Source: Sphingomonas sp. JUb134 (GTDB lineage Bacteria > Pseudomonadota > Alphaproteobacteria > Sphingomonadales > Sphingomonadaceae). From it: a DNA stretch of 64,000 nt. The position numbers and the translations under genes are program-made. Positions 1 to 64,000 of this stretch are shown in pieces (the stretch's first letter is position 1; the number at the start of each line of letters is the position of its first letter). The DNA is taken from the NCBI RefSeq assembly GCF_004341505.2, contig NZ_SLYP02000001.1:338501-402500 (forward strand), given 5' to 3'. The notes under the pieces were generated by a model. That model was not told where the DNA came from. It did not search any database and saw nothing but the letters and a program-made list of their open reading frames with translations.

Positions 1-638
1 TGGGGAATTATCTGAAGACCCTCAACTCGTTCGAATTGCGCAGCAAGGCGACGATCGAGACCAACATGGAGAACACCGATCTCAAGGTGAGCCTCGGTCT
101 CGAGAACACCTATCGCGTGCAGCGTCCGAACGCGTTCTTCATCGAATTGCGCTCCGATCGACAGTACCGCCAGTTCTACTATGACGGGCGCAAGTTCACG
201 GTGAACGTCCCGCGCCAGGGCTTTTATGCCGCCGTCGACGCGCCGCCGACCATCGGCGACCTGATCGATGCCATCTACGAAGACTATGGCATCGCCCTGC
301 CGCTCTCGGACATCTTCTATTGGGCGGATGCCGGTACGCCCACCGAGGATGTGCGCTCGGCGGTACGCGTCGGCTATGCCAAGATCGGCGGCGTCGACAC
401 CGACCAGTTCGCATATCGCGGGGACGATCTCGACTTCCAGCTGTGGATCGCGCGGGGGTCACGGCCGCTGCCGATGAAGATTGCGATCATCAACCGCGAA
501 GATCCGATCCACCCGTCCTTCACGGCGGAGCTGACCTGGAACACCAACACCCGGTTCGCACCGTCGACCTTCGCGTTCAAGCCTCCCAGCGGCGCCAGCA
601 GCATCCAGATGGCGCGTCTCGACAGCCAGGAGAAGTAG
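1..638 (+). CDS. DUF2092 family protein, 5' end cut by the window
   Basis: The reading frame is open from base 3 to the TAG at 636-638, so the true start lies outside the window and only about the last 211 residues are seen. The text resembles the predicted periplasmic DUF2092 family: an alternating, beta-rich protein starting near NYLKTLNSFELRSKATIET, with an aromatic stretch QFYYDGRKF, and ending in a region rich in hydrophobic/Pro residues (STFAFKPPSGASSI). This family is thought to be exported and related in fold to LolA/LolB-like lipoprotein carriers, but its function is unknown. The next gene starts one base after the stop codon, so the two are almost certainly co-transcribed. The family call is from recognition of the pattern; the function is not assigned. 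Confidence 0.75.
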   Translation, partial: GNYLKTLNSFELRSKATIETNMENTDLKVSLGLENTYRVQRPNAFFIELRSDRQYRQFYYDGRKFTVNVPRQGFYAAVDAPPTIGDLIDAIYEDYGIALPLSDIFYWADAGTPTEDVRSAVRVGYAKIGGVDTDQFAYRGDDLDFQLWIARGSRPLPMKIAIINREDPIHPSFTAELTWNTNTRFAPSTFAFKPPSGASSIQMARLDSQEK

Positions 639-639
639 C

Positions 640-1356
640 ATGCGGCAATCCACTTTCCTGATAAGCGCCTGCACCGCCTTCGCGCTCGTGGCAGGGTCGA
701 TCGAGGCGGAGGCACAGCGCCGTTTCGGCGGCGGCGGCTTCCACATGCGGGGCGGGAGCATGCATGCGCGCGTACCCACCAACGTCCGCGGACCCGGCAG
801 CGGCAAGATCCATACCGCTACCCCGCCGCGCCCGGCTGGCGGTGGCGCCCGTCCCGCTGGCGGGCCGCCCCCGGGACCGCATCCCGGTCCCAATCCCGGG
901 CCGCACCCCGGCCCCAATCCGGGTCCCGGCCCACATCCTGGACCGGGCCCGCACCCGGGACCTGGACCTGGACCAGCCCCCCATCCCGGGCCCGGGCCGG
1001 GACCGGGTCCGCACCCTGGCCCTCCGCCGCCGCCACCGCCGCGGCCGCTGCCGCCGCCCCCACCGCCGCCGCCTGGATGGGGCTGGGGATGGGGCTGGGA
1101 CGATGATCCGTTCTGGGATCTCGCTGCCGGTGCGGTGATCGCCGGCACGACCGCGGCGGTGGTTTCCTCGGCCACGCAGCCCGACGTGGTGGTGGTCGAC
1201 ACGTCCAACGCACCCGGTACGGTCGTCTATGCGCTGCCGCCGAACTGCCCCAAGGTCATTCGCAGCAACGTCACCTACTTCTCGTGCAACAACGTCTGGT
1301 ACCGGCCGCAGTATCTGTCCTCGGGCGTCTCGTACGTGATCGTCACCGCCCCCTGA
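640..1356 (+). CDS. Secreted Pro/Gly-rich hypothetical protein
   Basis: A 238-residue protein with a signal peptide (residues 1 to about 25, ending AEAQ). A Gly/His/Arg region (26-75) is followed by a PGPHPGPNPGP-type tract (about 76-130), a poly-proline run (about 128-145), a WGWGWGWDDDPFW motif (about 147-159) and a short hydrophobic stretch (LAAGAVIAGTTAAVV). The C-terminal 50 residues contain two cysteines and an aromatic pattern (VTYFSCNNVWYRPQY) that recurs at the end of many small proteobacterial envelope proteins. The start ATG lies one base after the DUF2092 stop, and a strong terminator follows, so this is the last gene of that operon. No enzymatic motif is visible. A structural or surface role is plausible, but that is inference. 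Confidence 0.7.
   Translation: MRQSTFLISACTAFALVAGSIEAEAQRRFGGGGFHMRGGSMHARVPTNVRGPGSGKIHTATPPRPAGGGARPAGGPPPGPHPGPNPGPHPGPNPGPGPHPGPGPHPGPGPGPAPHPGPGPGPGPHPGPPPPPPPRPLPPPPPPPPGWGWGWGWDDDPFWDLAAGAVIAGTTAAVVSSATQPDVVVVDTSNAPGTVVYALPPNCPKVIRSNVTYFSCNNVWYRPQYLSSGVSYVIVTAP
865..1029 (+). repeat. Degenerate short tandem repeat encoding Pro-Gly-(His/Asn)-Pro
   Basis: The DNA is a degenerate array of roughly 6- and 12-nt units (CCcGGxCCgCAcCCx-like) encoding the PGPHPGPNPGP tract of the secreted protein. Such arrays can change length by slippage. The unit count here is irregular. Confidence 0.7.
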
Positions 1357-1366
1357 GGTACCTCCT

Positions 1367-1394
1367 GGGGCCCGCATCCCTGCGGGCCCCTTTT
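1367..1394 (+). terminator. Rho-independent terminator
   Basis: A perfect 10-bp stem GGGGCCCGCA / TGCGGGCCCC with a 4-nt loop (TCCC) is followed directly by TTTT, 10 bases after the stop codon of the Pro/Gly-rich gene. The convergent EF-hand gene ends just beyond, at 1400. Confidence 0.9.
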
Positions 1395-1399
1395 GCGGC

Positions 1400-1831
1400 T
1401 CAACGGCGCTGAGGACGCGCCGCGTCCATTTCGGCACGGGTGACATACCCGTCGCGATCGGCGTCCACCCGGTCGAAGCCCGGTGCCGGCGCCTTTTTCA
1501 ATTCCGCTCGCGTGACCTTGCCATCGCCGTTGCGATCCGCCTCTCCGAGCAGCGTGTCCAGCCGCGCAGAGGCCTGCGGGTTCCCTGCCGCGCGCGGAAA
1601 GTCGGATCGGGTCACCACGCCGTCGCGATCATGGTCGAGCTGGTCGAATCGCTGCGATCGCGCTGCCACATACTCTGCGCGGCTGACGCGCCCGTCCTTG
1701 TTGGTGTCCATCTTGGCGAACATCGCCGCGGGATCGGGGCGCGGCGGCGGGTTCTGTGCGAGCGCCGGCATCGCGGATGCGGCAACCACGACGACGAACA
1801 GGCTGCGGTGTGACCGGATATGCGGGGTCAT
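1400..1831 (-). CDS. Exported EF-hand calcium-binding protein
   Basis: The 143-residue product has a signal peptide (HRSLFVVVVAASAMPALAQ, cleavage near residue 26) and then four EF-hand loops: DTNKDGRVSRAE (about 42-53), DHDRDGVVTRSD (66-77), DRNGDGKVTRAE (99-110) and DADRDGYVTRAE (123-134). Each has Asp/Asn at loop positions 1, 3 and 5, Gly at 6 and an acidic residue at 12, as calcium binding requires. It probably buffers or senses calcium in the periplasm. The start at 1831 is preferred over an in-frame upstream start at 1858 because GGAGA lies 8 bases before it and the signal peptide then begins at the right place. It is convergent with the preceding operon and shares the terminator region. 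Confidence 0.85.
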   Translation of the reverse strand: MTPHIRSHRSLFVVVVAASAMPALAQNPPPRPDPAAMFAKMDTNKDGRVSRAEYVAARSQRFDQLDHDRDGVVTRSDFPRAAGNPQASARLDTLLGEADRNGDGKVTRAELKKAPAPGFDRVDADRDGYVTRAEMDAARPQRR

Positions 1832-2118
1832 GGGAGATTCTCCATCTACGCTGTGCAAAACGCACGCTCGTGGCTTGTCACCTGCGTCGCCGCCTTCGCA
1901 CCGGGAGATGGCGCAGATTCGTTGCCCACCGCTCCCTAGTTCGCGGATGCGAGCGCATCCGGTGCGCGGTCCGGACTTCCCGCCCGAGCTTCACGGTAGA
2001 ACCCCCGATCCAGATCGCCCGTTCGGCGGCCCAATCTCGTCATGTCTCCGCTCCCCGCGCAGCTGCATTCCTTTGCCAGGCGCTGCTCATCCCGGTGGAG
2101 ACAGAAAAGGGGGAGGCT

Positions 2119-2150
2119 GGGCTGGTTCGGGATCATTCCCGGACCAGCCC
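2119..2150. repeat. Long stem-loop
   Basis: GGGCTGGTTCGGGA (2119-2132) pairs with TCCCGGACCAGCCC (2137-2150) across a TCAT loop: 14 pairs, one of them G-U. No U-run follows on the + strand; on the - strand a TTTT appears 10 bases after the stem. It could be a weak terminator or an extragenic repeat. Confidence 0.55.
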
Positions 2151-2178
2151 ACCCTTCGCGGCGGCAGGGCCCAGGCTC

Positions 2179-2194
2179 GTGCGGCATGCCGCAC
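2179..2194. promoter_or_regulatory. Perfect 16-bp palindrome GTGCGGCATGCCGCAC
   Basis: Perfect dyad symmetry with no spacer, about 40 bp upstream of the likely start of the barrel gene. A dimeric repressor or activator could bind here; no regulator is known for it. Confidence 0.35.
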
Positions 2195-2233
2195 TCGGTA
2201 GTTTGGCCTCGATCGCGGAGAGGGCGTGGGCAT

Positions 2234-3262
2234 GTGGAAGGATGGGATCGCTCCACAGGTACTTCGGCCGTGATCGCCCTCGACGACACCGCCTGGGTTT
2301 CCTTGGTGGTTCCGCCGACGCCGGTTCAGGAGGTTGCAGCGGCGCCGGAAGGCGGTCCGACCCCGCCAGACGCGGAGCAATCGGTTGTTCCCGCCGCGCC
2401 CGCGAGCGATGCCCCGGTTCCGCCTCCGGAGCCCGTCTCCAAGGGGCTTCGCCTTCCCTTCGGCCGGGATCGCGCCCTCGCGCGGGGATATGAACTGCCG
2501 CGCACCGCGGGTCTGAGCATCCTCCTGGTGGGCAATCACCAGAAGCTGGACGCCGGCGATCTGGCGGTGGCGATAGGGACGCCAGCTGGCGTGGCCGGCC
2601 GGACGTTGACGCCCGTTCCCTTTGTCACCACCGATCAGATCAAGGCGCACAATCATGTCGTCGAGTTCAAGGCGGACGTGTGGCTGTTTCCGTACCTCAA
2701 CCTGTTCGCGAGCATCGGCCGGACGAACGGGGGAATGGACATTGCCGTCAACATCGACCTGACCGGGCTGTTGCCGCCGGTTTTGTGCCGGCCGCCGGCG
2801 GACTGCAGCCGCGACCTGCGCTTTCACGCCGAGATCGACAACACCACCCTCACCTTCGGCGGAATGGTCAGCTATGGCGCCGAGGACTGGTTCGCCGCGT
2901 TGCTGGCGTCCCGCACGTTGAGCATGTCCAGCCGCGATCGTTCGGACATCACCAGCACCGACGCCGGCTTGCGGGTCGGCCCCCGGCTGAAGCTCCCCTC
3001 CAATTCGCGGCTGGCACTCTATGGGGGCGTCAACTACGTCGACCTCGACACCACGGTCGAGGGTAGCCTCTCCGGCGAGGTGCGGGATCCCGCCGGCGCC
3101 CCGCTCACGCTGCGGTATCGCACAAGCTTGCACAACCCGTGGAAGTGGTCGGGGCTGGTCGGCGCCAACTTCGAGTTCGCCAGGCGCTGGAATCTTCAGG
3201 CGGAGCAGGTGTTCGGCAAGGGCGGCGATCGCACGGTCGTGTCCGCCAGCGTTCGCTTCTGA
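2234..3262 (+). CDS. Putative outer-membrane beta-barrel protein
   Basis: About 342 residues. The first 80 or so are Pro/Ala-rich and low in complexity (VVPPTPVQEVAAAPEGG). The rest alternates polar and hydrophobic residues in strand-length segments (ELPRTAGLSILLVGNHQKL, VEFKADVWLFPYLNLFASIG, SRLALYGGVNYVDLDTTVEG) and ends SASVRF, the terminal-phenylalanine signature of outer-membrane barrels recognised by BamA. The start is uncertain: GTG at 2234 has GGAGAGG about 10 bases upstream, GTG at 2270 has a weaker AGGT, and the frame is open back to 2042. None of these gives a normal signal peptide, so the 5' end may be damaged or misread. It is convergent with the truncated D15 gene 12 bases beyond its stop. 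No family was recognised. Confidence 0.6.
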   Translation: MEGWDRSTGTSAVIALDDTAWVSLVVPPTPVQEVAAAPEGGPTPPDAEQSVVPAAPASDAPVPPPEPVSKGLRLPFGRDRALARGYELPRTAGLSILLVGNHQKLDAGDLAVAIGTPAGVAGRTLTPVPFVTTDQIKAHNHVVEFKADVWLFPYLNLFASIGRTNGGMDIAVNIDLTGLLPPVLCRPPADCSRDLRFHAEIDNTTLTFGGMVSYGAEDWFAALLASRTLSMSSRDRSDITSTDAGLRVGPRLKLPSNSRLALYGGVNYVDLDTTVEGSLSGEVRDPAGAPLTLRYRTSLHNPWKWSGLVGANFEFARRWNLQAEQVFGKGGDRTVVSASVRF

Positions 3263-3273
3263 ACGCTTCTCGA

Positions 3274-3918
3274 TCAGAATGCCTCGGCGATGCCCAGGTA
3301 CAGGCCCGGCCCGTGCCAGCCTACCGCGACATCGAGGCGCAGGTTGACGTCGTTCTTTCGAAACGGCTGGTAGCGCACGCCAAGTCCGGCGCTGGGCAGC
3401 AGCGTGCTGTCATCGAGCACATGGCCAAAGGAGGGGGCGATCCCGCCCACGCCAAAGAAGGCGACTCCACCGAACCGTCCTCCCAGATGCTGGCGAACCT
3501 CTGCCTGCGCCGCCCAGCTCGCCCGGTCGCGGTAGCGCCCGCTCTCGTAACCGCGCAGATCGGCACCCGAGCCGAAGTCGCAAAGATTGTTGAAGGGCAC
3601 GTGACCGGTGACCGCGCAGGTCGCCACCCGCGTCGCGAGCACGGTCGTCTTCCGCATGGGCACATACCAGTTGCCCAGGACCTGTAACCGCGTGTGGCCG
3701 AAGCTGTTGCCGAGAAACCCCGCTCCGACAAGCCAAGTCGCCGCGGCATAGGTCCCGGAATGCGGCTGCAGCGCGCTGTCGCGCGTGTCGTAGCTCACCG
3801 TCGGGCCAATCATCGAGAGGGTGCTGTCGAGTTCCTCCTCCGGAGGTGCGGCGACCTGGTCGACGTCGCCCCTGGGGTTCTTCCAGCGCGAATCGGCGAA
3901 GCGCCAGCGCAGGCCGAT
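3274..3918 (-). pseudogene. 5'-truncated BamA/TamA-type surface antigen (D15) gene
   Basis: The last 215 or so codons encode the C-terminal barrel of a D15 family outer-membrane protein. They align closely with the intact paralogue at 7661-8851: STLSMIGPTVSYDTRDS against STLAMLGPSLTYDSRNS, GADLRGYESGRYRDR against SGDLRGYEAGRYRDR, and the ends YLGIAEAF and YFGIGEAF. Homology begins abruptly at IGLRWRF (3918). Everything upstream, including signal peptide, N-terminal part and start codon, has been replaced by a DUF1622 gene in another frame. The open frame continues back to 4188 only as the out-of-frame shadow of DUF1622. I read this as the product of a deletion and not as a working gene. A frameshifted fusion is possible but less likely. 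Confidence 0.75.
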
Positions 3919-4151
3919 GCGATCGCCGTGTCGACGAGGTCGGCGGCGAGCGCGAACTCCAGCGCGAGCATCAGCCAGCGCGCAAAGCCCATCCAGATAC
4001 CGCGCCGGTTTCCCGTCGGGTGCACTCCCGTCGTCACGTACCGCAGCGTCCCGTAGATCGCCACTCCTGCCCCGGCACAGACGGAAACGATCACCAGCGC
4101 GTCGAGCAGCAGCGAAACGCCCGCTGCAAAGGCATGAAACCAAGCTTCCAT
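3810..4151 (-). pseudogene. DUF1622 membrane protein, 3'-truncated by the deletion
   Basis: The first 78 residues are a good DUF1622 N-terminus: a membrane segment SLLLDALVIVSVCAGAGVAIYG, the LRYVT segment, then a second segment ending LEFALAADLVDTAIA. The intact homologue at 47858-48244 continues with a third segment (LESLAVLAGIVLIRTFLSFSLEVEI) that is missing here. After residue 78 (3918) the frame runs into the D15 gene out of frame and ends with 35 unrelated residues (CAGASPIRAGRTPGATST). The start at 4151 has a good GGGAGA ribosome site. The truncated protein could still be made, but it lacks the third conserved segment, so loss of function is likely. Confidence 0.7.
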
Positions 4152-4405
4152 TTGCGTCTCCCGGCCCGATGATGGGGTGCCGGGCCACGCGGGCGGAATC
4201 GGGATTTCTATTGGCGTGGCTGCGGTGCCGATGGGGAGCGGGCCGCGTCCGTCGCTGCGATTAAAGGCAAAAGGGCGCTGCCGCTCGTCTCAGGGGTTTC
4301 CCTGATAACCTCCCGGCGGCTAAGTGCTCAGTATGTGGTGAAAAACTGTTCGACTGGCTTCCGGCGGATGGGCTCCCGGAGGCTCAAAAAACAGGGGAAC
4401 GGACG

Positions 4406-5602
4406 ATGACCAGCGAGTGGCCTCGAAAGAGGAGGGGCGGCAATGCGGCTTCAACCCCTGCCAAGTTGGGGGATGGCCCCGATCTGCTTGCCTTTCGGAC
4501 GCTCCCGGTCCTGAAAGATCCGGCGCTCGAGCAACCGCCCTTCCGCAATCCGCCCGTTGCGCTTGCCGACCTCAATTGGCGCCTGCTGACCGGCGATCCC
4601 GGCACGTCCCCGCACGATCCGTGTGCGCGCCTGTTCGGGCACGTCGCCCCGGGCGACGATCTCCTCGCACGCATGAGGGTTTTGGCGGAGCGCGATCCCG
4701 CACAGTTCGCTCCGCTGCTCGGGGCGATGCGCGCCGTGGCTGCCGGGGAGCGCGCGGAGTCGATCCACCTTTACACTGCACCGGACGGGGGCGAGGAACG
4801 GCAGCAATTGTGCCTCGGCAGGCTGGAAATCGCCGGGGTGCCGTACCTCAAGCTGACATGGCTGCCGGCGACCGAGATATTCGCGCTTCGCAAGGAACGC
4901 CAGCGGCTGGGCCGCTTGCTGATGCGCAGCCAGGCCGACCTCATCCGGGCGCAGGAGCAGGAGCGCCAACGCGTCGCGCGCGACTTGCACGACAACGCGG
5001 CCCAATATCTGGCCGCGTTGAGCCTATCCATCGCGCGTCTGCAGTCGATCAACAAGGATCCCGCCGTCGCGGCGGTGGCTGCCGAACTGAGTGAGTTCCT
5101 GGCGAACTATCATCGCGTGGTTCGCGGAATGACCTACGCGCTCCACCCGCCGGATCTCCAGCAGCACGGCTTGAATGCGGCAGTGCATGGGTTGTGCGAA
5201 GGCCTGACGCGGCGCAGCAATCTCGCGATCGCTCTGCAGATCTATGGGCTGGACAGACGCCGGGGAACTGCCGTCGAGAGCGCCGTCTTCCGGCTCGTCC
5301 AGGAGGCACTGAGCAACGTGCAGGCGCACGCCGGGGCGGGTCGCGTGCGCGTGCGGCTCGTCGGTCGCGAGTGCTGCCTGCTCGCGGTCGTCCAGGACGA
5401 CGGCAAGGGGCTCCCCTCGGACTGGCAGGATCGCCCGTCGATCGGAGTGGGTATTCCGGGCATGGCCCGCCGGATCACGGAACTGGGCGGCACGATCCGC
5501 ATCCGTGCAAGGCGCTCTGGCACCGGTACCATCGTCGCTGCTGTGATACCGCGCAGTGGCGCGCAGGATTTCGTCTTTGCGGCGGGGAGCTTCCCGGCGT
5601 GA
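4406..5602 (+). CDS. Sensor histidine kinase, NarL-partner type (HisKA_3)
   Basis: A 398-residue soluble kinase without membrane segments. The N-terminal 160 residues have no clear domain. A helix (IFALRKERQRLGRLLMRSQADLIRAQ) leads into the HisKA_3 box QERQRVARDLHDNAAQ with phospho-acceptor His195. The HATPase_c domain follows, with an N-box (FRLVQEALSNVQAHAGAG) and a G-box (VQDDGKGLP). This kinase class phosphorylates LuxR-type response regulators. The convergent gene next door encodes exactly such a regulator, so they are probably partners even though they are on opposite strands. The signal sensed is unknown. GGGGAA lies a few bases upstream of the ATG. Its last 579 nt are overlapped in antisense by the regulator's open frame. 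Confidence 0.85.
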   Translation: MTSEWPRKRRGGNAASTPAKLGDGPDLLAFRTLPVLKDPALEQPPFRNPPVALADLNWRLLTGDPGTSPHDPCARLFGHVAPGDDLLARMRVLAERDPAQFAPLLGAMRAVAAGERAESIHLYTAPDGGEERQQLCLGRLEIAGVPYLKLTWLPATEIFALRKERQRLGRLLMRSQADLIRAQEQERQRVARDLHDNAAQYLAALSLSIARLQSINKDPAVAAVAAELSEFLANYHRVVRGMTYALHPPDLQQHGLNAAVHGLCEGLTRRSNLAIALQIYGLDRRRGTAVESAVFRLVQEALSNVQAHAGAGRVRVRLVGRECCLLAVVQDDGKGLPSDWQDRPSIGVGIPGMARRITELGGTIRIRARRSGTGTIVAAVIPRSGAQDFVFAAGSFPA

Positions 5603-6271
5603 ACCGCAGTGAAGAACCGACAGGTCGTCAGGCTTGGATGATGTCGTTGCAACTGCGAAACGGACCAACTCGGCAGTGGTGCGCAGCTTCAGTTTCTGCA
5701 TCGCAGACGCGCGATGCGTCTCGACCGTCTTCACGCTGATATCCAGGATGAAGCCGATCTCCTTGTTGATCTTACCTTCGGCGATCAACTGGACCACTTC
5801 GCGCTCCCGGTGGGTCAGAGTAGCCTGGGTAGCTGGCGACGACTTCAGAAATCGTTCGAGGAGCGTTTCCGAAACCACGTCCGAGAAATACGGTCGCCGG
5901 ACCGAGAGTGCGTCGACCGCAGCCAGCAGATGTTTCTCCGTATCGGACTTGAGGACATATCCGCGTGCACCAGCTCGCAATGCGTCCAGCGCGAGATCCT
6001 CACGATCATGCATGGTGTAGACCATGATCTCGATGCGAGGAAGTTCCAGCTTCAAGGCGACGGTGAGATCGAGGCCATTTAGTTCCGGGATCGAAAAGTC
6101 GACGATTGCAATGTCCGGCTTGACTGCTCGTGCATCTTCCAGAGCTGCCCGCCCTGTCGGAGACTCGGCGACGACACAAAGGTTAGGCCTCGTCTCCAAC
6201 AGATTCCTGACGCCCCGACGCACCGCGTAATGATCATCTGCGATCAGGACTCGCCGAACCGGACTGCTCAT
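5024..6271 (-). CDS. NarL/LuxR-type response regulator with run-on C-terminus
   Basis: Residues 1-208 are a complete NarL-type regulator: receiver domain with phospho-acceptor Asp58 (DIAIVDFSIPELNG) and Lys108 (GYVLKSD), then a LuxR helix-turn-helix (LTHREREVVQLIAEG ... ISVKTVETHRASAMQKL, about 152-207). Relatives stop soon after ELVRFAV. Here no stop codon is met, and the frame continues for about 200 residues of Arg/Ala-rich text, of which 224-415 are antisense to the kinase. A TGA lies in the neighbouring frame at the expected end (AAGCCTGACG, near 5630), so a 1-base indel or a sequencing error may have removed the natural stop. The functional protein probably ends near 5640. Likely target genes are not evident. 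Confidence 0.75.
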   Translation of the reverse strand: MSSPVRRVLIADDHYAVRRGVRNLLETRPNLCVVAESPTGRAALEDARAVKPDIAIVDFSIPELNGLDLTVALKLELPRIEIMVYTMHDREDLALDALRAGARGYVLKSDTEKHLLAAVDALSVRRPYFSDVVSETLLERFLKSSPATQATLTHREREVVQLIAEGKINKEIGFILDISVKTVETHRASAMQKLKLRTTAELVRFAVATTSSKPDDLSVLHCGSRREAPRRKDEILRATARYHSSDDGTGARAPCTDADRAAQFRDPAGHARNTHSDRRAILPVRGEPLAVVLDDREQAALATDEPHAHATRPGVRLHVAQCLLDEPEDGALDGSSPASVQPIDLQSDREIAAPRQAFAQPMHCRIQAVLLEIRRVERVGHSANHAMIVRQELTQFGSHRRDGGILVDRLQTRDG

Positions 6272-6284
6272 CGCCGAAAGATCC

Positions 6285-6302
6285 TTCCATGTTAGAATGG
6301 AA
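6285..6302. promoter_or_regulatory. Inverted repeat upstream of the response regulator
   Basis: TTCCAT-GTTAGA-ATGGAA is a perfect 6-bp dyad 14 bases upstream of the regulator's start codon. It could be an autoregulatory site; this is inference only. Confidence 0.3.
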
Positions 6303-6727
6303 TCGGTTGTTCAGGCCATTCTCGATCTTTTTCTATTTGTATTTTCCGTTTCTATTTGCGCGAAGTCAATCAGAATTAAGTAATAATAATGGTGTAACGA
6401 ACATTAACCCGTTCTGCAGCTTATACGATATCCGCGTGCGTTTCTTTTTGTTGCTGAAGTAGGCGAAGACCGCGCGCGGAGTTGCCGGGGAGCCCTGCAC
6501 TAGGCTTCGGGTATGCGCTGACCAGCGATGGCTCGTTGCAGGGCGTGGCGGCAGATCGCTGTCCCTATCTGCCGCCACGCCGCGGTACGCGGCACGCACC
6601 CTGGGGGGCAGGTGCGCTTACGCACATTGCGGGCGGGGGATCTGCGTTCGCAAGGATCTTGGTCCGCCCGCTAGGATACAATGGCCGACGAACGCGCCCA
6701 CGCCGATCGGCACTTACCCCTATAACG
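6303..6727. other. 425-bp intergenic gap, partly AT-rich
   Basis: No gene is supported. Bases about 6325-6430 are markedly AT-richer than the surroundings and may hold the promoter of the response regulator. A long perfect inverted repeat lies at 6542-6581. Confidence 0.5.
6542..6581. repeat. Perfect 15-bp inverted repeat
   Basis: GGCGTGGCGGCAGAT (6542-6556) and ATCTGCCGCCACGCC (6567-6581) are perfect reverse complements around a 10-base loop. No U-run follows on either strand, so it is not a standard terminator. It resembles an extragenic REP-type element. Confidence 0.7.
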
Positions 6728-7612
6728 TCAGTCGGCTGCTCCGGAGGGGGCCTCGCGTGAGATTGCGCCGGGCGCGCTCCGTCGGAGCCAGGCTTGGTAC
6801 AAGGCGACGATCACCGCGCTGTTCAAAAGAAACAGCAGGATCGCGACCGTCGTCTGCGTGCTGCCGCCGCTCGCCTGGCTGATCGCGATCGCCATGCCGG
6901 GGTGGCGGATCGCCGCGGTGATACCCAGCGTAGCCCGCCCCGTGCGATCTGGGCCGCCGAGCCAATATCCGGCAAGCAACGCGCCGAAAGCCGTGCACGC
7001 GAAGGCGATGATCGTGCCATCGCCGAGCAGCTCCAGGAATTCGCGCCCCTCTGCCCACAGCAGCAGCAGCACGAACAAGAGCAGGATCAGGTTCGACAGG
7101 ATCTTCAGCACCCGGGCTGCGCGCCGGGCGAGCGCCGGCAGCAGCGCCGCGAACGCCAGCCCAAGGACGATCGGCAGCAGGCCCGACACCACCACGATGC
7201 GCGCGATCAGTGCGACCGGGGCATTCGCATGATGCGCGAAGAACGGGTTGATGATCACGACCGTCAAGGGGACCAGGAAGATCGCCAGTGCGATCAGCAC
7301 CGCGTACAGCGCCAGCACGTCCGATCGGTCCGCACCGGATTTGAGGGCGTTGCCCGGCACCAGCGGCGCGAGCGGCGAGACCGACATCAGGATCAGGCCG
7401 GCGGCGACCGGCGGATCGAGCGCCATGATCTTCACCAGGATGAAGGCCAGCAACGGCACCACGACGTTCACGGCGATGATGGCCCGCAACAGGCGTGCCG
7501 GCTGGCGCAGATGCGCAAGCACGGATCGCCAGTCGCTCTCCATCGCCACTGCCGCGATCATCAGAAACAGACTGGCCTGCACCAGCAACCCGATCATCTG
7601 CTTAGGCTCCAT
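6728..7612 (-). CDS. BASS-family (bile acid:sodium symporter-like) transporter
   Basis: A 294-residue integral membrane protein with about nine hydrophobic segments. It shows two BASS/SBF fold hallmarks: the LILMSVSPLAPLVPG loop in the N-terminal half and the TLGITAAIRHPGMAIAI crossover motif in the C-terminal half. Members use the sodium gradient to import organic anions (bile acids, pantoate and others); the substrate here cannot be inferred. GGAGGAAG precedes the ATG. The gene starts 48 bases after the stop of the D15 barrel gene on the same strand, so the two are probably one transcript. The reason for that pairing is unclear. Confidence 0.85.
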   Translation of the reverse strand: MEPKQMIGLLVQASLFLMIAAVAMESDWRSVLAHLRQPARLLRAIIAVNVVVPLLAFILVKIMALDPPVAAGLILMSVSPLAPLVPGNALKSGADRSDVLALYAVLIALAIFLVPLTVVIINPFFAHHANAPVALIARIVVVSGLLPIVLGLAFAALLPALARRAARVLKILSNLILLLFVLLLLWAEGREFLELLGDGTIIAFACTAFGALLAGYWLGGPDRTGRATLGITAAIRHPGMAIAISQASGGSTQTTVAILLFLLNSAVIVALYQAWLRRSAPGAISREAPSGAAD

Positions 7613-7660
7613 GTGGGTCTTCCTCCTCAGCCGTGGCCGCTGGCACGGGCGTGCCGGCGA

Positions 7661-8851
7661 TCAGAACGCCTCGCCGATACCGAAATAGACTGCGTGGCCG
7701 TCGATCCCGGCCGCGAAGTCCAGGCGCAGGTTGACGTTGTTGCTCTTCGACGCCTGGTAGCGGAGGCCCGCGCCCACCGAGGGGAGGACCTTGCTGTCGC
7801 CAATCTGGTCCGCACTCGGCGCCACACCCCCGACCCCGCCGAACGCCACCGCGCCGAACTTGCCGAACAGCTTCTGGCGAAACTCGCCCTGAAACGCCCA
7901 GGTGAAGCGGTCGCGATAGCGCCCGGCCTCATAGCCGCGCAGATCGCCGCTCTGGCCGTACATGCACAGGTCGTAGAAGGGCACGCGCTTGGACACGCTG
8001 CAGGTCGATCCGCGGAAAGCCGCGACCGTCGTTTTGGTGACGGAGGCATAGAAGTTGGCGCCGACTTGCAGTTTGTCGTGCGAGAAGTCGCTGCCCAGGA
8101 ACTTGCTGCCGAACGTCCAGAACGCCGTCACGTAACTGCCGCGGCTGGGATTGAGCGAACTGTTGCGGCTGTCATAGGTCAGCGACGGCCCGAGCATCGC
8201 CAGCGTGCTCTTGAGCTCCAGCGGCGGCAGGTTCAGGTCCGGATAGTTGGGGTGCGGGATCTCGGCGGTCGAATCGACGTTCAGATATTCGAGCCGCACC
8301 CCGCCGTAGAGATGGTTGGCGAGGCGGACCTGCGCCTGGGCGAGGCCGCCCAGGCCCTTGTCCTCCAGGTCGACGTGCACGCCCCGGGCGCCCGCATCGG
8401 CGCCGATGCCATAGAATTTCAGCTTCGCGTCGGCATAGCCTGCGAACACCAGGAAGCGAAAGCGATCGTGATCCAGCGACATGCTGTGGAACGCGCCGGC
8501 CCCCTTGGTGCCAGTGCTGGTCGCCATGACCCCAACGCCGGAAATCCAGGGCTGCGGGGCGTCGTTGGGATTGTAGAACACCACCCCCGTCAGCATGGCA
8601 CCGGTCCCGAGCGCCGGGTTCGTGAGCGGGATCGGCACGACCAGCAGGTCCGCCTTTTTCGATTTCGGCTCTGGCTCCTCGGTCGCGGATCTCGCGCGCG
8701 GAAGGGTTTCCAGCTCGTCCCGCACCTCGGCGATGGGCTGCTGCTGCGCAAAGGCGCCGGGCGCACCGAATGCTGTCGATGCCAACACCGACGCCAGGGA
8801 GAGCGCCCAGATGCGGCACCCAGCACGTACGCGCCCACGTCGATTTCGCAT
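7661..8851 (-). CDS. BamA/TamA-family outer-membrane protein (D15 surface antigen)
   Basis: A 396-residue protein with a signal peptide (residues 1 to about 36, ending FGAPGAFAQ) and a C-terminal Omp85-type barrel. Family features include GTGAMLTGVVFYNPND, LTYDSRNSSLNPSRGSYV, the conserved SGDLRGYEAGRYRDR (lid-loop RGY motif) and a terminal phenylalanine (GIGEAF). At under 400 residues it has no room for the five POTRA domains of BamA, so it is one of the short D15 barrels of unknown role. The start at 8851 has a perfect AGGAGG 6 bases upstream; the frame is open a further 21 codons. It is the intact paralogue of the truncated gene at 3274-3918. Confidence 0.85.
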   Translation of the reverse strand: MRNRRGRVRAGCRIWALSLASVLASTAFGAPGAFAQQQPIAEVRDELETLPRARSATEEPEPKSKKADLLVVPIPLTNPALGTGAMLTGVVFYNPNDAPQPWISGVGVMATSTGTKGAGAFHSMSLDHDRFRFLVFAGYADAKLKFYGIGADAGARGVHVDLEDKGLGGLAQAQVRLANHLYGGVRLEYLNVDSTAEIPHPNYPDLNLPPLELKSTLAMLGPSLTYDSRNSSLNPSRGSYVTAFWTFGSKFLGSDFSHDKLQVGANFYASVTKTTVAAFRGSTCSVSKRVPFYDLCMYGQSGDLRGYEAGRYRDRFTWAFQGEFRQKLFGKFGAVAFGGVGGVAPSADQIGDSKVLPSVGAGLRYQASKSNNVNLRLDFAAGIDGHAVYFGIGEAF

Positions 8852-8945
8852 CGCTTCCTCCTGAGCCTCCGCCCAGACCTTAGGGAAGCCCTGTACCGCG
8901 GCCATCAGGATCACCCCGCAGGTCGCGGACGGAACGTATCCGACG

Positions 8946-9314
8946 TCAGGCGAGAAGGCGGGTCAGGGCACGGACCACTTCCGCCGCGCGCATCGGCTTG
9001 CGGCAAACGGGAATCTTGCGGTGCGCATGGGGGAGCGCCGGCAGATCGAGCCCGGTGACGAACAGGATGGGCACTTTCCGCTTGGCCAGCGCATCGGCGA
9101 CCGAGAAACTCTGGCTGCCGTTCAGATCGATGTCGAGGATCGCTGCGTCCGGGTAATCGCGTTTTAGGAGAAGCGCGAGTGCTTCCTCCACATGGGAGGC
9201 CGGGCCCAGTACGCGGCCGCCGGCCTGCTCGATCGCCGCGCACAAATCCTCTGCGATGAAGTAACTATCTTCCAGGACAAGGACCACCCGGCCGCGAAGG
9301 ACGTCTCGGATCAT
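8946..9314 (-). CDS. Single-domain response regulator (receiver only)
   Basis: 122 residues: one receiver domain with no output domain. The acidic pair is in LEDSYFIAEDL, the phospho-acceptor Asp is in AAILDIDLNG, the Thr is in PILFVTG and the Lys is in IPVCRKPM. Its ATG follows the kinase stop codon after two bases (TGA-TC-ATG), so translation is probably coupled. Single-domain receivers paired with HWE kinases often act as phosphate sinks or protein-interaction switches in alphaproteobacteria; the output here is unknown. Confidence 0.85.
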   Translation of the reverse strand: MIRDVLRGRVVLVLEDSYFIAEDLCAAIEQAGGRVLGPASHVEEALALLLKRDYPDAAILDIDLNGSQSFSVADALAKRKVPILFVTGLDLPALPHAHRKIPVCRKPMRAAEVVRALTRLLA

Positions 9315-9316
9315 GA

Positions 9317-10042
9317 TCAGGATCGCGCTTGCGGGCCGGCGTCGAGCGGCAGGTCGATGGTGCAATGGACACCATCGGGTTTGAAATCGTAGCCGGTCTT
9401 CGCGCCGAACTGGAACGGAAGCGCCCGCTCGATCAGTTCGCGCCCATAGCCGCCTCCGCCCGCCGACGGCGGAGCGATGGAGACGGGGCACGTCTCCTGC
9501 CATTCGAGCCTCACGCGTTCGCGCGCACCGCTCCCCTGCACATCCCAGCCGATCGATACCTGCCCCTCGTGCCGCAAGGCGCCGTATTTCAGTGCGTTGG
9601 TCGCGAGTTCGTGCAGCACGAGCGCGAGAACCTGTGCGGACGCGGCCGGCAGTTGCACGTCGACGGTTGCCGACACGCAAATGCGTTCGCGCGACCTTCC
9701 TGGTTCCGGATAGCCGATCGCCCGGAGTTCGGCCTCCACCAGTTCCCCGAGCGTGATCGGAGCATGGGTCTCGCCGCGCGTGAGCAGGTCTTGCACGCGG
9801 GCAAGCGCCGCCAGCCGCTCGTCGAAGGCTTCGATGAAGTCGTCCGACGAGCGGGTCTCGGCCATGGTGCGGCTGGCGAGCGTACGGATCACCGCCATCA
9901 GATTGCGCGCGCGGTGTTGCAGTTCGAGAACCACGACTTTCAGGCGGCCCAGCTCGTTCTTGAGCGCCTCCCTCTGCAGCGACGCAACGGGCCGGCGCCT
10001 CGCTCGGCGCGTGCGAATCGTGGGTCGGCCCGTCGATTTCAT
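9317..10042 (-). CDS. HWE-family sensor histidine kinase
   Basis: 241 residues from the ATG at 10042, which has GGGGA just upstream; the frame is open a further 9 codons. A basic N-terminus leads into the HWE phospho-acceptor helix (LELQHRARNLMAVIRTLASRT), where His of LQHRARN is the expected site, then an HATPase-like domain with VLHELATNALKYGAL (N-box) and a GYGRELIERALPFQFG segment. There is no sensor domain or membrane segment, so the kinase must receive its signal from a partner protein. It is coupled to the single-domain receiver that follows. HWE kinases are typical of alphaproteobacteria and often act in light, stress or general-stress signalling. Confidence 0.85.
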   Translation of the reverse strand: MKSTGRPTIRTRRARRRPVASLQREALKNELGRLKVVVLELQHRARNLMAVIRTLASRTMAETRSSDDFIEAFDERLAALARVQDLLTRGETHAPITLGELVEAELRAIGYPEPGRSRERICVSATVDVQLPAASAQVLALVLHELATNALKYGALRHEGQVSIGWDVQGSGARERVRLEWQETCPVSIAPPSAGGGGYGRELIERALPFQFGAKTGYDFKPDGVHCTIDLPLDAGPQARS

Positions 10043-10273
10043 TTTTTCCCCGTGGCTTGCTGGCGCCAATCTGCGGTCCGGGTCCGGCTCCCGGTATCCC
10101 GGCTTTCCACTAGCGCCGGATGGAGAATGTACGGGTTCGGCGGCCCGAATCGGGTGTCAGCATTCCGAACCGCCATGCTGCTGTGGCGGCATCCTTGGAG
10201 CCGGTATCGACGGCGCCCCGGCCACCCCGTCATTTTCTCTGACGGTTGCGCGGGAATGCACTAGCTTCGAGGC

Positions 10274-11311
10274 ATGGCCAGCACCCCCTCCATCCCCCTC
10301 CCCGGCCGCGTCGCGGACCGCCCCGCCGTCGATGCGGAAACCTTCTCAAAGGAAATTCTGCAGGAGTACCGGCCCGTGATCTTGCGGGGGCAGGTGCGGC
10401 ACTGGGCCGCGGTCCGGGCGGGCGCGCACGGCGATCGGGCGATGGCCGAGTATCTCGCGGGTTTCGGCGGCGGCCGGCCCCTGGAGGTGATGATCGGCGC
10501 GCCGGAGATTGCGGGGCGGTTTTTCTACAATGACGATCTGTCGGGCTTCAACTTCCAGCGACAGCAGGTGACGCTCGGCCAGTTGCTCGGCGAACTCCTT
10601 CGCTTTGCCGAGCAAGACGTGGCCGATCCGCACGCGCTCTATGCCAATGCCGCGACGGCACCGGAGCATCTACCCGGCTGGGACGCCGCGAACGCGCTCG
10701 ACCTTCCCACCGGAAATGCGCCGGCGCGGCTTTGGATCGGCAACGCCACCCAGGTGGCGACCCACTATGACCAGTCGAACAACATCGCCTGCGTCGTCCA
10801 CGGCCGCCGCCGCTTCACCCTGTTCCCGCCCGATCAGATCGCCAACCTCTACATCGGCCCGCTCGACCACACGATGGCGGGGCCGCCGTCGAGCATGGTC
10901 GATCCCGACGCACCGGATCTCGCGCGCTACCCGCGGTTCGAGGAGGCGATGGCGCATGCCCAAGTCGCCGAGCTGAAGCCCGGCGACGCGATCTTCATTC
11001 CCGCGATCTGGTGGCATCATGTCCGCGCGCTCGACCGCCTCAACGTGCTGGTGAATTACTGGTGGAGTGCGGAGGCGACGGCGTCCCCCTTCGGAGCGCT
11101 GATCCACGCCCTGATGAGCATCCGCGACCTGCCGGCACCCGAAAAGGCGGCGTGGCGATCCTGGTTCGACCATTATGTCTTCGGGCCCGAAGCGGGCAGA
11201 GCTGCCGAGCACCTGCCCGCGTCCGCGCGCGGGATCCTGTCGACGGCGAGCCCGGCGCGCACCGAGCGGCTGCGCGCTTTTTTGATCCGGATGCTCGGCG
11301 GCCGGGTCTGA
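10274..11311 (+). CDS. Cupin-like (JmjC-related, cupin_8) hydroxylase
   Basis: A 345-residue member of the cupin_8 family related to the asparaginyl hydroxylase FIH. The iron-binding triad is visible: His164 and Asp166 in VATHYDQSNN and His248 in FIPAIWWHHV. The family motif RRRFTLFPPDQIANLYIGP follows the first pair. Such enzymes are Fe(II)/2-oxoglutarate dioxygenases that hydroxylate protein or small-molecule targets; the target here is unknown. It is about 40 per cent or more identical by eye to the convergent cupin at 11335-12345, whose stop is 23 bases away, so the two probably arose by duplication. The nearby halogenases and TonB receptor are the context. The promoter presumably lies in 10043-10273, shared with the divergent kinase. 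Confidence 0.85.
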   Translation: MASTPSIPLPGRVADRPAVDAETFSKEILQEYRPVILRGQVRHWAAVRAGAHGDRAMAEYLAGFGGGRPLEVMIGAPEIAGRFFYNDDLSGFNFQRQQVTLGQLLGELLRFAEQDVADPHALYANAATAPEHLPGWDAANALDLPTGNAPARLWIGNATQVATHYDQSNNIACVVHGRRRFTLFPPDQIANLYIGPLDHTMAGPPSSMVDPDAPDLARYPRFEEAMAHAQVAELKPGDAIFIPAIWWHHVRALDRLNVLVNYWWSAEATASPFGALIHALMSIRDLPAPEKAAWRSWFDHYVFGPEAGRAAEHLPASARGILSTASPARTERLRAFLIRMLGGRV

Positions 11312-11334
11312 GCGGCTCCTCGCCTCCCCCGAGG

Positions 11335-12345
11335 TCAGGAGCGCGAGAAACTGTCCAGCAGCGTTGCCCGCATCCGCGCAGCAGTGACGGTGTCCGGGCG
11401 ACCGAGAACGCCCTTGACCTCTTCGGGCAGGTGCGCCGCCGGCTCGCCGTTGCGGCGAAAGACGAGGTGGTCGAACACGGTCCGATACACTTCCCGCTGG
11501 TCTTCCGGCAGCGATCCGATCGCGACCAGCGCGTGGAGCAGCGCGTCATAGGGATTGCCCATGCCGGCCGGCGCCGGGTTCCACCAATAGTTGACGAAGG
11601 CGTTGACGGGATCGAGCGATTCCACCGCGTGCCACCAGTGGAAGGGGATGTAGATCGCATCGCCCGGCTCCAGCGTGGCAGACTGCGCCTCCTTCGCGGC
11701 GTCGGCAAAGCGCGGAAAGCGTTCGAGGTCGGGCGCATCGGGATCGACCAGGCTGATCGGTGTCCCGGCGGGGGTCAGCTCCAGCGGCCCCATGTACAGG
11801 TTGGCGATCTGGTCGGGTGGAAACAGGGTGAAGCGCCGCCGGCCCATCACGACGACGCCGATGTTCTCCATCAGATCGTAATGGGTGGCGACGCGGATCG
11901 CGTTGCCCAGCCACATGCGCGGGATGACGGAGGTTGGCAGCAGGCTGGTCGCGTTCTCGTCGGTAAAGCCGGGCAGGAGTTGCGGCAGCGGCACGGACTG
12001 GACCGCCATGGCATAAGGCCGCGCATGATCGCGATCCCGCAGCAGCCGGTCCAGGAACGGACCGAGCGGGCTCTGACCGCGGACGAAGTTCAGCCCCTTC
12101 AGATCGGGCGTGTAGAAAAAGCGCCCGCCGATCTCTGGCTCGCCGAGGATCGCGGACACGGGCTGCGGATGGCTGAAGCGCTTGAGATAGGCGATGCCAA
12201 CGTCGGCGGACGCCTGCGCCGCCTTCACCGCCGGCCAATCGCGGCCTAGCCCGCGCAGGACCACCGGGCGTGCAGCCGGGCGCACCTCCTCCTCGAAGGT
12301 ACGGCGGTCGATACCGTGGATCTCGGGCAGCGGCGGATAGGTCAT
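11335..12345 (-). CDS. Cupin-like (JmjC-related, cupin_8) hydroxylase, operon-encoded
   Basis: 336 residues. Iron ligands are His155 and Asp157 in VATHYDLMEN and His239 in YIPFHWWHAV, with the same RRRFTLFPPDQIANLYMGP motif as its convergent paralogue. The ATG at 12345 overlaps the stop of halogenase 1 (ATGA), so this is the last gene of the five-gene halogenase operon and is translationally coupled to it. The open frame extends 66 codons upstream, but that stretch is out-of-frame halogenase sequence. It is predicted to be an Fe(II)/2-oxoglutarate hydroxylase; the co-expressed halogenases suggest both act on the same or related substrates, which is inference. Confidence 0.85.
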   Translation of the reverse strand: MTYPPLPEIHGIDRRTFEEEVRPAARPVVLRGLGRDWPAVKAAQASADVGIAYLKRFSHPQPVSAILGEPEIGGRFFYTPDLKGLNFVRGQSPLGPFLDRLLRDRDHARPYAMAVQSVPLPQLLPGFTDENATSLLPTSVIPRMWLGNAIRVATHYDLMENIGVVVMGRRRFTLFPPDQIANLYMGPLELTPAGTPISLVDPDAPDLERFPRFADAAKEAQSATLEPGDAIYIPFHWWHAVESLDPVNAFVNYWWNPAPAGMGNPYDALLHALVAIGSLPEDQREVYRTVFDHLVFRRNGEPAAHLPEEVKGVLGRPDTVTAARMRATLLDSFSRS

Positions 12346-13874
12346 GCCACCACCAGGCTCGGCCTGGGGTCGCAGCCAATCTGGCGAAGATGATCGTCCT
12401 GGTGCGGCAGGAGCGAGGCGGTGTCTGCGATAACCTGGCGGATATGCTCCAGCCGCGTCAGCGTCTCTGCATCGGAAAGCAGGTCGGCGGCCGGATGATA
12501 GCCGCCCGCTTCCACCCCCTGCCCCACCATCACCGACAGCCAACTCGTCTCGGTAAAGAGCTCATTGCCTTCCCGGAAGATGCGGCCGTTGGCACCGAAG
12601 ATGGCCAGCTTGCTTGCGAGCCCCGGCGGCGGTTCGAGGGCGCGGCAATAGTCCCAGAACGGCGTATCGTCGCGCTCGGTCGCCTTGTAGTGCAGCACCA
12701 GGAAGTCGCGGATCTCCAGGTAATCCGAGACATGGGCGGCGTTGAAGCGGTCGATCTCCAGCTGGTCGAACCGGCGCGTCGGCCAATAGGTGAGCAGCCG
12801 GGCGATCGCCGACTGGACCAGGTGGATGCTCGTCGATTCCAGCGGTTCGAGAAAGCCGCCGGCAAGGCCGAGCGCGACGACGTTGCCCACCCAGGCACGC
12901 CGGCGGTGCCCGGCGGTGAAGCGCAGCAGCCGCGGATCGGCGAGCGGTGCGCCGTCGAGGTTGGCGAGCAGGGTTGCGGCCGCTTCATCGTCGGAAAGAT
13001 GGACGGAGGAATAGACATAGCCATTGCCGATGCGGTGCTGGAGCGGGATCCGCCACTGCCACCCGGCACCGCGTGCAGTGGAGCGCGTGAGCGGCTGGCG
13101 GTCGCCGCCGTTCGCGCATGGCACCGCCACCGCCCGGTCGCACGGAAGCCACTGCGTCCAATCCTCGAACCCCGCCGCCATCGCGCCTTCGATCAGCAGC
13201 CCGCGGAAGCCCGAGCAGTCGAGGAACAGGTCGCCTTCGATCCGCGCGCCCGATTGCAGCACCACCGCTGCGACATGCCCCGTCTCCCCGTCGCGCTCGA
13301 CGTCGACGATGCGGCCCTCGGTGCGGGTGGCGCCGTTGGCTTCCGCCAGCCGGCGCAGGAAGCGCGCATAGAGCCCCGCATCGAACTGGAAGGCGTAGCC
13401 GAGCTTGGACAGCGGCGAGGACGGCTGGTCCGGGCGCGGGTGCGCGAACCGCCCCTGAAGGCCGCCGACGATGCCCAGCGAATAGGCGTCAAGCGGCGTC
13501 GGATCGCCCAGCTCCCGGCCCTTCAGCCAGAAATGGTGGAACTCGATCCCCTTCATGTCGAGGCCGTAGAAGCCGAACGGATGCACGTAGCGATGGCCCG
13601 GGCGAAGCCAGTCGACGAACTCGATCCCCAGCTTGTAGGTCGCGCGGGTTTCGCGGACGAACTCCGCCTCGTCGATGCCGAGCATCTTGTTGAACAGCAC
13701 GATCTGCGGGATCGTCGCCTCGCCGACGCCAACGGTGCCGATCTCTTCGGATTCGACGAGCTCGATCGACAGGCCCGGCATCTCGCCCAGGACGCGGGTG
13801 ATCGCCGCCGCCGCCATCCACCCGGCGGTGCCGCCGCCGACGATCACCACGCGGCGGATCGCATCGGGCCTCAC
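12342..13874 (-). CDS. Flavin-dependent (tryptophan-type) halogenase 1
   Basis: 510 residues from a GTG start (13874) that overlaps the previous stop (GTGA). All family landmarks are present: FAD-binding IVGGGTAGWMAAAA (about 11-24), GTVGVGEATIP (about 46-56), the catalytic lysine region RATYKLGIEF (Lys81), CSGFRGLLIEGA, the halogenase WxWxIP motif in AGWQWRIPLQH, and GGFLEPLESTSIHLVQ with the conserved Glu. Enzymes of this family use FADH2, oxygen and halide to make hypohalous acid, which Lys relays to an aromatic substrate. The substrate in these sphingomonad/Caulobacter clusters is not known and may not be free tryptophan. It needs a flavin reductase, none of which is visible nearby. Confidence 0.9.
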   Translation of the reverse strand: MRPDAIRRVVIVGGGTAGWMAAAAITRVLGEMPGLSIELVESEEIGTVGVGEATIPQIVLFNKMLGIDEAEFVRETRATYKLGIEFVDWLRPGHRYVHPFGFYGLDMKGIEFHHFWLKGRELGDPTPLDAYSLGIVGGLQGRFAHPRPDQPSSPLSKLGYAFQFDAGLYARFLRRLAEANGATRTEGRIVDVERDGETGHVAAVVLQSGARIEGDLFLDCSGFRGLLIEGAMAAGFEDWTQWLPCDRAVAVPCANGGDRQPLTRSTARGAGWQWRIPLQHRIGNGYVYSSVHLSDDEAAATLLANLDGAPLADPRLLRFTAGHRRRAWVGNVVALGLAGGFLEPLESTSIHLVQSAIARLLTYWPTRRFDQLEIDRFNAAHVSDYLEIRDFLVLHYKATERDDTPFWDYCRALEPPPGLASKLAIFGANGRIFREGNELFTETSWLSVMVGQGVEAGGYHPAADLLSDAETLTRLEHIRQVIADTASLLPHQDDHLRQIGCDPRPSLVVA

Positions 13875-15475
13875 AGCGGATTGGCCGAGAAGTTGAACGG
13901 CGTCTCCGACGCAAAGGAGAAGTTCGGTTCCCCCGGCACCTCGGCGGGTTGCGGAGGTGCCGGCGTGTTCGCAAGCGAGGCTCCGGTGTGCCGCAGGAAC
14001 TCCGCATGGGTCGGCAACTGCGCCGCCACGCGAAGATAACCCTGCCGCATCTCCTCCAGGGCGGCCGCCACCTTGTCCTCGTCCAGGGCGTCGGCGGCAG
14101 GCTCGTGCTCTTCCGGCACGATATGCTGGCCCAGGCAGACCGCGACCCAGCTGGTGGTCGCAAACAGCTCCGCGCCATCGCGGAACACCCGCCCCTTGGC
14201 GCGGAACAGGTCGATCTTGCGCTGCAGGCTCTCGGGCACATCCATGGTGCGGCACCGCTCCCAGAACGGCGTGTCGCGCCGCCTGGTCGCCTTGTAGTGG
14301 AGGATCACGAAATCGCGGACGTCTTTATAAAGGTCGCGCATCTGGCGGTTGTACTCGTCGCGCTCGACGGGATTGAAGCGCCGGTCCGGGAACAGCGAGA
14401 TCAGCCTGGTGATGCCGGCCTGGACGAGGTGAATCGACGTGGATTCCAGCGGCTCTACGAAGCCCGACGACAGCCCCAGCGCGACGACGTTGCGGTTCCA
14501 GCCGAGCTTGCGTCGGCCCGTCACGAACGAGAGGTGGCGCGGCTCGGCAAGGGGCTCGCCCTCCAGGTTGGCGAGAAGTTCGCGTTCCGCGGCTTCTGCG
14601 GTCATGAAGTCGCTGCAATAGACCAGCCCGTTGCCCATCCGCTGCTGCAGCGGGATGCGCCATTGCCAGCCGGCACCGCGTGCGGTGGCGCGGGTGAACG
14701 GATCGGGGTCGCCGGAATAGCTGCTGGGGACCGCCACGGCGCGATTGCACGGCAGCCACTGGCTCCAGTCCTCATAGCCGGTCTCCAGCGCTTCCTCGAT
14801 CAGGAGACCGCGGAAGCCGGAGCAGTCGATGAACAGGTCGCCTTCGACCGCCTGCCCGTTCTCCAGCTTCACGGCGGCGACATGGCCGTCCTCGGGGCGC
14901 AGCGCCACCTCGACGATCTTGCCCTCGATCCGCTGGACGCCGCCCGCCTCGGCATAGCGGCGCAGGAAGCGCGCATAGAGGCTGGCGTCGAAGTGGAATG
15001 CGTAGAGCAGCTCCTTCACCGCCGACTGCGCACCTTCGGCCGGGCGCGCGAACTTTCCGGCCTGCGCGGCGACTGCGCTCATCGACCAGGCGGAGATATC
15101 CTGCATCACCCGGCGCTTGCGCTCGCGCAGGTACAGCTGGTGGAAATGAATCCCGCCGAGATCATGGCCATGCGCGCCGAACGGATGGAAGTAGCGCTCC
15201 CCGATGTCGCCCCAGCCGTCGAACTCGATGCCCAGCTTGTAGGTGCCGCCGGTTTCGCGAATGAAGTCGTTCTCGTTGATCCCCAGCATGCGATTGAAGT
15301 TGAGGAGCGGCGGAATGGTCGCCTCTCCCACCCCGACCGTGCCGATTTCCTCGGACTCGATCAGCGTGATGCGGGTCACGCCATTGTTGAGAAAGCGGGA
15401 GAACGCCGCAGCGGCCATCCAGCCGGCGGTGCCGCCGCCGACGATGACGACATTGCGGATCATGTGTTCGTTCAT
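13871..15475 (-). CDS. Flavin-dependent (tryptophan-type) halogenase 2
   Basis: 534 residues. FAD site IVGGGTAGWMAAAAF (about 11-25), GTVGVGEATIP (about 45-55), catalytic Lys80 in GGTYKLGIEF, CSGFRGLLIEEA, WQWRIPLQQ and GFVEPLESTSIHLVQ are intact, so activity is expected. The ATG at 15475 overlaps the stop of halogenase 3 (ATGA). It is closest to halogenase 1 by eye. The C-terminus has a Pro-rich extension of about 35 residues (NTPAPPQPAEVPGEPNFSF) not seen in its paralogues. It is the third gene of the operon. Confidence 0.9.
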   Translation of the reverse strand: MNEHMIRNVVIVGGGTAGWMAAAAFSRFLNNGVTRITLIESEEIGTVGVGEATIPPLLNFNRMLGINENDFIRETGGTYKLGIEFDGWGDIGERYFHPFGAHGHDLGGIHFHQLYLRERKRRVMQDISAWSMSAVAAQAGKFARPAEGAQSAVKELLYAFHFDASLYARFLRRYAEAGGVQRIEGKIVEVALRPEDGHVAAVKLENGQAVEGDLFIDCSGFRGLLIEEALETGYEDWSQWLPCNRAVAVPSSYSGDPDPFTRATARGAGWQWRIPLQQRMGNGLVYCSDFMTAEAAERELLANLEGEPLAEPRHLSFVTGRRKLGWNRNVVALGLSSGFVEPLESTSIHLVQAGITRLISLFPDRRFNPVERDEYNRQMRDLYKDVRDFVILHYKATRRRDTPFWERCRTMDVPESLQRKIDLFRAKGRVFRDGAELFATTSWVAVCLGQHIVPEEHEPAADALDEDKVAAALEEMRQGYLRVAAQLPTHAEFLRHTGASLANTPAPPQPAEVPGEPNFSFASETPFNFSANPL

Positions 15476-16965
15476 CGGGTAATCCGTGCGTGTTGCGCTG
15501 CGTGGTGCTGCGCAGCGGTGGGGAATTGCGGCAGTGCGCGTGCGATCGCGGCGCGGTATCCGGCCATGGCTGCATCCGACTGGTGCGCCGGCGTGGCGCC
15601 GATCAGCGGGTCGATCCGGCGCGGTATCAGGCCCTGGCCGAGCAGGATCGCGAGCCAGCTGTCGCGCGTGAAGGTCTCCTCCTCGAAGAAGGGCAGCCGC
15701 CCGCGCTCGGCGAACAGGCGAAGGGTGCGCGCGAGGCTTTCGGGCAGCGCGGCACGCGGCTGCCAGAAGGGCTCGGGCCGCCGCGCAGTCGCATAATGGC
15801 AAAGAACGAAGTCGCGGACGCGCGTGACCTCGGCGACGGCCTGGCGGTTATAGTCGGCGATCTCGAGCGGATGGCAGGCGCGGCCCGGCATCGCCGAGAT
15901 GATCCGGTCGATCGCGCTGTGGGCGAGGTGGAGGTTGGTCCATTCGAGCGGCTCGATGACCACGGCCGCGTCGCCGATCGCCACGCAATTGCGCAGCCAG
16001 GGTTCGGGACGCGTGCCTTGCCGGAACCCGATGGCCGGCCGGGGCTCGACCCCGCTCACCTCGGCGAGCAGTCGGTGCGCATCCTCGTCGCGCAGAAAGC
16101 CGCTGGCGTAGCAGAGCCCGTGCGAGGTCGCGCCCGGCAGCGCGCTTTGCCAGCGCCAGCCGCCGGAAAGCGCCACGACATCGTCCAGCGTCGACGGGGT
16201 CGCCGCCGCCGACGACGCCTGCATCAGGCGATCACAGGCGAGCCACGGTCGCCAGTCCTCCCACGCGGTGTCGATGGCGCCGCGCACGACACTGTCAGGC
16301 CCCGAGGCATCGACGAAAAGGTCCGCCTCGACCGATCCGCCATCCGCAAGCGCCACGCGCTCGATGAAGCCGTCTCCACCGCGAAGCCGCACCTCCACGA
16401 CCTCGCCCGCGCGCACGACGACACCCAGATGGCGCGCGAAGGCTTCGAGCATGGCGCGGTAGCGTCCGATATCGAGCACGAGGCCTGCCTGAATATCCGC
16501 GAACGGCGATCCGGGCTCCGGATTCGGCGGAAGCATCCGCCCGGCCCGCGCGAGCATTGCCGCCGGCGAATGCGCGTCATAGGGCGCGGCCGACCCGGCA
16601 TGGGCGGCACGCGTCCAGTGATGGTGGAACGACGCCGTGCCGAACGACTGCCCATAGCTCCCATAGGCGTGGACATAGGCCGGCTGCCCCTCGGCCCAGC
16701 CCTCGAACAGCGTTCCCAGGCGCCAGCCGCTGCCGGTGCGCAGCACCGCGTCTTCCTCGCGCAGCCCGACGTCGTCGTGGAACCCGATCGCCGACGGGAG
16801 CGTCTGCGGCATCCGGTCCGCGAGAGCATTGGCAGGCGGCGCCACCGGGACGATCGTCACCGACACTCCGGGCACGCGCCGCTTCAACGCGACCGCGGCG
16901 GACCAGCCGACGATGCCGCCGCCGACCACTGCGACGCTGCGTACCGGCTCGTCGAGCATCGTCAC
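15472..16965 (-). CDS. Divergent halogenase paralogue 3, catalytic residues lost
   Basis: 497 residues (GTG at 16965 overlapping the previous stop; ATG at 16959 is an alternative). The fold is clearly that of the flavin-dependent halogenases: VAVVGGGIVGWSAAVAL, VEADLFVDASGPDSVV, WEDWRPWLACDR and VIEPLEWTNLHLAHSAIDR align with the other three. However, the GVGEATxP loop is replaced by SAIGFHDDV, the catalytic Lys position reads Arg (SGWRLGTLFEGW, Arg82) and WxWxIP is degraded to WRWQSALP. By family knowledge the Lys is required for halogenation, so this copy is probably inactive as a halogenase. Its retention as a full-length frame inside a tightly overlapping operon argues for a non-catalytic or altered role, such as partner, chaperone or oxidase. 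Confidence 0.8.
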   Translation of the reverse strand: MTMLDEPVRSVAVVGGGIVGWSAAVALKRRVPGVSVTIVPVAPPANALADRMPQTLPSAIGFHDDVGLREEDAVLRTGSGWRLGTLFEGWAEGQPAYVHAYGSYGQSFGTASFHHHWTRAAHAGSAAPYDAHSPAAMLARAGRMLPPNPEPGSPFADIQAGLVLDIGRYRAMLEAFARHLGVVVRAGEVVEVRLRGGDGFIERVALADGGSVEADLFVDASGPDSVVRGAIDTAWEDWRPWLACDRLMQASSAAATPSTLDDVVALSGGWRWQSALPGATSHGLCYASGFLRDEDAHRLLAEVSGVEPRPAIGFRQGTRPEPWLRNCVAIGDAAVVIEPLEWTNLHLAHSAIDRIISAMPGRACHPLEIADYNRQAVAEVTRVRDFVLCHYATARRPEPFWQPRAALPESLARTLRLFAERGRLPFFEEETFTRDSWLAILLGQGLIPRRIDPLIGATPAHQSDAAMAGYRAAIARALPQFPTAAQHHAAQHARITR

Positions 16966-18476
16966 GCGGCGGCCGCCATCGGGCAGTAGCGCCCGAGATA
17001 GGAGAGGTGATCGGGCATGGCGGCCGCCGCCGCATGGATTTCCCCCTGCATCTGCTTCATGCCCGCGACGAGACTTTCGAGCGTCGGCCCGGACGCGCGT
17101 GGATCAAAGCCGGCGGGCATCACGCGCTGGCCGAGGTAGACCGACACCCAACTGGCATCGAGGAACGCCCCTTCGCGGTACTTCACGATCCGCCCGCGGC
17201 GGCGGAACAGCTCCATTTTCTCCGCTAGGCTGTCCGGAATGGCCATGGTCCGCACGTAGTTCCAGAACTCGGAGTCGGCGCGTTGCGTGGCGTGGTAATG
17301 CAGGATCAGGAAGTCGCGCACCCGATCATATTCCATGTCGACGACGCGGTTGAACTCGTCGCGATCGACTGGGGAGATGCGAGGCTCCGGGAACAGCTCC
17401 AGCAACGCGGTGATCGCCTGCTGGACCAGGTAGATGCTGGTGGACTCCAGCGGCTCCAGGAAGCCGCCCGACAGCCCGATCGCCACGACATTGTGCGCCC
17501 AGCTGCGTTCGCGCCGCCCGGCGGTGAACCGCAGGACGCGCGGGCTCGCCATCGGCATGCCCTCCACCGCGCTCGTCAACGCGTCGGCGGCATGCTCGTC
17601 CGAGAGGAACGCACTCGAATAGACATAGCCGTTGCCCGTGCGGTGCTGGAGCGGGATCCGCCAGCGCCAGCCCGCCGGCATGGCGACGGCGCTGGTGTAG
17701 GGAGTGACTTCCGTCACGGTGCGACACGGAAGCGCCACGGCTCGATCGGCGGGCAGCCAGCGCGACCAGTCCTGAAACGGCTCTCCCAGCGTCTTGCCGA
17801 TCAGCAGCGACGCGAAGCCCGAGCAGTCCACGAACAGGTCGCCCTCGATCCGCCTGCCGCCCTCCAGCAGCACCGCGGTCACATCGCCGCTCTCGCCGTC
17901 GCGCTCGACATGGACGATCCTGCCCTCGGTGCGCTCCGCCCCCAGCCCCTCGGCCAGGCGGCGCAGGTAGGGGGCAAACGCGACGGCATCGAACTGATAG
18001 GCATAGCCGAAGGTGGACGCGATCTGGCGCGGGTCGGTGGACGGCGGCGCGAACCGGTTCGCCCGCGCCAGCGTGCACGCCATGGAGAATGCCTCGATCG
18101 GCGGAAGCTGGACGCCCGCGTGCAGGAGCCGGGCGTAATAGTGATGGAACTGGACGTCCCCGGCGCCACGCCCGAACGTGCCGAACGGGTGGATGTAGCT
18201 GTCGCCGATGCGTGCCCAGTCGCGGAATTCGATGCCCAGCTTGAACGTGGCCCGGGTGGTGGCCATGAACTCGGCTTCGGGGATGCCCAGGCGCTCGTTG
18301 AAGGCGCGGATATGCGGCAAGGTCGCCTCGCCGACTCCGATGATCCCGATCGCCTCGGATTCGACGAGGTGCACCTGGCAGCGATCGGGCAGCAGCTTCA
18401 CCAGGGCGGCCGCGGTCATCCAGCCCGAAGTGCCGCCTCCCACCACCACGACACGCTGCCGATCCGGCCCGGTCAT
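16962..18476 (-). CDS. Flavin-dependent (tryptophan-type) halogenase 4, first gene of the operon
   Basis: 504 residues. The landmarks are VVVVGGGTSGWMTAAAL (about 9-25), GIIGVGEATLP (about 44-54), catalytic Lys79 in RATFKLGIEF, FVDCSGFASLLIG, GWRWRIPLQH and GGFLEPLESTSIYLVQ; all are intact. GGAGGGGGC precedes the ATG at 18476. This is the promoter-proximal gene of the halogenase/cupin operon and is divergent from the TonB receptor across 233 bp, which suggests co-regulation. Similar TonB-receptor/halogenase/cupin groupings are known from Caulobacter and sphingomonad carbohydrate regulons, but the biochemical purpose is undescribed. Confidence 0.9.
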   Translation of the reverse strand: MTGPDRQRVVVVGGGTSGWMTAAALVKLLPDRCQVHLVESEAIGIIGVGEATLPHIRAFNERLGIPEAEFMATTRATFKLGIEFRDWARIGDSYIHPFGTFGRGAGDVQFHHYYARLLHAGVQLPPIEAFSMACTLARANRFAPPSTDPRQIASTFGYAYQFDAVAFAPYLRRLAEGLGAERTEGRIVHVERDGESGDVTAVLLEGGRRIEGDLFVDCSGFASLLIGKTLGEPFQDWSRWLPADRAVALPCRTVTEVTPYTSAVAMPAGWRWRIPLQHRTGNGYVYSSAFLSDEHAADALTSAVEGMPMASPRVLRFTAGRRERSWAHNVVAIGLSGGFLEPLESTSIYLVQQAITALLELFPEPRISPVDRDEFNRVVDMEYDRVRDFLILHYHATQRADSEFWNYVRTMAIPDSLAEKMELFRRRGRIVKYREGAFLDASWVSVYLGQRVMPAGFDPRASGPTLESLVAGMKQMQGEIHAAAAAMPDHLSYLGRYCPMAAAA

Positions 18477-18709
18477 GCCCCCTCCTGCCCCTCTTCCTGC
18501 GCTTCGCTCTGCGGCGAAGCTTCCCCTCGCTCTTATCAGTCGCCGGACCGTTGGCCAGCGCTATAAGTGACTATAAAGCAACATCATCCGAAATAAAGTT
18601 AGCGCGAACATTTCTCTTGCGAGGGAGAAATCGCAGTCGTAGCCTCCCTGTTGAACGATGCGGCGCAGTATGACTGCGACACGACATCGACGTACATGGG
18701 AGGGGGACT
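18477..18709. promoter_or_regulatory. Divergent promoter region, halogenase operon and TonB receptor
   Basis: The 233-bp gap holds an AT-rich core (about 18560-18600) with a tandem CTATAAGTGA / CTATAAAGCA at about 18562-18581 and a small dyad TTTCTC-N8-GAGAAA at about 18611-18630. Promoters for both directions must lie here. No operator can be assigned to a known regulator, and no regulator gene for the locus is present in the window. Confidence 0.45.
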
Positions 18710-21700
18710 ATGCGCACCGATGCGACAGAAGAAGCACGCCTGAAGATCAGCGCCCGCAAGAAGGCGTTCCGACTCGGCGTTTCCGCGACGGCAATGTGCA
18801 TGTTTGCGCTGGGTGCACCGGCGCATGCGCAGACGGGCGCGGCGAGCGGCCAGAACACGGCGGGCGGGACTACCGCCACCAGCGGCCCCGGGGCCGATCA
18901 GGCCGCACCACAAGATCCGGTCGAAAGCCTGCCCGATGATGGGGGAAGCGGGAACGAAGTCGTCGTTACCGGCATCCGCCAGAGCCTCGCCAATGCGCAG
19001 AACATCAAGCGCAACTCCGACACCGTCGTCGACGCGATCACGTCGCAGGACATCGGCGCGCTGCCGGATCGCTCGGTGACGGAAGCGCTGCAGCGCGTGC
19101 CCGGCGTCTCGATCAACCGCTTCGCCGGCAACAACGACCCCGACCACTTTTCGGTCGAGGGTTCGGGCGTCAACGTGCGCGGCCTCAATTTCGTGCGATC
19201 CGAATTCAACGGCCGCGACACCTTCTCGGCCGGTATCGGCGGTCAGGCGATCAACTTCGCCGACGTGCCTTCGGAACTGCTCGGCTCGGTCGAGGTCTAC
19301 AAGAACGCGACTGCCGACCTGATCGAGGGCGGCCTTGCCGGCACGGTCAACCTCAACACCCGCAAGCCCTTCGACAACAGGGGCTTCCACATCGGCGGCG
19401 GCATCGAGGCGAACTATGGCGACTTCGCGAAGAAATGGTCGCCGACCGGCTCGCTGCTGATCAGCAACACCTGGGAAACCGGGATCGGCACCATCGGCGT
19501 CCTCGCCAACGGCTCCTATTCGCGGATCAAGAGCCGCGCCGACGGTATCCAGGTCACCAACTTCCAGACGCGCGACGGCGTCCAGGCCGCGACCGGTACG
19601 GGCACCAATACCACCGTCACCTGCCGCAACCAGCTTCCGGGAAACACGGACAGCACCACCTTGCTGCCGGGCACCATCACCGGCGTCGGGGGGGCCTCCT
19701 TCCCCAATCCGGCCAATGTCTGCGGCGCCACCGGGAGCGCCGGCGCGGATGGCTTTGCCGACCCGATGAGCCTGGCCTATGCGCCCATCGGCGGACAGTT
19801 CCGAAGCCAGGACTACGACCGCAAGCGCGACGGCCAGGCGATCGCCGTGCAGTGGGAGAGCACCGACCAGCGCACGGTGCTGACCGCGCAGTTCATGCGC
19901 ACCCACTCCAGCAATGCCTGGGGCGAGCACACGTTCGAAACGGCGCCCGACCTGTCGGAGTACAACACCTATCCCGCAGGCTGTCAGCAGAACGGCAACG
20001 GGCCGCTCAACGGCGCGGGCAACACGACCACGCGTGCGGAGTGCCGCCTCAACGGTTCGGGTGAGTTCGCATTCGGGGAGAACCAACGCGGCAATGGCTA
20101 TAACCCGACCGGCAATGCGTTCCCCAACTTCGTGTACGACAGCAACGGCCTGTTCCAGAGCGGGTTCATCACCCTGCCGGGCTCAGGCTGGCGCACGGCC
20201 TCCAGTGGTTCCGCTACCACCACGGTGCCGACCGGCGGCATGCAGCAGTCGCTCTCCCGCCGTCAGGTCTATGACGAGAACCTGGTCAAGGACGTCGGCA
20301 TCAACCTGAAGATCAACCCCGACGATCACTGGTCGATCGGCCTGGACGTCGACTATACCTACGCCAAGCACGACGTCACCGACCTGAGCGTGTTCGGCTC
20401 GACCTTTGCCGACGAAGAGCTGGACCTGACGGGCAAGATCCCGGTCGTGATCCCGCACAAGCCGCTGACGCTGGCGGCGAACTGGGCGTCGCCGAACCCG
20501 GCGATGGCTGCCGCGAGCGATTCCGAATATTTCCAGAGCCGCGACTTCCAGTTCTGGCGCGCCGCGATGGACCACATCGAGCACAGCAAGGGCGACGAAT
20601 ATCAGATCAAGGGCGACTTCGCGTACAAGTTCGACGACGGCGAGTTCCTGCAGCGGATCAAGTTCGGCGCGCGCTATGCCGAACGTTCGCAGGACGTACG
20701 CTATTCCGCCTATAACTGGGGCGCGATCAGCGAAGTGTGGTCGGGTGCTCCCGTCACCTTCAACCAGGGCGATACCAGCCGCTCGTCGCTGTACAGCTTC
20801 GACAACTTCTTCCGCGGCAAGACGTCCGCTCCGCCCAGCGCCTATTACTACAACGGAGACCTGATCAAGGGCTACTCCGACGCGGTGTCCTTCTTCCAGG
20901 CGCAGAACGACATCTGGCGCGAGACGAATGGCGCGACGGCGAGCAACCGCTTCCTGGGTGCAGGCCAGCGCGCCGGCGCCATCCCGGGCTCCGACTTCCT
21001 GCCGTCGGAGGTGTCGAACGTCCGCCAGGAAGACTCCGCAGCCTACGCGATGGTGCAGTTCGGCAACAACGACCCGATCTTCGGCAATGTGCGGATGTCG
21101 GGCAACGTCGGCGTCCGCTACGTCCACACCGATGTCTATTCGCGGACGGCCACCGCAGTACCGAACCGGACGGAACTGGGCGTCGCCGACCCCTACTCCA
21201 CCCGCTGCGTCGCGACGATCCGGACCTTGCCGGACGGAACGACGGAAACCGTCCAGCCGGGCGGCGTCTGCAATCTCGGCGCTGTCGAATATGAGCGGCT
21301 GCGCGAGTTCGCGGTCGACGGCTATGCCGCCGTGCCAGCCTCGTTCAAGAACAGCTACAGCTACTTCCTGCCCAGTGCGAACCTGAAGTTCGGCCTGACC
21401 AACGACCTGATCCTGCGCCTCGCCGGGTCGAAGGTGCTGACCCGTCCGGACTTCGCCAACATCCGGCCCTATGTCACCTATGCGCTGGAACCTGGCTCCG
21501 GCACCGTCACCATCAATGCGGGCAATCCGAACCTGAAGCCCGCGACCGCGTGGCAGTTCGACGTGACGCTGGAATGGTATTTCGGCCGGGTGGGGCAGCT
21601 GTCGTTCGACGCCTTCTACAAGACCGTGGACGGCTTCTTCTACCAGTCGCTCGTCAACCGCTCCGTCACCAACAACGGCATCACCCAGAACATCCAGGCG

Positions 21701-22249
21701 CGCGGTCCGGAGAATTACGACGGAAAGGGCAAGATCAAGGGCTTCGAGGTCGCCTATCAGCAGACCTTCGACTTCCTGCCGGGGGCGCTCAGCGGACTGG
21801 GCTTCAACGGCAACTACACCTACATCGACAGCTCCGGACTTCCGAATTCCTTCCTGAACGGGGGAACGCCTTCGTCCAACTCGACGGTCGCGAAGGGGAA
21901 TTTGCCGCTCGAGGGGCTTTCCAAGCACAACGTCAACGCGACGCTGTTCTACGAAAAGGGGCCGATCTCCCTTCGCGCCGCGTACAACTGGCGATCCCGC
22001 TTCCTCCTGACGGCGGCGGACGTGATCTTCCCGTACACGTCGATCTTCAACGACGATACCGGCCAGCTCGACGCGTCGGCGTTCATCAACATCAACAAGT
22101 GGGTGAAGCTGGGCGTGCAGGGGGTGAACCTCACGAACACGACGACGAAGCTTCTTCAGGCGTACAAGTCGGGATCCAACGATCTTGCGCCCCGGTCCTT
22201 TTTCACGAACGACCGGCGCTACTCGATCATCCTGCGCGCGAACTACTAA
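18710..22249 (+). CDS. Large TonB-dependent receptor (TIGR01782-like)
   Basis: 1179 residues. A long basic N-terminus and signal peptide end near APAHAQ (40-41), followed by a Gly/Thr/Pro-rich linker. The TonB-box region NEVVVTGIRQSLANAQ precedes the plug domain, which has ITSQDIGALPDRSVTEALQRVPGV, VRGLNFVRSEFNG and an EVYKNATADLIEGGLAGTVNL segment. A 22-strand-type barrel follows, with YLPSANLKFGLT, LAGSKVLTRPDFANIRPY and NAGNPNLKPATAWQFDVTLEWYF, and ends in ILRANY. Receptors of this size and type import oligosaccharides or other bulky nutrients across the outer membrane. The flanking xylanase and glucanase suggest xylo- or cello-oligosaccharides, which is inference. GGAGGGGGA precedes the ATG, and a terminator follows. 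Confidence 0.9.
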   Translation: MRTDATEEARLKISARKKAFRLGVSATAMCMFALGAPAHAQTGAASGQNTAGGTTATSGPGADQAAPQDPVESLPDDGGSGNEVVVTGIRQSLANAQNIKRNSDTVVDAITSQDIGALPDRSVTEALQRVPGVSINRFAGNNDPDHFSVEGSGVNVRGLNFVRSEFNGRDTFSAGIGGQAINFADVPSELLGSVEVYKNATADLIEGGLAGTVNLNTRKPFDNRGFHIGGGIEANYGDFAKKWSPTGSLLISNTWETGIGTIGVLANGSYSRIKSRADGIQVTNFQTRDGVQAATGTGTNTTVTCRNQLPGNTDSTTLLPGTITGVGGASFPNPANVCGATGSAGADGFADPMSLAYAPIGGQFRSQDYDRKRDGQAIAVQWESTDQRTVLTAQFMRTHSSNAWGEHTFETAPDLSEYNTYPAGCQQNGNGPLNGAGNTTTRAECRLNGSGEFAFGENQRGNGYNPTGNAFPNFVYDSNGLFQSGFITLPGSGWRTASSGSATTTVPTGGMQQSLSRRQVYDENLVKDVGINLKINPDDHWSIGLDVDYTYAKHDVTDLSVFGSTFADEELDLTGKIPVVIPHKPLTLAANWASPNPAMAAASDSEYFQSRDFQFWRAAMDHIEHSKGDEYQIKGDFAYKFDDGEFLQRIKFGARYAERSQDVRYSAYNWGAISEVWSGAPVTFNQGDTSRSSLYSFDNFFRGKTSAPPSAYYYNGDLIKGYSDAVSFFQAQNDIWRETNGATASNRFLGAGQRAGAIPGSDFLPSEVSNVRQEDSAAYAMVQFGNNDPIFGNVRMSGNVGVRYVHTDVYSRTATAVPNRTELGVADPYSTRCVATIRTLPDGTTETVQPGGVCNLGAVEYERLREFAVDGYAAVPASFKNSYSYFLPSANLKFGLTNDLILRLAGSKVLTRPDFANIRPYVTYALEPGSGTVTINAGNPNLKPATAWQFDVTLEWYFGRVGQLSFDAFYKTVDGFFYQSLVNRSVTNNGITQNIQARGPENYDGKGKIKGFEVAYQQTFDFLPGALSGLGFNGNYTYIDSSGLPNSFLNGGTPSSNSTVAKGNLPLEGLSKHNVNATLFYEKGPISLRAAYNWRSRFLLTAADVIFPYTSIFNDDTGQLDASAFININKWVKLGVQGVNLTNTTTKLLQAYKSGSNDLAPRSFFTNDRRYSIILRANY

Positions 22250-22270
22250 GACCAGCCCATCGAAACGCGA

Positions 22271-22307
22271 AGGGAGGCGGTGCTACGGCGCCGCCTCCCT
22301 TTTCTTT
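22271..22307 (+). terminator. Rho-independent terminator of the TonB receptor gene
   Basis: Stem AGGGAGGCGG / CCGCCTCCCT with a 10-base loop, then TTTCTTT, 21 bases beyond the stop codon. Confidence 0.85.
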
Positions 22308-22370
22308 GCCAGCCTTTGCTGAAGTCCCAGGATACTCGGGCCCGGTGGTTTACCGCCGCTCCTTCGACCC

Positions 22371-23507
22371 TCACGCCGTTCGCTGCGGGGCGCCGGCCAG
22401 CGCTGCCGCGATCGCATCGCGGAGCGGCTTCGCACGATATCGGGCGTCATAGGGGCACGGGCGGCGCGGCGCCTTGTCCGCCCTGGGCTCGAACCCTTCG
22501 ATCCAGCTGAAGCGGTCCGTCATGCCCCAGGCGACCACGTCCCGCAGCCGCGAATAGGAGAGGGTCACGTCGAGATAGGCCCGGGCATAGTCCGCCACGC
22601 CCCGGTCGCGGGCCTTGGCTTCGACGGGCAGGCCGTTGTCGCGCACGTCCAACTCGGTGACGAGCAGGCGATAGCCCATCGCCGTCACGGCATCGAGAAA
22701 GCGGCGCCAATCATCTTGCTGAGCAAGGATGCTCTTGTGCGTGTCGGGTCCCGAGGTGACGAGGTGCGACTGGATCCCGAGCGCATCGACCGGCGTGCCA
22801 CGCCGGCGAAACCCCTCGAGCAAGCGGAGCACACCCGCACGATGCGTGGCGTTGCCCGGCTCCCAGCTCATATAGTCGTTGTAGACGAGCTCGGCGTGCG
22901 GCGCGGATGTGCGCGCGGTCCGGAACGCGAGGTCGATCGTCGCTTCGGTGCCGCCCATCGCCTGGCTGAGCGCGGTTTCCTCCAGCGCGCCGGTCTCGGG
23001 CGTCACGGCTTCGTTCACGACATCATAGCTCTGGATGCGCGTTTCGTAGCGGCGCGTCACCGCCTCGATGTGCTCCACAAGGATGCGCGCGGCCTCGGTG
23101 GCGGGACGCGCGCCGAAGTCGTGCGCCTCCACCCAGGCGGGCATCCACTTGCGGCGCTGCCACAGGAGATTGTGTCCACGCATCGCCATCCCGTTCTGCT
23201 CCGACCAGGCGAGCATGCGATCAAACGCGGCGAAGTCGAACTGGCCGGGGGCCGGTCCGACATGCTGCCACTTCATCTCGTTCTCGGCCACCAGCAGCCC
23301 GCAGTCGGTGCGGAGCAGCGCCGCATAGTCAGGGTTGGTGAACGAGCCCGTCCGGGGATTGGCCGACACCGCCGAACCGAAGCGCATGCCCTTGGTGCGC
23401 GCGATCGCATCGAGGCCGCGCGCCGGCGCGGCGCCGGCCGAACGCGGGCAGAGCGCCACCGCAGCCAGCAACCCGACCGCCTCTCGTCTCGTCGGCATCA
23501 GACCCAT
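22371..23507 (-). CDS. GH10 endo-1,4-beta-xylanase
   Basis: 378 residues with an N-terminal TAT-like signal (TRREAVGLLAAVALCPRSAGA). Glycoside hydrolase family 10 hallmarks: LLVAENEMKWQ (about 71-81), GHNLLWQ (111-117), the acid/base Glu166 in YDVVNEAV, IQSHL (about 245-249) and the nucleophile Glu285 in LLVTELDVRD, then WGMTDRFSW. It cleaves internal beta-1,4 bonds of xylan and acts in the periplasm or outside. No carbohydrate-binding module is present. GGGAGGA sits 7 bases before the start. It follows the GH9 gene on the same strand with a 41-base gap, so the two are probably co-transcribed as a hemicellulose/cellulose pair. Confidence 0.92.
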   Translation of the reverse strand: MGLMPTRREAVGLLAAVALCPRSAGAAPARGLDAIARTKGMRFGSAVSANPRTGSFTNPDYAALLRTDCGLLVAENEMKWQHVGPAPGQFDFAAFDRMLAWSEQNGMAMRGHNLLWQRRKWMPAWVEAHDFGARPATEAARILVEHIEAVTRRYETRIQSYDVVNEAVTPETGALEETALSQAMGGTEATIDLAFRTARTSAPHAELVYNDYMSWEPGNATHRAGVLRLLEGFRRRGTPVDALGIQSHLVTSGPDTHKSILAQQDDWRRFLDAVTAMGYRLLVTELDVRDNGLPVEAKARDRGVADYARAYLDVTLSYSRLRDVVAWGMTDRFSWIEGFEPRADKAPRRPCPYDARYRAKPLRDAIAAALAGAPQRTA

Positions 23508-23548
23508 GGCATTCCTCCCTCACGAACGATCGCCCGGCACGATCAGCG

Positions 23549-25375
23549 TTAGGCGCCGCCGTCCAGATAGGCTGCCACCCACAGCAGCGGCGCGTTCCAG
23601 TTGATCGCGACCTCGTTCAGCGCATAGGCCGAGATATCGTCCTTCCAGCAGCGTTGGGGCGCGCACTTCCCCTTCATCGTCAGGGCGATCGGATCGCTCA
23701 TCGATGTCGAGTTCGGCCCGCCCGAGACGACGCCGGGCGGCGGCCCGGGCAGCGACGGGTCCAGCTGGTGCGCCCAGAAACGGTGGTGCGGGTTCAGGAG
23801 AGGCCGCGCCCCGAAGCCGGAGACATAGCTCTGATCGAGCGGATTGCGGCCCAGCATGTAGTCCATCGCGTCGACCACGCCGACGCGATAGCGTGCCTCC
23901 CCGGTCAGGCCATGCGCCACTCCCAGGATCATCGCCCGGTTCAGGATCGAGGAGTTGGATCCCCAGGGATAGTCGAGCGTCGCATAGGGGATGCGGTAGC
24001 CGGACCGCTCCGTCTCCGCCAAAAAGCCGTCCGCCGCCGCGACAAGTGCGGCGCGGGCTCGCGCGGCATCAGCCTGGGGGATGCCCGGCGCCGTGGCGAG
24101 GGTGAACGTGCCGAGCGCGGCGACATTGCCCCAATTCGGCTCGCCGACCGGCGCGGACCGGGCAGGCATCGCCGCCAGCGCGTCGCCGTACACGGCCTCG
24201 CCCGTCGTCGCCCACAGCTCGGCGGTCGCCCAATAGAGTTCGTCCGACAGGTCATTGTCGCCGTAGCCGCCGCTGCCGGTGAAGCTGTTGGTCGCGTAGA
24301 CCTGCGGATTGCGTAACGCTGCCCGATAGGCGCGTTTCGCCGCCGTCAGGCAGGTCGCCGAAAATGCCGGATCGACGCTCCGCCAGATTCGCGCGCACTG
24401 CGCCGCAACAGCTGCCAGGTTGAGCGTCGCACCCGTCGTCGGCGGGTAGAGCAGCCGGTCCTCCTTGTCCTTGTGCGGCGGCGTCGGAAGCGGGGTCCAG
24501 TTGCGATCTGCGACCTTCTGGTGCGCCATCCCCCCGGCATCGATGGTGCGAAGCGTCAGCGGGCCGGCTGACGGCAAGGGTCCGACGGGCACTTCCGCAC
24601 GGACCCCATCGGGTATCTGCATGGCAAGCAGGAACCGCATCTCCCACCGTGCCTCGTCGAGGAGGTCGTTGATACGGTTGCCGGCTTCCGGCAAGCGGGC
24701 CCGCCCGTCCGCGAAGGTGAACCGGCCGCTGGCGGCCTGGCGCTCGTACAGGTTCTGCAGCGTCCAGAGCGAGATGCCGCCGTTGACGACATATTTGCCC
24801 TGGTCCCCCGCGTCGTACCAGCCGCCGGTCACGTCGAGCGTATAGCTGCAGCCGGGCCAGACGGTGCCGCGCTCGTCCGTGCCCCGGAAGCAGGTCGCGA
24901 TCTCCCGGGGATGCCCGGCCGGCCGCGCCCACTGCGTTCCCCCGGCATAGCGCGCCTCGATCGGGACCCCTGCCCGGTTCTGGTAGAAGAAGTTGAGCGC
25001 GGCGGACGCCAGCGGCGCGTACAGCCCCGTCCGCACCGCAAAAGCGCGGCTGGTCTGATCGGAGATCCGGATGCGGTAGGTGCCGGGCTTCGTCACCTGA
25101 TCGAAGCGGACGAGATGGACATTGTCGCCCGATGCGCGATCGGTCCCGACCACCGTCGTCTGCCCTGCGGCGGCCGTTTTCCCCTGCGCATCGAGCACCC
25201 GCCACCGGAGCGGCACGGTGGAGTCACTCGCAACGACCGCGCGCTTTACCGTATCCGGCAGGAAGCCGATCTGGTTCAGCCGGATCACGGGCCTGGCGTC
25301 GCCGGCAGCACCGATTGTTGATGCGGCAATTGCTGGCAGTACCAAGACGCGCAGATGGGCGGGGAGCAGCTTCAA
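23549..25375 (-). CDS. GH9 endoglucanase with N-terminal Ig-like domain
   Basis: About 608 residues from a TTG start at 25375, preferred because GGAGA lies 7 bases upstream and a clean signal peptide follows (KLLPAHLRVLVLPAIAAS); a GTG start at 25408 would add 11 residues. After the signal comes a CelD-type Ig-like domain (IRLNQIGFLPDTVKRAVV ... FAVRTGLY), then an (alpha/alpha)6 GH9 catalytic domain. GGWYDAGDQGKYVVNGG carries the catalytic Asp, NPHHRFWAHQ is the first GH9 signature region, and YALNEVAINWNAPLLW contains the catalytic Glu near the C-terminus. It hydrolyses beta-1,4-glucan (cellulose, mixed-linkage glucan). It is the first gene of the GH9-GH10 pair. Confidence 0.9.
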   Translation of the reverse strand: MKLLPAHLRVLVLPAIAASTIGAAGDARPVIRLNQIGFLPDTVKRAVVASDSTVPLRWRVLDAQGKTAAAGQTTVVGTDRASGDNVHLVRFDQVTKPGTYRIRISDQTSRAFAVRTGLYAPLASAALNFFYQNRAGVPIEARYAGGTQWARPAGHPREIATCFRGTDERGTVWPGCSYTLDVTGGWYDAGDQGKYVVNGGISLWTLQNLYERQAASGRFTFADGRARLPEAGNRINDLLDEARWEMRFLLAMQIPDGVRAEVPVGPLPSAGPLTLRTIDAGGMAHQKVADRNWTPLPTPPHKDKEDRLLYPPTTGATLNLAAVAAQCARIWRSVDPAFSATCLTAAKRAYRAALRNPQVYATNSFTGSGGYGDNDLSDELYWATAELWATTGEAVYGDALAAMPARSAPVGEPNWGNVAALGTFTLATAPGIPQADAARARAALVAAADGFLAETERSGYRIPYATLDYPWGSNSSILNRAMILGVAHGLTGEARYRVGVVDAMDYMLGRNPLDQSYVSGFGARPLLNPHHRFWAHQLDPSLPGPPPGVVSGGPNSTSMSDPIALTMKGKCAPQRCWKDDISAYALNEVAINWNAPLLWVAAYLDGGA

Positions 25376-25611
25376 GGTCGTCTCCGATAGATGCCTGCGG
25401 TGTAGCACTATTCCAGCGACCCGTAACGGAATACGTCAGGTGCTCTAACGGACGCGGCGCCACCTGCTTCCTACCTCGGAACGGCAGATTGAAGCTCTCG
25501 ACTTGGTTCTTGCGCCAGCGATCAGCGCGGCATTTTCGAAACCAAGTTCATCTATTGGCGCACGTCTATCCAGCCGCGGTGGAGACGATCGTGCTACGGG
25601 GGGAGAGATAA

Positions 25612-25702
25612 TGGCGGAGCGGGAGGGATTCGAACCCTCGATACGGTTTTGCCGTATACTCACTTTCCAGGCGAGCGCCTTCGACCACTCGGCCACCGCT
25701 CC
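25612..25702 (-). tRNA. tRNA-Ser (anticodon GGA)
   Basis: Reading the minus strand from 25702: acceptor GGAGCGG pairs with CCGCTCC; D-arm GCCGAGTGG...; anticodon stem CTCGC/GTGAG with loop CTGGAAA (anticodon GGA); a long variable arm with stem ATACGG/CCGTAT, as in serine tRNAs; T-loop GGTTCGAAT; discriminator G and an encoded CCA. The gap between GH9 and the tRNA (25376-25611) holds only an 8-bp dyad (25501-25508 with 25540-25547), and no integrase or attachment repeat is seen next to the tRNA. Confidence 0.97.
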
Positions 25703-25804
25703 GCATGCTCTGGAAAGCGGCCCGTACCGCGCGTTGCGCCGGGGCGCAAGGCTGATGCGCGTGCAGTTGCCAGCAGCCGCAGGCGCGTGGCACGCTGCGG
25801 GGTG

Positions 25805-26704
25805 ATGCTGACCGCCCTTTTCTCGCTCGCCCTGCTCGGCACAATCTCCGCCGAGCCCGCACCCGGCCAGTCCGCGGCCCCCACACCACAGACGGCCGCC
25901 ACGCCGCTCGCTGCGGATTGGCGACCGATCCCCGACGACGACGTGCTGGTGATGACGCTGGCCGGAGACCGGCGGGTTGTGATCCGGCTCGCGCCCGCAG
26001 CGGCGCCCGTCCACATCGCCAACATCCGCACGCTTGCACGGGCGCATTGGTGGGACCGGACCAGCGTCTACCGCGTCCAGGACAATTATGTCGCGCAATG
26101 GGGCGATGCGACCGAGACAAAGGCGCTGCCCACGGGTGTCGTCGCCAACCCGCCTGCCGAATATGGCATGTCCGCCCCGAAGCTCGCCGCTGAGCTGACC
26201 CGGGCGGACCCCTATGCCCGCCAGATCGGCTTCACTGCCGACGGTTGGCCGGTAGCCCGCGGCAGCTGGCTAGACCAGGGAGCGGAAGCGTGGCTGCCGC
26301 ACTGCTATGGCATGGTCGGGGTCGGGCGGGACATGGCCCCGAGCACGGGCAGCGGGGCCGAGCTCTACGCCGTGATCGGCCACGGGCCGCGCCATCTCGA
26401 TCGCAACATCGCGCTGGTGGGACGCGTGATCGAGGGGATCGAATATCTGTCGGCGCTGCCGCGCGGCACCGGCGACCTCGGCTTCTACAAGACCGAAGCG
26501 GAGCGTACCCCGATCCTGTCGATCCGGCTGGCGAGCGACATGCCGGCCACCGAGCGCCCGCGCTTCGACTATCGCGCTGCCGACAACCCGCGCTTTGCCG
26601 CCTATGTCCGCGATCGTGAGAACCGCCAGCCGCCGTTCTTCACGGTTCCAGCCGGTGGAGCCGACATCTGCAACGTGCCGCCGCAGGTCCGCCGCAGGCC
26701 CTGA
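25805..26704 (+). CDS. Cyclophilin-type peptidyl-prolyl isomerase, exported
   Basis: 299 residues from the ATG at 25805; the frame is open upstream, but that part overlaps the tRNA. A signal peptide (LTALFSLALLGTISAEPA) is followed by a Pro/Thr linker and a cyclophilin domain: VIRLAPAAAPVHIANIRTL, WWDRTSVYRVQDNYVAQWGD (counterpart of FHR..FMIQGGD), CYGMVGVGRD, and AELYAVIGHGPRHLDRNIALVGRVIEG near the C-terminal part. It catalyses cis-trans isomerisation of prolyl bonds during folding in the periplasm. The FMIQGGD-type region is divergent, so activity may be reduced, and the C-terminal extension (PRFDYRAADNPRFAAYV) is typical of the sphingomonad subgroup. It stands alone and is divergent from the tRNA. 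Confidence 0.85.
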   Translation: MLTALFSLALLGTISAEPAPGQSAAPTPQTAATPLAADWRPIPDDDVLVMTLAGDRRVVIRLAPAAAPVHIANIRTLARAHWWDRTSVYRVQDNYVAQWGDATETKALPTGVVANPPAEYGMSAPKLAAELTRADPYARQIGFTADGWPVARGSWLDQGAEAWLPHCYGMVGVGRDMAPSTGSGAELYAVIGHGPRHLDRNIALVGRVIEGIEYLSALPRGTGDLGFYKTEAERTPILSIRLASDMPATERPRFDYRAADNPRFAAYVRDRENRQPPFFTVPAGGADICNVPPQVRRRP

Positions 26705-26770
26705 GCAGCCACTCCGGCTACACCGCGCAGGCGCGCGGCAAGCCGGACCGTCTGTTGCGAGGGCGAGACG

Positions 26771-27352
26771 TCAGCGGCCGATCCAGTCGGCGACCTCGAC
26801 CGCCACCTGGTTCGCTGCCTGGTTGATCGCGGGCGCAACCGTTTCCGCAGTGATCGTCGTCACCGGCACGCGTGCCTCGAAGCGACGCTTTTCCACCGCC
26901 TCGGGCCGGCCGACGCGGATCAGCGCCGCGTCGAAGGTGACGACCGCCTCGTTGGTGGTCGCATCCATGCCGAACGACCGGAGTTCGCCCGAGAGCTGCG
27001 AGCTCGGATCGACGCTCGCCTGCCGCAGGCTGAGGACCACCCGGCCGGTACGCGTCGTCACCGTATCGCTCAGCAACCGGGCGAACAGGCGCCCGGGCTG
27101 CTCGACCCACTGCGCATCCTTGACATAGGCGAGCGAGGTGTCGGTCGCGCGCACGGGAACGCGCGTCACCGCCAGCTCCTGCGGCACGCTCGGCACGGCG
27201 ATCAGGATCGACTTGGCCGCGCCCGAATTCTGCGCATTGCCGACCGGCACCGCCTGCGAGGGCGTGAGGGTGAGCAGCGAGGGCGGTGGCTCCGCACCCA
27301 GGCGGATGCAGGCGGAAAGCGGCAGCAGCGCGAGAATGGCGAGCTTCTTCAT
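26771..27352 (-). CDS. ABC-type transport auxiliary lipoprotein (PqiC/Mla-associated)
   Basis: 193 residues. The lipobox LLPLSAC gives a lipid-anchored Cys around residue 15. The rest matches the ABC_trans_aux family: PSLLTLTPS near the start, SILIAVPSVPQELAVTRVPVR, then YVKDAQWVEQPGRLFARLLSDTV, and a C-terminal AINQAANQVAVEVADWI helix. The ATG at 27352 has GAGGGA upstream and begins 8 bases after the MlaD stop; an upstream GTG at 27364 would overlap that stop. It is the last gene of the four-gene lipid-transport operon and probably bridges MlaD to the outer membrane as PqiC does. Confidence 0.85.
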   Translation of the reverse strand: MKKLAILALLPLSACIRLGAEPPPSLLTLTPSQAVPVGNAQNSGAAKSILIAVPSVPQELAVTRVPVRATDTSLAYVKDAQWVEQPGRLFARLLSDTVTTRTGRVVLSLRQASVDPSSQLSGELRSFGMDATTNEAVVTFDAALIRVGRPEAVEKRRFEARVPVTTITAETVAPAINQAANQVAVEVADWIGR

Positions 27353-27360
27353 GAATTCCC

Positions 27361-28326
27361 TCACTTGCCTTCGTAGTCGGGCAGCTTCTGGCGGCCGATG
27401 ATCGAGCTGGCGCCCCCCTGGTCCACCCGCTCCGCCACCGCGGCGAGTGCCGTGGTCATCTGGCGCAGATCGGCAACCAGCTGGCCAACCTCGGGGACCG
27501 TCCGCTTGGAGAAGGTCTGCAGGCCGGGGCGGGCATCGCCGATCGCGTCGTTGAGCGTGTCGGCGCTGCGCTGTGCCGACTCGATGGTGCGGTTCAGGTT
27601 CTGGAGGGTCGGGCGCACGTCGTTCGCGAGCACGCCGTTGCTGGTTTCCGCCAGCTGGCCGATCTGCTCGGCGGCGACGCCCGCGCGCTGGATGGCGATG
27701 CGCGTCTCCGCGAGCGTCGCGGCGATCTCCGGCCCGCGATCCGCGAGCGCGTCGGTCAGGCGATTGGTGTTTTCCAGGATCGCAGCGATAGAATTCTGGT
27801 TGCGATCCGAGAGCAGCTCGGTCAGCCGCTCGGTGAGCGACGTCAGCCGCTCGAGCAGCCGCGGCGCGGAGCTCAGGATCGCGCCCAACCCACCGGGACG
27901 AGTCGGAATCACCGGCACGCCCATCGGGCAGGAGGTCTCCGGATGCACTTCGGGGCAGGCGATCGGCGGGGCGCCCTTCACCGCGCCGTCGAGCGCGATC
28001 TGGCTGACGCCGGTGAAGCCCACGCCCTGGATGGTGGCGGTGGTGCCCTCCAGGATCGGCACGCCCTCGTTGACCGCGATGCGGACGCGCACCAGCGAGG
28101 GGTCCGGCTTGAACAGGGCGATCTCCTTCACCTGGCCGGACGGCACGCCGGAAAAGGCGACGGGCGAACCCTTGTTGATGCCGTCCACCGCCTGCTTGAA
28201 GAAGATGTCGTACTCCAGTTCGGTCGCGCCGTTCACGCGCGCCAGCCAGACGGTGAAGATCGCCAGCACGGCGAGCAGGATCAGCACCACCGCGCCGACC
28301 AGGACATGGTTCGATCGGGTTTCCAT
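27361..28326 (-). CDS. MlaD family (MCE-domain) lipid-transport protein
   Basis: 321 residues. One N-terminal membrane anchor (HVLVGAVVLILLAVLAIFTVWL) and one MCE domain follow (YDIFFKQAVDGINKGSPVAFSGVPSGQVKEI ... QGVGFTGVSQIAL). After it comes a long helical region, LLERLTSLTERLTELL ... TLAETRIAIQRAGVAAEQIGQ, expected to form a hexameric coiled-coil or barrel through the periplasm. MCE proteins bind phospholipids and pass them between membranes. The start at 28326 lies 7 bases after the ATPase stop. Operon partners are the ATPase and permease upstream and the lipoprotein downstream. Confidence 0.88.
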   Translation of the reverse strand: METRSNHVLVGAVVLILLAVLAIFTVWLARVNGATELEYDIFFKQAVDGINKGSPVAFSGVPSGQVKEIALFKPDPSLVRVRIAVNEGVPILEGTTATIQGVGFTGVSQIALDGAVKGAPPIACPEVHPETSCPMGVPVIPTRPGGLGAILSSAPRLLERLTSLTERLTELLSDRNQNSIAAILENTNRLTDALADRGPEIAATLAETRIAIQRAGVAAEQIGQLAETSNGVLANDVRPTLQNLNRTIESAQRSADTLNDAIGDARPGLQTFSKRTVPEVGQLVADLRQMTTALAAVAERVDQGGASSIIGRQKLPDYEGK

Positions 28327-28333
28327 CAGCCTC

Positions 28334-29143
28334 TCAAGCCCCCTGTGTCCGGCGCGCGTCCGCGCTGCCGGCGCTGGCCACCGCGGCACGTCCGCGGGGT
28401 CCTTTGAAATATTCCTGGATCCACGGGTGATCCAACGCGAGCAGTTCGTCGATCGTGCCGACGGCGATCACCTTCTTGTCCGCCAGAACGGCGACCCGAT
28501 CGCAGATCGCATAGAGCGAATCGAGATCGTGGGTGATCAGGAACACGGTGAGCCCCAACGTGCGCTGGAGCGACCGGGTGAGGTCGTCGAAGGCCGCCGC
28601 ACCGATCGGGTCGAGCCCGGCGGTGGGCTCGTCCAGGAACAGCAGGTCGGGGTCGAGCGCCAGCGCCCGGGCGAGGCCGGCACGCTTGCGCATGCCGCCG
28701 GACAGCTCCGCCGGATATTTCGGCGCGGCATCCGCCGGCAGGCCGGTCATGACGACCTTGTAGGTGGCGATCTGCTCCAGCAATGTCTCGCTCAGCCGCG
28801 GGTAGAATTCGCGCAGCGGCACCTGCACATTCTCCCCCACCGTCAGGGTGGAGAACAGCGCGCCGCCCTGGAACAGCACGCCCCAGCGCTTGCGGATCTC
28901 GACCGCCTCCGTCTCCTCGCGGTCGAGCGTCGATTCGCCGAAGACCGAGATCTCGCCCGCCGCCGGAGTCTGGAGGCCGATGACCGAACGCATCAGCACC
29001 GACTTGCCGGTACCCGATCCGCCGACGACGCCCAGGATTTCGCCGCGGCGCACGTCCAGGTCCAGCCCCTCGTGCACGACCTGCTCGCCGAACATGTTCT
29101 TGAGCCCGCGGACGCGGATCACAATGTCCTCGTCGGTCGTCAT
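28334..29143 (-). CDS. Mla-type ABC transporter ATP-binding protein (MlaF-like)
   Basis: 269 residues. Walker A GGSGTGKS (41-48), signature LSGGMRKRAGLARAL, Walker B LLFLDEPTAGLDPIG and switch His in ITHDLDS are all present. A short C-terminal tail rich in Ala/Arg follows EYFKGPRGRA. It powers lipid movement with the MlaE-like permease and MCE protein encoded on either side. Its ATG overlaps the permease stop codon by 4 nt (ATGA), so the two are coupled. Confidence 0.92.
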   Translation of the reverse strand: MTTDEDIVIRVRGLKNMFGEQVVHEGLDLDVRRGEILGVVGGSGTGKSVLMRSVIGLQTPAAGEISVFGESTLDREETEAVEIRKRWGVLFQGGALFSTLTVGENVQVPLREFYPRLSETLLEQIATYKVVMTGLPADAAPKYPAELSGGMRKRAGLARALALDPDLLFLDEPTAGLDPIGAAAFDDLTRSLQRTLGLTVFLITHDLDSLYAICDRVAVLADKKVIAVGTIDELLALDHPWIQEYFKGPRGRAAVASAGSADARRTQGA

Positions 29144-30246
29144 ATCCAGCCGATCCGTTCGAAGAACACCGCGAAGAAGGCGTCGAGCACGATCACCAGG
29201 AAGATCGCCTGCACCACCGCAGAGGTCGTGCGCAGGCCGACCTGCTCGGCATCGCTTTCCACCTGCATGCCCTGGAAACAGCCGGAGATCGCGATGATCA
29301 GGCCGAACACCGGGGCCTTGATCAGGCCGACGTACAGGTCCGTGATCGGCACCACCTCACGCAGCCGCTGGATATAGGTGATCGGCGGGATGTCGAGCGT
29401 CGCCCAGCACAGGAGGCCGCCCCCGATGATCGCAATGAGCGAGGCGTAGAAGCCGACCAGCGGCATCATCAGCACCGCCGCCAGGGTGCGCGGCAGCACC
29501 AGCGCCTCCATCGGCGAGACGCCGATGGTGCGCATCGCGTCGATCTCCTCCGTCAGCTTCATGGTACCGAGCTGCGCTGCAAAGGCAGAGCCGGAGCGAC
29601 CGGCGACCATGATCGCCGTCATCAGCACGCCCAATTCGCGCAGCGTGATGCGGCCGATCAGGTTGATCGTGAACACCTCGGCGCCGAACTGGCGCAGCTG
29701 GACCGCGCCCTGTTGCGCGATCACGATGCCGATCAGGAAGCTCATCAGCCCGACGATGCCGAGCGCCGAGACGCCGACGACCTCGAACCGCTGCACCGTC
29801 GCATTGTACCGAAAGCGCCGCGGGTGGCGGATCACGTTGCCGGCCGCGATCACCGTTGCGCCGAGAAAGCCGAGGAGGCCCAGCAGCGTGCGGAACGACA
29901 GCACCGTTGCCGTGCCGAGTTCGTCGAGCACCCGCGCCACGGGTGGCAGCGGCTTCGCCTTCTGCACGACGGGCTGGTCCGCCTCGCCCACTTGGTCGAT
30001 CAGGTGCTGGCCGTCTTCGTCCAGCCCTTCGATCTTTGCGTCGTGGGCCACAGCGAAGCGGCGCACGATCCACGCGCCGACCGTGTCGATCCGCTGCACG
30101 TCGGAAAGGTCGATCCGGTCGACCGCGCCCTCGTGCCGATCCAAGCGCTCGGGAAGACTCCCGAGCCGCGCAAGCGTGAGTTCCCCGGTGAACCGCAGCA
30201 CGCGCTGGTCCTGCGGATCAGGGGAAAAGTCGACGGCCACAGTCAT
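29140..30246 (-). CDS. STAS-MlaE fusion permease of the lipid ABC transporter
   Basis: 368 residues from ATG 30246, chosen because GGAG lies 8 bases upstream; ATG at 30252 is closer to the GGAG than is usual. Residues 1 to about 90 form a STAS-like domain (VLRFTGELTLARLGSLPERL, IDLSDVQRIDTVGAWIVRR), which corresponds to a separate MlaB subunit in E. coli. The remainder is the MlaE permease: FRYNATVQRFEVVGVSALGIVGLMSF, GRSGSAFAAQLGTMKLTEEIDAM (family signature) and DLYVGLIKAPVFGLIIAISGCFQG. The fusion fixes one STAS domain per permease. It is the first gene of the operon and is divergent from the HAD gene, 62 bases away. Confidence 0.9.
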   Translation of the reverse strand: MTVAVDFSPDPQDQRVLRFTGELTLARLGSLPERLDRHEGAVDRIDLSDVQRIDTVGAWIVRRFAVAHDAKIEGLDEDGQHLIDQVGEADQPVVQKAKPLPPVARVLDELGTATVLSFRTLLGLLGFLGATVIAAGNVIRHPRRFRYNATVQRFEVVGVSALGIVGLMSFLIGIVIAQQGAVQLRQFGAEVFTINLIGRITLRELGVLMTAIMVAGRSGSAFAAQLGTMKLTEEIDAMRTIGVSPMEALVLPRTLAAVLMMPLVGFYASLIAIIGGGLLCWATLDIPPITYIQRLREVVPITDLYVGLIKAPVFGLIIAISGCFQGMQVESDAEQVGLRTTSAVVQAIFLVIVLDAFFAVFFERIGWI

Positions 30247-30308
30247 CGCCATGCTCCATCGGCGATTTCCACTAGAACGGCAAGGCGCGAGCTTGCAGAG
30301 ACGCAGCA

Positions 30309-30983
30309 ATGCACCGTCTCGCAATCTACGACATGGACCGGACGATTACCCGTGCGGGTACCTGGACTCCCTTTCTTCTCCACACGCTCGAAGGCCGGCA
30401 GCGCTGGCGGGTGGCGCTGCTGCCGCTCGCGGTGCTGCTCGCGGCCGGCTATGCCGGAAAGCTCTACAGCCGGGGCCGGTTGAAGGAACTGACCCACCGG
30501 CTGATGCTGGGCCGCACCGTCCCGGCCGAGACGCTCAAGACGCTTTCGCACCGCTTTGCCGAGCGGACGCTCGAAAAAGGCGTTTTCGCGGATGCGGTGA
30601 AGCAGATCGAGGCCGATCGGGCCGAGGGGCGCACCCTGGTGCTCGCCACCGCCTCCTACCGCTTCTACGCGGCCGAGATCGCGGCACGACTGGGCTTCGA
30701 TCATGTCATCGCGACCGATTCGAAGCTCAGCGAAGCCGGGGCGCTGCTGCCCCGCATCGACGGCGAGAACTGCTACGGTCCCGGCAAGCTGCGGATGATC
30801 GAGTCGTGGTATGCGGCCCAGGGCCTGCGGCGCGAGGATACCCAGGTCCGCTTCTACAGCGATCATGTGTCGGACGCGCCGGTGTTCGAATGGGCCGACG
30901 AGCCGGTGGCGGTCAATGCCCATGCGCCGCTGCGCCTGCTCGCCAAGGCACGGGGCTGGCGCATCCTCGACTGGGCAGCCTGA
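30309..30983 (+). CDS. HAD-IB family hydrolase (phosphoserine-phosphatase-like)
   Basis: 224 residues. HAD motif I is YDMDRTIT (nucleophile Asp8), motif II is VLATASYRFY, and motif III/IV covers GPGKLRMIE and RFYSDHVSDAPVFEWAD. The helical cap region (35-110) is the type seen in HAD-IB lipid or phosphoserine phosphatases. The reaction is a phosphate-monoester hydrolysis; the substrate cannot be read from the sequence. Its position divergent from a lipid-transport operon makes a lipid intermediate thinkable but unproven. It is convergent with DUF445, with a 19-base gap. Confidence 0.85.
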   Translation: MHRLAIYDMDRTITRAGTWTPFLLHTLEGRQRWRVALLPLAVLLAAGYAGKLYSRGRLKELTHRLMLGRTVPAETLKTLSHRFAERTLEKGVFADAVKQIEADRAEGRTLVLATASYRFYAAEIAARLGFDHVIATDSKLSEAGALLPRIDGENCYGPGKLRMIESWYAAQGLRREDTQVRFYSDHVSDAPVFEWADEPVAVNAHAPLRLLAKARGWRILDWAA

Positions 30984-31002
30984 ACCCGCATGCGCGGACC
31001 GC

Positions 31003-32268
31003 TCAGAGCAACACGTCGATGCTGTGGATGCACAGGCCGACGAGACCGCCCACGAGCGTGCCGTTGATGCGGATATACTGAAGGTCGCGGCCGACGGCAT
31101 TCTCCAGACGACCGGTGATGGTGCGCGCGTCCCAGCCGCGCACCGTGTCCGACACCAGCCGCACGATCGCGTCCCCATAGTCGGCGACCATGCCGACGGC
31201 CGCACGGCGCACGAAGCGGTTGATGGTGCGTGCCAGCCGCGGATCGCGCTGCAGCGTCTCGCCCAGCTGGCGCAGCGCATCGCCCATGCCGCCCGCCATC
31301 GCCCGGTCCGGATCCCGCACCAGCCGCAGCAGCGCGGCGCGGCTGCGCTCCCACATGCCGTCCAGCCACCGCTGCAGCGCCGGGTTGCCGATCATGTCCT
31401 CCTTGAACTGCTCGACCCGCGCCTGGAGCGCCGGATCCGACTGAAGGTCGGCGGCAAGCTTGGCGAGCCCCTCCTCCGCCTTGGCGCGCAGCGGATGCTG
31501 CGAGTCGGCGGCGATGTCGTCGGCGAGCTTGCGCAGGCCGTCCAGGATCTTGTTGGCGAGGGTCTCGTCGAGCCCGGTCCAGCGCAGGATCGATCCGGCG
31601 CGGTCGTGCACCATCGCGCGGATGACCTGCTCGTTCGCCTCCACGGCGCGCGCCACGAAGCGGATCATGCCGTCGATCAACGGCACGTGGCGATCCTCGG
31701 CGATGGCGGCCTGGATCGCCTGCCCCAGCAGCGGTGCCACCTCCGTCGATCGCAGGCGATTGGCAATCGCACCCTTCACCATGCCGCCCAGCCGCTGCTG
31801 GTCGAACGACTGGATCAGGCTTGCGGCAAGGCGAGAGGCGCCATGGCGCAGGCGCCCTTGCCCGCCCACAGGATTGGCGAGCCAGCGGCCGACGACCGCC
31901 GCCACGTCCAGCCGCCGCATTCGCCGGGCGACCACATGGGCGGTCAGGAAGTTGTCGCGCAGGAAGATCGCCAACGTGTCGCCGATGCGGTCCTTGTTGC
32001 GGGGGATGATCGCGGTATGCGGCACCGGCAGCCCGAGAGGGTGCCGGAACAAGGCGGTCACCGCGAACCAGTCCGCCAGGCCGCCGACCATGGCCGCCTC
32101 GGCAAAGGCCTGGACGAAGCCCCATGCCGGATGCCGCGCCTCCAGCGCGCGCGAGGCAAGGAACAGCAGCGCCATCACCACGAGCATGGCGGTGGCGACG
32201 CGGCGCATGCGGGTGAGCGCGGGAGGGACGGCGCCTCCGGTTCCGGGAACGCGCGCGAACAGGGTCAT
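31003..32268 (-). CDS. DUF445 membrane-associated protein
   Basis: 421 residues from the ATG at 32268. The frame is open 47 codons further upstream, but there it reads the repeat-derived peptide MLKQVQHDD and is not real. An N-terminal membrane segment (VATAMLVVMALLFLASRAL) is followed by the DUF445 core FAEAAMVGGLADWFAVTALFRHPLGLPVPHTAIIPRNKDRIG (key segment GGLADWFAVTALFRHPLG), a long helical middle, and a C-terminal segment YIRINGTLVGGLVGLCIH that matches the family's final membrane segment. The function of the family is unknown. Confidence 0.88.
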   Translation of the reverse strand: MTLFARVPGTGGAVPPALTRMRRVATAMLVVMALLFLASRALEARHPAWGFVQAFAEAAMVGGLADWFAVTALFRHPLGLPVPHTAIIPRNKDRIGDTLAIFLRDNFLTAHVVARRMRRLDVAAVVGRWLANPVGGQGRLRHGASRLAASLIQSFDQQRLGGMVKGAIANRLRSTEVAPLLGQAIQAAIAEDRHVPLIDGMIRFVARAVEANEQVIRAMVHDRAGSILRWTGLDETLANKILDGLRKLADDIAADSQHPLRAKAEEGLAKLAADLQSDPALQARVEQFKEDMIGNPALQRWLDGMWERSRAALLRLVRDPDRAMAGGMGDALRQLGETLQRDPRLARTINRFVRRAAVGMVADYGDAIVRLVSDTVRGWDARTITGRLENAVGRDLQYIRINGTLVGGLVGLCIHSIDVLL

Positions 32269-32384
32269 GCGTGAAACAATCCCCGAAAGCGGGGAAGGTT
32301 CAAGCCGGTCGCCACATGCGGCGCGGTGGATGCGCCGGTATCCGCCAGCTTGACACGTCAGCAGCCCCGAAGCCGCCTCTCCAT

Positions 32385-32471
32385 CGTCATGCTGAACTTG
32401 TTTCAGCATCCACCGCGTCTTAGCAGCCTCGCAGGTGGAAAGATGGACCCTGAAACAAGTTCAGGGTGACG
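32385..32471. repeat. Sphingomonad extragenic inverted repeat (MLKQVQHD type)
   Basis: Two hairpins face each other: ATGCTGAA-CTTG-TTTCAGCAT (about 32389-32408) and ACCCTGAA-ACAAG-TTCAGGGT (about 32456-32468). Together they form a larger inverted repeat CGTCATGCTGAACTTG... / ...CAAGTTCAGGGTGACG with compensating changes in the stems. This element is scattered through sphingomonad genomes. It lies between the 5' end of DUF445 and the 3' end of the RND gene. Confidence 0.85.
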
Positions 32472-32518
32472 GCTCATGGGAAGGGCTTCGGCGCGTGCGC
32501 TCGAACAGCCCCCACCGA

Positions 32519-35500
32519 TCACTCGGCAGGAGCGGGCCCCTCCTGCCCCTTCCCCTGATAGCCGATGTGCCCGCCCGGCTGGTGATCGATGACCGGCTGG
32601 CCCGGCAACTCGTCACCCGGGCGATAGGTCAGCAGCCGCCGCGAAAGCCGCGGCCCGACCCAGCGTTCGACGCCCACCGCCAGGCTGAACGTCGCCGGCA
32701 CGATCAGCAGCGTGAGCATGGTCGACAGCACCAGTCCGCCGATCACCGTGATGCTCATCGGGGACCTAAACGACGCGTCGCCGGTCAGCGCCAGCGCCGT
32801 CGGCACCATGCCCGCCACCATCGCGACCGTCGTCATGACGATCGGCTGCGCGCGCTTGTGCCCGGCGTCGAGGATGGCGGCGGACTTGTCGACGCCCTTG
32901 GCCATCTCCTCCAACGCGAAGTCGATCAACAGGATCGAGTTCTTGGCGACGATGCCGAGCAGCATCAGCAAGCCGATGTAGACCGCCATGGAGACCGGAT
33001 GCCCGGTGACCCAAAGCGCCAGCAGCCCGCCCAGCGGCGCCAGCAGCAGCGAGCCGATGTTCACGAACGGCGGCATCAACCGCTTGTAGAGCAGCACCAG
33101 CACCGCCAGCAGCAGCAGCAGGCCCGAGATCACGGCGATGATGAAGTTCTGGATCATCTCCGTCTGCCACTTGGCCTGGCCGAGCGTCAGCTCGCGCACG
33201 CCGATCGGCAGGTTCTGCATGGTGGGCAGCGCATGGATTTGCTTCATGGCGTCGCTGTTGATGACGCCCGACGCCAGATCGGCCCCGACCACCAGCTGGC
33301 GCTGCTGGTCGACGCGCTCGATCTTGGTCGGGCCGGCGCCGAAGCCGATTTCCGCAACCACGCTGAGTGGCACCGATCCGCCGCTGCTGGTGGGCACGGG
33401 CAGGTTCTGGATCGTCGACAGCTGGGTACGCGAATCCTCTGACAGGGCGACCCGGATCGGGATCTGGCGGTCGGACAGCGAGAAGCGCGCGCTGTTCTGG
33501 TCGATGTCGCCCAGGGTCGCGATGCGGATCGCGTTGGAAAGCGCGCTGGTGGTGACACCCAGGCTGGCGGCCAGGTCGAGCCGCGGACGGATCACCAGTT
33601 CGGGCCGCTGCAGGTCGCCGCTGACGCGCGGGGCGACGATCGTCTTCAGCCCGGCCATCTCCTGGACCAGCTTGTTCGCCGTCTCGTTGAGCAGCACGGG
33701 ATCGTCGCCGCCCAGCACGATCGAGAGGTCACGGTTGTTCGACCCCCAGCCGAATTGCGAGCGGAACGCCACGCGCGCATCGGGAATGGCGCTCAGGCGC
33801 GGCGCCAGGCCGCGCTCGAACTCGGTGCTGGTCATCTCGCGATCCTCGGCGAGCTCCACGCTCACCCGGCCGCTCCCGACCATGGTGGTCGAATAGGCCG
33901 AGGTGACGATCGGCTGTGCGCGAAGGATTTCCTCCACGTGCTTCACCACGCGCGCGGTCTGCTCCAGCGTGGTGCCCGGCACCATCTCGATCATCGCGGT
34001 CGAACGGTCGCGGTCCTGCGGCGGCTGGAAGGTCGCCGGCAGGATCGAGAACATGAACAAGGTGCCGGCAAAGGCGGCGACGCTCGCCACCACCGCCGTC
34101 CAGCGGTGCTTCAGGGTCCAGCGCAGCGTCCGCATATAGACGCGCATCGCCCAGCCATCGCCCTTCTCCACATGGCCGTGGCCCTTGAGGAAATAGGCCG
34201 CGATCATTGGCGTGATCATACGCGCGACGCCCAGGCTCATCAGCACCGCGGCGACGACGGTCAGGCCGAAGTTCTTGAAGAACTGGCCGGCAATGCCCGG
34301 CATCAGGCCGACGGGCAGGAACACCGCGACGATCGCCATGGTGGTGGCGAGCACCGCCAGGCCGATCTCGTCGGCGGCGTCGATCGACGCCTGATAGGCG
34401 GTTTTGCCCATCCGCATGTGGCGGACGATGTTCTCGATCTCCACGATCGCGTCGTCCACCAGCACGCCCGCCACCAGGCTGAGCGCGAGCAGCGTCATCT
34501 GGTTGAGCGAGAAGCCCATCAGATCCATGAACCAGAAGGTCGGGATGGCGGACAAGGGGATCGCCAGCGCCGAGATCAGCGTCGCGCGCCAGTCCCACAG
34601 GAACAGGAACACGATCACCACCGCCAGCACGGCGCCCTCGATCATCGCGTGGATCGCGGATTCGTACTGGATCTCGGTATATTTCACGCTGTCCGACAGC
34701 AGCGCGAAGCGCACCTGCGGATTGCGCTCCTCCAGCGCCTTCAGGCGCTTTTCCGCCTCGTGGAAGACGGTGACGTCGGACGCGCCCTTGGCCCGCTTGA
34801 TGTCGAACGACAGCACGCGCCGGCCGTTGTAGGCGGCGGCTGAACGCTGCTCGGCATAGGCGTCGCGCACATTGGCGATGTCGGCCAGCCGCACGGTGCG
34901 GCCGTCGCCGAGCGCGATCTGCGTCTGCCCGAGTTCGTAGGCGGAGGCGGCGTTGCCCAGCACGCGCACCGACTGTTCCTGGCCGGCGATCTCGGCGCGG
35001 CCGCCGGCTGCGTTGATGTTCACCTGGCGCAGCGCCTGGTTCACTTGGCTGGCGGTGATCCCCATGCCCTGCAACTTAGCAGGATCCAGGATCACGCGGA
35101 TTTCGCGGTCGACGCCGCCCACCCGCTCCACCGTGGACATGCCGTCGATCGACAGCAGTTCCTTGGCGACCGTGTTGTCCACGTACCAGCTGAGCTGTTC
35201 CTCGGTCATGTCGCTGGCGATGGCGGTCCAGCTGGCGAGGTCCTCGTCGGTGGTGTTGGCGCGGTAGATCTGCGGCTCGAGAATGCCTTCGGGCAGTTCG
35301 CTGCGGATTTGGTTCACCGCCTCGCGCACGTCCGTGACCGCGCGATCGATCGGTGTGCCGATGTCGAGCTGGACGACCGTGGTGGTGTTGCCTTCGCTGA
35401 CTTCCGAATTGATCTCGTCGATGCCCTGAATGCTGCGCACCGCCGCCTCGACCCGCTGGGTGATCTGCGTCTCCAGCTCGGTGGGCGCGGCCCCCGGCTG

Positions 35501-35659
35501 GTTGATGACGACGATCACCACCGGGAATTCAATGTCCGGGTCCTGGTTGACGTCCATCCGCATGAAGCTGACCAGGCCCGCGATCGTCAGCGCAATGAAC
35601 AGCACCAGCGGCGGGATGGGGTTGCGGATCGACCAGGCGGAGATGTTGCGGAAGCCCAT
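32519..35659 (-). CDS. RND efflux transporter, inner-membrane permease
   Basis: 1046 residues, the full length of the HAE1/AcrB class. It starts [17 protein letters not shown] and has the [17 protein letters not shown] porter motif, two large periplasmic domains and twelve membrane segments. The proton-relay pair is in [20 protein letters not shown] in segment 4. Other marks are [31 protein letters not shown] and a C-terminal half with [21 protein letters not shown]. It pumps drugs or other lipophilic compounds out by proton antiport as a trimer. It begins 4 bases after the adaptor stop, in a two-gene operon; no TolC-type outer-membrane gene is in the window, so that part must come from elsewhere. 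Confidence 0.93.
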
Positions 35660-35663
35660 GGCG

Positions 35664-36857
35664 TTAGCGTCCCGTCTTGCGCAGTGCCGGATTGACCTTC
35701 TGCCCGGGGTTCAGAAAAGCGCCCGCGCTCACCACCACCCGCTCGGTGCCGTTGAGCCCGTCGGCGACGGCAACGCCCGCGTCCGACACTTCGCCGACGG
35801 TCACCGCGCGCCGCTGCGCCTGATTCTTGTCGTCGAGAACATACACGTAATTGCCCTTGCCGTCGCTCAATACCGCCGACTCGGGAAGCAGCGGTGCGGC
35901 GCGGGCGCCCGACAGGATGCGCGCGGTGGCGAAGCCGCCGGGCCGCAACGCGGGGTCGTAGGACAGCGCGATGCGCACCGTGCCCTGGCGCCGATCGGGA
36001 TCGATCACGGGCGAGACCTGCCACACCTCGCCGCGGAAGGTCCTGGTGGTGCCGACCGGCGTCACCTCGGCCGGAACGCCCACGGTCATGCGGGCGATGT
36101 CCGCCTCGGAAAGCTGGGCCCGCATCTCCATCTGTCCGCCCATCGCCATGCGGAACAGCGTGCCGCTGCCCGAGGAGACGATCTGTCCCGGCTCGACGGT
36201 GCGGGTCAGCACCAGTCCGGCCGCAGGCGCGCGAATGTCGAGCCGGCGGTTGCGCGCCTGGGTCTCGGCAAACTGCGCTTCGGCGACGCGGACCCGTGCT
36301 TGGGCAGCGTCGCGAGTCGCGGTCTTGCGGTCGATGTCGGCCTTGGAGACGAAACCGCGGCCGAGCAGCTGCTGCGAGCGATCCAGCTCGGTCTGGGCGA
36401 TGCGCGCGTCAGCCCGCGCGACCCGCACCTGAGCCGCCAGCGATTCGGCCGTCTGCGCCTGGACCGAACGATCCACCGTTGCGAGGACCTGCCCTTCGCG
36501 CACCCAGCTGCCGGGCTCGACCAGCACGCGCGTGACTTCGCCGCCCTCGCCGGCGACGCCGATCGGCATCTCGCGACGTGCGGCAAGCGAACCGGTTCCG
36601 GTGACGACCGTCTGGATCGATTCCCGCCCGGGCACCATCACACTGACGGTCGGCACCTGCGAATCGCTCGTCGGCGGCGCACCGGCCGCGGCTGCGCCCT
36701 CCTCCTCGCCGCGACCGAACGCGAACCAGCCGACCAGCACAAGCAGCAGCAGGATTGCGGCAGCGATGATCCATTTGCGGCGGCGGCGCACCGGCGCCTC
36801 CGGCCCGCTCAGCTGAGGGCGATCCTCCCCATCGATCGCCTTCGCCTCATACTCCAT
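35664..36857 (-). CDS. RND efflux periplasmic adaptor (membrane fusion protein)
   Basis: 397 residues. A basic cytoplasmic start (VRRRRKW) leads to one membrane anchor (IIAAAILLLLVLVGWFAFG), not a lipobox. Then come a biotinyl-lipoyl half (VLVEPGSWVREGQVLATVD), an alpha-hairpin (SLAAQVRVARADARIAQTELDRSQQLLGRG), the second lipoyl half (IRAPAAGLVLTRTVEPGQIV) and beta-barrel and membrane-proximal domains ending NPGQKVNPALR. It connects the permease to an outer-membrane channel. GGGGGAG precedes the ATG. A 6-bp dyad, a possible operator, lies 31 bases upstream. Confidence 0.92.
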   Translation of the reverse strand: MEYEAKAIDGEDRPQLSGPEAPVRRRRKWIIAAAILLLLVLVGWFAFGRGEEEGAAAAGAPPTSDSQVPTVSVMVPGRESIQTVVTGTGSLAARREMPIGVAGEGGEVTRVLVEPGSWVREGQVLATVDRSVQAQTAESLAAQVRVARADARIAQTELDRSQQLLGRGFVSKADIDRKTATRDAAQARVRVAEAQFAETQARNRRLDIRAPAAGLVLTRTVEPGQIVSSGSGTLFRMAMGGQMEMRAQLSEADIARMTVGVPAEVTPVGTTRTFRGEVWQVSPVIDPDRRQGTVRIALSYDPALRPGGFATARILSGARAAPLLPESAVLSDGKGNYVYVLDDKNQAQRRAVTVGEVSDAGVAVADGLNGTERVVVSAGAFLNPGQKVNPALRKTGR

Positions 36858-36887
36858 CTACGCCCACTCCCCCGACCGGCTGTCTGC

Positions 36888-36906
36888 ATTACTGTGTTAT
36901 AGTAAT
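36888..36906. promoter_or_regulatory. Possible operator ATTACT-N7-AGTAAT before the RND operon
   Basis: A perfect 6-bp inverted repeat with 7-base spacer in the AT-rich stretch upstream of the adaptor gene. RND operons are often repressed by TetR- or MarR-type proteins binding such dyads, but no repressor gene is adjacent. It overlaps the likely -10 region (TATAACAC on the minus strand). Confidence 0.4.
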
Positions 36907-37065
36907 AGGGCACCCACCTCAAGGGCATCCGGTCGCCGGGGATTGCCCGCTGGCACGGCCGCTCGCAAGTGAAACCGGCGTTCAGCTTGCGTTGTCGTGC
37001 GAAGAGGCAGGAGAAGACCACCACCGGGGCGCCGCCCCCCAAAGTTCTTGTGGAGAAAAACCTCG

Positions 37066-37794
37066 ATGCGCAGCCTTCCTGTTCTCGCCGCCGCTCTGGC
37101 CACGGGCATTGCCGGGATCGCGGTGCCGGCCGCCGCACAGCAGGTCGCCCCTGCGCCGGTGTTGCTCGATGCCACGCTGCTGGACGTGGTCGCCCAGGGG
37201 AAGGCGACGCGCGTCCCCGACGTGGCGACGTTGCGGGCGGGTGTCGTGACCCAGGCCGCGACCGCTGCGGCCGCCCTTCAGGAAAATTCCACCCGCATGA
37301 ACCGCGTCGTGGCCGCCCTCCGCAAGGCCGGCGTCGCCCCGCGTGACATCCAGACCGCCCAGATCGGGCTCCAGCCGCAGTATCGCTATGCGGAGAACGT
37401 GCCGCCGGTAATCACGGGCTATCAGGCATCCAATCAGGTGTCGGTGCGGTTCCGGGACATTGCGAAGAGCGGCGCCATCCTCGACGCGCTGGTGGCCGAG
37501 GGCGCCAACCAGATCCAGGGACCCGATCTCTCGGTCGACGCCGCCGACCAGGCGCTCGACGAGGCACGGGCGGATGCCATCGCCAAGGCGCGCGCGCGCG
37601 CCGAACTCTATGCCAAAGCCGCGGGGCTGCGCGTCGACCGCATCCTGACCATCGCGGAAGGCGATGTGCCCTCCGCGCCGCCGCCGGTGATGGTCCAGGC
37701 TCGCATGGCGTCCGTGGCTGCCGATTCGACGCCGATGGCCGCCGGCGAGCAGGACATCACCGCAACCGTGACGGTCCGCTTCCTGCTCCGCTGA
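37066..37794 (+). CDS. SIMPL-domain (DUF541) exported protein
   Basis: 242 residues from ATG 37066, with GGAGA about 10 bases upstream; the open frame begins at 36997, but only this start gives the signal peptide RSLPVLAAALATGIAGIAVPAAAQ. The SIMPL domain fills the rest: GKATRVPDVATLRAGVVTQA, TRMNRVVAALRKAGVAPRDIQTAQIGLQPQY, QASNQVSVRFRDIAKSGAILDALVAEGANQI and ARADAIAKARARAELYAKAAGLRV. Relatives (BP26, YggE) form oligomeric periplasmic rings linked to oxidative stress; the exact role is unknown. It stands alone and is followed by a terminator. Confidence 0.9.
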   Translation: MRSLPVLAAALATGIAGIAVPAAAQQVAPAPVLLDATLLDVVAQGKATRVPDVATLRAGVVTQAATAAAALQENSTRMNRVVAALRKAGVAPRDIQTAQIGLQPQYRYAENVPPVITGYQASNQVSVRFRDIAKSGAILDALVAEGANQIQGPDLSVDAADQALDEARADAIAKARARAELYAKAAGLRVDRILTIAEGDVPSAPPPVMVQARMASVAADSTPMAAGEQDITATVTVRFLLR

Positions 37795-37816
37795 TCGCCT
37801 GCGCGGCACATAGAAG

Positions 37817-37850
37817 AAGGGCCGCCCCGGAAGGGACGGCCCTTTTCTTT
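37817..37850 (+). terminator. Rho-independent terminator of the SIMPL gene
   Basis: AAGGGCCG-C-CCC / GGG-A-CGGCCCTT with a GGAA loop and one internal mismatch, followed by TTCTTT. The convergent GlsB-like gene ends at 37873, so the hairpin may serve both strands. Confidence 0.85.
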
Positions 37851-37872
37851 GGATCCGGAGATCGTCGCTGTT

Positions 37873-38124
37873 TTAGCGAACGGTTCCGCGACGGACCAGG
37901 TTCACGATCGCCAGCAGGATGATCGCGCCGACGAGCGAGGTGATGAACGACGTCACCGTGATACCGTCGTTGATGTTCGCGCCGAAGATCAGCGACGCAA
38001 TGAACGCGCCGATGATGCCGACCACCACGTTCAGAATGATTCCCTGCTGTGCGTCAGTCCGCATGACCATGCTGGCCAGCCAACCCACGACACCGCCAAC
38101 GATAAGCCAAATAATGACGCCCAT
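37873..38124 (-). CDS. GlsB/YeaQ/YmgE family stress-response membrane protein
   Basis: 83 residues with three hydrophobic segments. Gly-rich family motifs are IIWLIVGGVVGWLASMVM, GIILNVVVGIIGAFIASLIFG and SLVGAIILLAIVNLVRRG. The start at 38124 has GGAGGGA about 9 bases upstream; the frame is open 28 codons further, but those codons are not protein-like. Members are small inner-membrane proteins induced by envelope or general stress; the mechanism is unknown. A GGAAC element lies upstream. Confidence 0.9.
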   Translation of the reverse strand: MGVIIWLIVGGVVGWLASMVMRTDAQQGIILNVVVGIIGAFIASLIFGANINDGITVTSFITSLVGAIILLAIVNLVRRGTVR

Positions 38125-38172
38125 TGTACTCGTCCCTCCGTTTCGACCGCCTGTCGGGTCTGTTGAAGCTAG

Positions 38173-38197
38173 GACTCGCAAGCCGGCGGAAGGTTCC
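38173..38197 (-). promoter_or_regulatory. Possible EcfG-type (general stress) promoter
   Basis: On the minus strand GGAAC (38197-38193) is followed after 17 bases by GTC (38175-38173), close to the alphaproteobacterial EcfG consensus GGAAC-N16/17-cGTT. It lies about 50 bases upstream of the GlsB-like start. The -10 is imperfect. Confidence 0.3.
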
Positions 38198-38244
38198 GGC
38201 GCCGTCACGAATATTGGCGGTCGTGTGGCGCCGGCGGTGGCAGT

Positions 38245-39018
38245 CTAGAACAGGGTCCAGAGCGGATTGGCGGGGTCGGCCAGCAACTTGATCGTCAACG
38301 CCGCGGACATGAGCACCAGCAGCGGGCGGATGCCGCTGCCGCCGAAGCGGATCGCCAGGCGGGCGCCCAGCTGGTTGCCCGCGACGTTCGCCGCCGCCAT
38401 CACCGCCCCCAGCTGCCACAGCACATGGCCCCCGGCCACCATCGCGATCAGGGCGGCGACGTTCGTCGACAGGTTGAGCAGCTTGGTGTTGGCGATCGCG
38501 CGCACCAGCCCCAGGCCGCCCAATGCCACCAGCGCCAGCGTCAGGAAGGATCCGGTGCCGGGACCGAAGAAGCCGTCGTAGAAGCCGATTCCTGCGACGA
38601 TCAGGGTGATGCCCGCTCTGCCCATCCGCGCGTGGCGATCCACCTGGCTCATGGGTGGCGCGAGCAGGAAATAGAGGCCCATCGCGATCAACAGCACCGG
38701 CATGAACGCAGCGAGGAACGCGGAGCTGATGTGCTGCACGGCGGTCGCGCCCAGTGCCGATCCGGCAAAGGCGGCGGCGGCCGGCACCGCGAACTGGCGC
38801 AGGTCGACATGGCCCGCCCGCCAGAAGGTGTGGAAGGCGGACGCGGTGCCGATCGTGCTTTGCAGCTTGTTGGTGGCAAGCGCCGCCACCGGTGGCACCC
38901 CGGCCGCCATCATCGCCGGCAGCGTCAGCAACCCGCCCCCGCCCGCCAGCGCGTCGATGGTGCCGGCAAGGAAGGCGATGGCGGCGAGGAAGGCAAGCGT
39001 TTCGGCGGCGAACTCCAT
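38245..39018 (-). CDS. TSUP (TauE/SafE) family membrane transporter
   Basis: 257 residues, about eight membrane segments. The family repeat is seen twice: FLAGTIDALAGGGGLLTLPAMM near the N-terminus and GFYDGFFGPGTGSFLTLALVAL in the second half, with the NKLQSTIGTASAF motif after the first. TSUP proteins export or import sulphur-containing or organic anions such as sulphite and sulphoacetate. The substrate is not evident. The following gap (39019-39226) has no gene, only a degenerate repeat with CCAGGGC / GCCCTGG arms. Confidence 0.88.
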   Translation of the reverse strand: MEFAAETLAFLAAIAFLAGTIDALAGGGGLLTLPAMMAAGVPPVAALATNKLQSTIGTASAFHTFWRAGHVDLRQFAVPAAAAFAGSALGATAVQHISSAFLAAFMPVLLIAMGLYFLLAPPMSQVDRHARMGRAGITLIVAGIGFYDGFFGPGTGSFLTLALVALGGLGLVRAIANTKLLNLSTNVAALIAMVAGGHVLWQLGAVMAAANVAGNQLGARLAIRFGGSGIRPLLVLMSAALTIKLLADPANPLWTLF

Positions 39019-39226
39019 ACGCCGCGCTTAGGCGCAGGTGGCGGTGGAGGCCAGCGGGTCCGGCCTTCACCAGACCTTCGCGAAACGCACGCTGGCCCGG
39101 AGCAATGGACGTATGCCCCCGCCGGCAGGGATCCAGGGCCCAGCAGAGCACCGGCGATAGCGCCAGAGCCCTGGGGCCTTTTCGGGAGTACGGCAGGTGT
39201 TGCGGGCGCCTTTCGGATCGCGCACC

Positions 39227-42582
<3,356 letters not shown>

Positions 42583-42586
<4 letters not shown>

Positions 42587-44838
42587 GCGAACATGCCCTG
42601 GAGCCACCAGCTGAGGTCGCCCGTCTCCCCACGCAAGCCATCGCCGCTACGGTACAGCCAGAAGCGATGGCCGTGCTCGTCCTCCACCCGGAAATAGTCG
42701 CGCACCGCATCGCGCTCGGCCGGGCGGCGCCACCATTCGCCCGCGATCCGTTCCGGTCCGTCGGCATGCACCACCACATGGGGCACCCCGCGCCAGGTGA
42801 AGCGCCGCGGCGGCTGGTCGGGCAATTCGGCCATGACATGATCGAGCCGCTCGGGCCGGCGCAGCACGCGCACCGGACGCGGCCAGCGCAGGTGCCAGGG
42901 GTGGTCGGCCTCGCGACCGTCGAGCCGGCGGACGTCGTCCTCGCGCAGCTGCGCCGCGGGTGTATCGGTGGGGTCGAGCGGCGCCACCCGCGTGGATGCG
43001 CGTTCGGGCACATCGCTTTCCACCGGGACCACCCGCCACATGCGCTGCGCGCCGATGCGGTTGACGATCTGGTCGACCAGCGGCCCCAGGTCCGGCGGCG
43101 TGTCCTCGACCAGCGCGGCACCCAGCGTCTCCGCGCCCAGCGGCTCGGCGCGGCGCACGTGCAACGCCATGGCGTCGATGCCATAGCCGGGCTCCACCGT
43201 CTCGATCCGCCGCCCCAGCAGTCGCAACAAATGCTCGGAGTCGCGGCTGGCACGCGCGAGCCCGATGCGCAGCCGCTGCGGCACGCCGTCGACGCGATCG
43301 AGCACCAGTTCCACCTGGCGTGCGCCCAGCCCGGCTTTCCGCAACACCGCCACCAGCCGGGGCACCAGTTCGCCCAGCCAGTGCGCGATCGCCTCTGCGG
43401 TGGCGATCGGCTCGGCGAAGCGCTGGCGGACCTGAACGCGCTCCGGCGGCACCACCGGATCGAGCGGTTCGGCACGCGCCCCCAGCGCCTGGTCCAGCCG
43501 GGCGAGCACCGCATCGCCGAACCGCCGGGCCAGCTGCCCGCGAGGGAGCGCCCGCAGCTGGCCGATCGTCGTCACGCCCAGTCGGGCGAGCAGCTCGATC
43601 GCGCTTTCCGGAAGCCGCAACAGCCCGACCGGCAGCGGGTCCAGCGCCTCGGCTTGGGCACCGGGCGGGCAGATCCGCACCACTGCCCCACCCTGCCGGG
43701 CCAGCGCCCAGGCGGCACCGGCCGTATCGGCAATGCCGACGCAGGCGTTGACGCCATGCCGCGCGAGCAGGCGCACCAGCCGCAGTGCCATGCGCACCTC
43801 GCCGCCATGCAGGTGCGCGACCCCGGTGAGGTCGAGCAGCAGCCCGTTGGGATCGGACAGGTCGACCACCGGCGTCCAGCGGCGCGCGAGCAGCATCGCC
43901 AGCCGGCGCAGATCGGCCCGGTCGCCCGCCGGATCGGCATCGCGCACCTGAAGTTCGGGCACCTGCGCGCGTGCCTGGGTGAGCGCCATGCCCGGCCGCA
44001 GCCCCAGCGCCTGCGCCGCCGGAGACGCCGCCGCGATCGCCACGCGTCCTCCCTGGCGGGCAACGGTGACCAGCGCTACCACATCCCGCACCGGGGCGAG
44101 TCTACCGGGCACTTCCTCCACGCACACCCGCGCGACCAAGTCGCCGAGCGTGCGTCCGGTCTGGAAGAATCGGCCCGCGGCGGCATAGCCCGCGATCGGC
44201 TCGCGGCCGTGCGCGTCCGGGTGCGGCCCCTCGCCCGGATATTGCACTGCCGGCATCGCCGCCATCTGCGCCAGCGTCGGCCGGTCCGATCGGGGGAACG
44301 CCTGCGGCTGGGCGAGTGCGTGATGGCTGCACCCGCCCTCGTCCGGCGGCATCGCTTTGAACGGATGGTCCATCACCTCCGACCGCCGGCTGAGCTCGCG
44401 GAACGGCGGCTGCTGGTGCAACGGCAGCGCCGCGATCGCGCGGTCGACCGCCTCGGCATCTGCGGCCCAGGCGGCGGATGCGGGCGAAGCATCGAGCGGA
44501 CGGCCCTGGCGGTGGACGTCCTTGAACGGCCCCTCTGCCTTGAAAGGATGGTCGGCGGCCACGCTGGTGCGGCCCAGCTCCCGCTGCGGCGGGCGCTGGT
44601 GCGTGGGCAGCTGCTCGATCGCAGCCTCCACCTCGGCCCGTGCCCAGCGCGCACCGGGGCGCCAGCCGCCCTCTTTGGGCACCGAGCACTGGCTGGCGCG
44701 TTCGGCCTCGGCCACGCGGCCGATCGCAGCGAAGGCGGAGCCCGAGCGTCCCGCTTCAGGCGGCGCGACGGTTCGCTCTGCCTGCCGCAGCCGGTCGATC
44801 GGCCAGTCGGGCAGGAAGAGCGCAGCGACCCGTTTCAT
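42583..44838 (-). CDS. imuB: ImuB, inactive Y-family polymerase subunit with a large N-terminal insertion
   Basis: 751 residues, about 200 more than the usual 500-550. Residues 1-27 are the normal start (RVAALFLPDWPIDRLRQA). Normal ImuB sequence resumes at about 250 with DVVALVTVARQGGRVAIAAASPAAQALGLRPGMALTQARA, then LLDLTGVAHLHGG, LARLGVTTIGQLRALP and the little-finger and C-terminal domains. In between lies an insertion containing two imperfect repeats (about 68-103 and 128-164) that share LP-H-PP-REL-----DHPFKA. The ending LSWWLQGMFA may be the clamp-interaction and tail region. ImuB links the beta clamp, ImuA and DnaE2. Its start lies within imuA (83-nt overlap) and its stop overlaps dnaE2. 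Confidence 0.88.
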
Positions 44839-45508
44839 CGCATGCCTCCACGGTCCAGTCGCGGGGCTCGCCCCCCTTTTGGCGGACGAGCGAGAGTTTC
44901 CAGCGGGCGCGGCCGACGCCGGCCACCGGCAGCGGCGTGGAGGGGGCCGACGCCACCCGCCAGCGCGTCGCTGCGGCCGAGGGCACCGCCAGCGGATCGG
45001 CGCCTGCGCGCCCATGCCGGCGCAGCAGCAGCGCGATGGTGCGCCCGCCCTCCGCCGCCAGCTGCAACCGGCGGGTGGCGGTCATGGGCACGCGCTTGGC
45101 CTCGCCGATCACGGCGCCCAGCCCCCGGTGGCGCAGCCCCTCCTCCATTAGCTGGAGCAGCTCGGCATCGTCGGCAGCCTCGGCATAGAGCACCCGGTGC
45201 GGCCCAAGCCCCACCTGCGCGAGCCCCGGCGCGAACAGGTCGCGGCGGCGCACCACCCACAGCACGGGCCCCCAGGCGCGCGCGGCGATTCCGGCCAGGA
45301 ACAGCGTCGCCGCGCAATCGTCGGCCATGTCCGGCCCGGCACCTGCCACCTCGTGCAACGCATCGAGCGCGAGCCCCCCTCCGGCCAGCATCTCGTCGAG
45401 CGCCGGCACGCCGAACGGCAGCACCTCGCGCCGGCGATAGCGGCCGCATTCGATGGCGCGCAGCTGCGCGCGCAAGGCGTCCAGGACAGGGGCTTGAGCT
45501 TGGGTCAC
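44756..45508 (-). CDS. imuA: ImuA, RecA-like SOS mutagenesis accessory protein
   Basis: 250 residues from a GTG start at 45508. It matches the ImuA/SulA-like family: RREVLPFGVPALDEMLAGGGLALDALHEVAG near the N-terminus, then ADDCAATLFLAGIAARAWGPVLWVVRRRDLFAPGLAQVGLGPHRVLYAEA. The usual Walker A loop is degenerate, as in other ImuA proteins. The C-terminus is ARWKLSLVRQKGGEPRDWTVEACDETGR. It regulates the mutasome with ImuB and DnaE2. A LexA box lies 34 bases upstream of the start codon, so the three-gene operon should be DNA-damage induced. Confidence 0.9.
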   Translation of the reverse strand: MTQAQAPVLDALRAQLRAIECGRYRRREVLPFGVPALDEMLAGGGLALDALHEVAGAGPDMADDCAATLFLAGIAARAWGPVLWVVRRRDLFAPGLAQVGLGPHRVLYAEAADDAELLQLMEEGLRHRGLGAVIGEAKRVPMTATRRLQLAAEGGRTIALLLRRHGRAGADPLAVPSAAATRWRVASAPSTPLPVAGVGRARWKLSLVRQKGGEPRDWTVEACDETGRCALPARLADRPAAAGRANRRAA

Positions 45509-45541
45509 GACAACAGCTAGGACTCACGAGGGACTCGACAT

Positions 45542-45556
45542 GTTCCTATTCTGTTC
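45542..45556 (-). promoter_or_regulatory. LexA box (GTTC-N7-GTTC)
   Basis: GTTC (45542-45545), CTATTCT, GTTC (45553-45556): an exact match to the alphaproteobacterial SOS operator GTTC-N7-GTTC, which reads GAAC-N7-GAAC on the imuA strand. It is the only such site noticed beside a DNA-repair gene here. It is 109 bases from the divergent peptidase gene and probably acts on imuA. Confidence 0.9.
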
Positions 45557-45664
45557 TAATGCCCTCCCGAGTCAACCGCCGATCGCACGACCCTTGCGCG
45601 GGCGCCGGCTTGCCATTCCTTTCCCGATGCTTAGGCTCGCCTGCGACCCTTATCGGAGCCCCTG

Positions 45665-47818
45665 ATGACCGCACGCCTGCGCGCCGTTCTGGCCGCGACC
45701 ACGATCCTCGCCCTTTTCCCTGCAGGAGCCGCCATGGCGCAGACTTCCGCCGCTGCGGCCCCCTCCTCGACTTCCGTCGATGCAACCCCGCTGCTCGCCC
45801 CCTGGGGCGGCCCCTATGGCGGCGTGCCGCCCTGGGACAAGGTGACGCCGGCGATGTTCCCCGCCGCTTTCCCGGTCGCGATGGCCGAGCTTCGCCGCGA
45901 CGTGCTCAAGATCCGCGACGACACGCGCCCGGCGACCTTCCAGACCGTGATCGAGCCGATGGAGCTCGCCGGCGACACGATGGACCGCGTCGAGTCGATG
46001 TGGGGCGTCTATTCGAGCAACCTCGCCACCAAGGAGGTGCAGGCGATCGACCGCGAGTGGAGCCCCAAGCTCTCCGCCTTTTATGACGAGCTCTACCTCG
46101 ACCCCAAGCTGTTCGCGCGGGTGAAGGCGGCGTACGACAGCCGCGCCAGCCAGAAGCTCGATCCCAAGCAGCTGCGGCTGCTCGAGCGCACCTATCGCAG
46201 CTTCGTGCGTCGCGGCGCGCTGCTCACCGATGCGCAGCGGGCGCAGGTGTCGCAGCTCAACCAGGCACTGTCGGTCGCCTACAACGCGTTCAGCGAAAAG
46301 GTGCTGGCCGACGAGGAGACCTGGATCGTCGTCGACGATGCCAAGCAGCTTGCGGGCCTGCCCGACAGCTTTGTCGCCTCGCTCAAGGCCGCGGCTGACG
46401 AGCGCAAGCTCCCGGGCAAGTGGGCGATCGTCAACACCCGCTCCTCCGTCGCGCCGGTGCTGACCTACGCCACCGATCGGGCATTGCGCGAAAAGGTGTG
46501 GCGCGCCTTCGTCAACCGTGGCGACAACGGCGGCGCCAACGACACCAATGCGACGATCGCCGAGATCCTGAAGCTCCGCCAGCAGCGCGCCAAGCTGCTC
46601 GGCTTCCAGAACCACGCCTGGTACCGCATGGACGACACCATGGCGGAGACGCCCGCCAATGCCATGTCGCTGATGATGCGCGTGTGGCCGGCCGCCGTCG
46701 CCCGCGTCCACCAGGAGGTCGCCGACATGCAGGCGCTCGCCAACCAGAGCGGCGCCAAGATCACCATCGAGCCGTGGGACTATCGCTTCTACGCAGAGAA
46801 GGTGCGCAAGGCGAAGTACGACCTCGATGAGAGCGAGGTGAAGCCGTACCTCCAGCTCGACAACATCCTCCAGGGTGCACTCTACGCCGCGGGCCGACTC
46901 TACGACCTGGAGTTCAAGGAGAACACGGGGCAGATCCCGGTGTTCGATCCGGCGGTGCGCACCTTTGTCGTCACCGACAAGCGCGACGGGCACAATGTCG
47001 GCGTCTTCTACTTCGATGCCTACGCTCGGTCCGGCAAGCGCTCGGGCGCCTGGGCTACGGCCTATCGCCGCCAGCAGGAGCTGGGCGGCCACCGGAACGT
47101 GCTGGCGTCCAACAACAACAACTTCGTGAAGGGCGCCCCCGGCCAGCCGACGCTCATCAGCCTGGACGACGCGACCACGCTGTTCCACGAGTTCGGCCAC
47201 GCCATCCACAGCTTCCTGCAGAACGTGAAATATCCGGGGCTCGCCGGCACGCCGCGCGACTTCGTGGAGTACCCCAGCCAGGTGAACGAGAACTGGCTGC
47301 TCACCCGCGACGTGCTCGATCGCTATGCCAAGCACTATCAGACCGGCGCGCCGATGCCGCAGGCGCTGGTCGACAAGATCGAGAAGTCGTCGACCTTCAA
47401 CCAGGGCTTCGACACGGTCGAATATCTCTCGTCGGCGATCGTCGACATGAAGCTGCACGACCGCGACACGCCGGTGACCGACGTCGATGCGTTCGAGCGC
47501 GAGACGCTGGCCCAGCTCGGCATGCCGAAGGAGATGGTGATGCGGCACCGCCTGCCGCAGTTCAACCACCTGTTCTCGTCCGACGCCTATAGCGCCGGCT
47601 ATTACAGCTACCTGTGGTCGGAGACGATGGACGCCGACACCTGGGCGGCGTTCACCGAAACGGGCAACGTCTGGGACAAGGCGACCGCCGATCGCTTCCG
47701 CACCGTGCTGCTGTCGACCGGCAACGAGACCGATCGCAAACAGGCCTATCGCGCGTTCCGCGGCCGCGACCCGGACGTCAACGCGCTGTTCAAGCGCCGC
47801 GGCTTCCCGGTGCAGTAA
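45665..47818 (+). CDS. M3 family metallopeptidase (Dcp-like), exported
   Basis: 717 residues. Signal peptide (LRAVLAATTILALFPAGAAMAQ), then an all-helical N-terminal half and the M3 catalytic domain with zinc site HEFGHAIHSF (His508, Glu509, His512) followed by the third-ligand region FVEYPSQVNENWL. The segment FYFDAYARSGKRSGAWATAY is characteristic of Dcp/oligopeptidase A enzymes. It cleaves short peptides, probably as a dipeptidyl carboxypeptidase in the periplasm. GGAG precedes the ATG. It is divergent from imuA and followed by a hairpin shared with the convergent DUF1622 gene. Confidence 0.93.
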   Translation: MTARLRAVLAATTILALFPAGAAMAQTSAAAAPSSTSVDATPLLAPWGGPYGGVPPWDKVTPAMFPAAFPVAMAELRRDVLKIRDDTRPATFQTVIEPMELAGDTMDRVESMWGVYSSNLATKEVQAIDREWSPKLSAFYDELYLDPKLFARVKAAYDSRASQKLDPKQLRLLERTYRSFVRRGALLTDAQRAQVSQLNQALSVAYNAFSEKVLADEETWIVVDDAKQLAGLPDSFVASLKAAADERKLPGKWAIVNTRSSVAPVLTYATDRALREKVWRAFVNRGDNGGANDTNATIAEILKLRQQRAKLLGFQNHAWYRMDDTMAETPANAMSLMMRVWPAAVARVHQEVADMQALANQSGAKITIEPWDYRFYAEKVRKAKYDLDESEVKPYLQLDNILQGALYAAGRLYDLEFKENTGQIPVFDPAVRTFVVTDKRDGHNVGVFYFDAYARSGKRSGAWATAYRRQQELGGHRNVLASNNNNFVKGAPGQPTLISLDDATTLFHEFGHAIHSFLQNVKYPGLAGTPRDFVEYPSQVNENWLLTRDVLDRYAKHYQTGAPMPQALVDKIEKSSTFNQGFDTVEYLSSAIVDMKLHDRDTPVTDVDAFERETLAQLGMPKEMVMRHRLPQFNHLFSSDAYSAGYYSYLWSETMDADTWAAFTETGNVWDKATADRFRTVLLSTGNETDRKQAYRAFRGRDPDVNALFKRRGFPVQ

Positions 47819-47825
47819 GCGGCAG

Positions 47826-47859
47826 GAGGTCCGCGGCGCCAGCCGGTGCCGCGGACCTC
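47826..47859. terminator. Hairpin between convergent genes
   Basis: GAGGTCCGCGGC (47826-47837) pairs perfectly with GCCGCGGACCTC (47848-47859) across a 10-base loop. It overlaps the DUF1622 stop codon. There is no U-run, so terminator activity is uncertain, although the position between convergent genes fits. Confidence 0.55.
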
Positions 47860-48244
47860 AGCCGGAGGGCTGCTCACGGCCGCCATCGGGTTCGTTCCTG
47901 GCCTGCCACGGCCAACGCCCGTCGATCTCCACCTCCAGCGAGAAGCTGAGGAAAGTACGGATCAGGACGATGCCGGCGAGCACCGCCAGGCTTTCGAGCG
48001 TCGGCTCGATCGCCACCGTGTTGATGATGTCGGCCGCGACCAGCAGCTCCAGCCCCAACAGGATCGAGCGGCCCAGGTTGGATCGCAGCCGCTTGTAGGC
48101 GACGCCTGCCGGGCACTGCCGCAGATCGCGGACATAACGCACGCCGGACACGGCGGCGCCGAGCAGCAGCACCGTGACACCGATGACCTCCACCGCGCGC
48201 GTGACGCCGTGGATGGCCGAAAGCAGCAGGGAATCGTCGATCAT
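47858..48244 (-). CDS. DUF1622 family membrane protein (intact)
   Basis: 128 residues with three membrane segments: AVEVIGVTVLLLGAAVSGVRYV, ILLGLELLVAADIINTVAI and LESLAVLAGIVLIRTFLSF, then a short polar tail. It is the full-length counterpart of the truncated copy at 3810-4151 and defines where that copy breaks. Its function is unknown. A GGAAC-N17-gGTT element lies directly upstream. Confidence 0.85.
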   Translation of the reverse strand: MIDDSLLLSAIHGVTRAVEVIGVTVLLLGAAVSGVRYVRDLRQCPAGVAYKRLRSNLGRSILLGLELLVAADIINTVAIEPTLESLAVLAGIVLIRTFLSFSLEVEIDGRWPWQARNEPDGGREQPSG

Positions 48245-48252
48245 TTCCCGTC

Positions 48253-48278
48253 AACCCGCCGGGCAGGACCGGCGTTCC
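48253..48278 (-). promoter_or_regulatory. Possible EcfG-type promoter of DUF1622
   Basis: Minus strand: GGAAC (48278-48274), 17 bases, then GGTT (-10 GTT at 48255-48253), close to the EcfG consensus. The -10 is only about 9 bases from the ATG at 48244, so the mRNA would be almost leaderless. This could equally be chance in GC-rich DNA. Confidence 0.3.
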
Positions 48279-48288
48279 GGCCAAGCGA

Positions 48289-48951
48289 TCAGGCGACCAG
48301 CCGCGCCACCTCTTCGAAATCCCCGGCGATGTCGTGCACGCCGATCCGGCGCAGCACGTCCGCGTGGCCGATGCCGCAATGCTGGCCGGCGCACAGGCCG
48401 ATGACGTGCGCACCCGATGCCACCGCACCTGTTGCGCCCACCGGCGAATCCTCCAGGATCACGCAGCGTTCGATCGGCACGCCGAGCGCGTCGGCAGCAA
48501 AGAGATAGAGGTCCGGTGCCGGTTTGCCGCGGGTGACATGCTCGCGTCCGCTGAACACCTTGTCGCCGAACGCGTCGCGCAGGCCCAGATGGTCGAGATG
48601 CGCGGTGATCCAGCGCGTCGAACTCGACGAGGCGATCGCGCGCGGCAGTTCGCCCGGCAGCGAACGGACAAAGGCAACCGCACCCGCCACTTCCTCGATC
48701 CCCTCGGCGACCGCGCGCGCATCCTCGGCAGCGCGGGCCTCGTGGAAATCGGCCGGGATCGGGCGCCCCAGGAACGCCTCCACCTCGTCCAGGAAGTCCT
48801 TGCCGGCGCGGCCCATGAAGCGCGCCATCGCCTCGGCGGTGTCGATCGGGTGGCCGGCAGCCGTCAGGTAATCGGCGAGGTGGCGGTTCCCCGCCCATTC
48901 GCTTTCCAGCAGGACACCGTCGAAGTCGAACAGGATCGCGTCGAACCGCAT
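48289..48951 (-). CDS. HAD-superfamily hydrolase (beta-phosphoglucomutase/GPH-like)
   Basis: 220 residues. Motif I FDAILFDFDGVLLESE, a helical cap (about 15-85), motif II AIASSSSTRWITAHL, motif III Lys in VTRGKPAPDLYLFAADALG and motif IV CVILEDSPVGATGAVASG give a typical HAD-IA phosphatase or mutase. The SSS sequence in motif II resembles the 2-deoxyglucose-6-phosphatase and phosphoglycolate phosphatase subgroups. The substrate is unknown. Its ATG shares one base with the YggS stop codon (TGATG), so the two genes are coupled. Confidence 0.88.
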   Translation of the reverse strand: MRFDAILFDFDGVLLESEWAGNRHLADYLTAAGHPIDTAEAMARFMGRAGKDFLDEVEAFLGRPIPADFHEARAAEDARAVAEGIEEVAGAVAFVRSLPGELPRAIASSSSTRWITAHLDHLGLRDAFGDKVFSGREHVTRGKPAPDLYLFAADALGVPIERCVILEDSPVGATGAVASGAHVIGLCAGQHCGIGHADVLRRIGVHDIAGDFEEVARLVA

Positions 48952-49616
48952 CAGCGTGCCCCGAACAAAGCGGTGCCGACCCGCACATGGGTGGCCCCCA
49001 GCGTCACCGCCGTCTCGTAATCGCCGGACATGCCCATGCTGAGCCCCGGCAGGCCGTTGTCGTCGGCGAGCTTCGCCAGCAGCGCAAACCAAGGCGCCGG
49101 CTCCAGCTCCAGCGGCGGGACGCACATCAGCCCGATTACCGGCAGTTCGGCGCTCCGGGCCTCGGCAAGCAGTGCCGGCAATTCGGAGACGGCAACGCCG
49201 CCCTTCTGCGGCTCGTCGCCGATGTCGACCTGCACGAAGCAGGCGGGGCGTCGGTCGTGCCGGTCCATCGCCTTGGCGAGGGCGGCGACCAGCGACGGCC
49301 GGTCGAGCGAATGGATCGCGTCGAACAGCGCCACCGCGTCATCAGCCTTGTTGGACTGAAGCTGCCCGACCAGGTGCAGCTGGATGTCCGGGGTCCCCTG
49401 GCGCAGCGCCGGCCATTTCGCCTGCGCCTCCTGCACGCGGTTCTCGCCGAACACGCGCTGGCCCGCGGCGATCAGCGGGGCGATGGCGGGGGCCTCGTGC
49501 GTCTTGGAGACGGCGATCAGGCTGGTGGCGCCGGCCGGGCGCTTGGCGAGCTGCTCGGCGCGCGCGATCCGCTCGCGCACATCGGCCAGCCGCTGGGGGG
49601 CATCGTCGGTGGTCAT
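48951..49616 (-). CDS. YggS/PROSC family PLP-homeostasis protein
   Basis: 221 residues forming a TIM-barrel PLP protein. The PLP lysine is in SLIAVSKTHEA; other family motifs are FGENRVQEAQAKW, IQLHLVGQLQSNKADDAVALF, SLDRPSLVAAL, VDIGDEPQKGG and GLSMGMSGDYETAVTLGATHVRVGTALFG. The family binds PLP without known catalysis and keeps vitamin B6 and amino-acid pools in balance. It is coupled to the downstream HAD gene and divergent from the ThiE-like gene 22 bases away. Confidence 0.93.
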   Translation of the reverse strand: MTTDDAPQRLADVRERIARAEQLAKRPAGATSLIAVSKTHEAPAIAPLIAAGQRVFGENRVQEAQAKWPALRQGTPDIQLHLVGQLQSNKADDAVALFDAIHSLDRPSLVAALAKAMDRHDRRPACFVQVDIGDEPQKGGVAVSELPALLAEARSAELPVIGLMCVPPLELEPAPWFALLAKLADDNGLPGLSMGMSGDYETAVTLGATHVRVGTALFGAR

Positions 49617-49638
49617 TGCCGGCGCTATAGGTAGCGCG

Positions 49639-50166
49639 ATGCGTGCCCGCCAGCCCCTCCCCCGCCAATGGCTGATGACCGACCCGCGGATGGGCGAGGC
49701 GCTATGGGACGCGCTCGAACGGCTGCCGCGCGGCGCGGGCGTGGTGTTCCGCCACTATCAGCTGCCGCCCCAAGAGCGGGCCGCGCTGTTCGCGCGTGTT
49801 CGACGCGTCGCGCGGCGCCGGCGGCTGGTGCTGCTCGTCGCCGGCGCCCGCCTGCCAGGCGCCGACGGTCGGCATGGCATGCGCAGCGCAGTCCCGAAGC
49901 AAGGGATCGCGACTCGGCCCGCACACCATCGTCGCGATGTGGTGGCCGCCCGCCGCGACCGAGTCGACGCCGTGTTCGCCTCCCCGGTCTTCGCCACCCG
50001 CTCGCACCCGGGCGCTCCCGCGCTCGGACGAGTCCGCTTTGGAAGGATGATTCGAGGAGCCGGCATCCCGGTGATCGCACTCGGCGGCATGGATGCACGG
50101 CGCGCGCGCAGCCTGGCCGGCTTCGGCGTTCACGGCTGGGCTGCGATCGATGCCTGGACGCGGTAG
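49639..50166 (+). CDS. ThiE/TenI-like (thiamine phosphate synthase family) protein
   Basis: 175 residues from the ATG at 49639, shorter than typical ThiE (about 210). WLMTDPRMGEALWDALERLPRGAGVVFRHYQLPPQER matches the first third, VDAVFASPVFATRSHPGAPALG matches the phosphate-binding SPVF-T-SHP region, and GIPVIALGGMDARRARSL matches the C-terminal GGI motif. The middle of the barrel, around DDR/HLGQ in true ThiE, is not recognisable. It may be a degenerate or functionally shifted family member. No other thiamine genes or TPP riboswitch are seen nearby. Confidence 0.7.
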   Translation: MRARQPLPRQWLMTDPRMGEALWDALERLPRGAGVVFRHYQLPPQERAALFARVRRVARRRRLVLLVAGARLPGADGRHGMRSAVPKQGIATRPAHHRRDVVAARRDRVDAVFASPVFATRSHPGAPALGRVRFGRMIRGAGIPVIALGGMDARRARSLAGFGVHGWAAIDAWTR

Positions 50167-50178
50167 CGCCCGGCCGGA

Positions 50179-50889
50179 TCAGAAGCGGAAGGCGGTGCCC
50201 ACGTAGAGCGCCTGGCTGTCCCGACGCGTGTCCTCGGTCCGCAGGAGCCGGTCCTTGTCGGACTTGTAGCGCACGCCTGCCGTCACGTCGAAGTGGCGGG
50301 TCAGCGAATAGGAGCCCCCGACGCCGATCGACGCGCTGGGTACATCCGCCACCAGCTTGGCCTGGTCGATGAGCGGCTTGTCGCCGCCCACGGTCACGCT
50401 GCTGGTACGACGCGTCGACTTGCCGACCGCCGCACCGATGCGATCGCGATTGCCCGGCTGCGCACCCAGGTCGAGCTTGGCGAGATCGCCGACGGCGGCG
50501 AAACGCTTCCAGCCGACCGAAGTCCCGAGATTATAGGCGATAGGCGCAAGCGTCGGGCCGACGTTGGTGTCGACCGCCGCATGTTCCGAAGCGGCAGCCG
50601 GCTGCGTACGCGCGCGCACCGCAACGGTCACGGCACGCTTGCTGATTCGCTGGCCTTCCGAAGGCGTAAAGCGGAAGCTGCTGCCGTCGATCCCGCTGCG
50701 CGCGAGAACCGCGGCGAGCTTGGGATCGGCAGACGAGGGCGTGAAGCCGCCGATGCTGCTGACGGGGGCCGCACGGCGAAAGGCCACGGCACGCGAGCCT
50801 TCCGGGGCACCCAGCGCAGGCGCGATCAAGGCTCCGGCGGCGCTCAGCACCCCGATCCCCAATCCAGCCATGGCGCGCATCGTAAGCAC
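50179..50889 (-). CDS. Predicted exported beta-barrel-like protein
   Basis: 236 residues from a GTG start (GGAGGAG 7 bases upstream). A signal peptide (AMAGLGIGVLSAAGALIAPALGA) is followed by a Ser/Ala-rich segment and a C-terminal half of alternating strands: SIGVGGSYSLTRHFDVTAGVRYKSDKDRL and LYVGTAFRF. The terminal phenylalanine and strand pattern fit a small outer-membrane barrel. No family is recognised. It is convergent with the ThiE-like gene. Confidence 0.6.
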   Translation of the reverse strand: MLTMRAMAGLGIGVLSAAGALIAPALGAPEGSRAVAFRRAAPVSSIGGFTPSSADPKLAAVLARSGIDGSSFRFTPSEGQRISKRAVTVAVRARTQPAAASEHAAVDTNVGPTLAPIAYNLGTSVGWKRFAAVGDLAKLDLGAQPGNRDRIGAAVGKSTRRTSSVTVGGDKPLIDQAKLVADVPSASIGVGGSYSLTRHFDVTAGVRYKSDKDRLLRTEDTRRDSQALYVGTAFRF

Positions 50890-51084
50890 CCCGTTTCTCC
50901 TCCCGCTTCAAAAGTGCGCTAGCATGATTCGGTTGCATGTCGCCACCGGCCGAACACGATTCCGGTGAACTGTTGCAATCCGCCCACATGCCGCCCGGTA
51001 CTGCCTGCGGGGCCGCGCCGCTTGCGGCGGCACCGCGACCCTCTATAGAAGCAGCCGATGTTCCGTTCTTCCAAGGAAACGCCG

Positions 51085-51525
51085 ATGATCCGCCCGTTGC
51101 GCACCGCGATCCTGGGTCCGCTCGCGATTGCCCTCACGCTCACCGCCTGCGGCAGCCGCAAGGACGATCTGAAGGCCGATCTCGCCGCCTCCCAGGTGAC
51201 GACCATCGGCGTCAACAGCTATCTGTGGCGCGCCAGCCTCGACACGCTCAGCTTCATGCCGCTGCTCCAGACCGATTCGAACGGCGGCGTGATCGTGACC
51301 GACTGGTATGTGAACCCGGCCACGCCGACCGAGCGCATGAAGGTCACCGTCAGCATCCTGGACCAGGATCTGCGCGCCGACGCCCTGCGCGTGGCGGCGC
51401 TCCGCCAGGTGCAGCAGAACGGCCAGTGGGTGGAGGCGCCAGTGCAGGCCGCCACCGTCCAGAAGCTGGAAGACATTATCCTGACCCGTGCGCGCGACCT
51501 GCGCCGCGGCGCGCTGATCGGCTGA
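51085..51525 (+). CDS. DUF3576 family lipoprotein
   Basis: 146 residues from ATG 51085 (AAGGAAA upstream); an in-frame ATG at 51058 would put 9 extra residues before the signal. The lipobox ALTLTAC places the lipidated Cys near 22. The DUF3576 core is visible: [65 protein letters not shown] and a C-terminal helix [12 protein letters not shown]. It is conserved upstream of leuS in many alphaproteobacteria and begins the leuS-lptE-holA operon here (16-base gap to leuS). Its function is unknown. Confidence 0.88.
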
Positions 51526-51541
51526 GGCAAGCACCCCTGAA

Positions 51542-54043
51542 ATGGCCTCGCGTTTCAATGCACTGAAGGCGGATGCGGCCTGGCAGAAGCTGTGGGAAGA
51601 CCGCCGCACCTTCGCCGCCCGCGACGACAGCCCGCGCCCCAAGAGCTACGTGCTCGAGATGTTCCCCTATCCGTCGGGGCGCATCCACATGGGCCACGTG
51701 CGTAACTACACCATGGGCGACGTGCTCGCGCGCTTCCGCCGCATGACCGGATACGAAGTGCTCCACCCGATGGGCTGGGACGCGTTCGGCATGCCGGCCG
51801 AGAACGCCGCCATGGAAAAGGGCGTGCACCCGGGCGGCTGGACGCGCGACAATATCGCCACGATGAAGGCGCAGCTGAAGCGGCTGGGCTTCGCGCTCGA
51901 CTGGACGCGCGAGCTCGCGACCTGCGAGCCGGACTATTACGGCCATGAGCAGGCGCTGTTCCTGCACCTCTATGCGGCCGGCCTCGTCTACCGCAAGGAA
52001 TCGGCGGTGAACTGGGACCCGGTCGACATGACCGTGCTCGCCAACGAGCAGGTGATCGACGGCCGCGGCTGGCGCTCGGGCGCGCTGGTGGAGAAGCGCA
52101 AGCTCTCCCAGTGGTTCCTCAAGATCACCGATTTCGCAGACGAGCTGCTCGACGGCCTCCAGACGCTCGATCAGTGGCCCGACAAGGTCAAGCTGATGCA
52201 GGAGAACTGGATCGGCAAGAGCCGCGGCATGAAGATCCGCTTCCAGGTGTCGGACGGCCAGCCGGTCGAGGTCTTCTCGACGCGCCCCGACACGATCTTT
52301 GGCGCGAGCTTCGTCGCGGTCGCAGCCGACCATCCGATCGCCCAGGCGGCGGCGTTGCGCGATCCGGAAGCACAGGCGTTCATCGATCGCTGCAAGCAGG
52401 GCGGCACCACCGCGGCCGAGATCGAGACCCAGGAAAAGCTCGGCTACGACACCGGCGCCACCGCGACGCACCCGTTCACCGGGCTGCCGATGCCGGTGTT
52501 CATCGCCAACTTCGTGCTGATGGAATATGGCACCGGCGCCGTCATGGGCGTTCCGGCGCACGACCAGCGCGACCTGGACTTCGCGCGCAAATACCAGCTG
52601 CCGGTGCGCCGCGTGGTGGCCGACGGGGAGCGCCGCGATCCGCTGTTCGAGGGCGACGAGGCCTATACCGGCGGTGGCCAGCTGGTGAACTCCGACTTCC
52701 TCGACGACATGGACGTGGACGCCGCCAAGGCGGCGGTGATCGCACGCGGCGAAGCCGACGGCTGGGGCGAAGGCACGACCGTCTGGCGCCTCCGCGACTG
52801 GGGCGTCAGCCGCCAGCGCTATTGGGGCACGCCGATCCCGATCATCCATTGCGAGGATTGCGGCGCGGTGCCGGTCTCGCAGGACCAGCTGCCGGTGGTG
52901 CTGCCCGAGGACGTCAGCTTCGACGTACCGGGCAATCCGCTCGATCGCCATCCGACCTGGAAGCACGTCGACTGCCCGACCTGCGGCAAGTCGGCGCGGC
53001 GCGAGACCGACACGCTCGACACCTTCGCGGATTCGTCCTGGTACTTCATCCGCTTCGCCAGCCAGCCCAAGGACAAGCCGTTCGACAAGGATGTCGTCGC
53101 CCAGTGGCTGCCGGTCGGGCAGTATATCGGCGGCGTCGAGCATGCGATCCTGCACCTGCTCTACGCCCGCTTCTGGACGCGCGCGCTCAAGCGCACCGGC
53201 CTGATCGACGTGGCCGAGCCGTTCACCGGCCTGTTCACCCAGGGCATGGTGACGCACGAGACCTACAAGTCCTCGGACGGCCGCTGGCTGGGTCCTGCGG
53301 AAGTGCAGGACGGCGTGGAGATCGCGACCGGTGAGGCCATCACGGTCGGCCGCGTCGAGAAGATGTCCAAGTCCAAGAAGAACACCGTCGATCCCGGTCC
53401 GATCGTCGACCAGTACGGCGCGGACGCGGTGCGGTGGTTCATGCTGTCCGACAGCCCGCCCGAGCGCGACCTGCCGTGGAGCGAGGCGGGCATCGAGGGT
53501 TCGTGGCGCTTCGTCCAGCGGCTGTGGCGGCTGTTCGACGGCCTCGCCGAACAGGCGGGCACCGAGGGGGCCGACAAGGCGCTCGACCGCAAGCTGCACC
53601 AGACGATCGCCGGCATCGCCGCCGACGTCGAGGCGCTGGCGTTCAACAAGGCGATCGCCAAGCTCTATGAGCTGACCGGCATGATCGAGAAGGCCGCGCC
53701 ATCCGCCTCGCGCACCCAGGCAATCCGCACGCTGATGCGGCTGGTGGCGCCGATGGTGCCGCACATCGCCGAGGAAGCCTGGGCCGCGAACGGCGGCGAC
53801 GGGCTGATCGCCGACGCACCTTGGCCGGAAGTCGACGCCGCACTGCTGGTGGAGGACGAAGTCACCGTCGCGGTGCAGGTCAACGGCAAGCTGCGCGACA
53901 CGCTGACCCTGCCCAAGGGCACCTCGCGCGAGGATGCGGAGGCCGCGGCGCTCGCCTCGGCCAACGTCCAGCGCGCGATGGAGGGCAAGCCGCCGCGCAA
54001 GGTGATCGTGGTACCCGATCGCCTGGTGAACATCGTCGCATGA
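51542..54043 (+). CDS. leuS: Leucyl-tRNA synthetase
   Basis: 833 residues. Class I motifs are [19 protein letters not shown] (HIGH counterpart HMGH) and [12 protein letters not shown] (KMSKS). The CP1 editing domain includes [18 protein letters not shown] and [16 protein letters not shown], with the TRPDT and [12 protein letters not shown] editing-site residues that clear mis-charged isoleucine or valine. The zinc-binding-like CEDCGAVPV and [10 protein letters not shown] pairs are present. Length and domain order are normal. It is the second gene of the operon; its stop overlaps lptE (ATGA). Confidence 0.97.
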
Positions 54044-54549
54044 TCCGGCGCGCCGCCCCGCTGCTGCTCGCCTGCCTGCCGCTGGCCCTCACCGGCTGCG
54101 GTCTGCGGCCGCTCTATGCGGGCGGCGAGTCCGGACCGGTGCGGGCGCTGCTCTCGGGCGTCGAGGTGGCCCCCATCCCCGGCCAGAACGGCTGGCTGAT
54201 GTCGACGGCGCTGCGCGACCGACTGCGTGCCGAAGGCGCACCGCGCTACCGGCTGCAGGTGACGCTCGATGACGAGATCACCGGCCTGGGGGTCCGCCGC
54301 GACGATGCGGTGACGCGCGAGCGCCGGACGCTGCGCGCGCGCTACCAGCTGGTCGATGCGGCGAGCGGCGAGACGGTGCTTGACGCCACTGCGGGCTCCG
54401 ATGTCGGCATCGACGTGGTGAGCTCCGAATACGCCACCATCGCCGCCGAACAGTCGGCGCTGGAGCGGCTGTCGGGCATCGTCGCCGACCAGATCATCAG
54501 CCGCCTAGCGCTCTACGCGCAGCGGACCGACCTCCCCGCCGGGCAGTGA
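54040..54549 (+). CDS. lptE: LptE, LPS-assembly lipoprotein
   Basis: 169 residues. The lipobox [17 protein letters not shown] is the classic LptE start (Cys near 20). A small alpha/beta domain follows: [60 protein letters not shown] (LPS-assembly family pattern) and a helix [24 protein letters not shown]. It plugs the LptD barrel at the outer membrane to insert LPS or, in sphingomonads, glycosphingolipid-rich outer leaflets. The start overlaps the leuS stop, and the stop overlaps the holA GTG. Confidence 0.92.
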
Positions 54550-55559
54550 AGGCCAAACCTGATACCCTCGGGCCGCGGCTCGACAAGCCCGCTCCCGACA
54601 TCCGCCTCTACCTGCTGCACGGCCCCGATGAGGCCGGTGCGGCCGAACTCGCGCAGCGGCTCGCCCGCGCGATGGGCCCCGAGGCGGAGCGCATCGAGTT
54701 CGAGGGCAGCGCGCTGAAGGCACAGCCCGGTGCGCTCGCCGACGAAGCCGCCTCGCTCTCGCTGTTCGGCGGTGCCCGCTACATCCGCGTCAACGCGATG
54801 GGCGAGGAATCGCTGGAGGCGGTGACGCTGCTGCTCTCCGCCGAGCGCGCCGGCAACCCGGTGGTGGCGCTCGCCCCTGCAGTCAAGGGCACGGGCAAGC
54901 TGGTGAAGCTCGTGTCGGCCGCGTCCAACGCCTTTGAGTGCGCCTGCTACGTGCCCGATGCACAAGCCGCCGCCCGACTGGCGACGGCGCTCGGGCGCGA
55001 CCAAGGCCTGCGCCTCAGCCACGAGGCTGCCGAGCATCTTGCGGTGGCGAGCGGCGGCGATCGCGCGATCCTGGCGCGCGAGATCGAGAAGCTGGCGCTG
55101 TTCCTCGACGCCGCGCCCGACCAGCCCCGCGACGCCGGCTTGCCCGCACTCGACGCGATCGGCGCAGACCTGGGCGAGGCGGAGATGTTCGGTGCGATCG
55201 CCGCGATCGTCGGCGGCGACGCCGCCACCGCCGGCGCCGAGGTCGCGGCGCTGGAGGCCGGCGGCAACCATTCGGTGCCGCTGCTGCGCATGACGGTCCG
55301 CAAACTCCTGTCGCTCGCCGAGATGCGCGCCGAGATCGACGCGGGCGATCGCCCGGCCGACGTGATCGAGCGCCACCGGGTGTTCTTTCGCGAGAAGCAG
55401 CCGACGATGGACGCGCTGCGCCGCTGGAGTTCGCCGCAACTTGCCCGCGCGATCGACCGGCTGCGACAGACCGAGCGCGCCACCATGTCGGGCGCGAGCG
55501 CGGGGGACGTGCTGACCGCACACGTTGCGGTGGCGGCTGCGCGGAGTGTGCGGCGGTAG
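54546..55559 (+). CDS. holA: DNA polymerase III delta subunit
   Basis: 337 residues from a GTG that overlaps the lptE stop (GTGA). The AAA-like fold starts with RLYLLHGPDEAGAAELAQRL, where the Walker A is degenerate as expected for delta. ALADEAASLSLFGGARYIRV is the clamp-binding region, then VVALAPAVKGTGKLVKLV and ILAREIEKLALFLDA. The C-terminal collar domain includes ALEAGGNHSVPLLRMTVRKLLSLAEMRAE. Delta opens the beta clamp in the clamp loader. It is the last gene of the operon. Confidence 0.93.
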   Translation: MKAKPDTLGPRLDKPAPDIRLYLLHGPDEAGAAELAQRLARAMGPEAERIEFEGSALKAQPGALADEAASLSLFGGARYIRVNAMGEESLEAVTLLLSAERAGNPVVALAPAVKGTGKLVKLVSAASNAFECACYVPDAQAAARLATALGRDQGLRLSHEAAEHLAVASGGDRAILAREIEKLALFLDAAPDQPRDAGLPALDAIGADLGEAEMFGAIAAIVGGDAATAGAEVAALEAGGNHSVPLLRMTVRKLLSLAEMRAEIDAGDRPADVIERHRVFFREKQPTMDALRRWSSPQLARAIDRLRQTERATMSGASAGDVLTAHVAVAAARSVRR

Positions 55560-55628
55560 GGGGCGACGCCCCTAACCCTACACGCCCAATCCTGACCTGC
55601 ACCTCCCCTCCCCCACCCCCCGTTCATC

Positions 55629-55758
55629 CCGAGTAGCCGTCGAGTAGCGGCGCAGCCGCGTATCGAGACGGCGTATCGAGGGAGGGTTGCCGCGCGGGAC
55701 CGCACCTCGATACGAGCTCTCGGTACGCTGCTTCCGCAGCTACTCGACCTCTACTCGG
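55629..55758. repeat. 130-bp extragenic inverted repeat
   Basis: The outer arms CCGAGTAGccGTCGAGTAGC (55629-55648) and GCTACTCGACctCTACTCGG (55739-55758) match with two differences. Inside are CGCAGCCGCGTATCGAG and CTCGATACG copies that continue the dyad. It lies between holA and the insertion sequence and is a REP-type element. The rest of the gap (55560-55802) shows nothing else. Confidence 0.8.
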
Positions 55759-55813
55759 CACGAACGGGAGGAGAAGGTAAGGGAGCACCCGGCTCCGACG
55801 CCCCCCTTTATGG

Positions 55814-55825
55814 ATGGCTCGCCCC
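55814..55825 (+). repeat. Left subterminal inverted repeat of the IS
   Basis: ATGGCTCGCCCC; exact reverse complement of 57146-57157. It includes an in-frame ATG upstream of the likely transposase start. Confidence 0.8.
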
Positions 55826-55882
55826 TTATCTGAACCGTTGTTGCTTCACGACAGCGGGTCGTTTGCGGAAGGAGCGAAGGTC

Positions 55883-56908
55883 ATGGACATTTCTGTGCTC
55901 GGGATCGATCTTGGCAAGAACAGCTGCAGCGTGGTTGGGCTGGACGCAATTGGCAAGGTTGTCGTCCGCCGACGAATGCGGCGCGAGACAGTCATCACCT
56001 ACGCGGCGACCTTGCCGGCCTGCGTTGTGGCGATGGAGGCCTGCTGCGGTGCGCATCACATGGGACGTGCCTTGGCGCGACAAGGCCATGCGGTACGATT
56101 GATGTCGCCGGAATACGTCCGCCCTTACGTCAAGGCGCAGAAAAACGATGATCGTGATGCCGAGGCGATCGCCGAGGCGGCGACACGGCCGACTATGCGG
56201 TTTGTCGAGCTAAAGACCGAGGAGCAACTCGACATGCAGACGCTCCATCGTATCCGTGACCAGCTTGTCGGAGACCGCACCTCCCTGATGAACCAGATCA
56301 GGAGCCTCCTCCTCGAACGCGGTTACATCGTCCCACAGGGGCGTGCAAAGCTTGCCCTTCGGCTGGGTGAGATGCTGGATGGTGACGAACCGGTACTCGG
56401 CTCCCGCATTCACCGGCTGGTGAGCGACATGCGCCTGCGCTGGAGCGCGCTCGACGAACGGATCGCAGATCTCGATGCCGAGTTCACCGATGCGGCTCGG
56501 GCGGATGAACGGACACGGCGATTGCTGACCATTCCCGGCATCGGTGCGCTTAATGCCACTGCGCTGGTGGCAGCGATCGGGGATGCCCGGACCTTCGGGC
56601 GCGGGCGCGACCTTGCCGCATGGCTGGGCTTGGTGCCGCGGCAGGCAACGACCGGAGGCAAGCCGCGGTTGCTCGGTATCACCAAACGTGGGAGCCGTTA
56701 CCTGCGCAAGAACCTGATCCAAGGTGCGCGTGCGTCCCTGCCGGTCATGAGCAAGAGCGATACGCGACTTGGCGCCTGGCTGCGCGGTCTCCTCTCACGT
56801 TCTCATCACAACACCGTCGTGGTGGCATTGGCCGCCAAGATGGCGCGTATCGTGTGGGCGCTGCTGCGACACGAGCGCACCTACGATCCGGTTGCACAAG
56901 CAGCCTGA
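55883..56908 (+). CDS. IS110-family transposase
   Basis: 341 residues from ATG 55883 (AGGAG about 9 bases upstream); the frame is open to 55814 within the IS end. The RuvC-like DEDD domain shows ISVLGIDLGKNS, ACVVAMEACCG and VKAQKNDDRDAEAIAEAA. The C-terminal transposase_20 region has TIPGIGALNATALVAAIGDARTF and GGKPRLLGITKRGSRYLRKNLI, with the conserved catalytic serine in RGSRYLR. Family members insert by RNA-guided recombination using a bridge RNA from the element's non-coding end. There are no frameshifts or stops, so it is likely active. Confidence 0.93.
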   Translation: MDISVLGIDLGKNSCSVVGLDAIGKVVVRRRMRRETVITYAATLPACVVAMEACCGAHHMGRALARQGHAVRLMSPEYVRPYVKAQKNDDRDAEAIAEAATRPTMRFVELKTEEQLDMQTLHRIRDQLVGDRTSLMNQIRSLLLERGYIVPQGRAKLALRLGEMLDGDEPVLGSRIHRLVSDMRLRWSALDERIADLDAEFTDAARADERTRRLLTIPGIGALNATALVAAIGDARTFGRGRDLAAWLGLVPRQATTGGKPRLLGITKRGSRYLRKNLIQGARASLPVMSKSDTRLGAWLRGLLSRSHHNTVVVALAAKMARIVWALLRHERTYDPVAQAA

Positions 56909-57145
56909 ACAAGCTCGGCCGGCGCGCCTTGCGCCAGCTAAATGATGTCTGCGGGAGGTGAGTGAAAGATGGCCTGACAGTCGACCGGTGTCCCGGAACC
57001 CTATGGCTAAAAATGGCACTCGATGCCGGCCCCTTTATGAGGACCAGGACGCGCGGATCTCCATCTTGGCCAACAACCTCGTGTTGGAAGGCCGGATACG
57101 TTTTCGCAGACTGCTCAGAACATCAGACACAAACCGCTTGCCGAC
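56909..57145 (+). ncRNA. Candidate bridge RNA of the IS110/IS1111 element
   Basis: The 237-bp non-coding right end between the transposase stop and the right subterminal repeat is where IS1111-type elements carry their bridge RNA; the left end (about 60 bases) is too short. It contains hairpins such as CCAACA-ACCTCG-TGTTGG (about 57072-57089) and a 10-base copy, CCCCTTTATG (57030-57039), of the sequence at the left boundary (55803-55812), as expected for a guide segment. This is inference from position and these two signals. Confidence 0.4.
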
Positions 57146-57157
57146 GGGGCGAGCCAT
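57146..57157 (-). repeat. Right subterminal inverted repeat of the IS
   Basis: GGGGCGAGCCAT; exact reverse complement of 55814-55825. Confidence 0.8.
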
Positions 57158-57217
57158 ACGTTTGACGCCCGCGCAAAAGCAGGGCAGGGCGTCCGCAACC
57201 CCTTTCCTGGATTCCCG

Positions 57218-58789
57218 ATGCCCACCGCTTCCGACCGCCGCACCTTTGCGATCATTTCCCACCCCGACGCCGGCAAGACCACGCTCACCGAAAAGCTGCT
57301 GCTGTTCGGCGGCGCGATCCACCTGGCGGGCGAGGTGAAGGCGCGCGGCGCCGCCCGGCGCGCGCGCTCCGACTGGATGAAGATCGAGCAGCAGCGCGGC
57401 ATCTCCGTCACCTCCTCGGTGATGACGTTCGAGCGCGAGGGCGTGACCTTCAACCTGCTCGACACGCCAGGCCACGAGGATTTCTCGGAAGACACCTATC
57501 GCACGCTGACCGCGGTCGACTCGGCCGTGATGGTGATCGACGTCGCCAAGGGCATCGAGAGCCAGACGCGTAAGCTGTTCGAAGTGTGCCGCCTGCGCAA
57601 CGTGCCCATCATCACCTTCGTCAACAAGGTCGATCGTGAGGGGCGCCCGGTGTTCGAGACGTTGGACGAGGTCGCCGACCTGCTCCAGCTCGACGTCACG
57701 CCGATGACCTGGCCGGTCGGCATGGGCGGCGCGTTCGAAGGCATCTATGACCTGCGCAGCAACCGCCTGCTGCTGCCGGAAGGGCCGAGCCGCGAGTTCC
57801 AGGGCAAGGTGGTCGAGACCACCGGCCTAGACGATCCTAAGCTCGACGAACTGCTCTCGGCGGAGGGCCTCGCCAATCTGCGCGAGGACGCCGAGCTGGC
57901 GATGGCCGGCTATGCCGAGTTCGATGGCGAAGCCTATCGCAACGGCGACCTGACGCCGGTCTACTTCGGCTCGGCGCTCAAGGAGTTCGGCGTCGACTCG
58001 CTCATCAAGGCGCTTGCCGAATACGCCCCGCCGCCGCGCCCGCAGCCCGCCGAGCCGGCGCCGGTCGACCCGAGCAACCCGGAAGTCACCGGCTTCGTGT
58101 TCAAGGTCCAGGCCAACATGGACCCCAACCACCGCGACCGCATCGCCTTCATGCGGCTGTGCTCGGGCACCTTCAAGCGCGGCATGAAGCTGATCCCCTC
58201 AGGCCATGGCAAGCCGATCGCGGTGCACTCGCCAATCCTGTTCTTCGCGCGCGAGCGCGAGCTGGCGGACGAGGCGTTCCCGGGCGACATCATCGGCATC
58301 CCCAACCACGGCACGCTGCGCGTCGGCGACACGCTGTCGGAGCGTGCCGATGTGCGCTTCACGGGGCTCCCGAACTTCGCGCCGGAAATCCTGCGCCGCG
58401 TGGCGCTCAAGGACCCGACCAAGACCAAGCAGCTGCGCAAGGCGCTCGACGACATGGCCGAGGAGGGCGTGACCCAGGTCTTCTATCCGGAGATCGGCTC
58501 GAACTGGATCATCGGCGTGGTCGGCCAGCTCCAGCTCGAGGTGCTGCTGAGCCGCCTCGACGCGGAATACAAGGTCGCCGCCGGGCTGGAGCCCGCGCCG
58601 TTCGAGACCGCGCGCTGGGTGTCCTCGGAGGATCCGGCGGACCTCAAGACCTTCGCCGACCTCAACCGCACCGCCATGGCCAAGGACCGCGATGGCAACC
58701 CGGTGTTCCTCGCCAAGTCGGCGTGGGAAGTCGGCTATGTCGCCGACCGCTACCCCAACGTCCGCTTCGCTGCCACGCGCGAACGGTAA
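57218..58789 (+). CDS. prfC: Peptide chain release factor 3
   Basis: 523 residues, normal RF3 length. GTPase motifs: G1 ISHPDAGKTTLTEKLLLFGG, a switch I region with RARSDWMKIEQQRGISVTSSV, G3 LLDTPGHEDFSEDTYRTL, G4 FVNKVDREGRP and G5 GSALKEFGVD. Domains II and III follow (FVFKVQANMDPNHRDRIAFMRLCSGTF; EILRRVALKDPTKTKQLRKAL; GVVGQLQLEVLLSRLDAEY). It recycles RF1/RF2 from the ribosome after termination. The ribosome site before the ATG is weak (GGATTC). The IS inserted just upstream may have altered its promoter. Confidence 0.96.
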   Translation: MPTASDRRTFAIISHPDAGKTTLTEKLLLFGGAIHLAGEVKARGAARRARSDWMKIEQQRGISVTSSVMTFEREGVTFNLLDTPGHEDFSEDTYRTLTAVDSAVMVIDVAKGIESQTRKLFEVCRLRNVPIITFVNKVDREGRPVFETLDEVADLLQLDVTPMTWPVGMGGAFEGIYDLRSNRLLLPEGPSREFQGKVVETTGLDDPKLDELLSAEGLANLREDAELAMAGYAEFDGEAYRNGDLTPVYFGSALKEFGVDSLIKALAEYAPPPRPQPAEPAPVDPSNPEVTGFVFKVQANMDPNHRDRIAFMRLCSGTFKRGMKLIPSGHGKPIAVHSPILFFARERELADEAFPGDIIGIPNHGTLRVGDTLSERADVRFTGLPNFAPEILRRVALKDPTKTKQLRKALDDMAEEGVTQVFYPEIGSNWIIGVVGQLQLEVLLSRLDAEYKVAAGLEPAPFETARWVSSEDPADLKTFADLNRTAMAKDRDGNPVFLAKSAWEVGYVADRYPNVRFAATRER

Positions 58790-58800
58790 GGCCTATCCTG

Positions 58801-58860
58801 CGCAGGCAGGAGCCCAGGGCCACGGGCGCTGCGCTCCAAAGCCCTGGCTCCTGCCTACGC
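58801..58860. repeat. Extragenic inverted repeat (CCAGGGC type)
   Basis: CGCAGGCAGGAGCCCAGGGC (58801-58820) faces GCCCTGGCTCCTGCCTACGC (58841-58860), differing by one base and one insertion. It begins 11 bases after prfC and could also act as a transcription stop. A degenerate relative lies at about 39124-39205. Confidence 0.75.
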
Positions 58861-58889
58861 GGGAGTACCGCGTCGCCCGCAATCCCCTT

Positions 58890-58966
58890 CCCGTTCGCTT
58901 CGAGCTTGTCGAGAAGCAGCCCCGAACCTCGCACAAACGCTTCTCGACAGGCTCGAAGCAAACGGG
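58890..58966. repeat. Extragenic inverted repeat (CTTCGAGC-TGTCGAGAAGC type)
   Basis: Two 28-bp arms, 58890-58917 and 58939-58966, are reverse complements with two or three differences; their core is CTTCGAGCtTGTCGAGAAGC. It is a second, distinct REP family placed directly beside the first, between the convergent prfC and ppc genes. Confidence 0.85.
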
Positions 58967-58982
58967 TGTGTTCGCCTCGCCC

Positions 58983-61658
58983 TCACCCGCTATTCCGCAG
59001 CGCCGTCGCGATCGCGTTGATCGACAGCAGGATACCCTCCCCGATCCGCGCATCCTCCTCGCCGGCACGATGCCGCTTCAGCAGCTCGATCTGCAGCAGG
59101 TTGAGCGGTTCGATGTACGGCAACCGCAACCGGATCGACGTCTCCAGCGCCGGGTGCTTCTCCAGCAGCCGCGTCTGGCGGGTGACGGTGAGCAGCCCAT
59201 CCTGCGTCGCCTGCCAGCCGTCGCGGATGCGCCCGAAGATCGCCTCCCCAAGCGCCCGATCCTCGACGAGCGCTGCGTAGCGCGCGGCGATCCCCATGTC
59301 GGACTTGGCCAGCACCATCTCCATGTTGGCAAGCGTCGCGGCGAACAACGGCCAGCCCGACGCCATCTCGCGAAGCAGCCCCTTGTCCTCGAACGCGGCG
59401 ATCGCCTGGCCGACGCCGTACCAGCCGGGCAGCATCACCCGCGCCTGCGCCCAGCTGAACACCCACGGGATTGCGCGCAGGTCCTCGATCGCGTCGGATT
59501 TCTTGCGGCTCGCCGGGCGCGATCCGATCTTGAGTCCCGCGATCTCGCTGATCGGCGTCATTTGGCGGAAGAAGGTCCGGAAGCCTTCGGTCTCATAGAC
59601 CAGCCCGCGATAGGCGCGGAACGCCGTCTCGGAGAGCGTGTCCATCGCCGCGGCGAAGCGCTCGTAATCGGCTGGTGCCAGCCGCTCCGGCTCCAGGCTG
59701 GCCAGCAGGGTCGCGGAGGCCATCGCCTCCAGGTTCGTGGTGGCACTCGCGCGCGTGCCATATTTCGCGGCGATCACCTCGCCCTGTTCGGTGATGCGGA
59801 TGCGGCCCTGTACCGTGCCGGGCGGCTGCGCCTGGATCGCCGCGAACGAGGACCCGCCCCCGCGCCCGACCGCGCCGCCACGGCCGTGGAACAGCTGCAT
59901 GCGGACTCCGGCCTCTTCGAACACCGGCCGGAGCGCGGTCGACCCGCGGCTCAGCTGCCAGGTGGAGGTCAGATAGCCGCCATCCTTGTTGGAGTCGGAA
60001 TAGCCGATCATCACTTCCTGGTGCCCACGCACGCTTGCCACCGCGGCGACCTCGGGCAGCGCGAACCAGGCGCGCATGATCTCGGGCGCCGCCTCCAGGT
60101 CGCCGATCGTCTCGAACAGCGGGATCGCCATGACATGCGCCTGCGGCGGCGCGCCCGGCACGTACAGCCCTGCTTCCTTCAGGAGCAGGTTGACCTCCAG
60201 CAGGTCCGACACGGATTGCGCCATCGACACGATATAGTGGCGGATGCAATCGCGGCCGTAGCGGGCATGGGCTTCGGCCGCAGCATGGAGAATCGCCAGC
60301 TCGGACGCCGTCTCCTGCGAATAGACAGCATAGGGCGAGGTCAGCGGCCGGGGGCTCGCCAGCTCGCGGCGGAGCAGCGCCACCCGCGCGTCTTCGTCGA
60401 GGGCGGCATAGTTCTCCACGACCCCGCCGGCCTTCAGGAGTTCGGCGACGACGCGCTCGTGCACGGCGCTGTTCTGGCGCATGTCGAGCGTTGCCAGGTG
60501 GAAGCCGAAGGTCTCCACGGCCCGGATGAGCCGGCCCAGGGCGCCGCCGCTCGCCAGGGGGCCGTTGCCGCCGATGGTGAGCGCATGCGCAAGCGCCGTC
60601 AGATCCTCCCGCAACGCAGCCGGGTCGGGATAGCGTTCCCCGTCCAGGCCGGCCGGCCGCGGCGACGCCTTGCCTGTCAGTGCCCGATAGGTGGCGGCAA
60701 GCCGTGCGTAGATGCCGGACAATGCGCGGCGGAACGGTTCGTCGGCGCGGCTTGCGGCCGTATCCCCGCTCCGCTCCGCCAGCGCCTCGACCCCTGCGTC
60801 GACGGTCGCATGTTCGGTCGAGATCGACAGCTCGGCGCCCAGCGCATGCACCGCATCCAGATAATAGCCCAGCACCGCCTCGGCCGAGCGCGACAGCGCC
60901 AGCCGCAGCGAGTCCGCGGTGACATAAGGGTTGCCGTCGCGATCGCCGCCGATCCAGCTACCGGGGCGCAGGAACGATGCGGGCCGCGCGCCCAGCGCCC
61001 GTTCCCAGCGCGCGTAGAGCGCGGGCAGCGTCGGCAGGAACACGTCCCGCAGGTAGCTGAGCGCGGTCTCGACCTCGTCCGCCACATACAGTCGTTCGCG
61101 GCGCAGCACGCGGGTCTGCCACAGGAGCGCGATCTGCCGGAGGATCGCCTCGTCGACCTGGTCGCCGTCCTCGGTCTCCTCCACGCCGCCGTCCCGCAGC
61201 GCCATCAGTTCGGCGATGCGGTTGCGGTGGTCGATCATGCTCTTGCGCCGCACCTCGGTCGGATGGGCGGTGAGCACCGGCATCAGCAGCGCGTCGTCGA
61301 GCAGCGCGAGCACCGCATCGCGGCCGATGCCGTGCTTCCCCAATCGCTCCAGGGCATGGGCGACGTCCGCCCCGGCCTCCGCCGCCACGCCCTGCCGGTC
61401 CTCGGCGAGGTTCGCCAGCATCGAGAACAGCATGAAGCCGCGCACGAACGCGATCGTTTCGTCCAGCGTCAGCCGGTCGAGCCCCGGGTCGATCGCGTCC
61501 GCGCCAGCCACGCCGCGGTGGCGATCGACCGAAGTCGCGCGGATGTACTCGATCCGCTTGAACAAATCCTCGCCGCCATAGGCGCGGATCACGTCGCCCA
61601 GCAGGCGACCGAGAAAGCGGACATCGGGATTGTTGGTGATCGGGGGGAGGCTGGCCAT
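58983..61658 (-). CDS. ppc: Phosphoenolpyruvate carboxylase
   Basis: 891 residues. Catalytic motifs are VLTAHPTEVRRKS (catalytic His), the PEP-site segment GYSDSNKDGGYLTSTWQL, and FHGRGGAVGRGGGSS with the mobile loop. GSWIGGDRDGNPYVT is the substrate-binding segment, and the C-terminal helix ends LSINAIATALRNSG as in all PEPCs. It carboxylates PEP to oxaloacetate and so refills the TCA cycle. Length and motif order are normal. It is on the same strand as gyrB, 136 bases downstream, and has its own upstream gap with no clear operator. Confidence 0.97.
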   Translation of the reverse strand: MASLPPITNNPDVRFLGRLLGDVIRAYGGEDLFKRIEYIRATSVDRHRGVAGADAIDPGLDRLTLDETIAFVRGFMLFSMLANLAEDRQGVAAEAGADVAHALERLGKHGIGRDAVLALLDDALLMPVLTAHPTEVRRKSMIDHRNRIAELMALRDGGVEETEDGDQVDEAILRQIALLWQTRVLRRERLYVADEVETALSYLRDVFLPTLPALYARWERALGARPASFLRPGSWIGGDRDGNPYVTADSLRLALSRSAEAVLGYYLDAVHALGAELSISTEHATVDAGVEALAERSGDTAASRADEPFRRALSGIYARLAATYRALTGKASPRPAGLDGERYPDPAALREDLTALAHALTIGGNGPLASGGALGRLIRAVETFGFHLATLDMRQNSAVHERVVAELLKAGGVVENYAALDEDARVALLRRELASPRPLTSPYAVYSQETASELAILHAAAEAHARYGRDCIRHYIVSMAQSVSDLLEVNLLLKEAGLYVPGAPPQAHVMAIPLFETIGDLEAAPEIMRAWFALPEVAAVASVRGHQEVMIGYSDSNKDGGYLTSTWQLSRGSTALRPVFEEAGVRMQLFHGRGGAVGRGGGSSFAAIQAQPPGTVQGRIRITEQGEVIAAKYGTRASATTNLEAMASATLLASLEPERLAPADYERFAAAMDTLSETAFRAYRGLVYETEGFRTFFRQMTPISEIAGLKIGSRPASRKKSDAIEDLRAIPWVFSWAQARVMLPGWYGVGQAIAAFEDKGLLREMASGWPLFAATLANMEMVLAKSDMGIAARYAALVEDRALGEAIFGRIRDGWQATQDGLLTVTRQTRLLEKHPALETSIRLRLPYIEPLNLLQIELLKRHRAGEEDARIGEGILLSINAIATALRNSG

Positions 61659-61759
61659 GCCGGGTTGCTGCGCTGCGGAAGCGCTCCGGTCAACCAGCTC
61701 TTTTCTTTTCGTGCGTCATAGCGCTTCTTTCCGAAGCAATATTACCGCTACCAGAAGTT

Positions 61760-61788
61760 CTGCCCGGCGGCACCACACCGCCGGGCAG
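61760..61788 (-). terminator. Strong hairpin after gyrB
   Basis: CTGCCCGGCGG (61760-61770) and CCGCCGGGCAG (61778-61788) form a perfect 11-bp stem 6 bases beyond the gyrB stop. The sequence after it on the gyrB strand (AACTTCTGG) is not U-rich, so it is a terminator without a good U-tract or an mRNA-stabilising end. Confidence 0.7.
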
Positions 61789-61794
61789 CACAAA

Positions 61795-64000
<2,206 letters not shown>

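Follow-up and report, generated by a model that had tools for sequence, protein, structure and literature searches.

Halogenases and JmjC-type hydroxylases that accompany TonB receptor lineages in Sphingomonas

The DNA analyzed here (the window) is a 64,000-nt stretch of Sphingomonas sequence in which genes for halogenases and hydroxylases lie next to the gene for a TonB-dependent receptor (Table 1). Five of these genes form a minus-strand operon that runs from 18476 down to 11335 in the order FDH4-FDH3-FDH2-FDH1-CupB, with four 4-nt overlaps in which each start codon sits over the preceding stop (the CupB ATG over the FDH1 stop). The operon is divergent from the receptor gene, beyond which lie GH10 and GH9, and CupA is a separate plus-strand gene that is convergent with the operon. 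Pfam assigns an HWE histidine kinase to the left of the halogenase and cupin genes, and an RND efflux pump is found at 32519-35659. The families named in an earlier note on this DNA (four PF04820 proteins, two Cupin_8/JmjC proteins, a TonB receptor, GH10, and GH9) were recovered by Pfam where the note had placed them. Its remark that the region lacks a biosynthetic core and a flavin reductase also stands: a Pfam scan of 20 proteins from the window (6.7-35.7 kb) matched no NRPS/PKS core, flavin reductase, aromatic pathway gene, or aromatic catabolic gene. No RiPP precursor gene was recognized at the locus (the systematic search covered ORFs of 80 aa and longer), and the overlapping operon leaves no room inside for a small precursor peptide gene. 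The 233-bp divergent spacer shows 56% identity per column among eight relatives, and a promoter and terminator scan gave no signal above shuffles.

Table 1. Features of the halogenase, hydroxylase, and receptor locus (positions within the window)
Feature	Position	Strand	Score
CupA, Cupin_8/JmjC-type 2-oxoglutarate hydroxylase, 345 aa	10274..11311	+	PF13621 232 bits
CupB, Cupin_8/JmjC-type hydroxylase, 336 aa, final operon gene	11335..12345	-	PF13621 214 bits (longer ORF scored)
FDH1, flavin-dependent halogenase, motif-complete, 510 aa, GTG start	12342..13874	-	PF04820 621 bits (longer ORF scored)
FDH2, flavin-dependent halogenase, motif-complete, 534 aa	13871..15475	-	PF04820 655 bits (longer ORF scored)
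FDH3, putative pseudo-halogenase, 497 aa	15472..16965	-	PF04820 335 bits
FDH4, flavin-dependent halogenase, motif-complete, 504 aa, leading operon gene	16962..18476	-	PF04820 605 bits
Divergent intergenic region, xyl-box-like site AGTTAGCGCGAACA at 18597-18610	18477..18709	.	11/14 to published xyl-box
TIGR01782 TonB-dependent receptor, 1179 aa; Trp670 opens long loop, residues 666-767	18710..22249	+	
GH10 (xylanase family)	22371..23507	-	PF00331 259 bits
GH9 (cellulase family) with CelD_N Ig-like domain	23549..25408	-	PF00759 312 bits

FDH1, FDH2, and FDH4 retain the FAD motif GxGxxG, the catalytic Lys (residue 79 of FDH4), and WxWxIP, and are apparently working halogenases by these motifs, which in FDH1 read GGGTAGW, GVGEATIP, TYKLG, and WQWRIP. 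FDH3 has an Arg in place of the catalytic Lys and has lost GVGE and the IP of WxWxIP, while keeping both the PF04820 score and the fold (AlphaFold2 pLDDT 93.6, TM 0.91 to BrvH). The substitution is not a peculiarity of this strain: Arg occupies the Lys79 position in 120/120 FDH3 homologues among the matches listed, and all 80 related loci hold one halogenase-like gene without the Lys, with Arg in 78. For FDH3, dN/dS is 0.16-0.37; values were kept for FDH4 and FDH3 only, as the FDH1 and FDH2 ORFs carried spurious N-terminal extensions; the CupB-L019 comparison was left out, with paralogues probably paired. FDH3 thus has the sequence features of a conserved pseudo-halogenase, a point absent from the earlier note, whose four halogenases are four PF04820 proteins of which three look active since FDH3 is without the catalytic lysine and WxWxIP. 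No inactive halogenase paralogues turned up in titles and abstract openings of the open-access literature.

The nearest solved relatives of FDH4 are Xcc4156 (6y1w) and BrvH (6frl); taken with 9luq, these are the closest solved structures for FDH4 and FDH3. BrvH (Brevundimonas BAL3) and three X. campestris halogenases act on indoles rather than free Trp and have no established native substrate. Their motifs, and those of other X. campestris orphan indole halogenases, are common to FDH1, FDH2, and FDH4. Unlike BrvH, FDH1-4 are encoded together with a hydroxylase in a single overlapping operon, and one of the four paralogues lacks the lysine; brvH itself adjoins one second halogenase, and the available part of the BrvH text does not mention "TonB". 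The PF04820 relatives found are mostly uncharacterized, judged by names only. NCBIfam similarity is weak and far below the curated cut-offs (FDH2 and FDH4 to QhpG, FDH2 to LodB, FDH3 to GoxB).

Both cupins keep the HxD...H iron triad, as HYD followed downstream by WWH (WWHH in CupA). The solved chains nearest to CupB are FIH, JMJD5, C2orf60, and JMJD7, which we take to be mostly protein hydroxylases. Unlike FIH, JMJD5, and JMJD7, CupA and CupB are bacterial Cupin_8 proteins tied to TonB receptors.

The receptor scores 656.7 bits against a TIGR01782 cut-off of 310 and has a plug (PF07715) and a barrel (PF00593). A fold search with its model (barrel pTM 0.77, plug poorly modeled) says no more than TonB receptor, at TMq of about 0.3-0.4, and a sequence search against solved chains gave no match. 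The earlier note held that groupings of TonB receptor, halogenase, and cupin recur in Caulobacterales and sphingomonads next to sugar-uptake genes. In sphingomonads the set does recur. The receptor is present in 77/80 related loci, a cupin was detected in 54/80, and at least one of GH10 and GH9 occurs in 58/80, so the genes are not adjacent only in this strain. Of 52 halogenase loci from 12 genomes, 45 hold a TonB receptor or receptor-like protein, beside varied glycosidases. A listed TIGR01782 receptor lies at most 5 kb away at 36 of the 52, which exceeds chance: the expected number is 2.5, and none of 20,000 simulations gave more than 9. No receptor was found in the fetched stretch at the other seven (L095, L097, L098, L099, L103, L104, and L105), of which L103 begins at a contig end. 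Titles and abstract openings of the open-access literature contained no receptor-halogenase-cupin-SapC set. In X. campestris, sugar loci that carry genes of the SapC and halogenase types have reportedly been described.

Halogenase linkage tracks receptor lineage, which the earlier note did not describe. Placed on the receptor tree, linkage requires 6 label changes versus 33.1 when shuffled, and distances between halogenases correlate with those between receptors (Mantel r 0.54, 0/2000 permutations as high, 36 pairs). The labels bear on these counts in a few places. The second receptor in L126 has a halogenase at a distance of 2.8 kb and a cupin at 0.7 kb but was scored unlinked because the cluster belongs to that locus's other receptor, and four receptors adjoin a cupin but no halogenase. 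Two stricter labellings yield 7 changes, when the second L126 receptor is scored linked, or 9, when the four cupin-only receptors are scored unlinked.

Linkage does not follow the sugar. Upstream of the receptor, the xyl-box TGGTAGCGCTAACA is matched at 11/14 in the window, weaker than in many relatives; at least 12/14 is reached in 47/78 receptor promoters of related loci, 15 of them exact, which points to xylose/xylan control of the receptor locus. Among other halogenase-linked receptors only 2/32 reach 12/14, and related halogenases lie near GH27, GH97, GH2, GH3, GH43, and GH39 and beside other receptor families. The halogenases are therefore specific neither to xylan nor to any single type of sugar locus. 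Many "tryptophan halogenase" genes of Proteobacteria form an orphan class, and here they travel with a receptor lineage instead of one sugar.

Receptor aromatics, which the earlier note had raised as a possible target, find suggestive support, statistically incomplete, in loop 666-767, which lies on the long-loop side of the modeled barrel and is probably extracellular. In the MAFFT column of W670, Trp is present in 33/41 linked versus 2/67 unlinked receptors, a contrast that the column overstates because the aligner pulls Trp together; an alignment-free count over at most 40 residues at the loop start, a window picked after looking at the data, gives 33/41 versus 17/67. Relabeling changes these counts to 33/42 versus 17/66 (second L126 receptor linked) or 29/37 versus 21/71 (cupin-only receptors unlinked). 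The same enrichment filter let through ten further residue columns besides that of W670. An alignment-free scan of all loops (232 tests) located the strongest Trp difference in loop 406-520 (29/41 versus 22/67, p 1.6e-4; 28/41 versus 22/67 minus two flanking residues), and the whole 655-772 loop gave 34/41 versus 43/67 with p 0.048 among those 232 tests. Tree-independent contrasts for the Trp are too few to reach significance (4 pairs; 8 pairs, median p 0.22-0.25). In seven further genomes the plain Trp test was not significant (7/10 linked versus 10/22 unlinked, p 0.27), and a post-hoc motif gave p 0.07; that motif had been picked with the first set already in view, and its p value there is no fair test. 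A strict rule that every linked receptor has the Trp is ruled out by the 8/41 without it, among them a linked clade with motif-complete halogenases (L113, L114, L120, L122, L134, and L137) as well as L129 and L139. Two unlinked receptors (L216) carry the NW motif.

We tentatively favor a tailoring module for TonB receptor lineages, in which the halogenases and cupins would modify side chains of the unfolded receptor. The receptor polypeptide is the most likely target, as a candidate only. Judging by the anatomy of the locus, the enzymes would be cytoplasmic (no signal peptide is apparent) and would be made together with the receptor once a xylose/xylan (XylR-type) operator is relieved. While the receptor awaits export and has yet to fold, FDH4 and FDH2/FDH1 would halogenate or oxidize its side chains. 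FDH3 would take part without catalysis, docking or scaffolding the substrate, and the FIH/JMJD5-like cupins would hydroxylate receptor side chains at the same stage. The likeliest residues would be the Trp or Trps that open loop 666-767 (N-W670-G...W677), where an altered aromatic side chain could tune oligosaccharide binding or, alternatively, shield the receptor against phages, bacteriocins, or proteases. The narrower proposal is rather doubtful: that surface-loop Trp of the cell's own outer-membrane nutrient receptors is halogenated, or halogenated and hydroxylated, with each lineage served by its own cytoplasmic set and, in some lineages, by a non-catalytic partner and JmjC hydroxylases. 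One point against the receptor as target is that enzymes in the cytoplasm would need access to it ahead of Sec export. A point against a single joint module is that either enzyme type can be present alone: no cupin was detected in 26/80 related loci, and the four cupin-only receptors have no halogenase beside them.

Parts of this proposal have precedents. MibH, SrpI, and MppI halogenate Trp in peptides (PMC12615548; PMC11791876), and this flavin-dependent chemistry would be the mechanistic model for the FDHs; those enzymes act on RiPP precursor peptides, whereas the proposed target here is an 1179-aa outer-membrane protein. QhpG hydroxylates a protein Trp ahead of that protein's export (PMC7876137), and it belongs with LodB and GoxB to the tryptophylquinone maturases, flavoproteins that oxidize protein Trp. 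Unlike in those systems, the Pfam-scanned proteins of the window include no such cognate enzyme. Should the receptor prove to be the target, nutrient uptake would involve a protein modification of a new type, and the loop Trp offers an orphan halogenase class a concrete candidate that reduces to a one-protein mass-spectrometry question. If it is not, the locus still defines an enzyme set to assay together rather than singly.

Almost as probable, and just as tentative, is a reading in which the enzymes instead produce or modify a small aromatic compound, derived from indole or phenol, that serves as receptor ligand, co-ligand, signal, or deterrent. Association with receptor lineage would follow from this as well, each lineage having its own enzyme set because each recognizes its own molecule. 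The RND efflux pump would fit, as would two homogentisate-pathway-like genes, judged by eye, about 5 kb from the halogenase at locus L009 of the same genome. In vitro, BrvH and the X. campestris enzymes do accept indole derivatives in free form, but the activity of BrvH toward indole is low enough for its authors to question indole as the natural substrate. The scanned neighbors supply neither a biosynthetic core nor an aromatic pathway, and a pseudo-halogenase alongside protein-hydroxylase-like cupins would better suit a polypeptide substrate. An improbable variant keeps a protein target and moves it from the receptor to some other exported protein under the same control, such as the glycoside hydrolases. 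GH10 or GH9 is syntenic in the 58 loci given above and probably co-expressed, but glycosidases vary between loci while a receptor stays, and SapC, a neighbor at two other halogenase loci of this genome, is absent at the FDH1-4 locus.

The earlier note had also raised a plant phenolic linked to xylan. Modification of ferulate or lignin-type phenolics, freed from xylan and imported by the receptor, is quite improbable: synteny with GH10 or GH9 and the xyl-box at related receptors speak for it, but the substrate is not supported, and the halogenases were rejected as xylan-phenolic enzymes, because related halogenases adjoin varied GH families and other receptor families, other halogenase-linked receptors mostly lack the xyl-box, and the scanned neighbors include no aromatic catabolic gene. 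Very improbable is a role for the halogenases as flavin monooxygenases or peroxide or hypohalite formers in oxidative defense, with receptor proximity reflecting shared regulation only, since the uncharacterized relatives and weak similarity to hydroxylases would allow it but the Lys and WxWxIP that mark true halogenases are intact in FDH1, FDH2, and FDH4, and linkage follows receptor lineage.

Xanthomonas CUT loci combine a TonB receptor, degradative enzymes, and a regulator (PMC1790865), and the main text of that 2007 paper does not mention "halogenase", "SapC", or "Pass1". The FDH locus resembles them in its TIGR01782 receptor, in GH10 and GH9 adjacent to it as degradative enzymes, and, in relatives, in an operator of the xyl-box type.

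The halogenases, cupins, TonB receptor, GH10 and GH9 that the earlier note read from the sequence as one grouping are really there, as Pfam and NCBIfam assign four PF04820 halogenase-like proteins (FDH1-FDH4), two Cupin_8 proteins (CupA and CupB), one TIGR01782 TonB receptor and both glycosidases to the window. After start-codon correction of the ORFs, each start in the series FDH4-FDH3-FDH2-FDH1-CupB overlaps the preceding stop by exactly 4 nt, and overlaps of this kind throughout suggest a single translationally coupled unit. A 233 bp spacer separates FDH4 from the receptor.

Corrected coordinates of the halogenase, cupin and receptor genes, with other features of the window
Feature	Position	Strand	Remark
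SBF-type transporter	6728-7612		adjoins Omp85-superfamily gene
Omp85-superfamily protein	7661-8914		417 aa; near histidine kinase
CupA	10274-11311	plus	convergent with CupB
CupB	11335-12345	minus
FDH1	12342-13874	minus
FDH2	13871-15475	minus
FDH3	15472-16965	minus
FDH4	16962-18476	minus
TonB receptor	18710-22249		divergent from the FDH4-CupB run
Cyclophilin-type isomerase	25649-26704		directly left of Mla-type set
Mla-type lipid ABC transporter set	26771-30324		ABC_trans_aux, MlaD, ATPase, MlaE

By eye and hydropathy only, no signal peptide was apparent at the halogenase and cupin N-termini, and the receptor begins with a hydrophobic leader. FDH1, FDH2 and FDH4 share 48-55% pairwise identity, and about 34% each with FDH3.

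The receptor-associated grouping is conserved within the order. A scan of named genomes confirmed 147 loci, and the 80 kept are, judged by title, nearly all from Sphingomonas or Erythrobacteraceae, with S. desiccabilis closest. FDH4 is present in 80/80 by construction. The other counts, which are lower bounds because contig ends cut several loci, are 77 for the receptor, 76 for FDH2, 51 for FDH1, 49 for CupB and 19 for CupA (at least one cupin in 54), with GH10 in 42, GH9 in 28 and one or the other in 58. Repeated neighbors also include an MFS-type sugar transporter (28), GH31 (16), GH1 (13), GH3 (8) and LacI regulators (8). A locus of this Sphingomonas type also occurs, at 85% and 71% identity, respectively, in records titled Microvirga sp. 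SRT01 (L016) and Arthrobacter sp. TPD3018 (L037), so these records may be mislabeled.

Judged by its motifs, FDH3 is a pseudo-halogenase. It has GWRLG where FDH4 has TFKLG (Lys79), the GVGE motif is gone and WRWQSA replaces WRWRIP. All 80 related loci have one such Lys-less gene (78 with Arg, one with Gln and one not resolved), and Arg replaces Lys in 120/120 of the best 120 of 790 FDH3 homologues from a search of 5.8 billion proteins. Despite this Arg, the source names of the homologues shown are tryptophan halogenase, tryptophan 7-halogenase or hypothetical protein. The dN/dS of FDH3 against four relatives (0.16-0.37) indicates purifying selection; the same kind of comparison gives 0.08-0.18 for FDH4. 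An AlphaFold2 model of FDH3 retains the entire fold (pLDDT 93.6, TM 0.91 to BrvH). At other loci of relatives (L111, L116, L119, L124, L126, L130 and L135), Lys-less copies are likewise flanked by two Lys-bearing copies; the residue is Ser or Cys at L130 and L135 and Arg at the remaining five. At Erythrobacter-type loci, the Lys-less copy comes after FDH4 but faces FDH1/FDH2 on the opposite strand. We infer that FDH3 may serve as a partner or scaffold. Halogenases of a third class retain the Lys and have GVGEG(T/G)(F/W)P, with W.WDIG in place of WxWxIP (L011:8546-10102, L095, L099, L103, L106, L109, L112, L121, L129, L136, L139); they are often solitary, next to a receptor or glycosidase.

The pairing of halogenase and receptor extends well beyond this locus. 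In the strain's own genome, 12 PF04820 genes fall into six loci, every one within 2 kb of a TIGR01782 receptor (16 such receptors exceed the cut-off), and 5/5 Cupin_8 genes lie inside these loci. Among 21 genomes of the relatives set, the 12 with full-length halogenases yielded 52 loci, and a listed TIGR01782 receptor lies at most 5 kb from 36 of these, against 2.5 expected from random placement (maximum 9 in 20,000 simulations). ORF calling added one more (L106), and at eight others the neighbor is a TonB receptor or receptor-like barrel of another type (L102 slightly below the barrel cut-off), which brings the loci with any such protein to 45/52; for the remaining seven, none was found within the stretch fetched. 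Likewise, 23/26 Cupin_8 genes have a listed receptor no more than 5 kb away or a halogenase no more than 6 kb away. In seven genomes TIGR01782 had no match at E 1e-90, and PF04820 matched nothing in them; G007 and G014, which do have such receptors, gave only weak, partial PF04820 matches. The order receptor-SapC-Cupin_8-halogenase is found at L009 and L010 of the own genome, where SapC has four copies, two with identical scores (C1:34920, C1:3430341). The same insertion-sequence-like gene pair (506 + 293 aa, by eye) lies beside halogenase loci at L009:5701-8069 and L012:16418-18786; in L009 it separates the halogenase from two genes about 5 kb away (L009:1445-4071) that resemble, by eye only, homogentisate dioxygenase and fumarylacetoacetase. 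Secreted-looking proteins of ~680-700 aa with similar N-terminal sequences occur near receptor and halogenase at L094:5891-7939, L096:5145-7214, L101:5028-7127 and L108:9538-11568; the L101 protein, the one scanned, gave no Pfam match.

The sugar link of the window receptor itself was assessed with the published xyl-box, TGGTAGCGCTAACA (PMC10380989). At ≥12/14 positions, this box precedes the receptor in 47/78 syntenic loci (exact in 15), compared with 1/390 shuffles of those stretches, 5/69 comparison receptors without a halogenase and 2/32 other halogenase-linked receptors. The window site, AGTTAGCGCGAACA, matches at 11/14, and its core is retained, with substitutions, in close relatives. 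These counts suggest that the window receptor is probably xylose/xylan-regulated, and GH10 and GH9 would belong with it. We read the locus as a probable xylan/xylose-type receptor locus that carries, in addition, a putative tailoring module.

For this module, a polypeptide is a candidate target. The closest solved relatives of CupB are FIH, JMJD5, C2orf60 (which we take to be TYW5) and JMJD7, a group that mostly hydroxylates proteins. The available text of three reports describes MibH, SrpI and MppI as flavin-dependent halogenases acting on Trp inside peptides (PMC12615548, PMC10858898, PMC11791876), and that of another has QhpG dihydroxylating Trp in a protein, apparently ahead of its export (PMC7876137); NCBIfam models for QhpG, LodB or GoxB match FDH2-4 weakly, far under cut-off. 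BrvH, a close relative of the window halogenases, is described in the sections seen as leaving free Trp unhalogenated and turning over indole slowly, and its authors considered entry of larger substrates possible (PMC5945002); as of 2020, according to the excerpt of PMC7336383, no native substrate was known for BrvH or for three X. campestris halogenases. Together, these traits make a polypeptide target plausible, and modification of the receptor polypeptide is a possible reading, favored about equally with, and slightly above, a small aromatic molecule, likewise a possible target. Improbable by comparison is the xylan-linked phenolic of the earlier note, which carries little weight because the neighboring carbohydrate enzymes vary: halogenases are not tied to xylan and sit beside GH39/GH43/GH3 (L011), GH3 and LacI (L010), GH2 and a carboxylesterase (L013), GH43 (L100), GH3 (L102), GH97 (L104), GH2 (L107) and GH27-type alpha-galactosidases (L095, L103). 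Alpha-galactosides and alpha-glucans are not known to carry ferulate, which argues against phenolic cargo.

Linkage to halogenase or cupin follows receptor lineage. A tree of 108 receptors, of which 41 are linked and 67 unlinked, requires 6 changes of linkage versus 33.1 with shuffled labels (7 and 9 under two alternative labelings of five doubtful rows), and receptor and halogenase distances correlate over 36 pairs (Mantel r 0.54; 0/2000 permutations as high). Enzymes that act for the receptor, or for its ligand, would be expected to show this pattern, but so would genes inherited together as one block, and the association alone therefore does not choose between receptor and ligand. Relative to the literature searched, the conserved pseudo-halogenase, the overlapping operon, this association (with control counts) and a concrete candidate residue are new.

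Eight residue types were compared by column, and eleven columns passed the difference filter between linked and unlinked receptors. The biggest difference is at Trp670 of the window receptor, with Trp in 33/41 linked versus 2/67 unlinked receptors and in 99% of 77 syntenic ones. The surrounding loop is barely alignable (YNWGAISEVW, TLGDWGI, NDTWGG, VKWKAF), and the Trp comparison was therefore also made alignment-free. Over whole loops, the top Trp difference is at residues 406-520 (29/41 vs 22/67, p 1.6e-4); for loop 655-772 the counts are 34/41 versus 43/67 (p 0.048, among 232 tests). When the comparison is confined to the 40 residues that follow the preceding strand, a stretch chosen post hoc, the result is 33/41 linked against 17/67 unlinked (p 3e-8, not corrected for the tree). 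Tree-independent pairs (4, or 8 once 32 receptors of seven further genomes were added) mostly run in the expected direction (mean 3.4 same vs 0.1 opposite) yet are not significant, and the plain Trp test on the seven further genomes alone fails (7/10 vs 10/22, p 0.27). In two more distant genomes, TLGDWG/TLGNWG and DTWGG forms recur in three receptors linked to cupin and halogenase (L211, L212, L218); two unlinked receptors of L216 have NWG/NWA. In the AlphaFold2 receptor model (pLDDT 75, pTM 0.77, plug modeled poorly), W670 is at the start of the loop at 666-767, which is bounded by strands 647-665 and 768-785 (block pLDDT 88). Long loops and short turns alternate in the model, which places this loop with the other long ones and hence probably outside the cell. 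In the alignment-free scan, the loop at 406-520 (window 19925-20269), not that at 666-767, is top for Trp excess, with 28/41 linked in a recount. In the loop where many linked receptors have Trp, a CxxCGY-type motif occurs in receptors of L129 and L226, beside third-class-like halogenases, and in unlinked receptors of L169, L175, L185 and L191.
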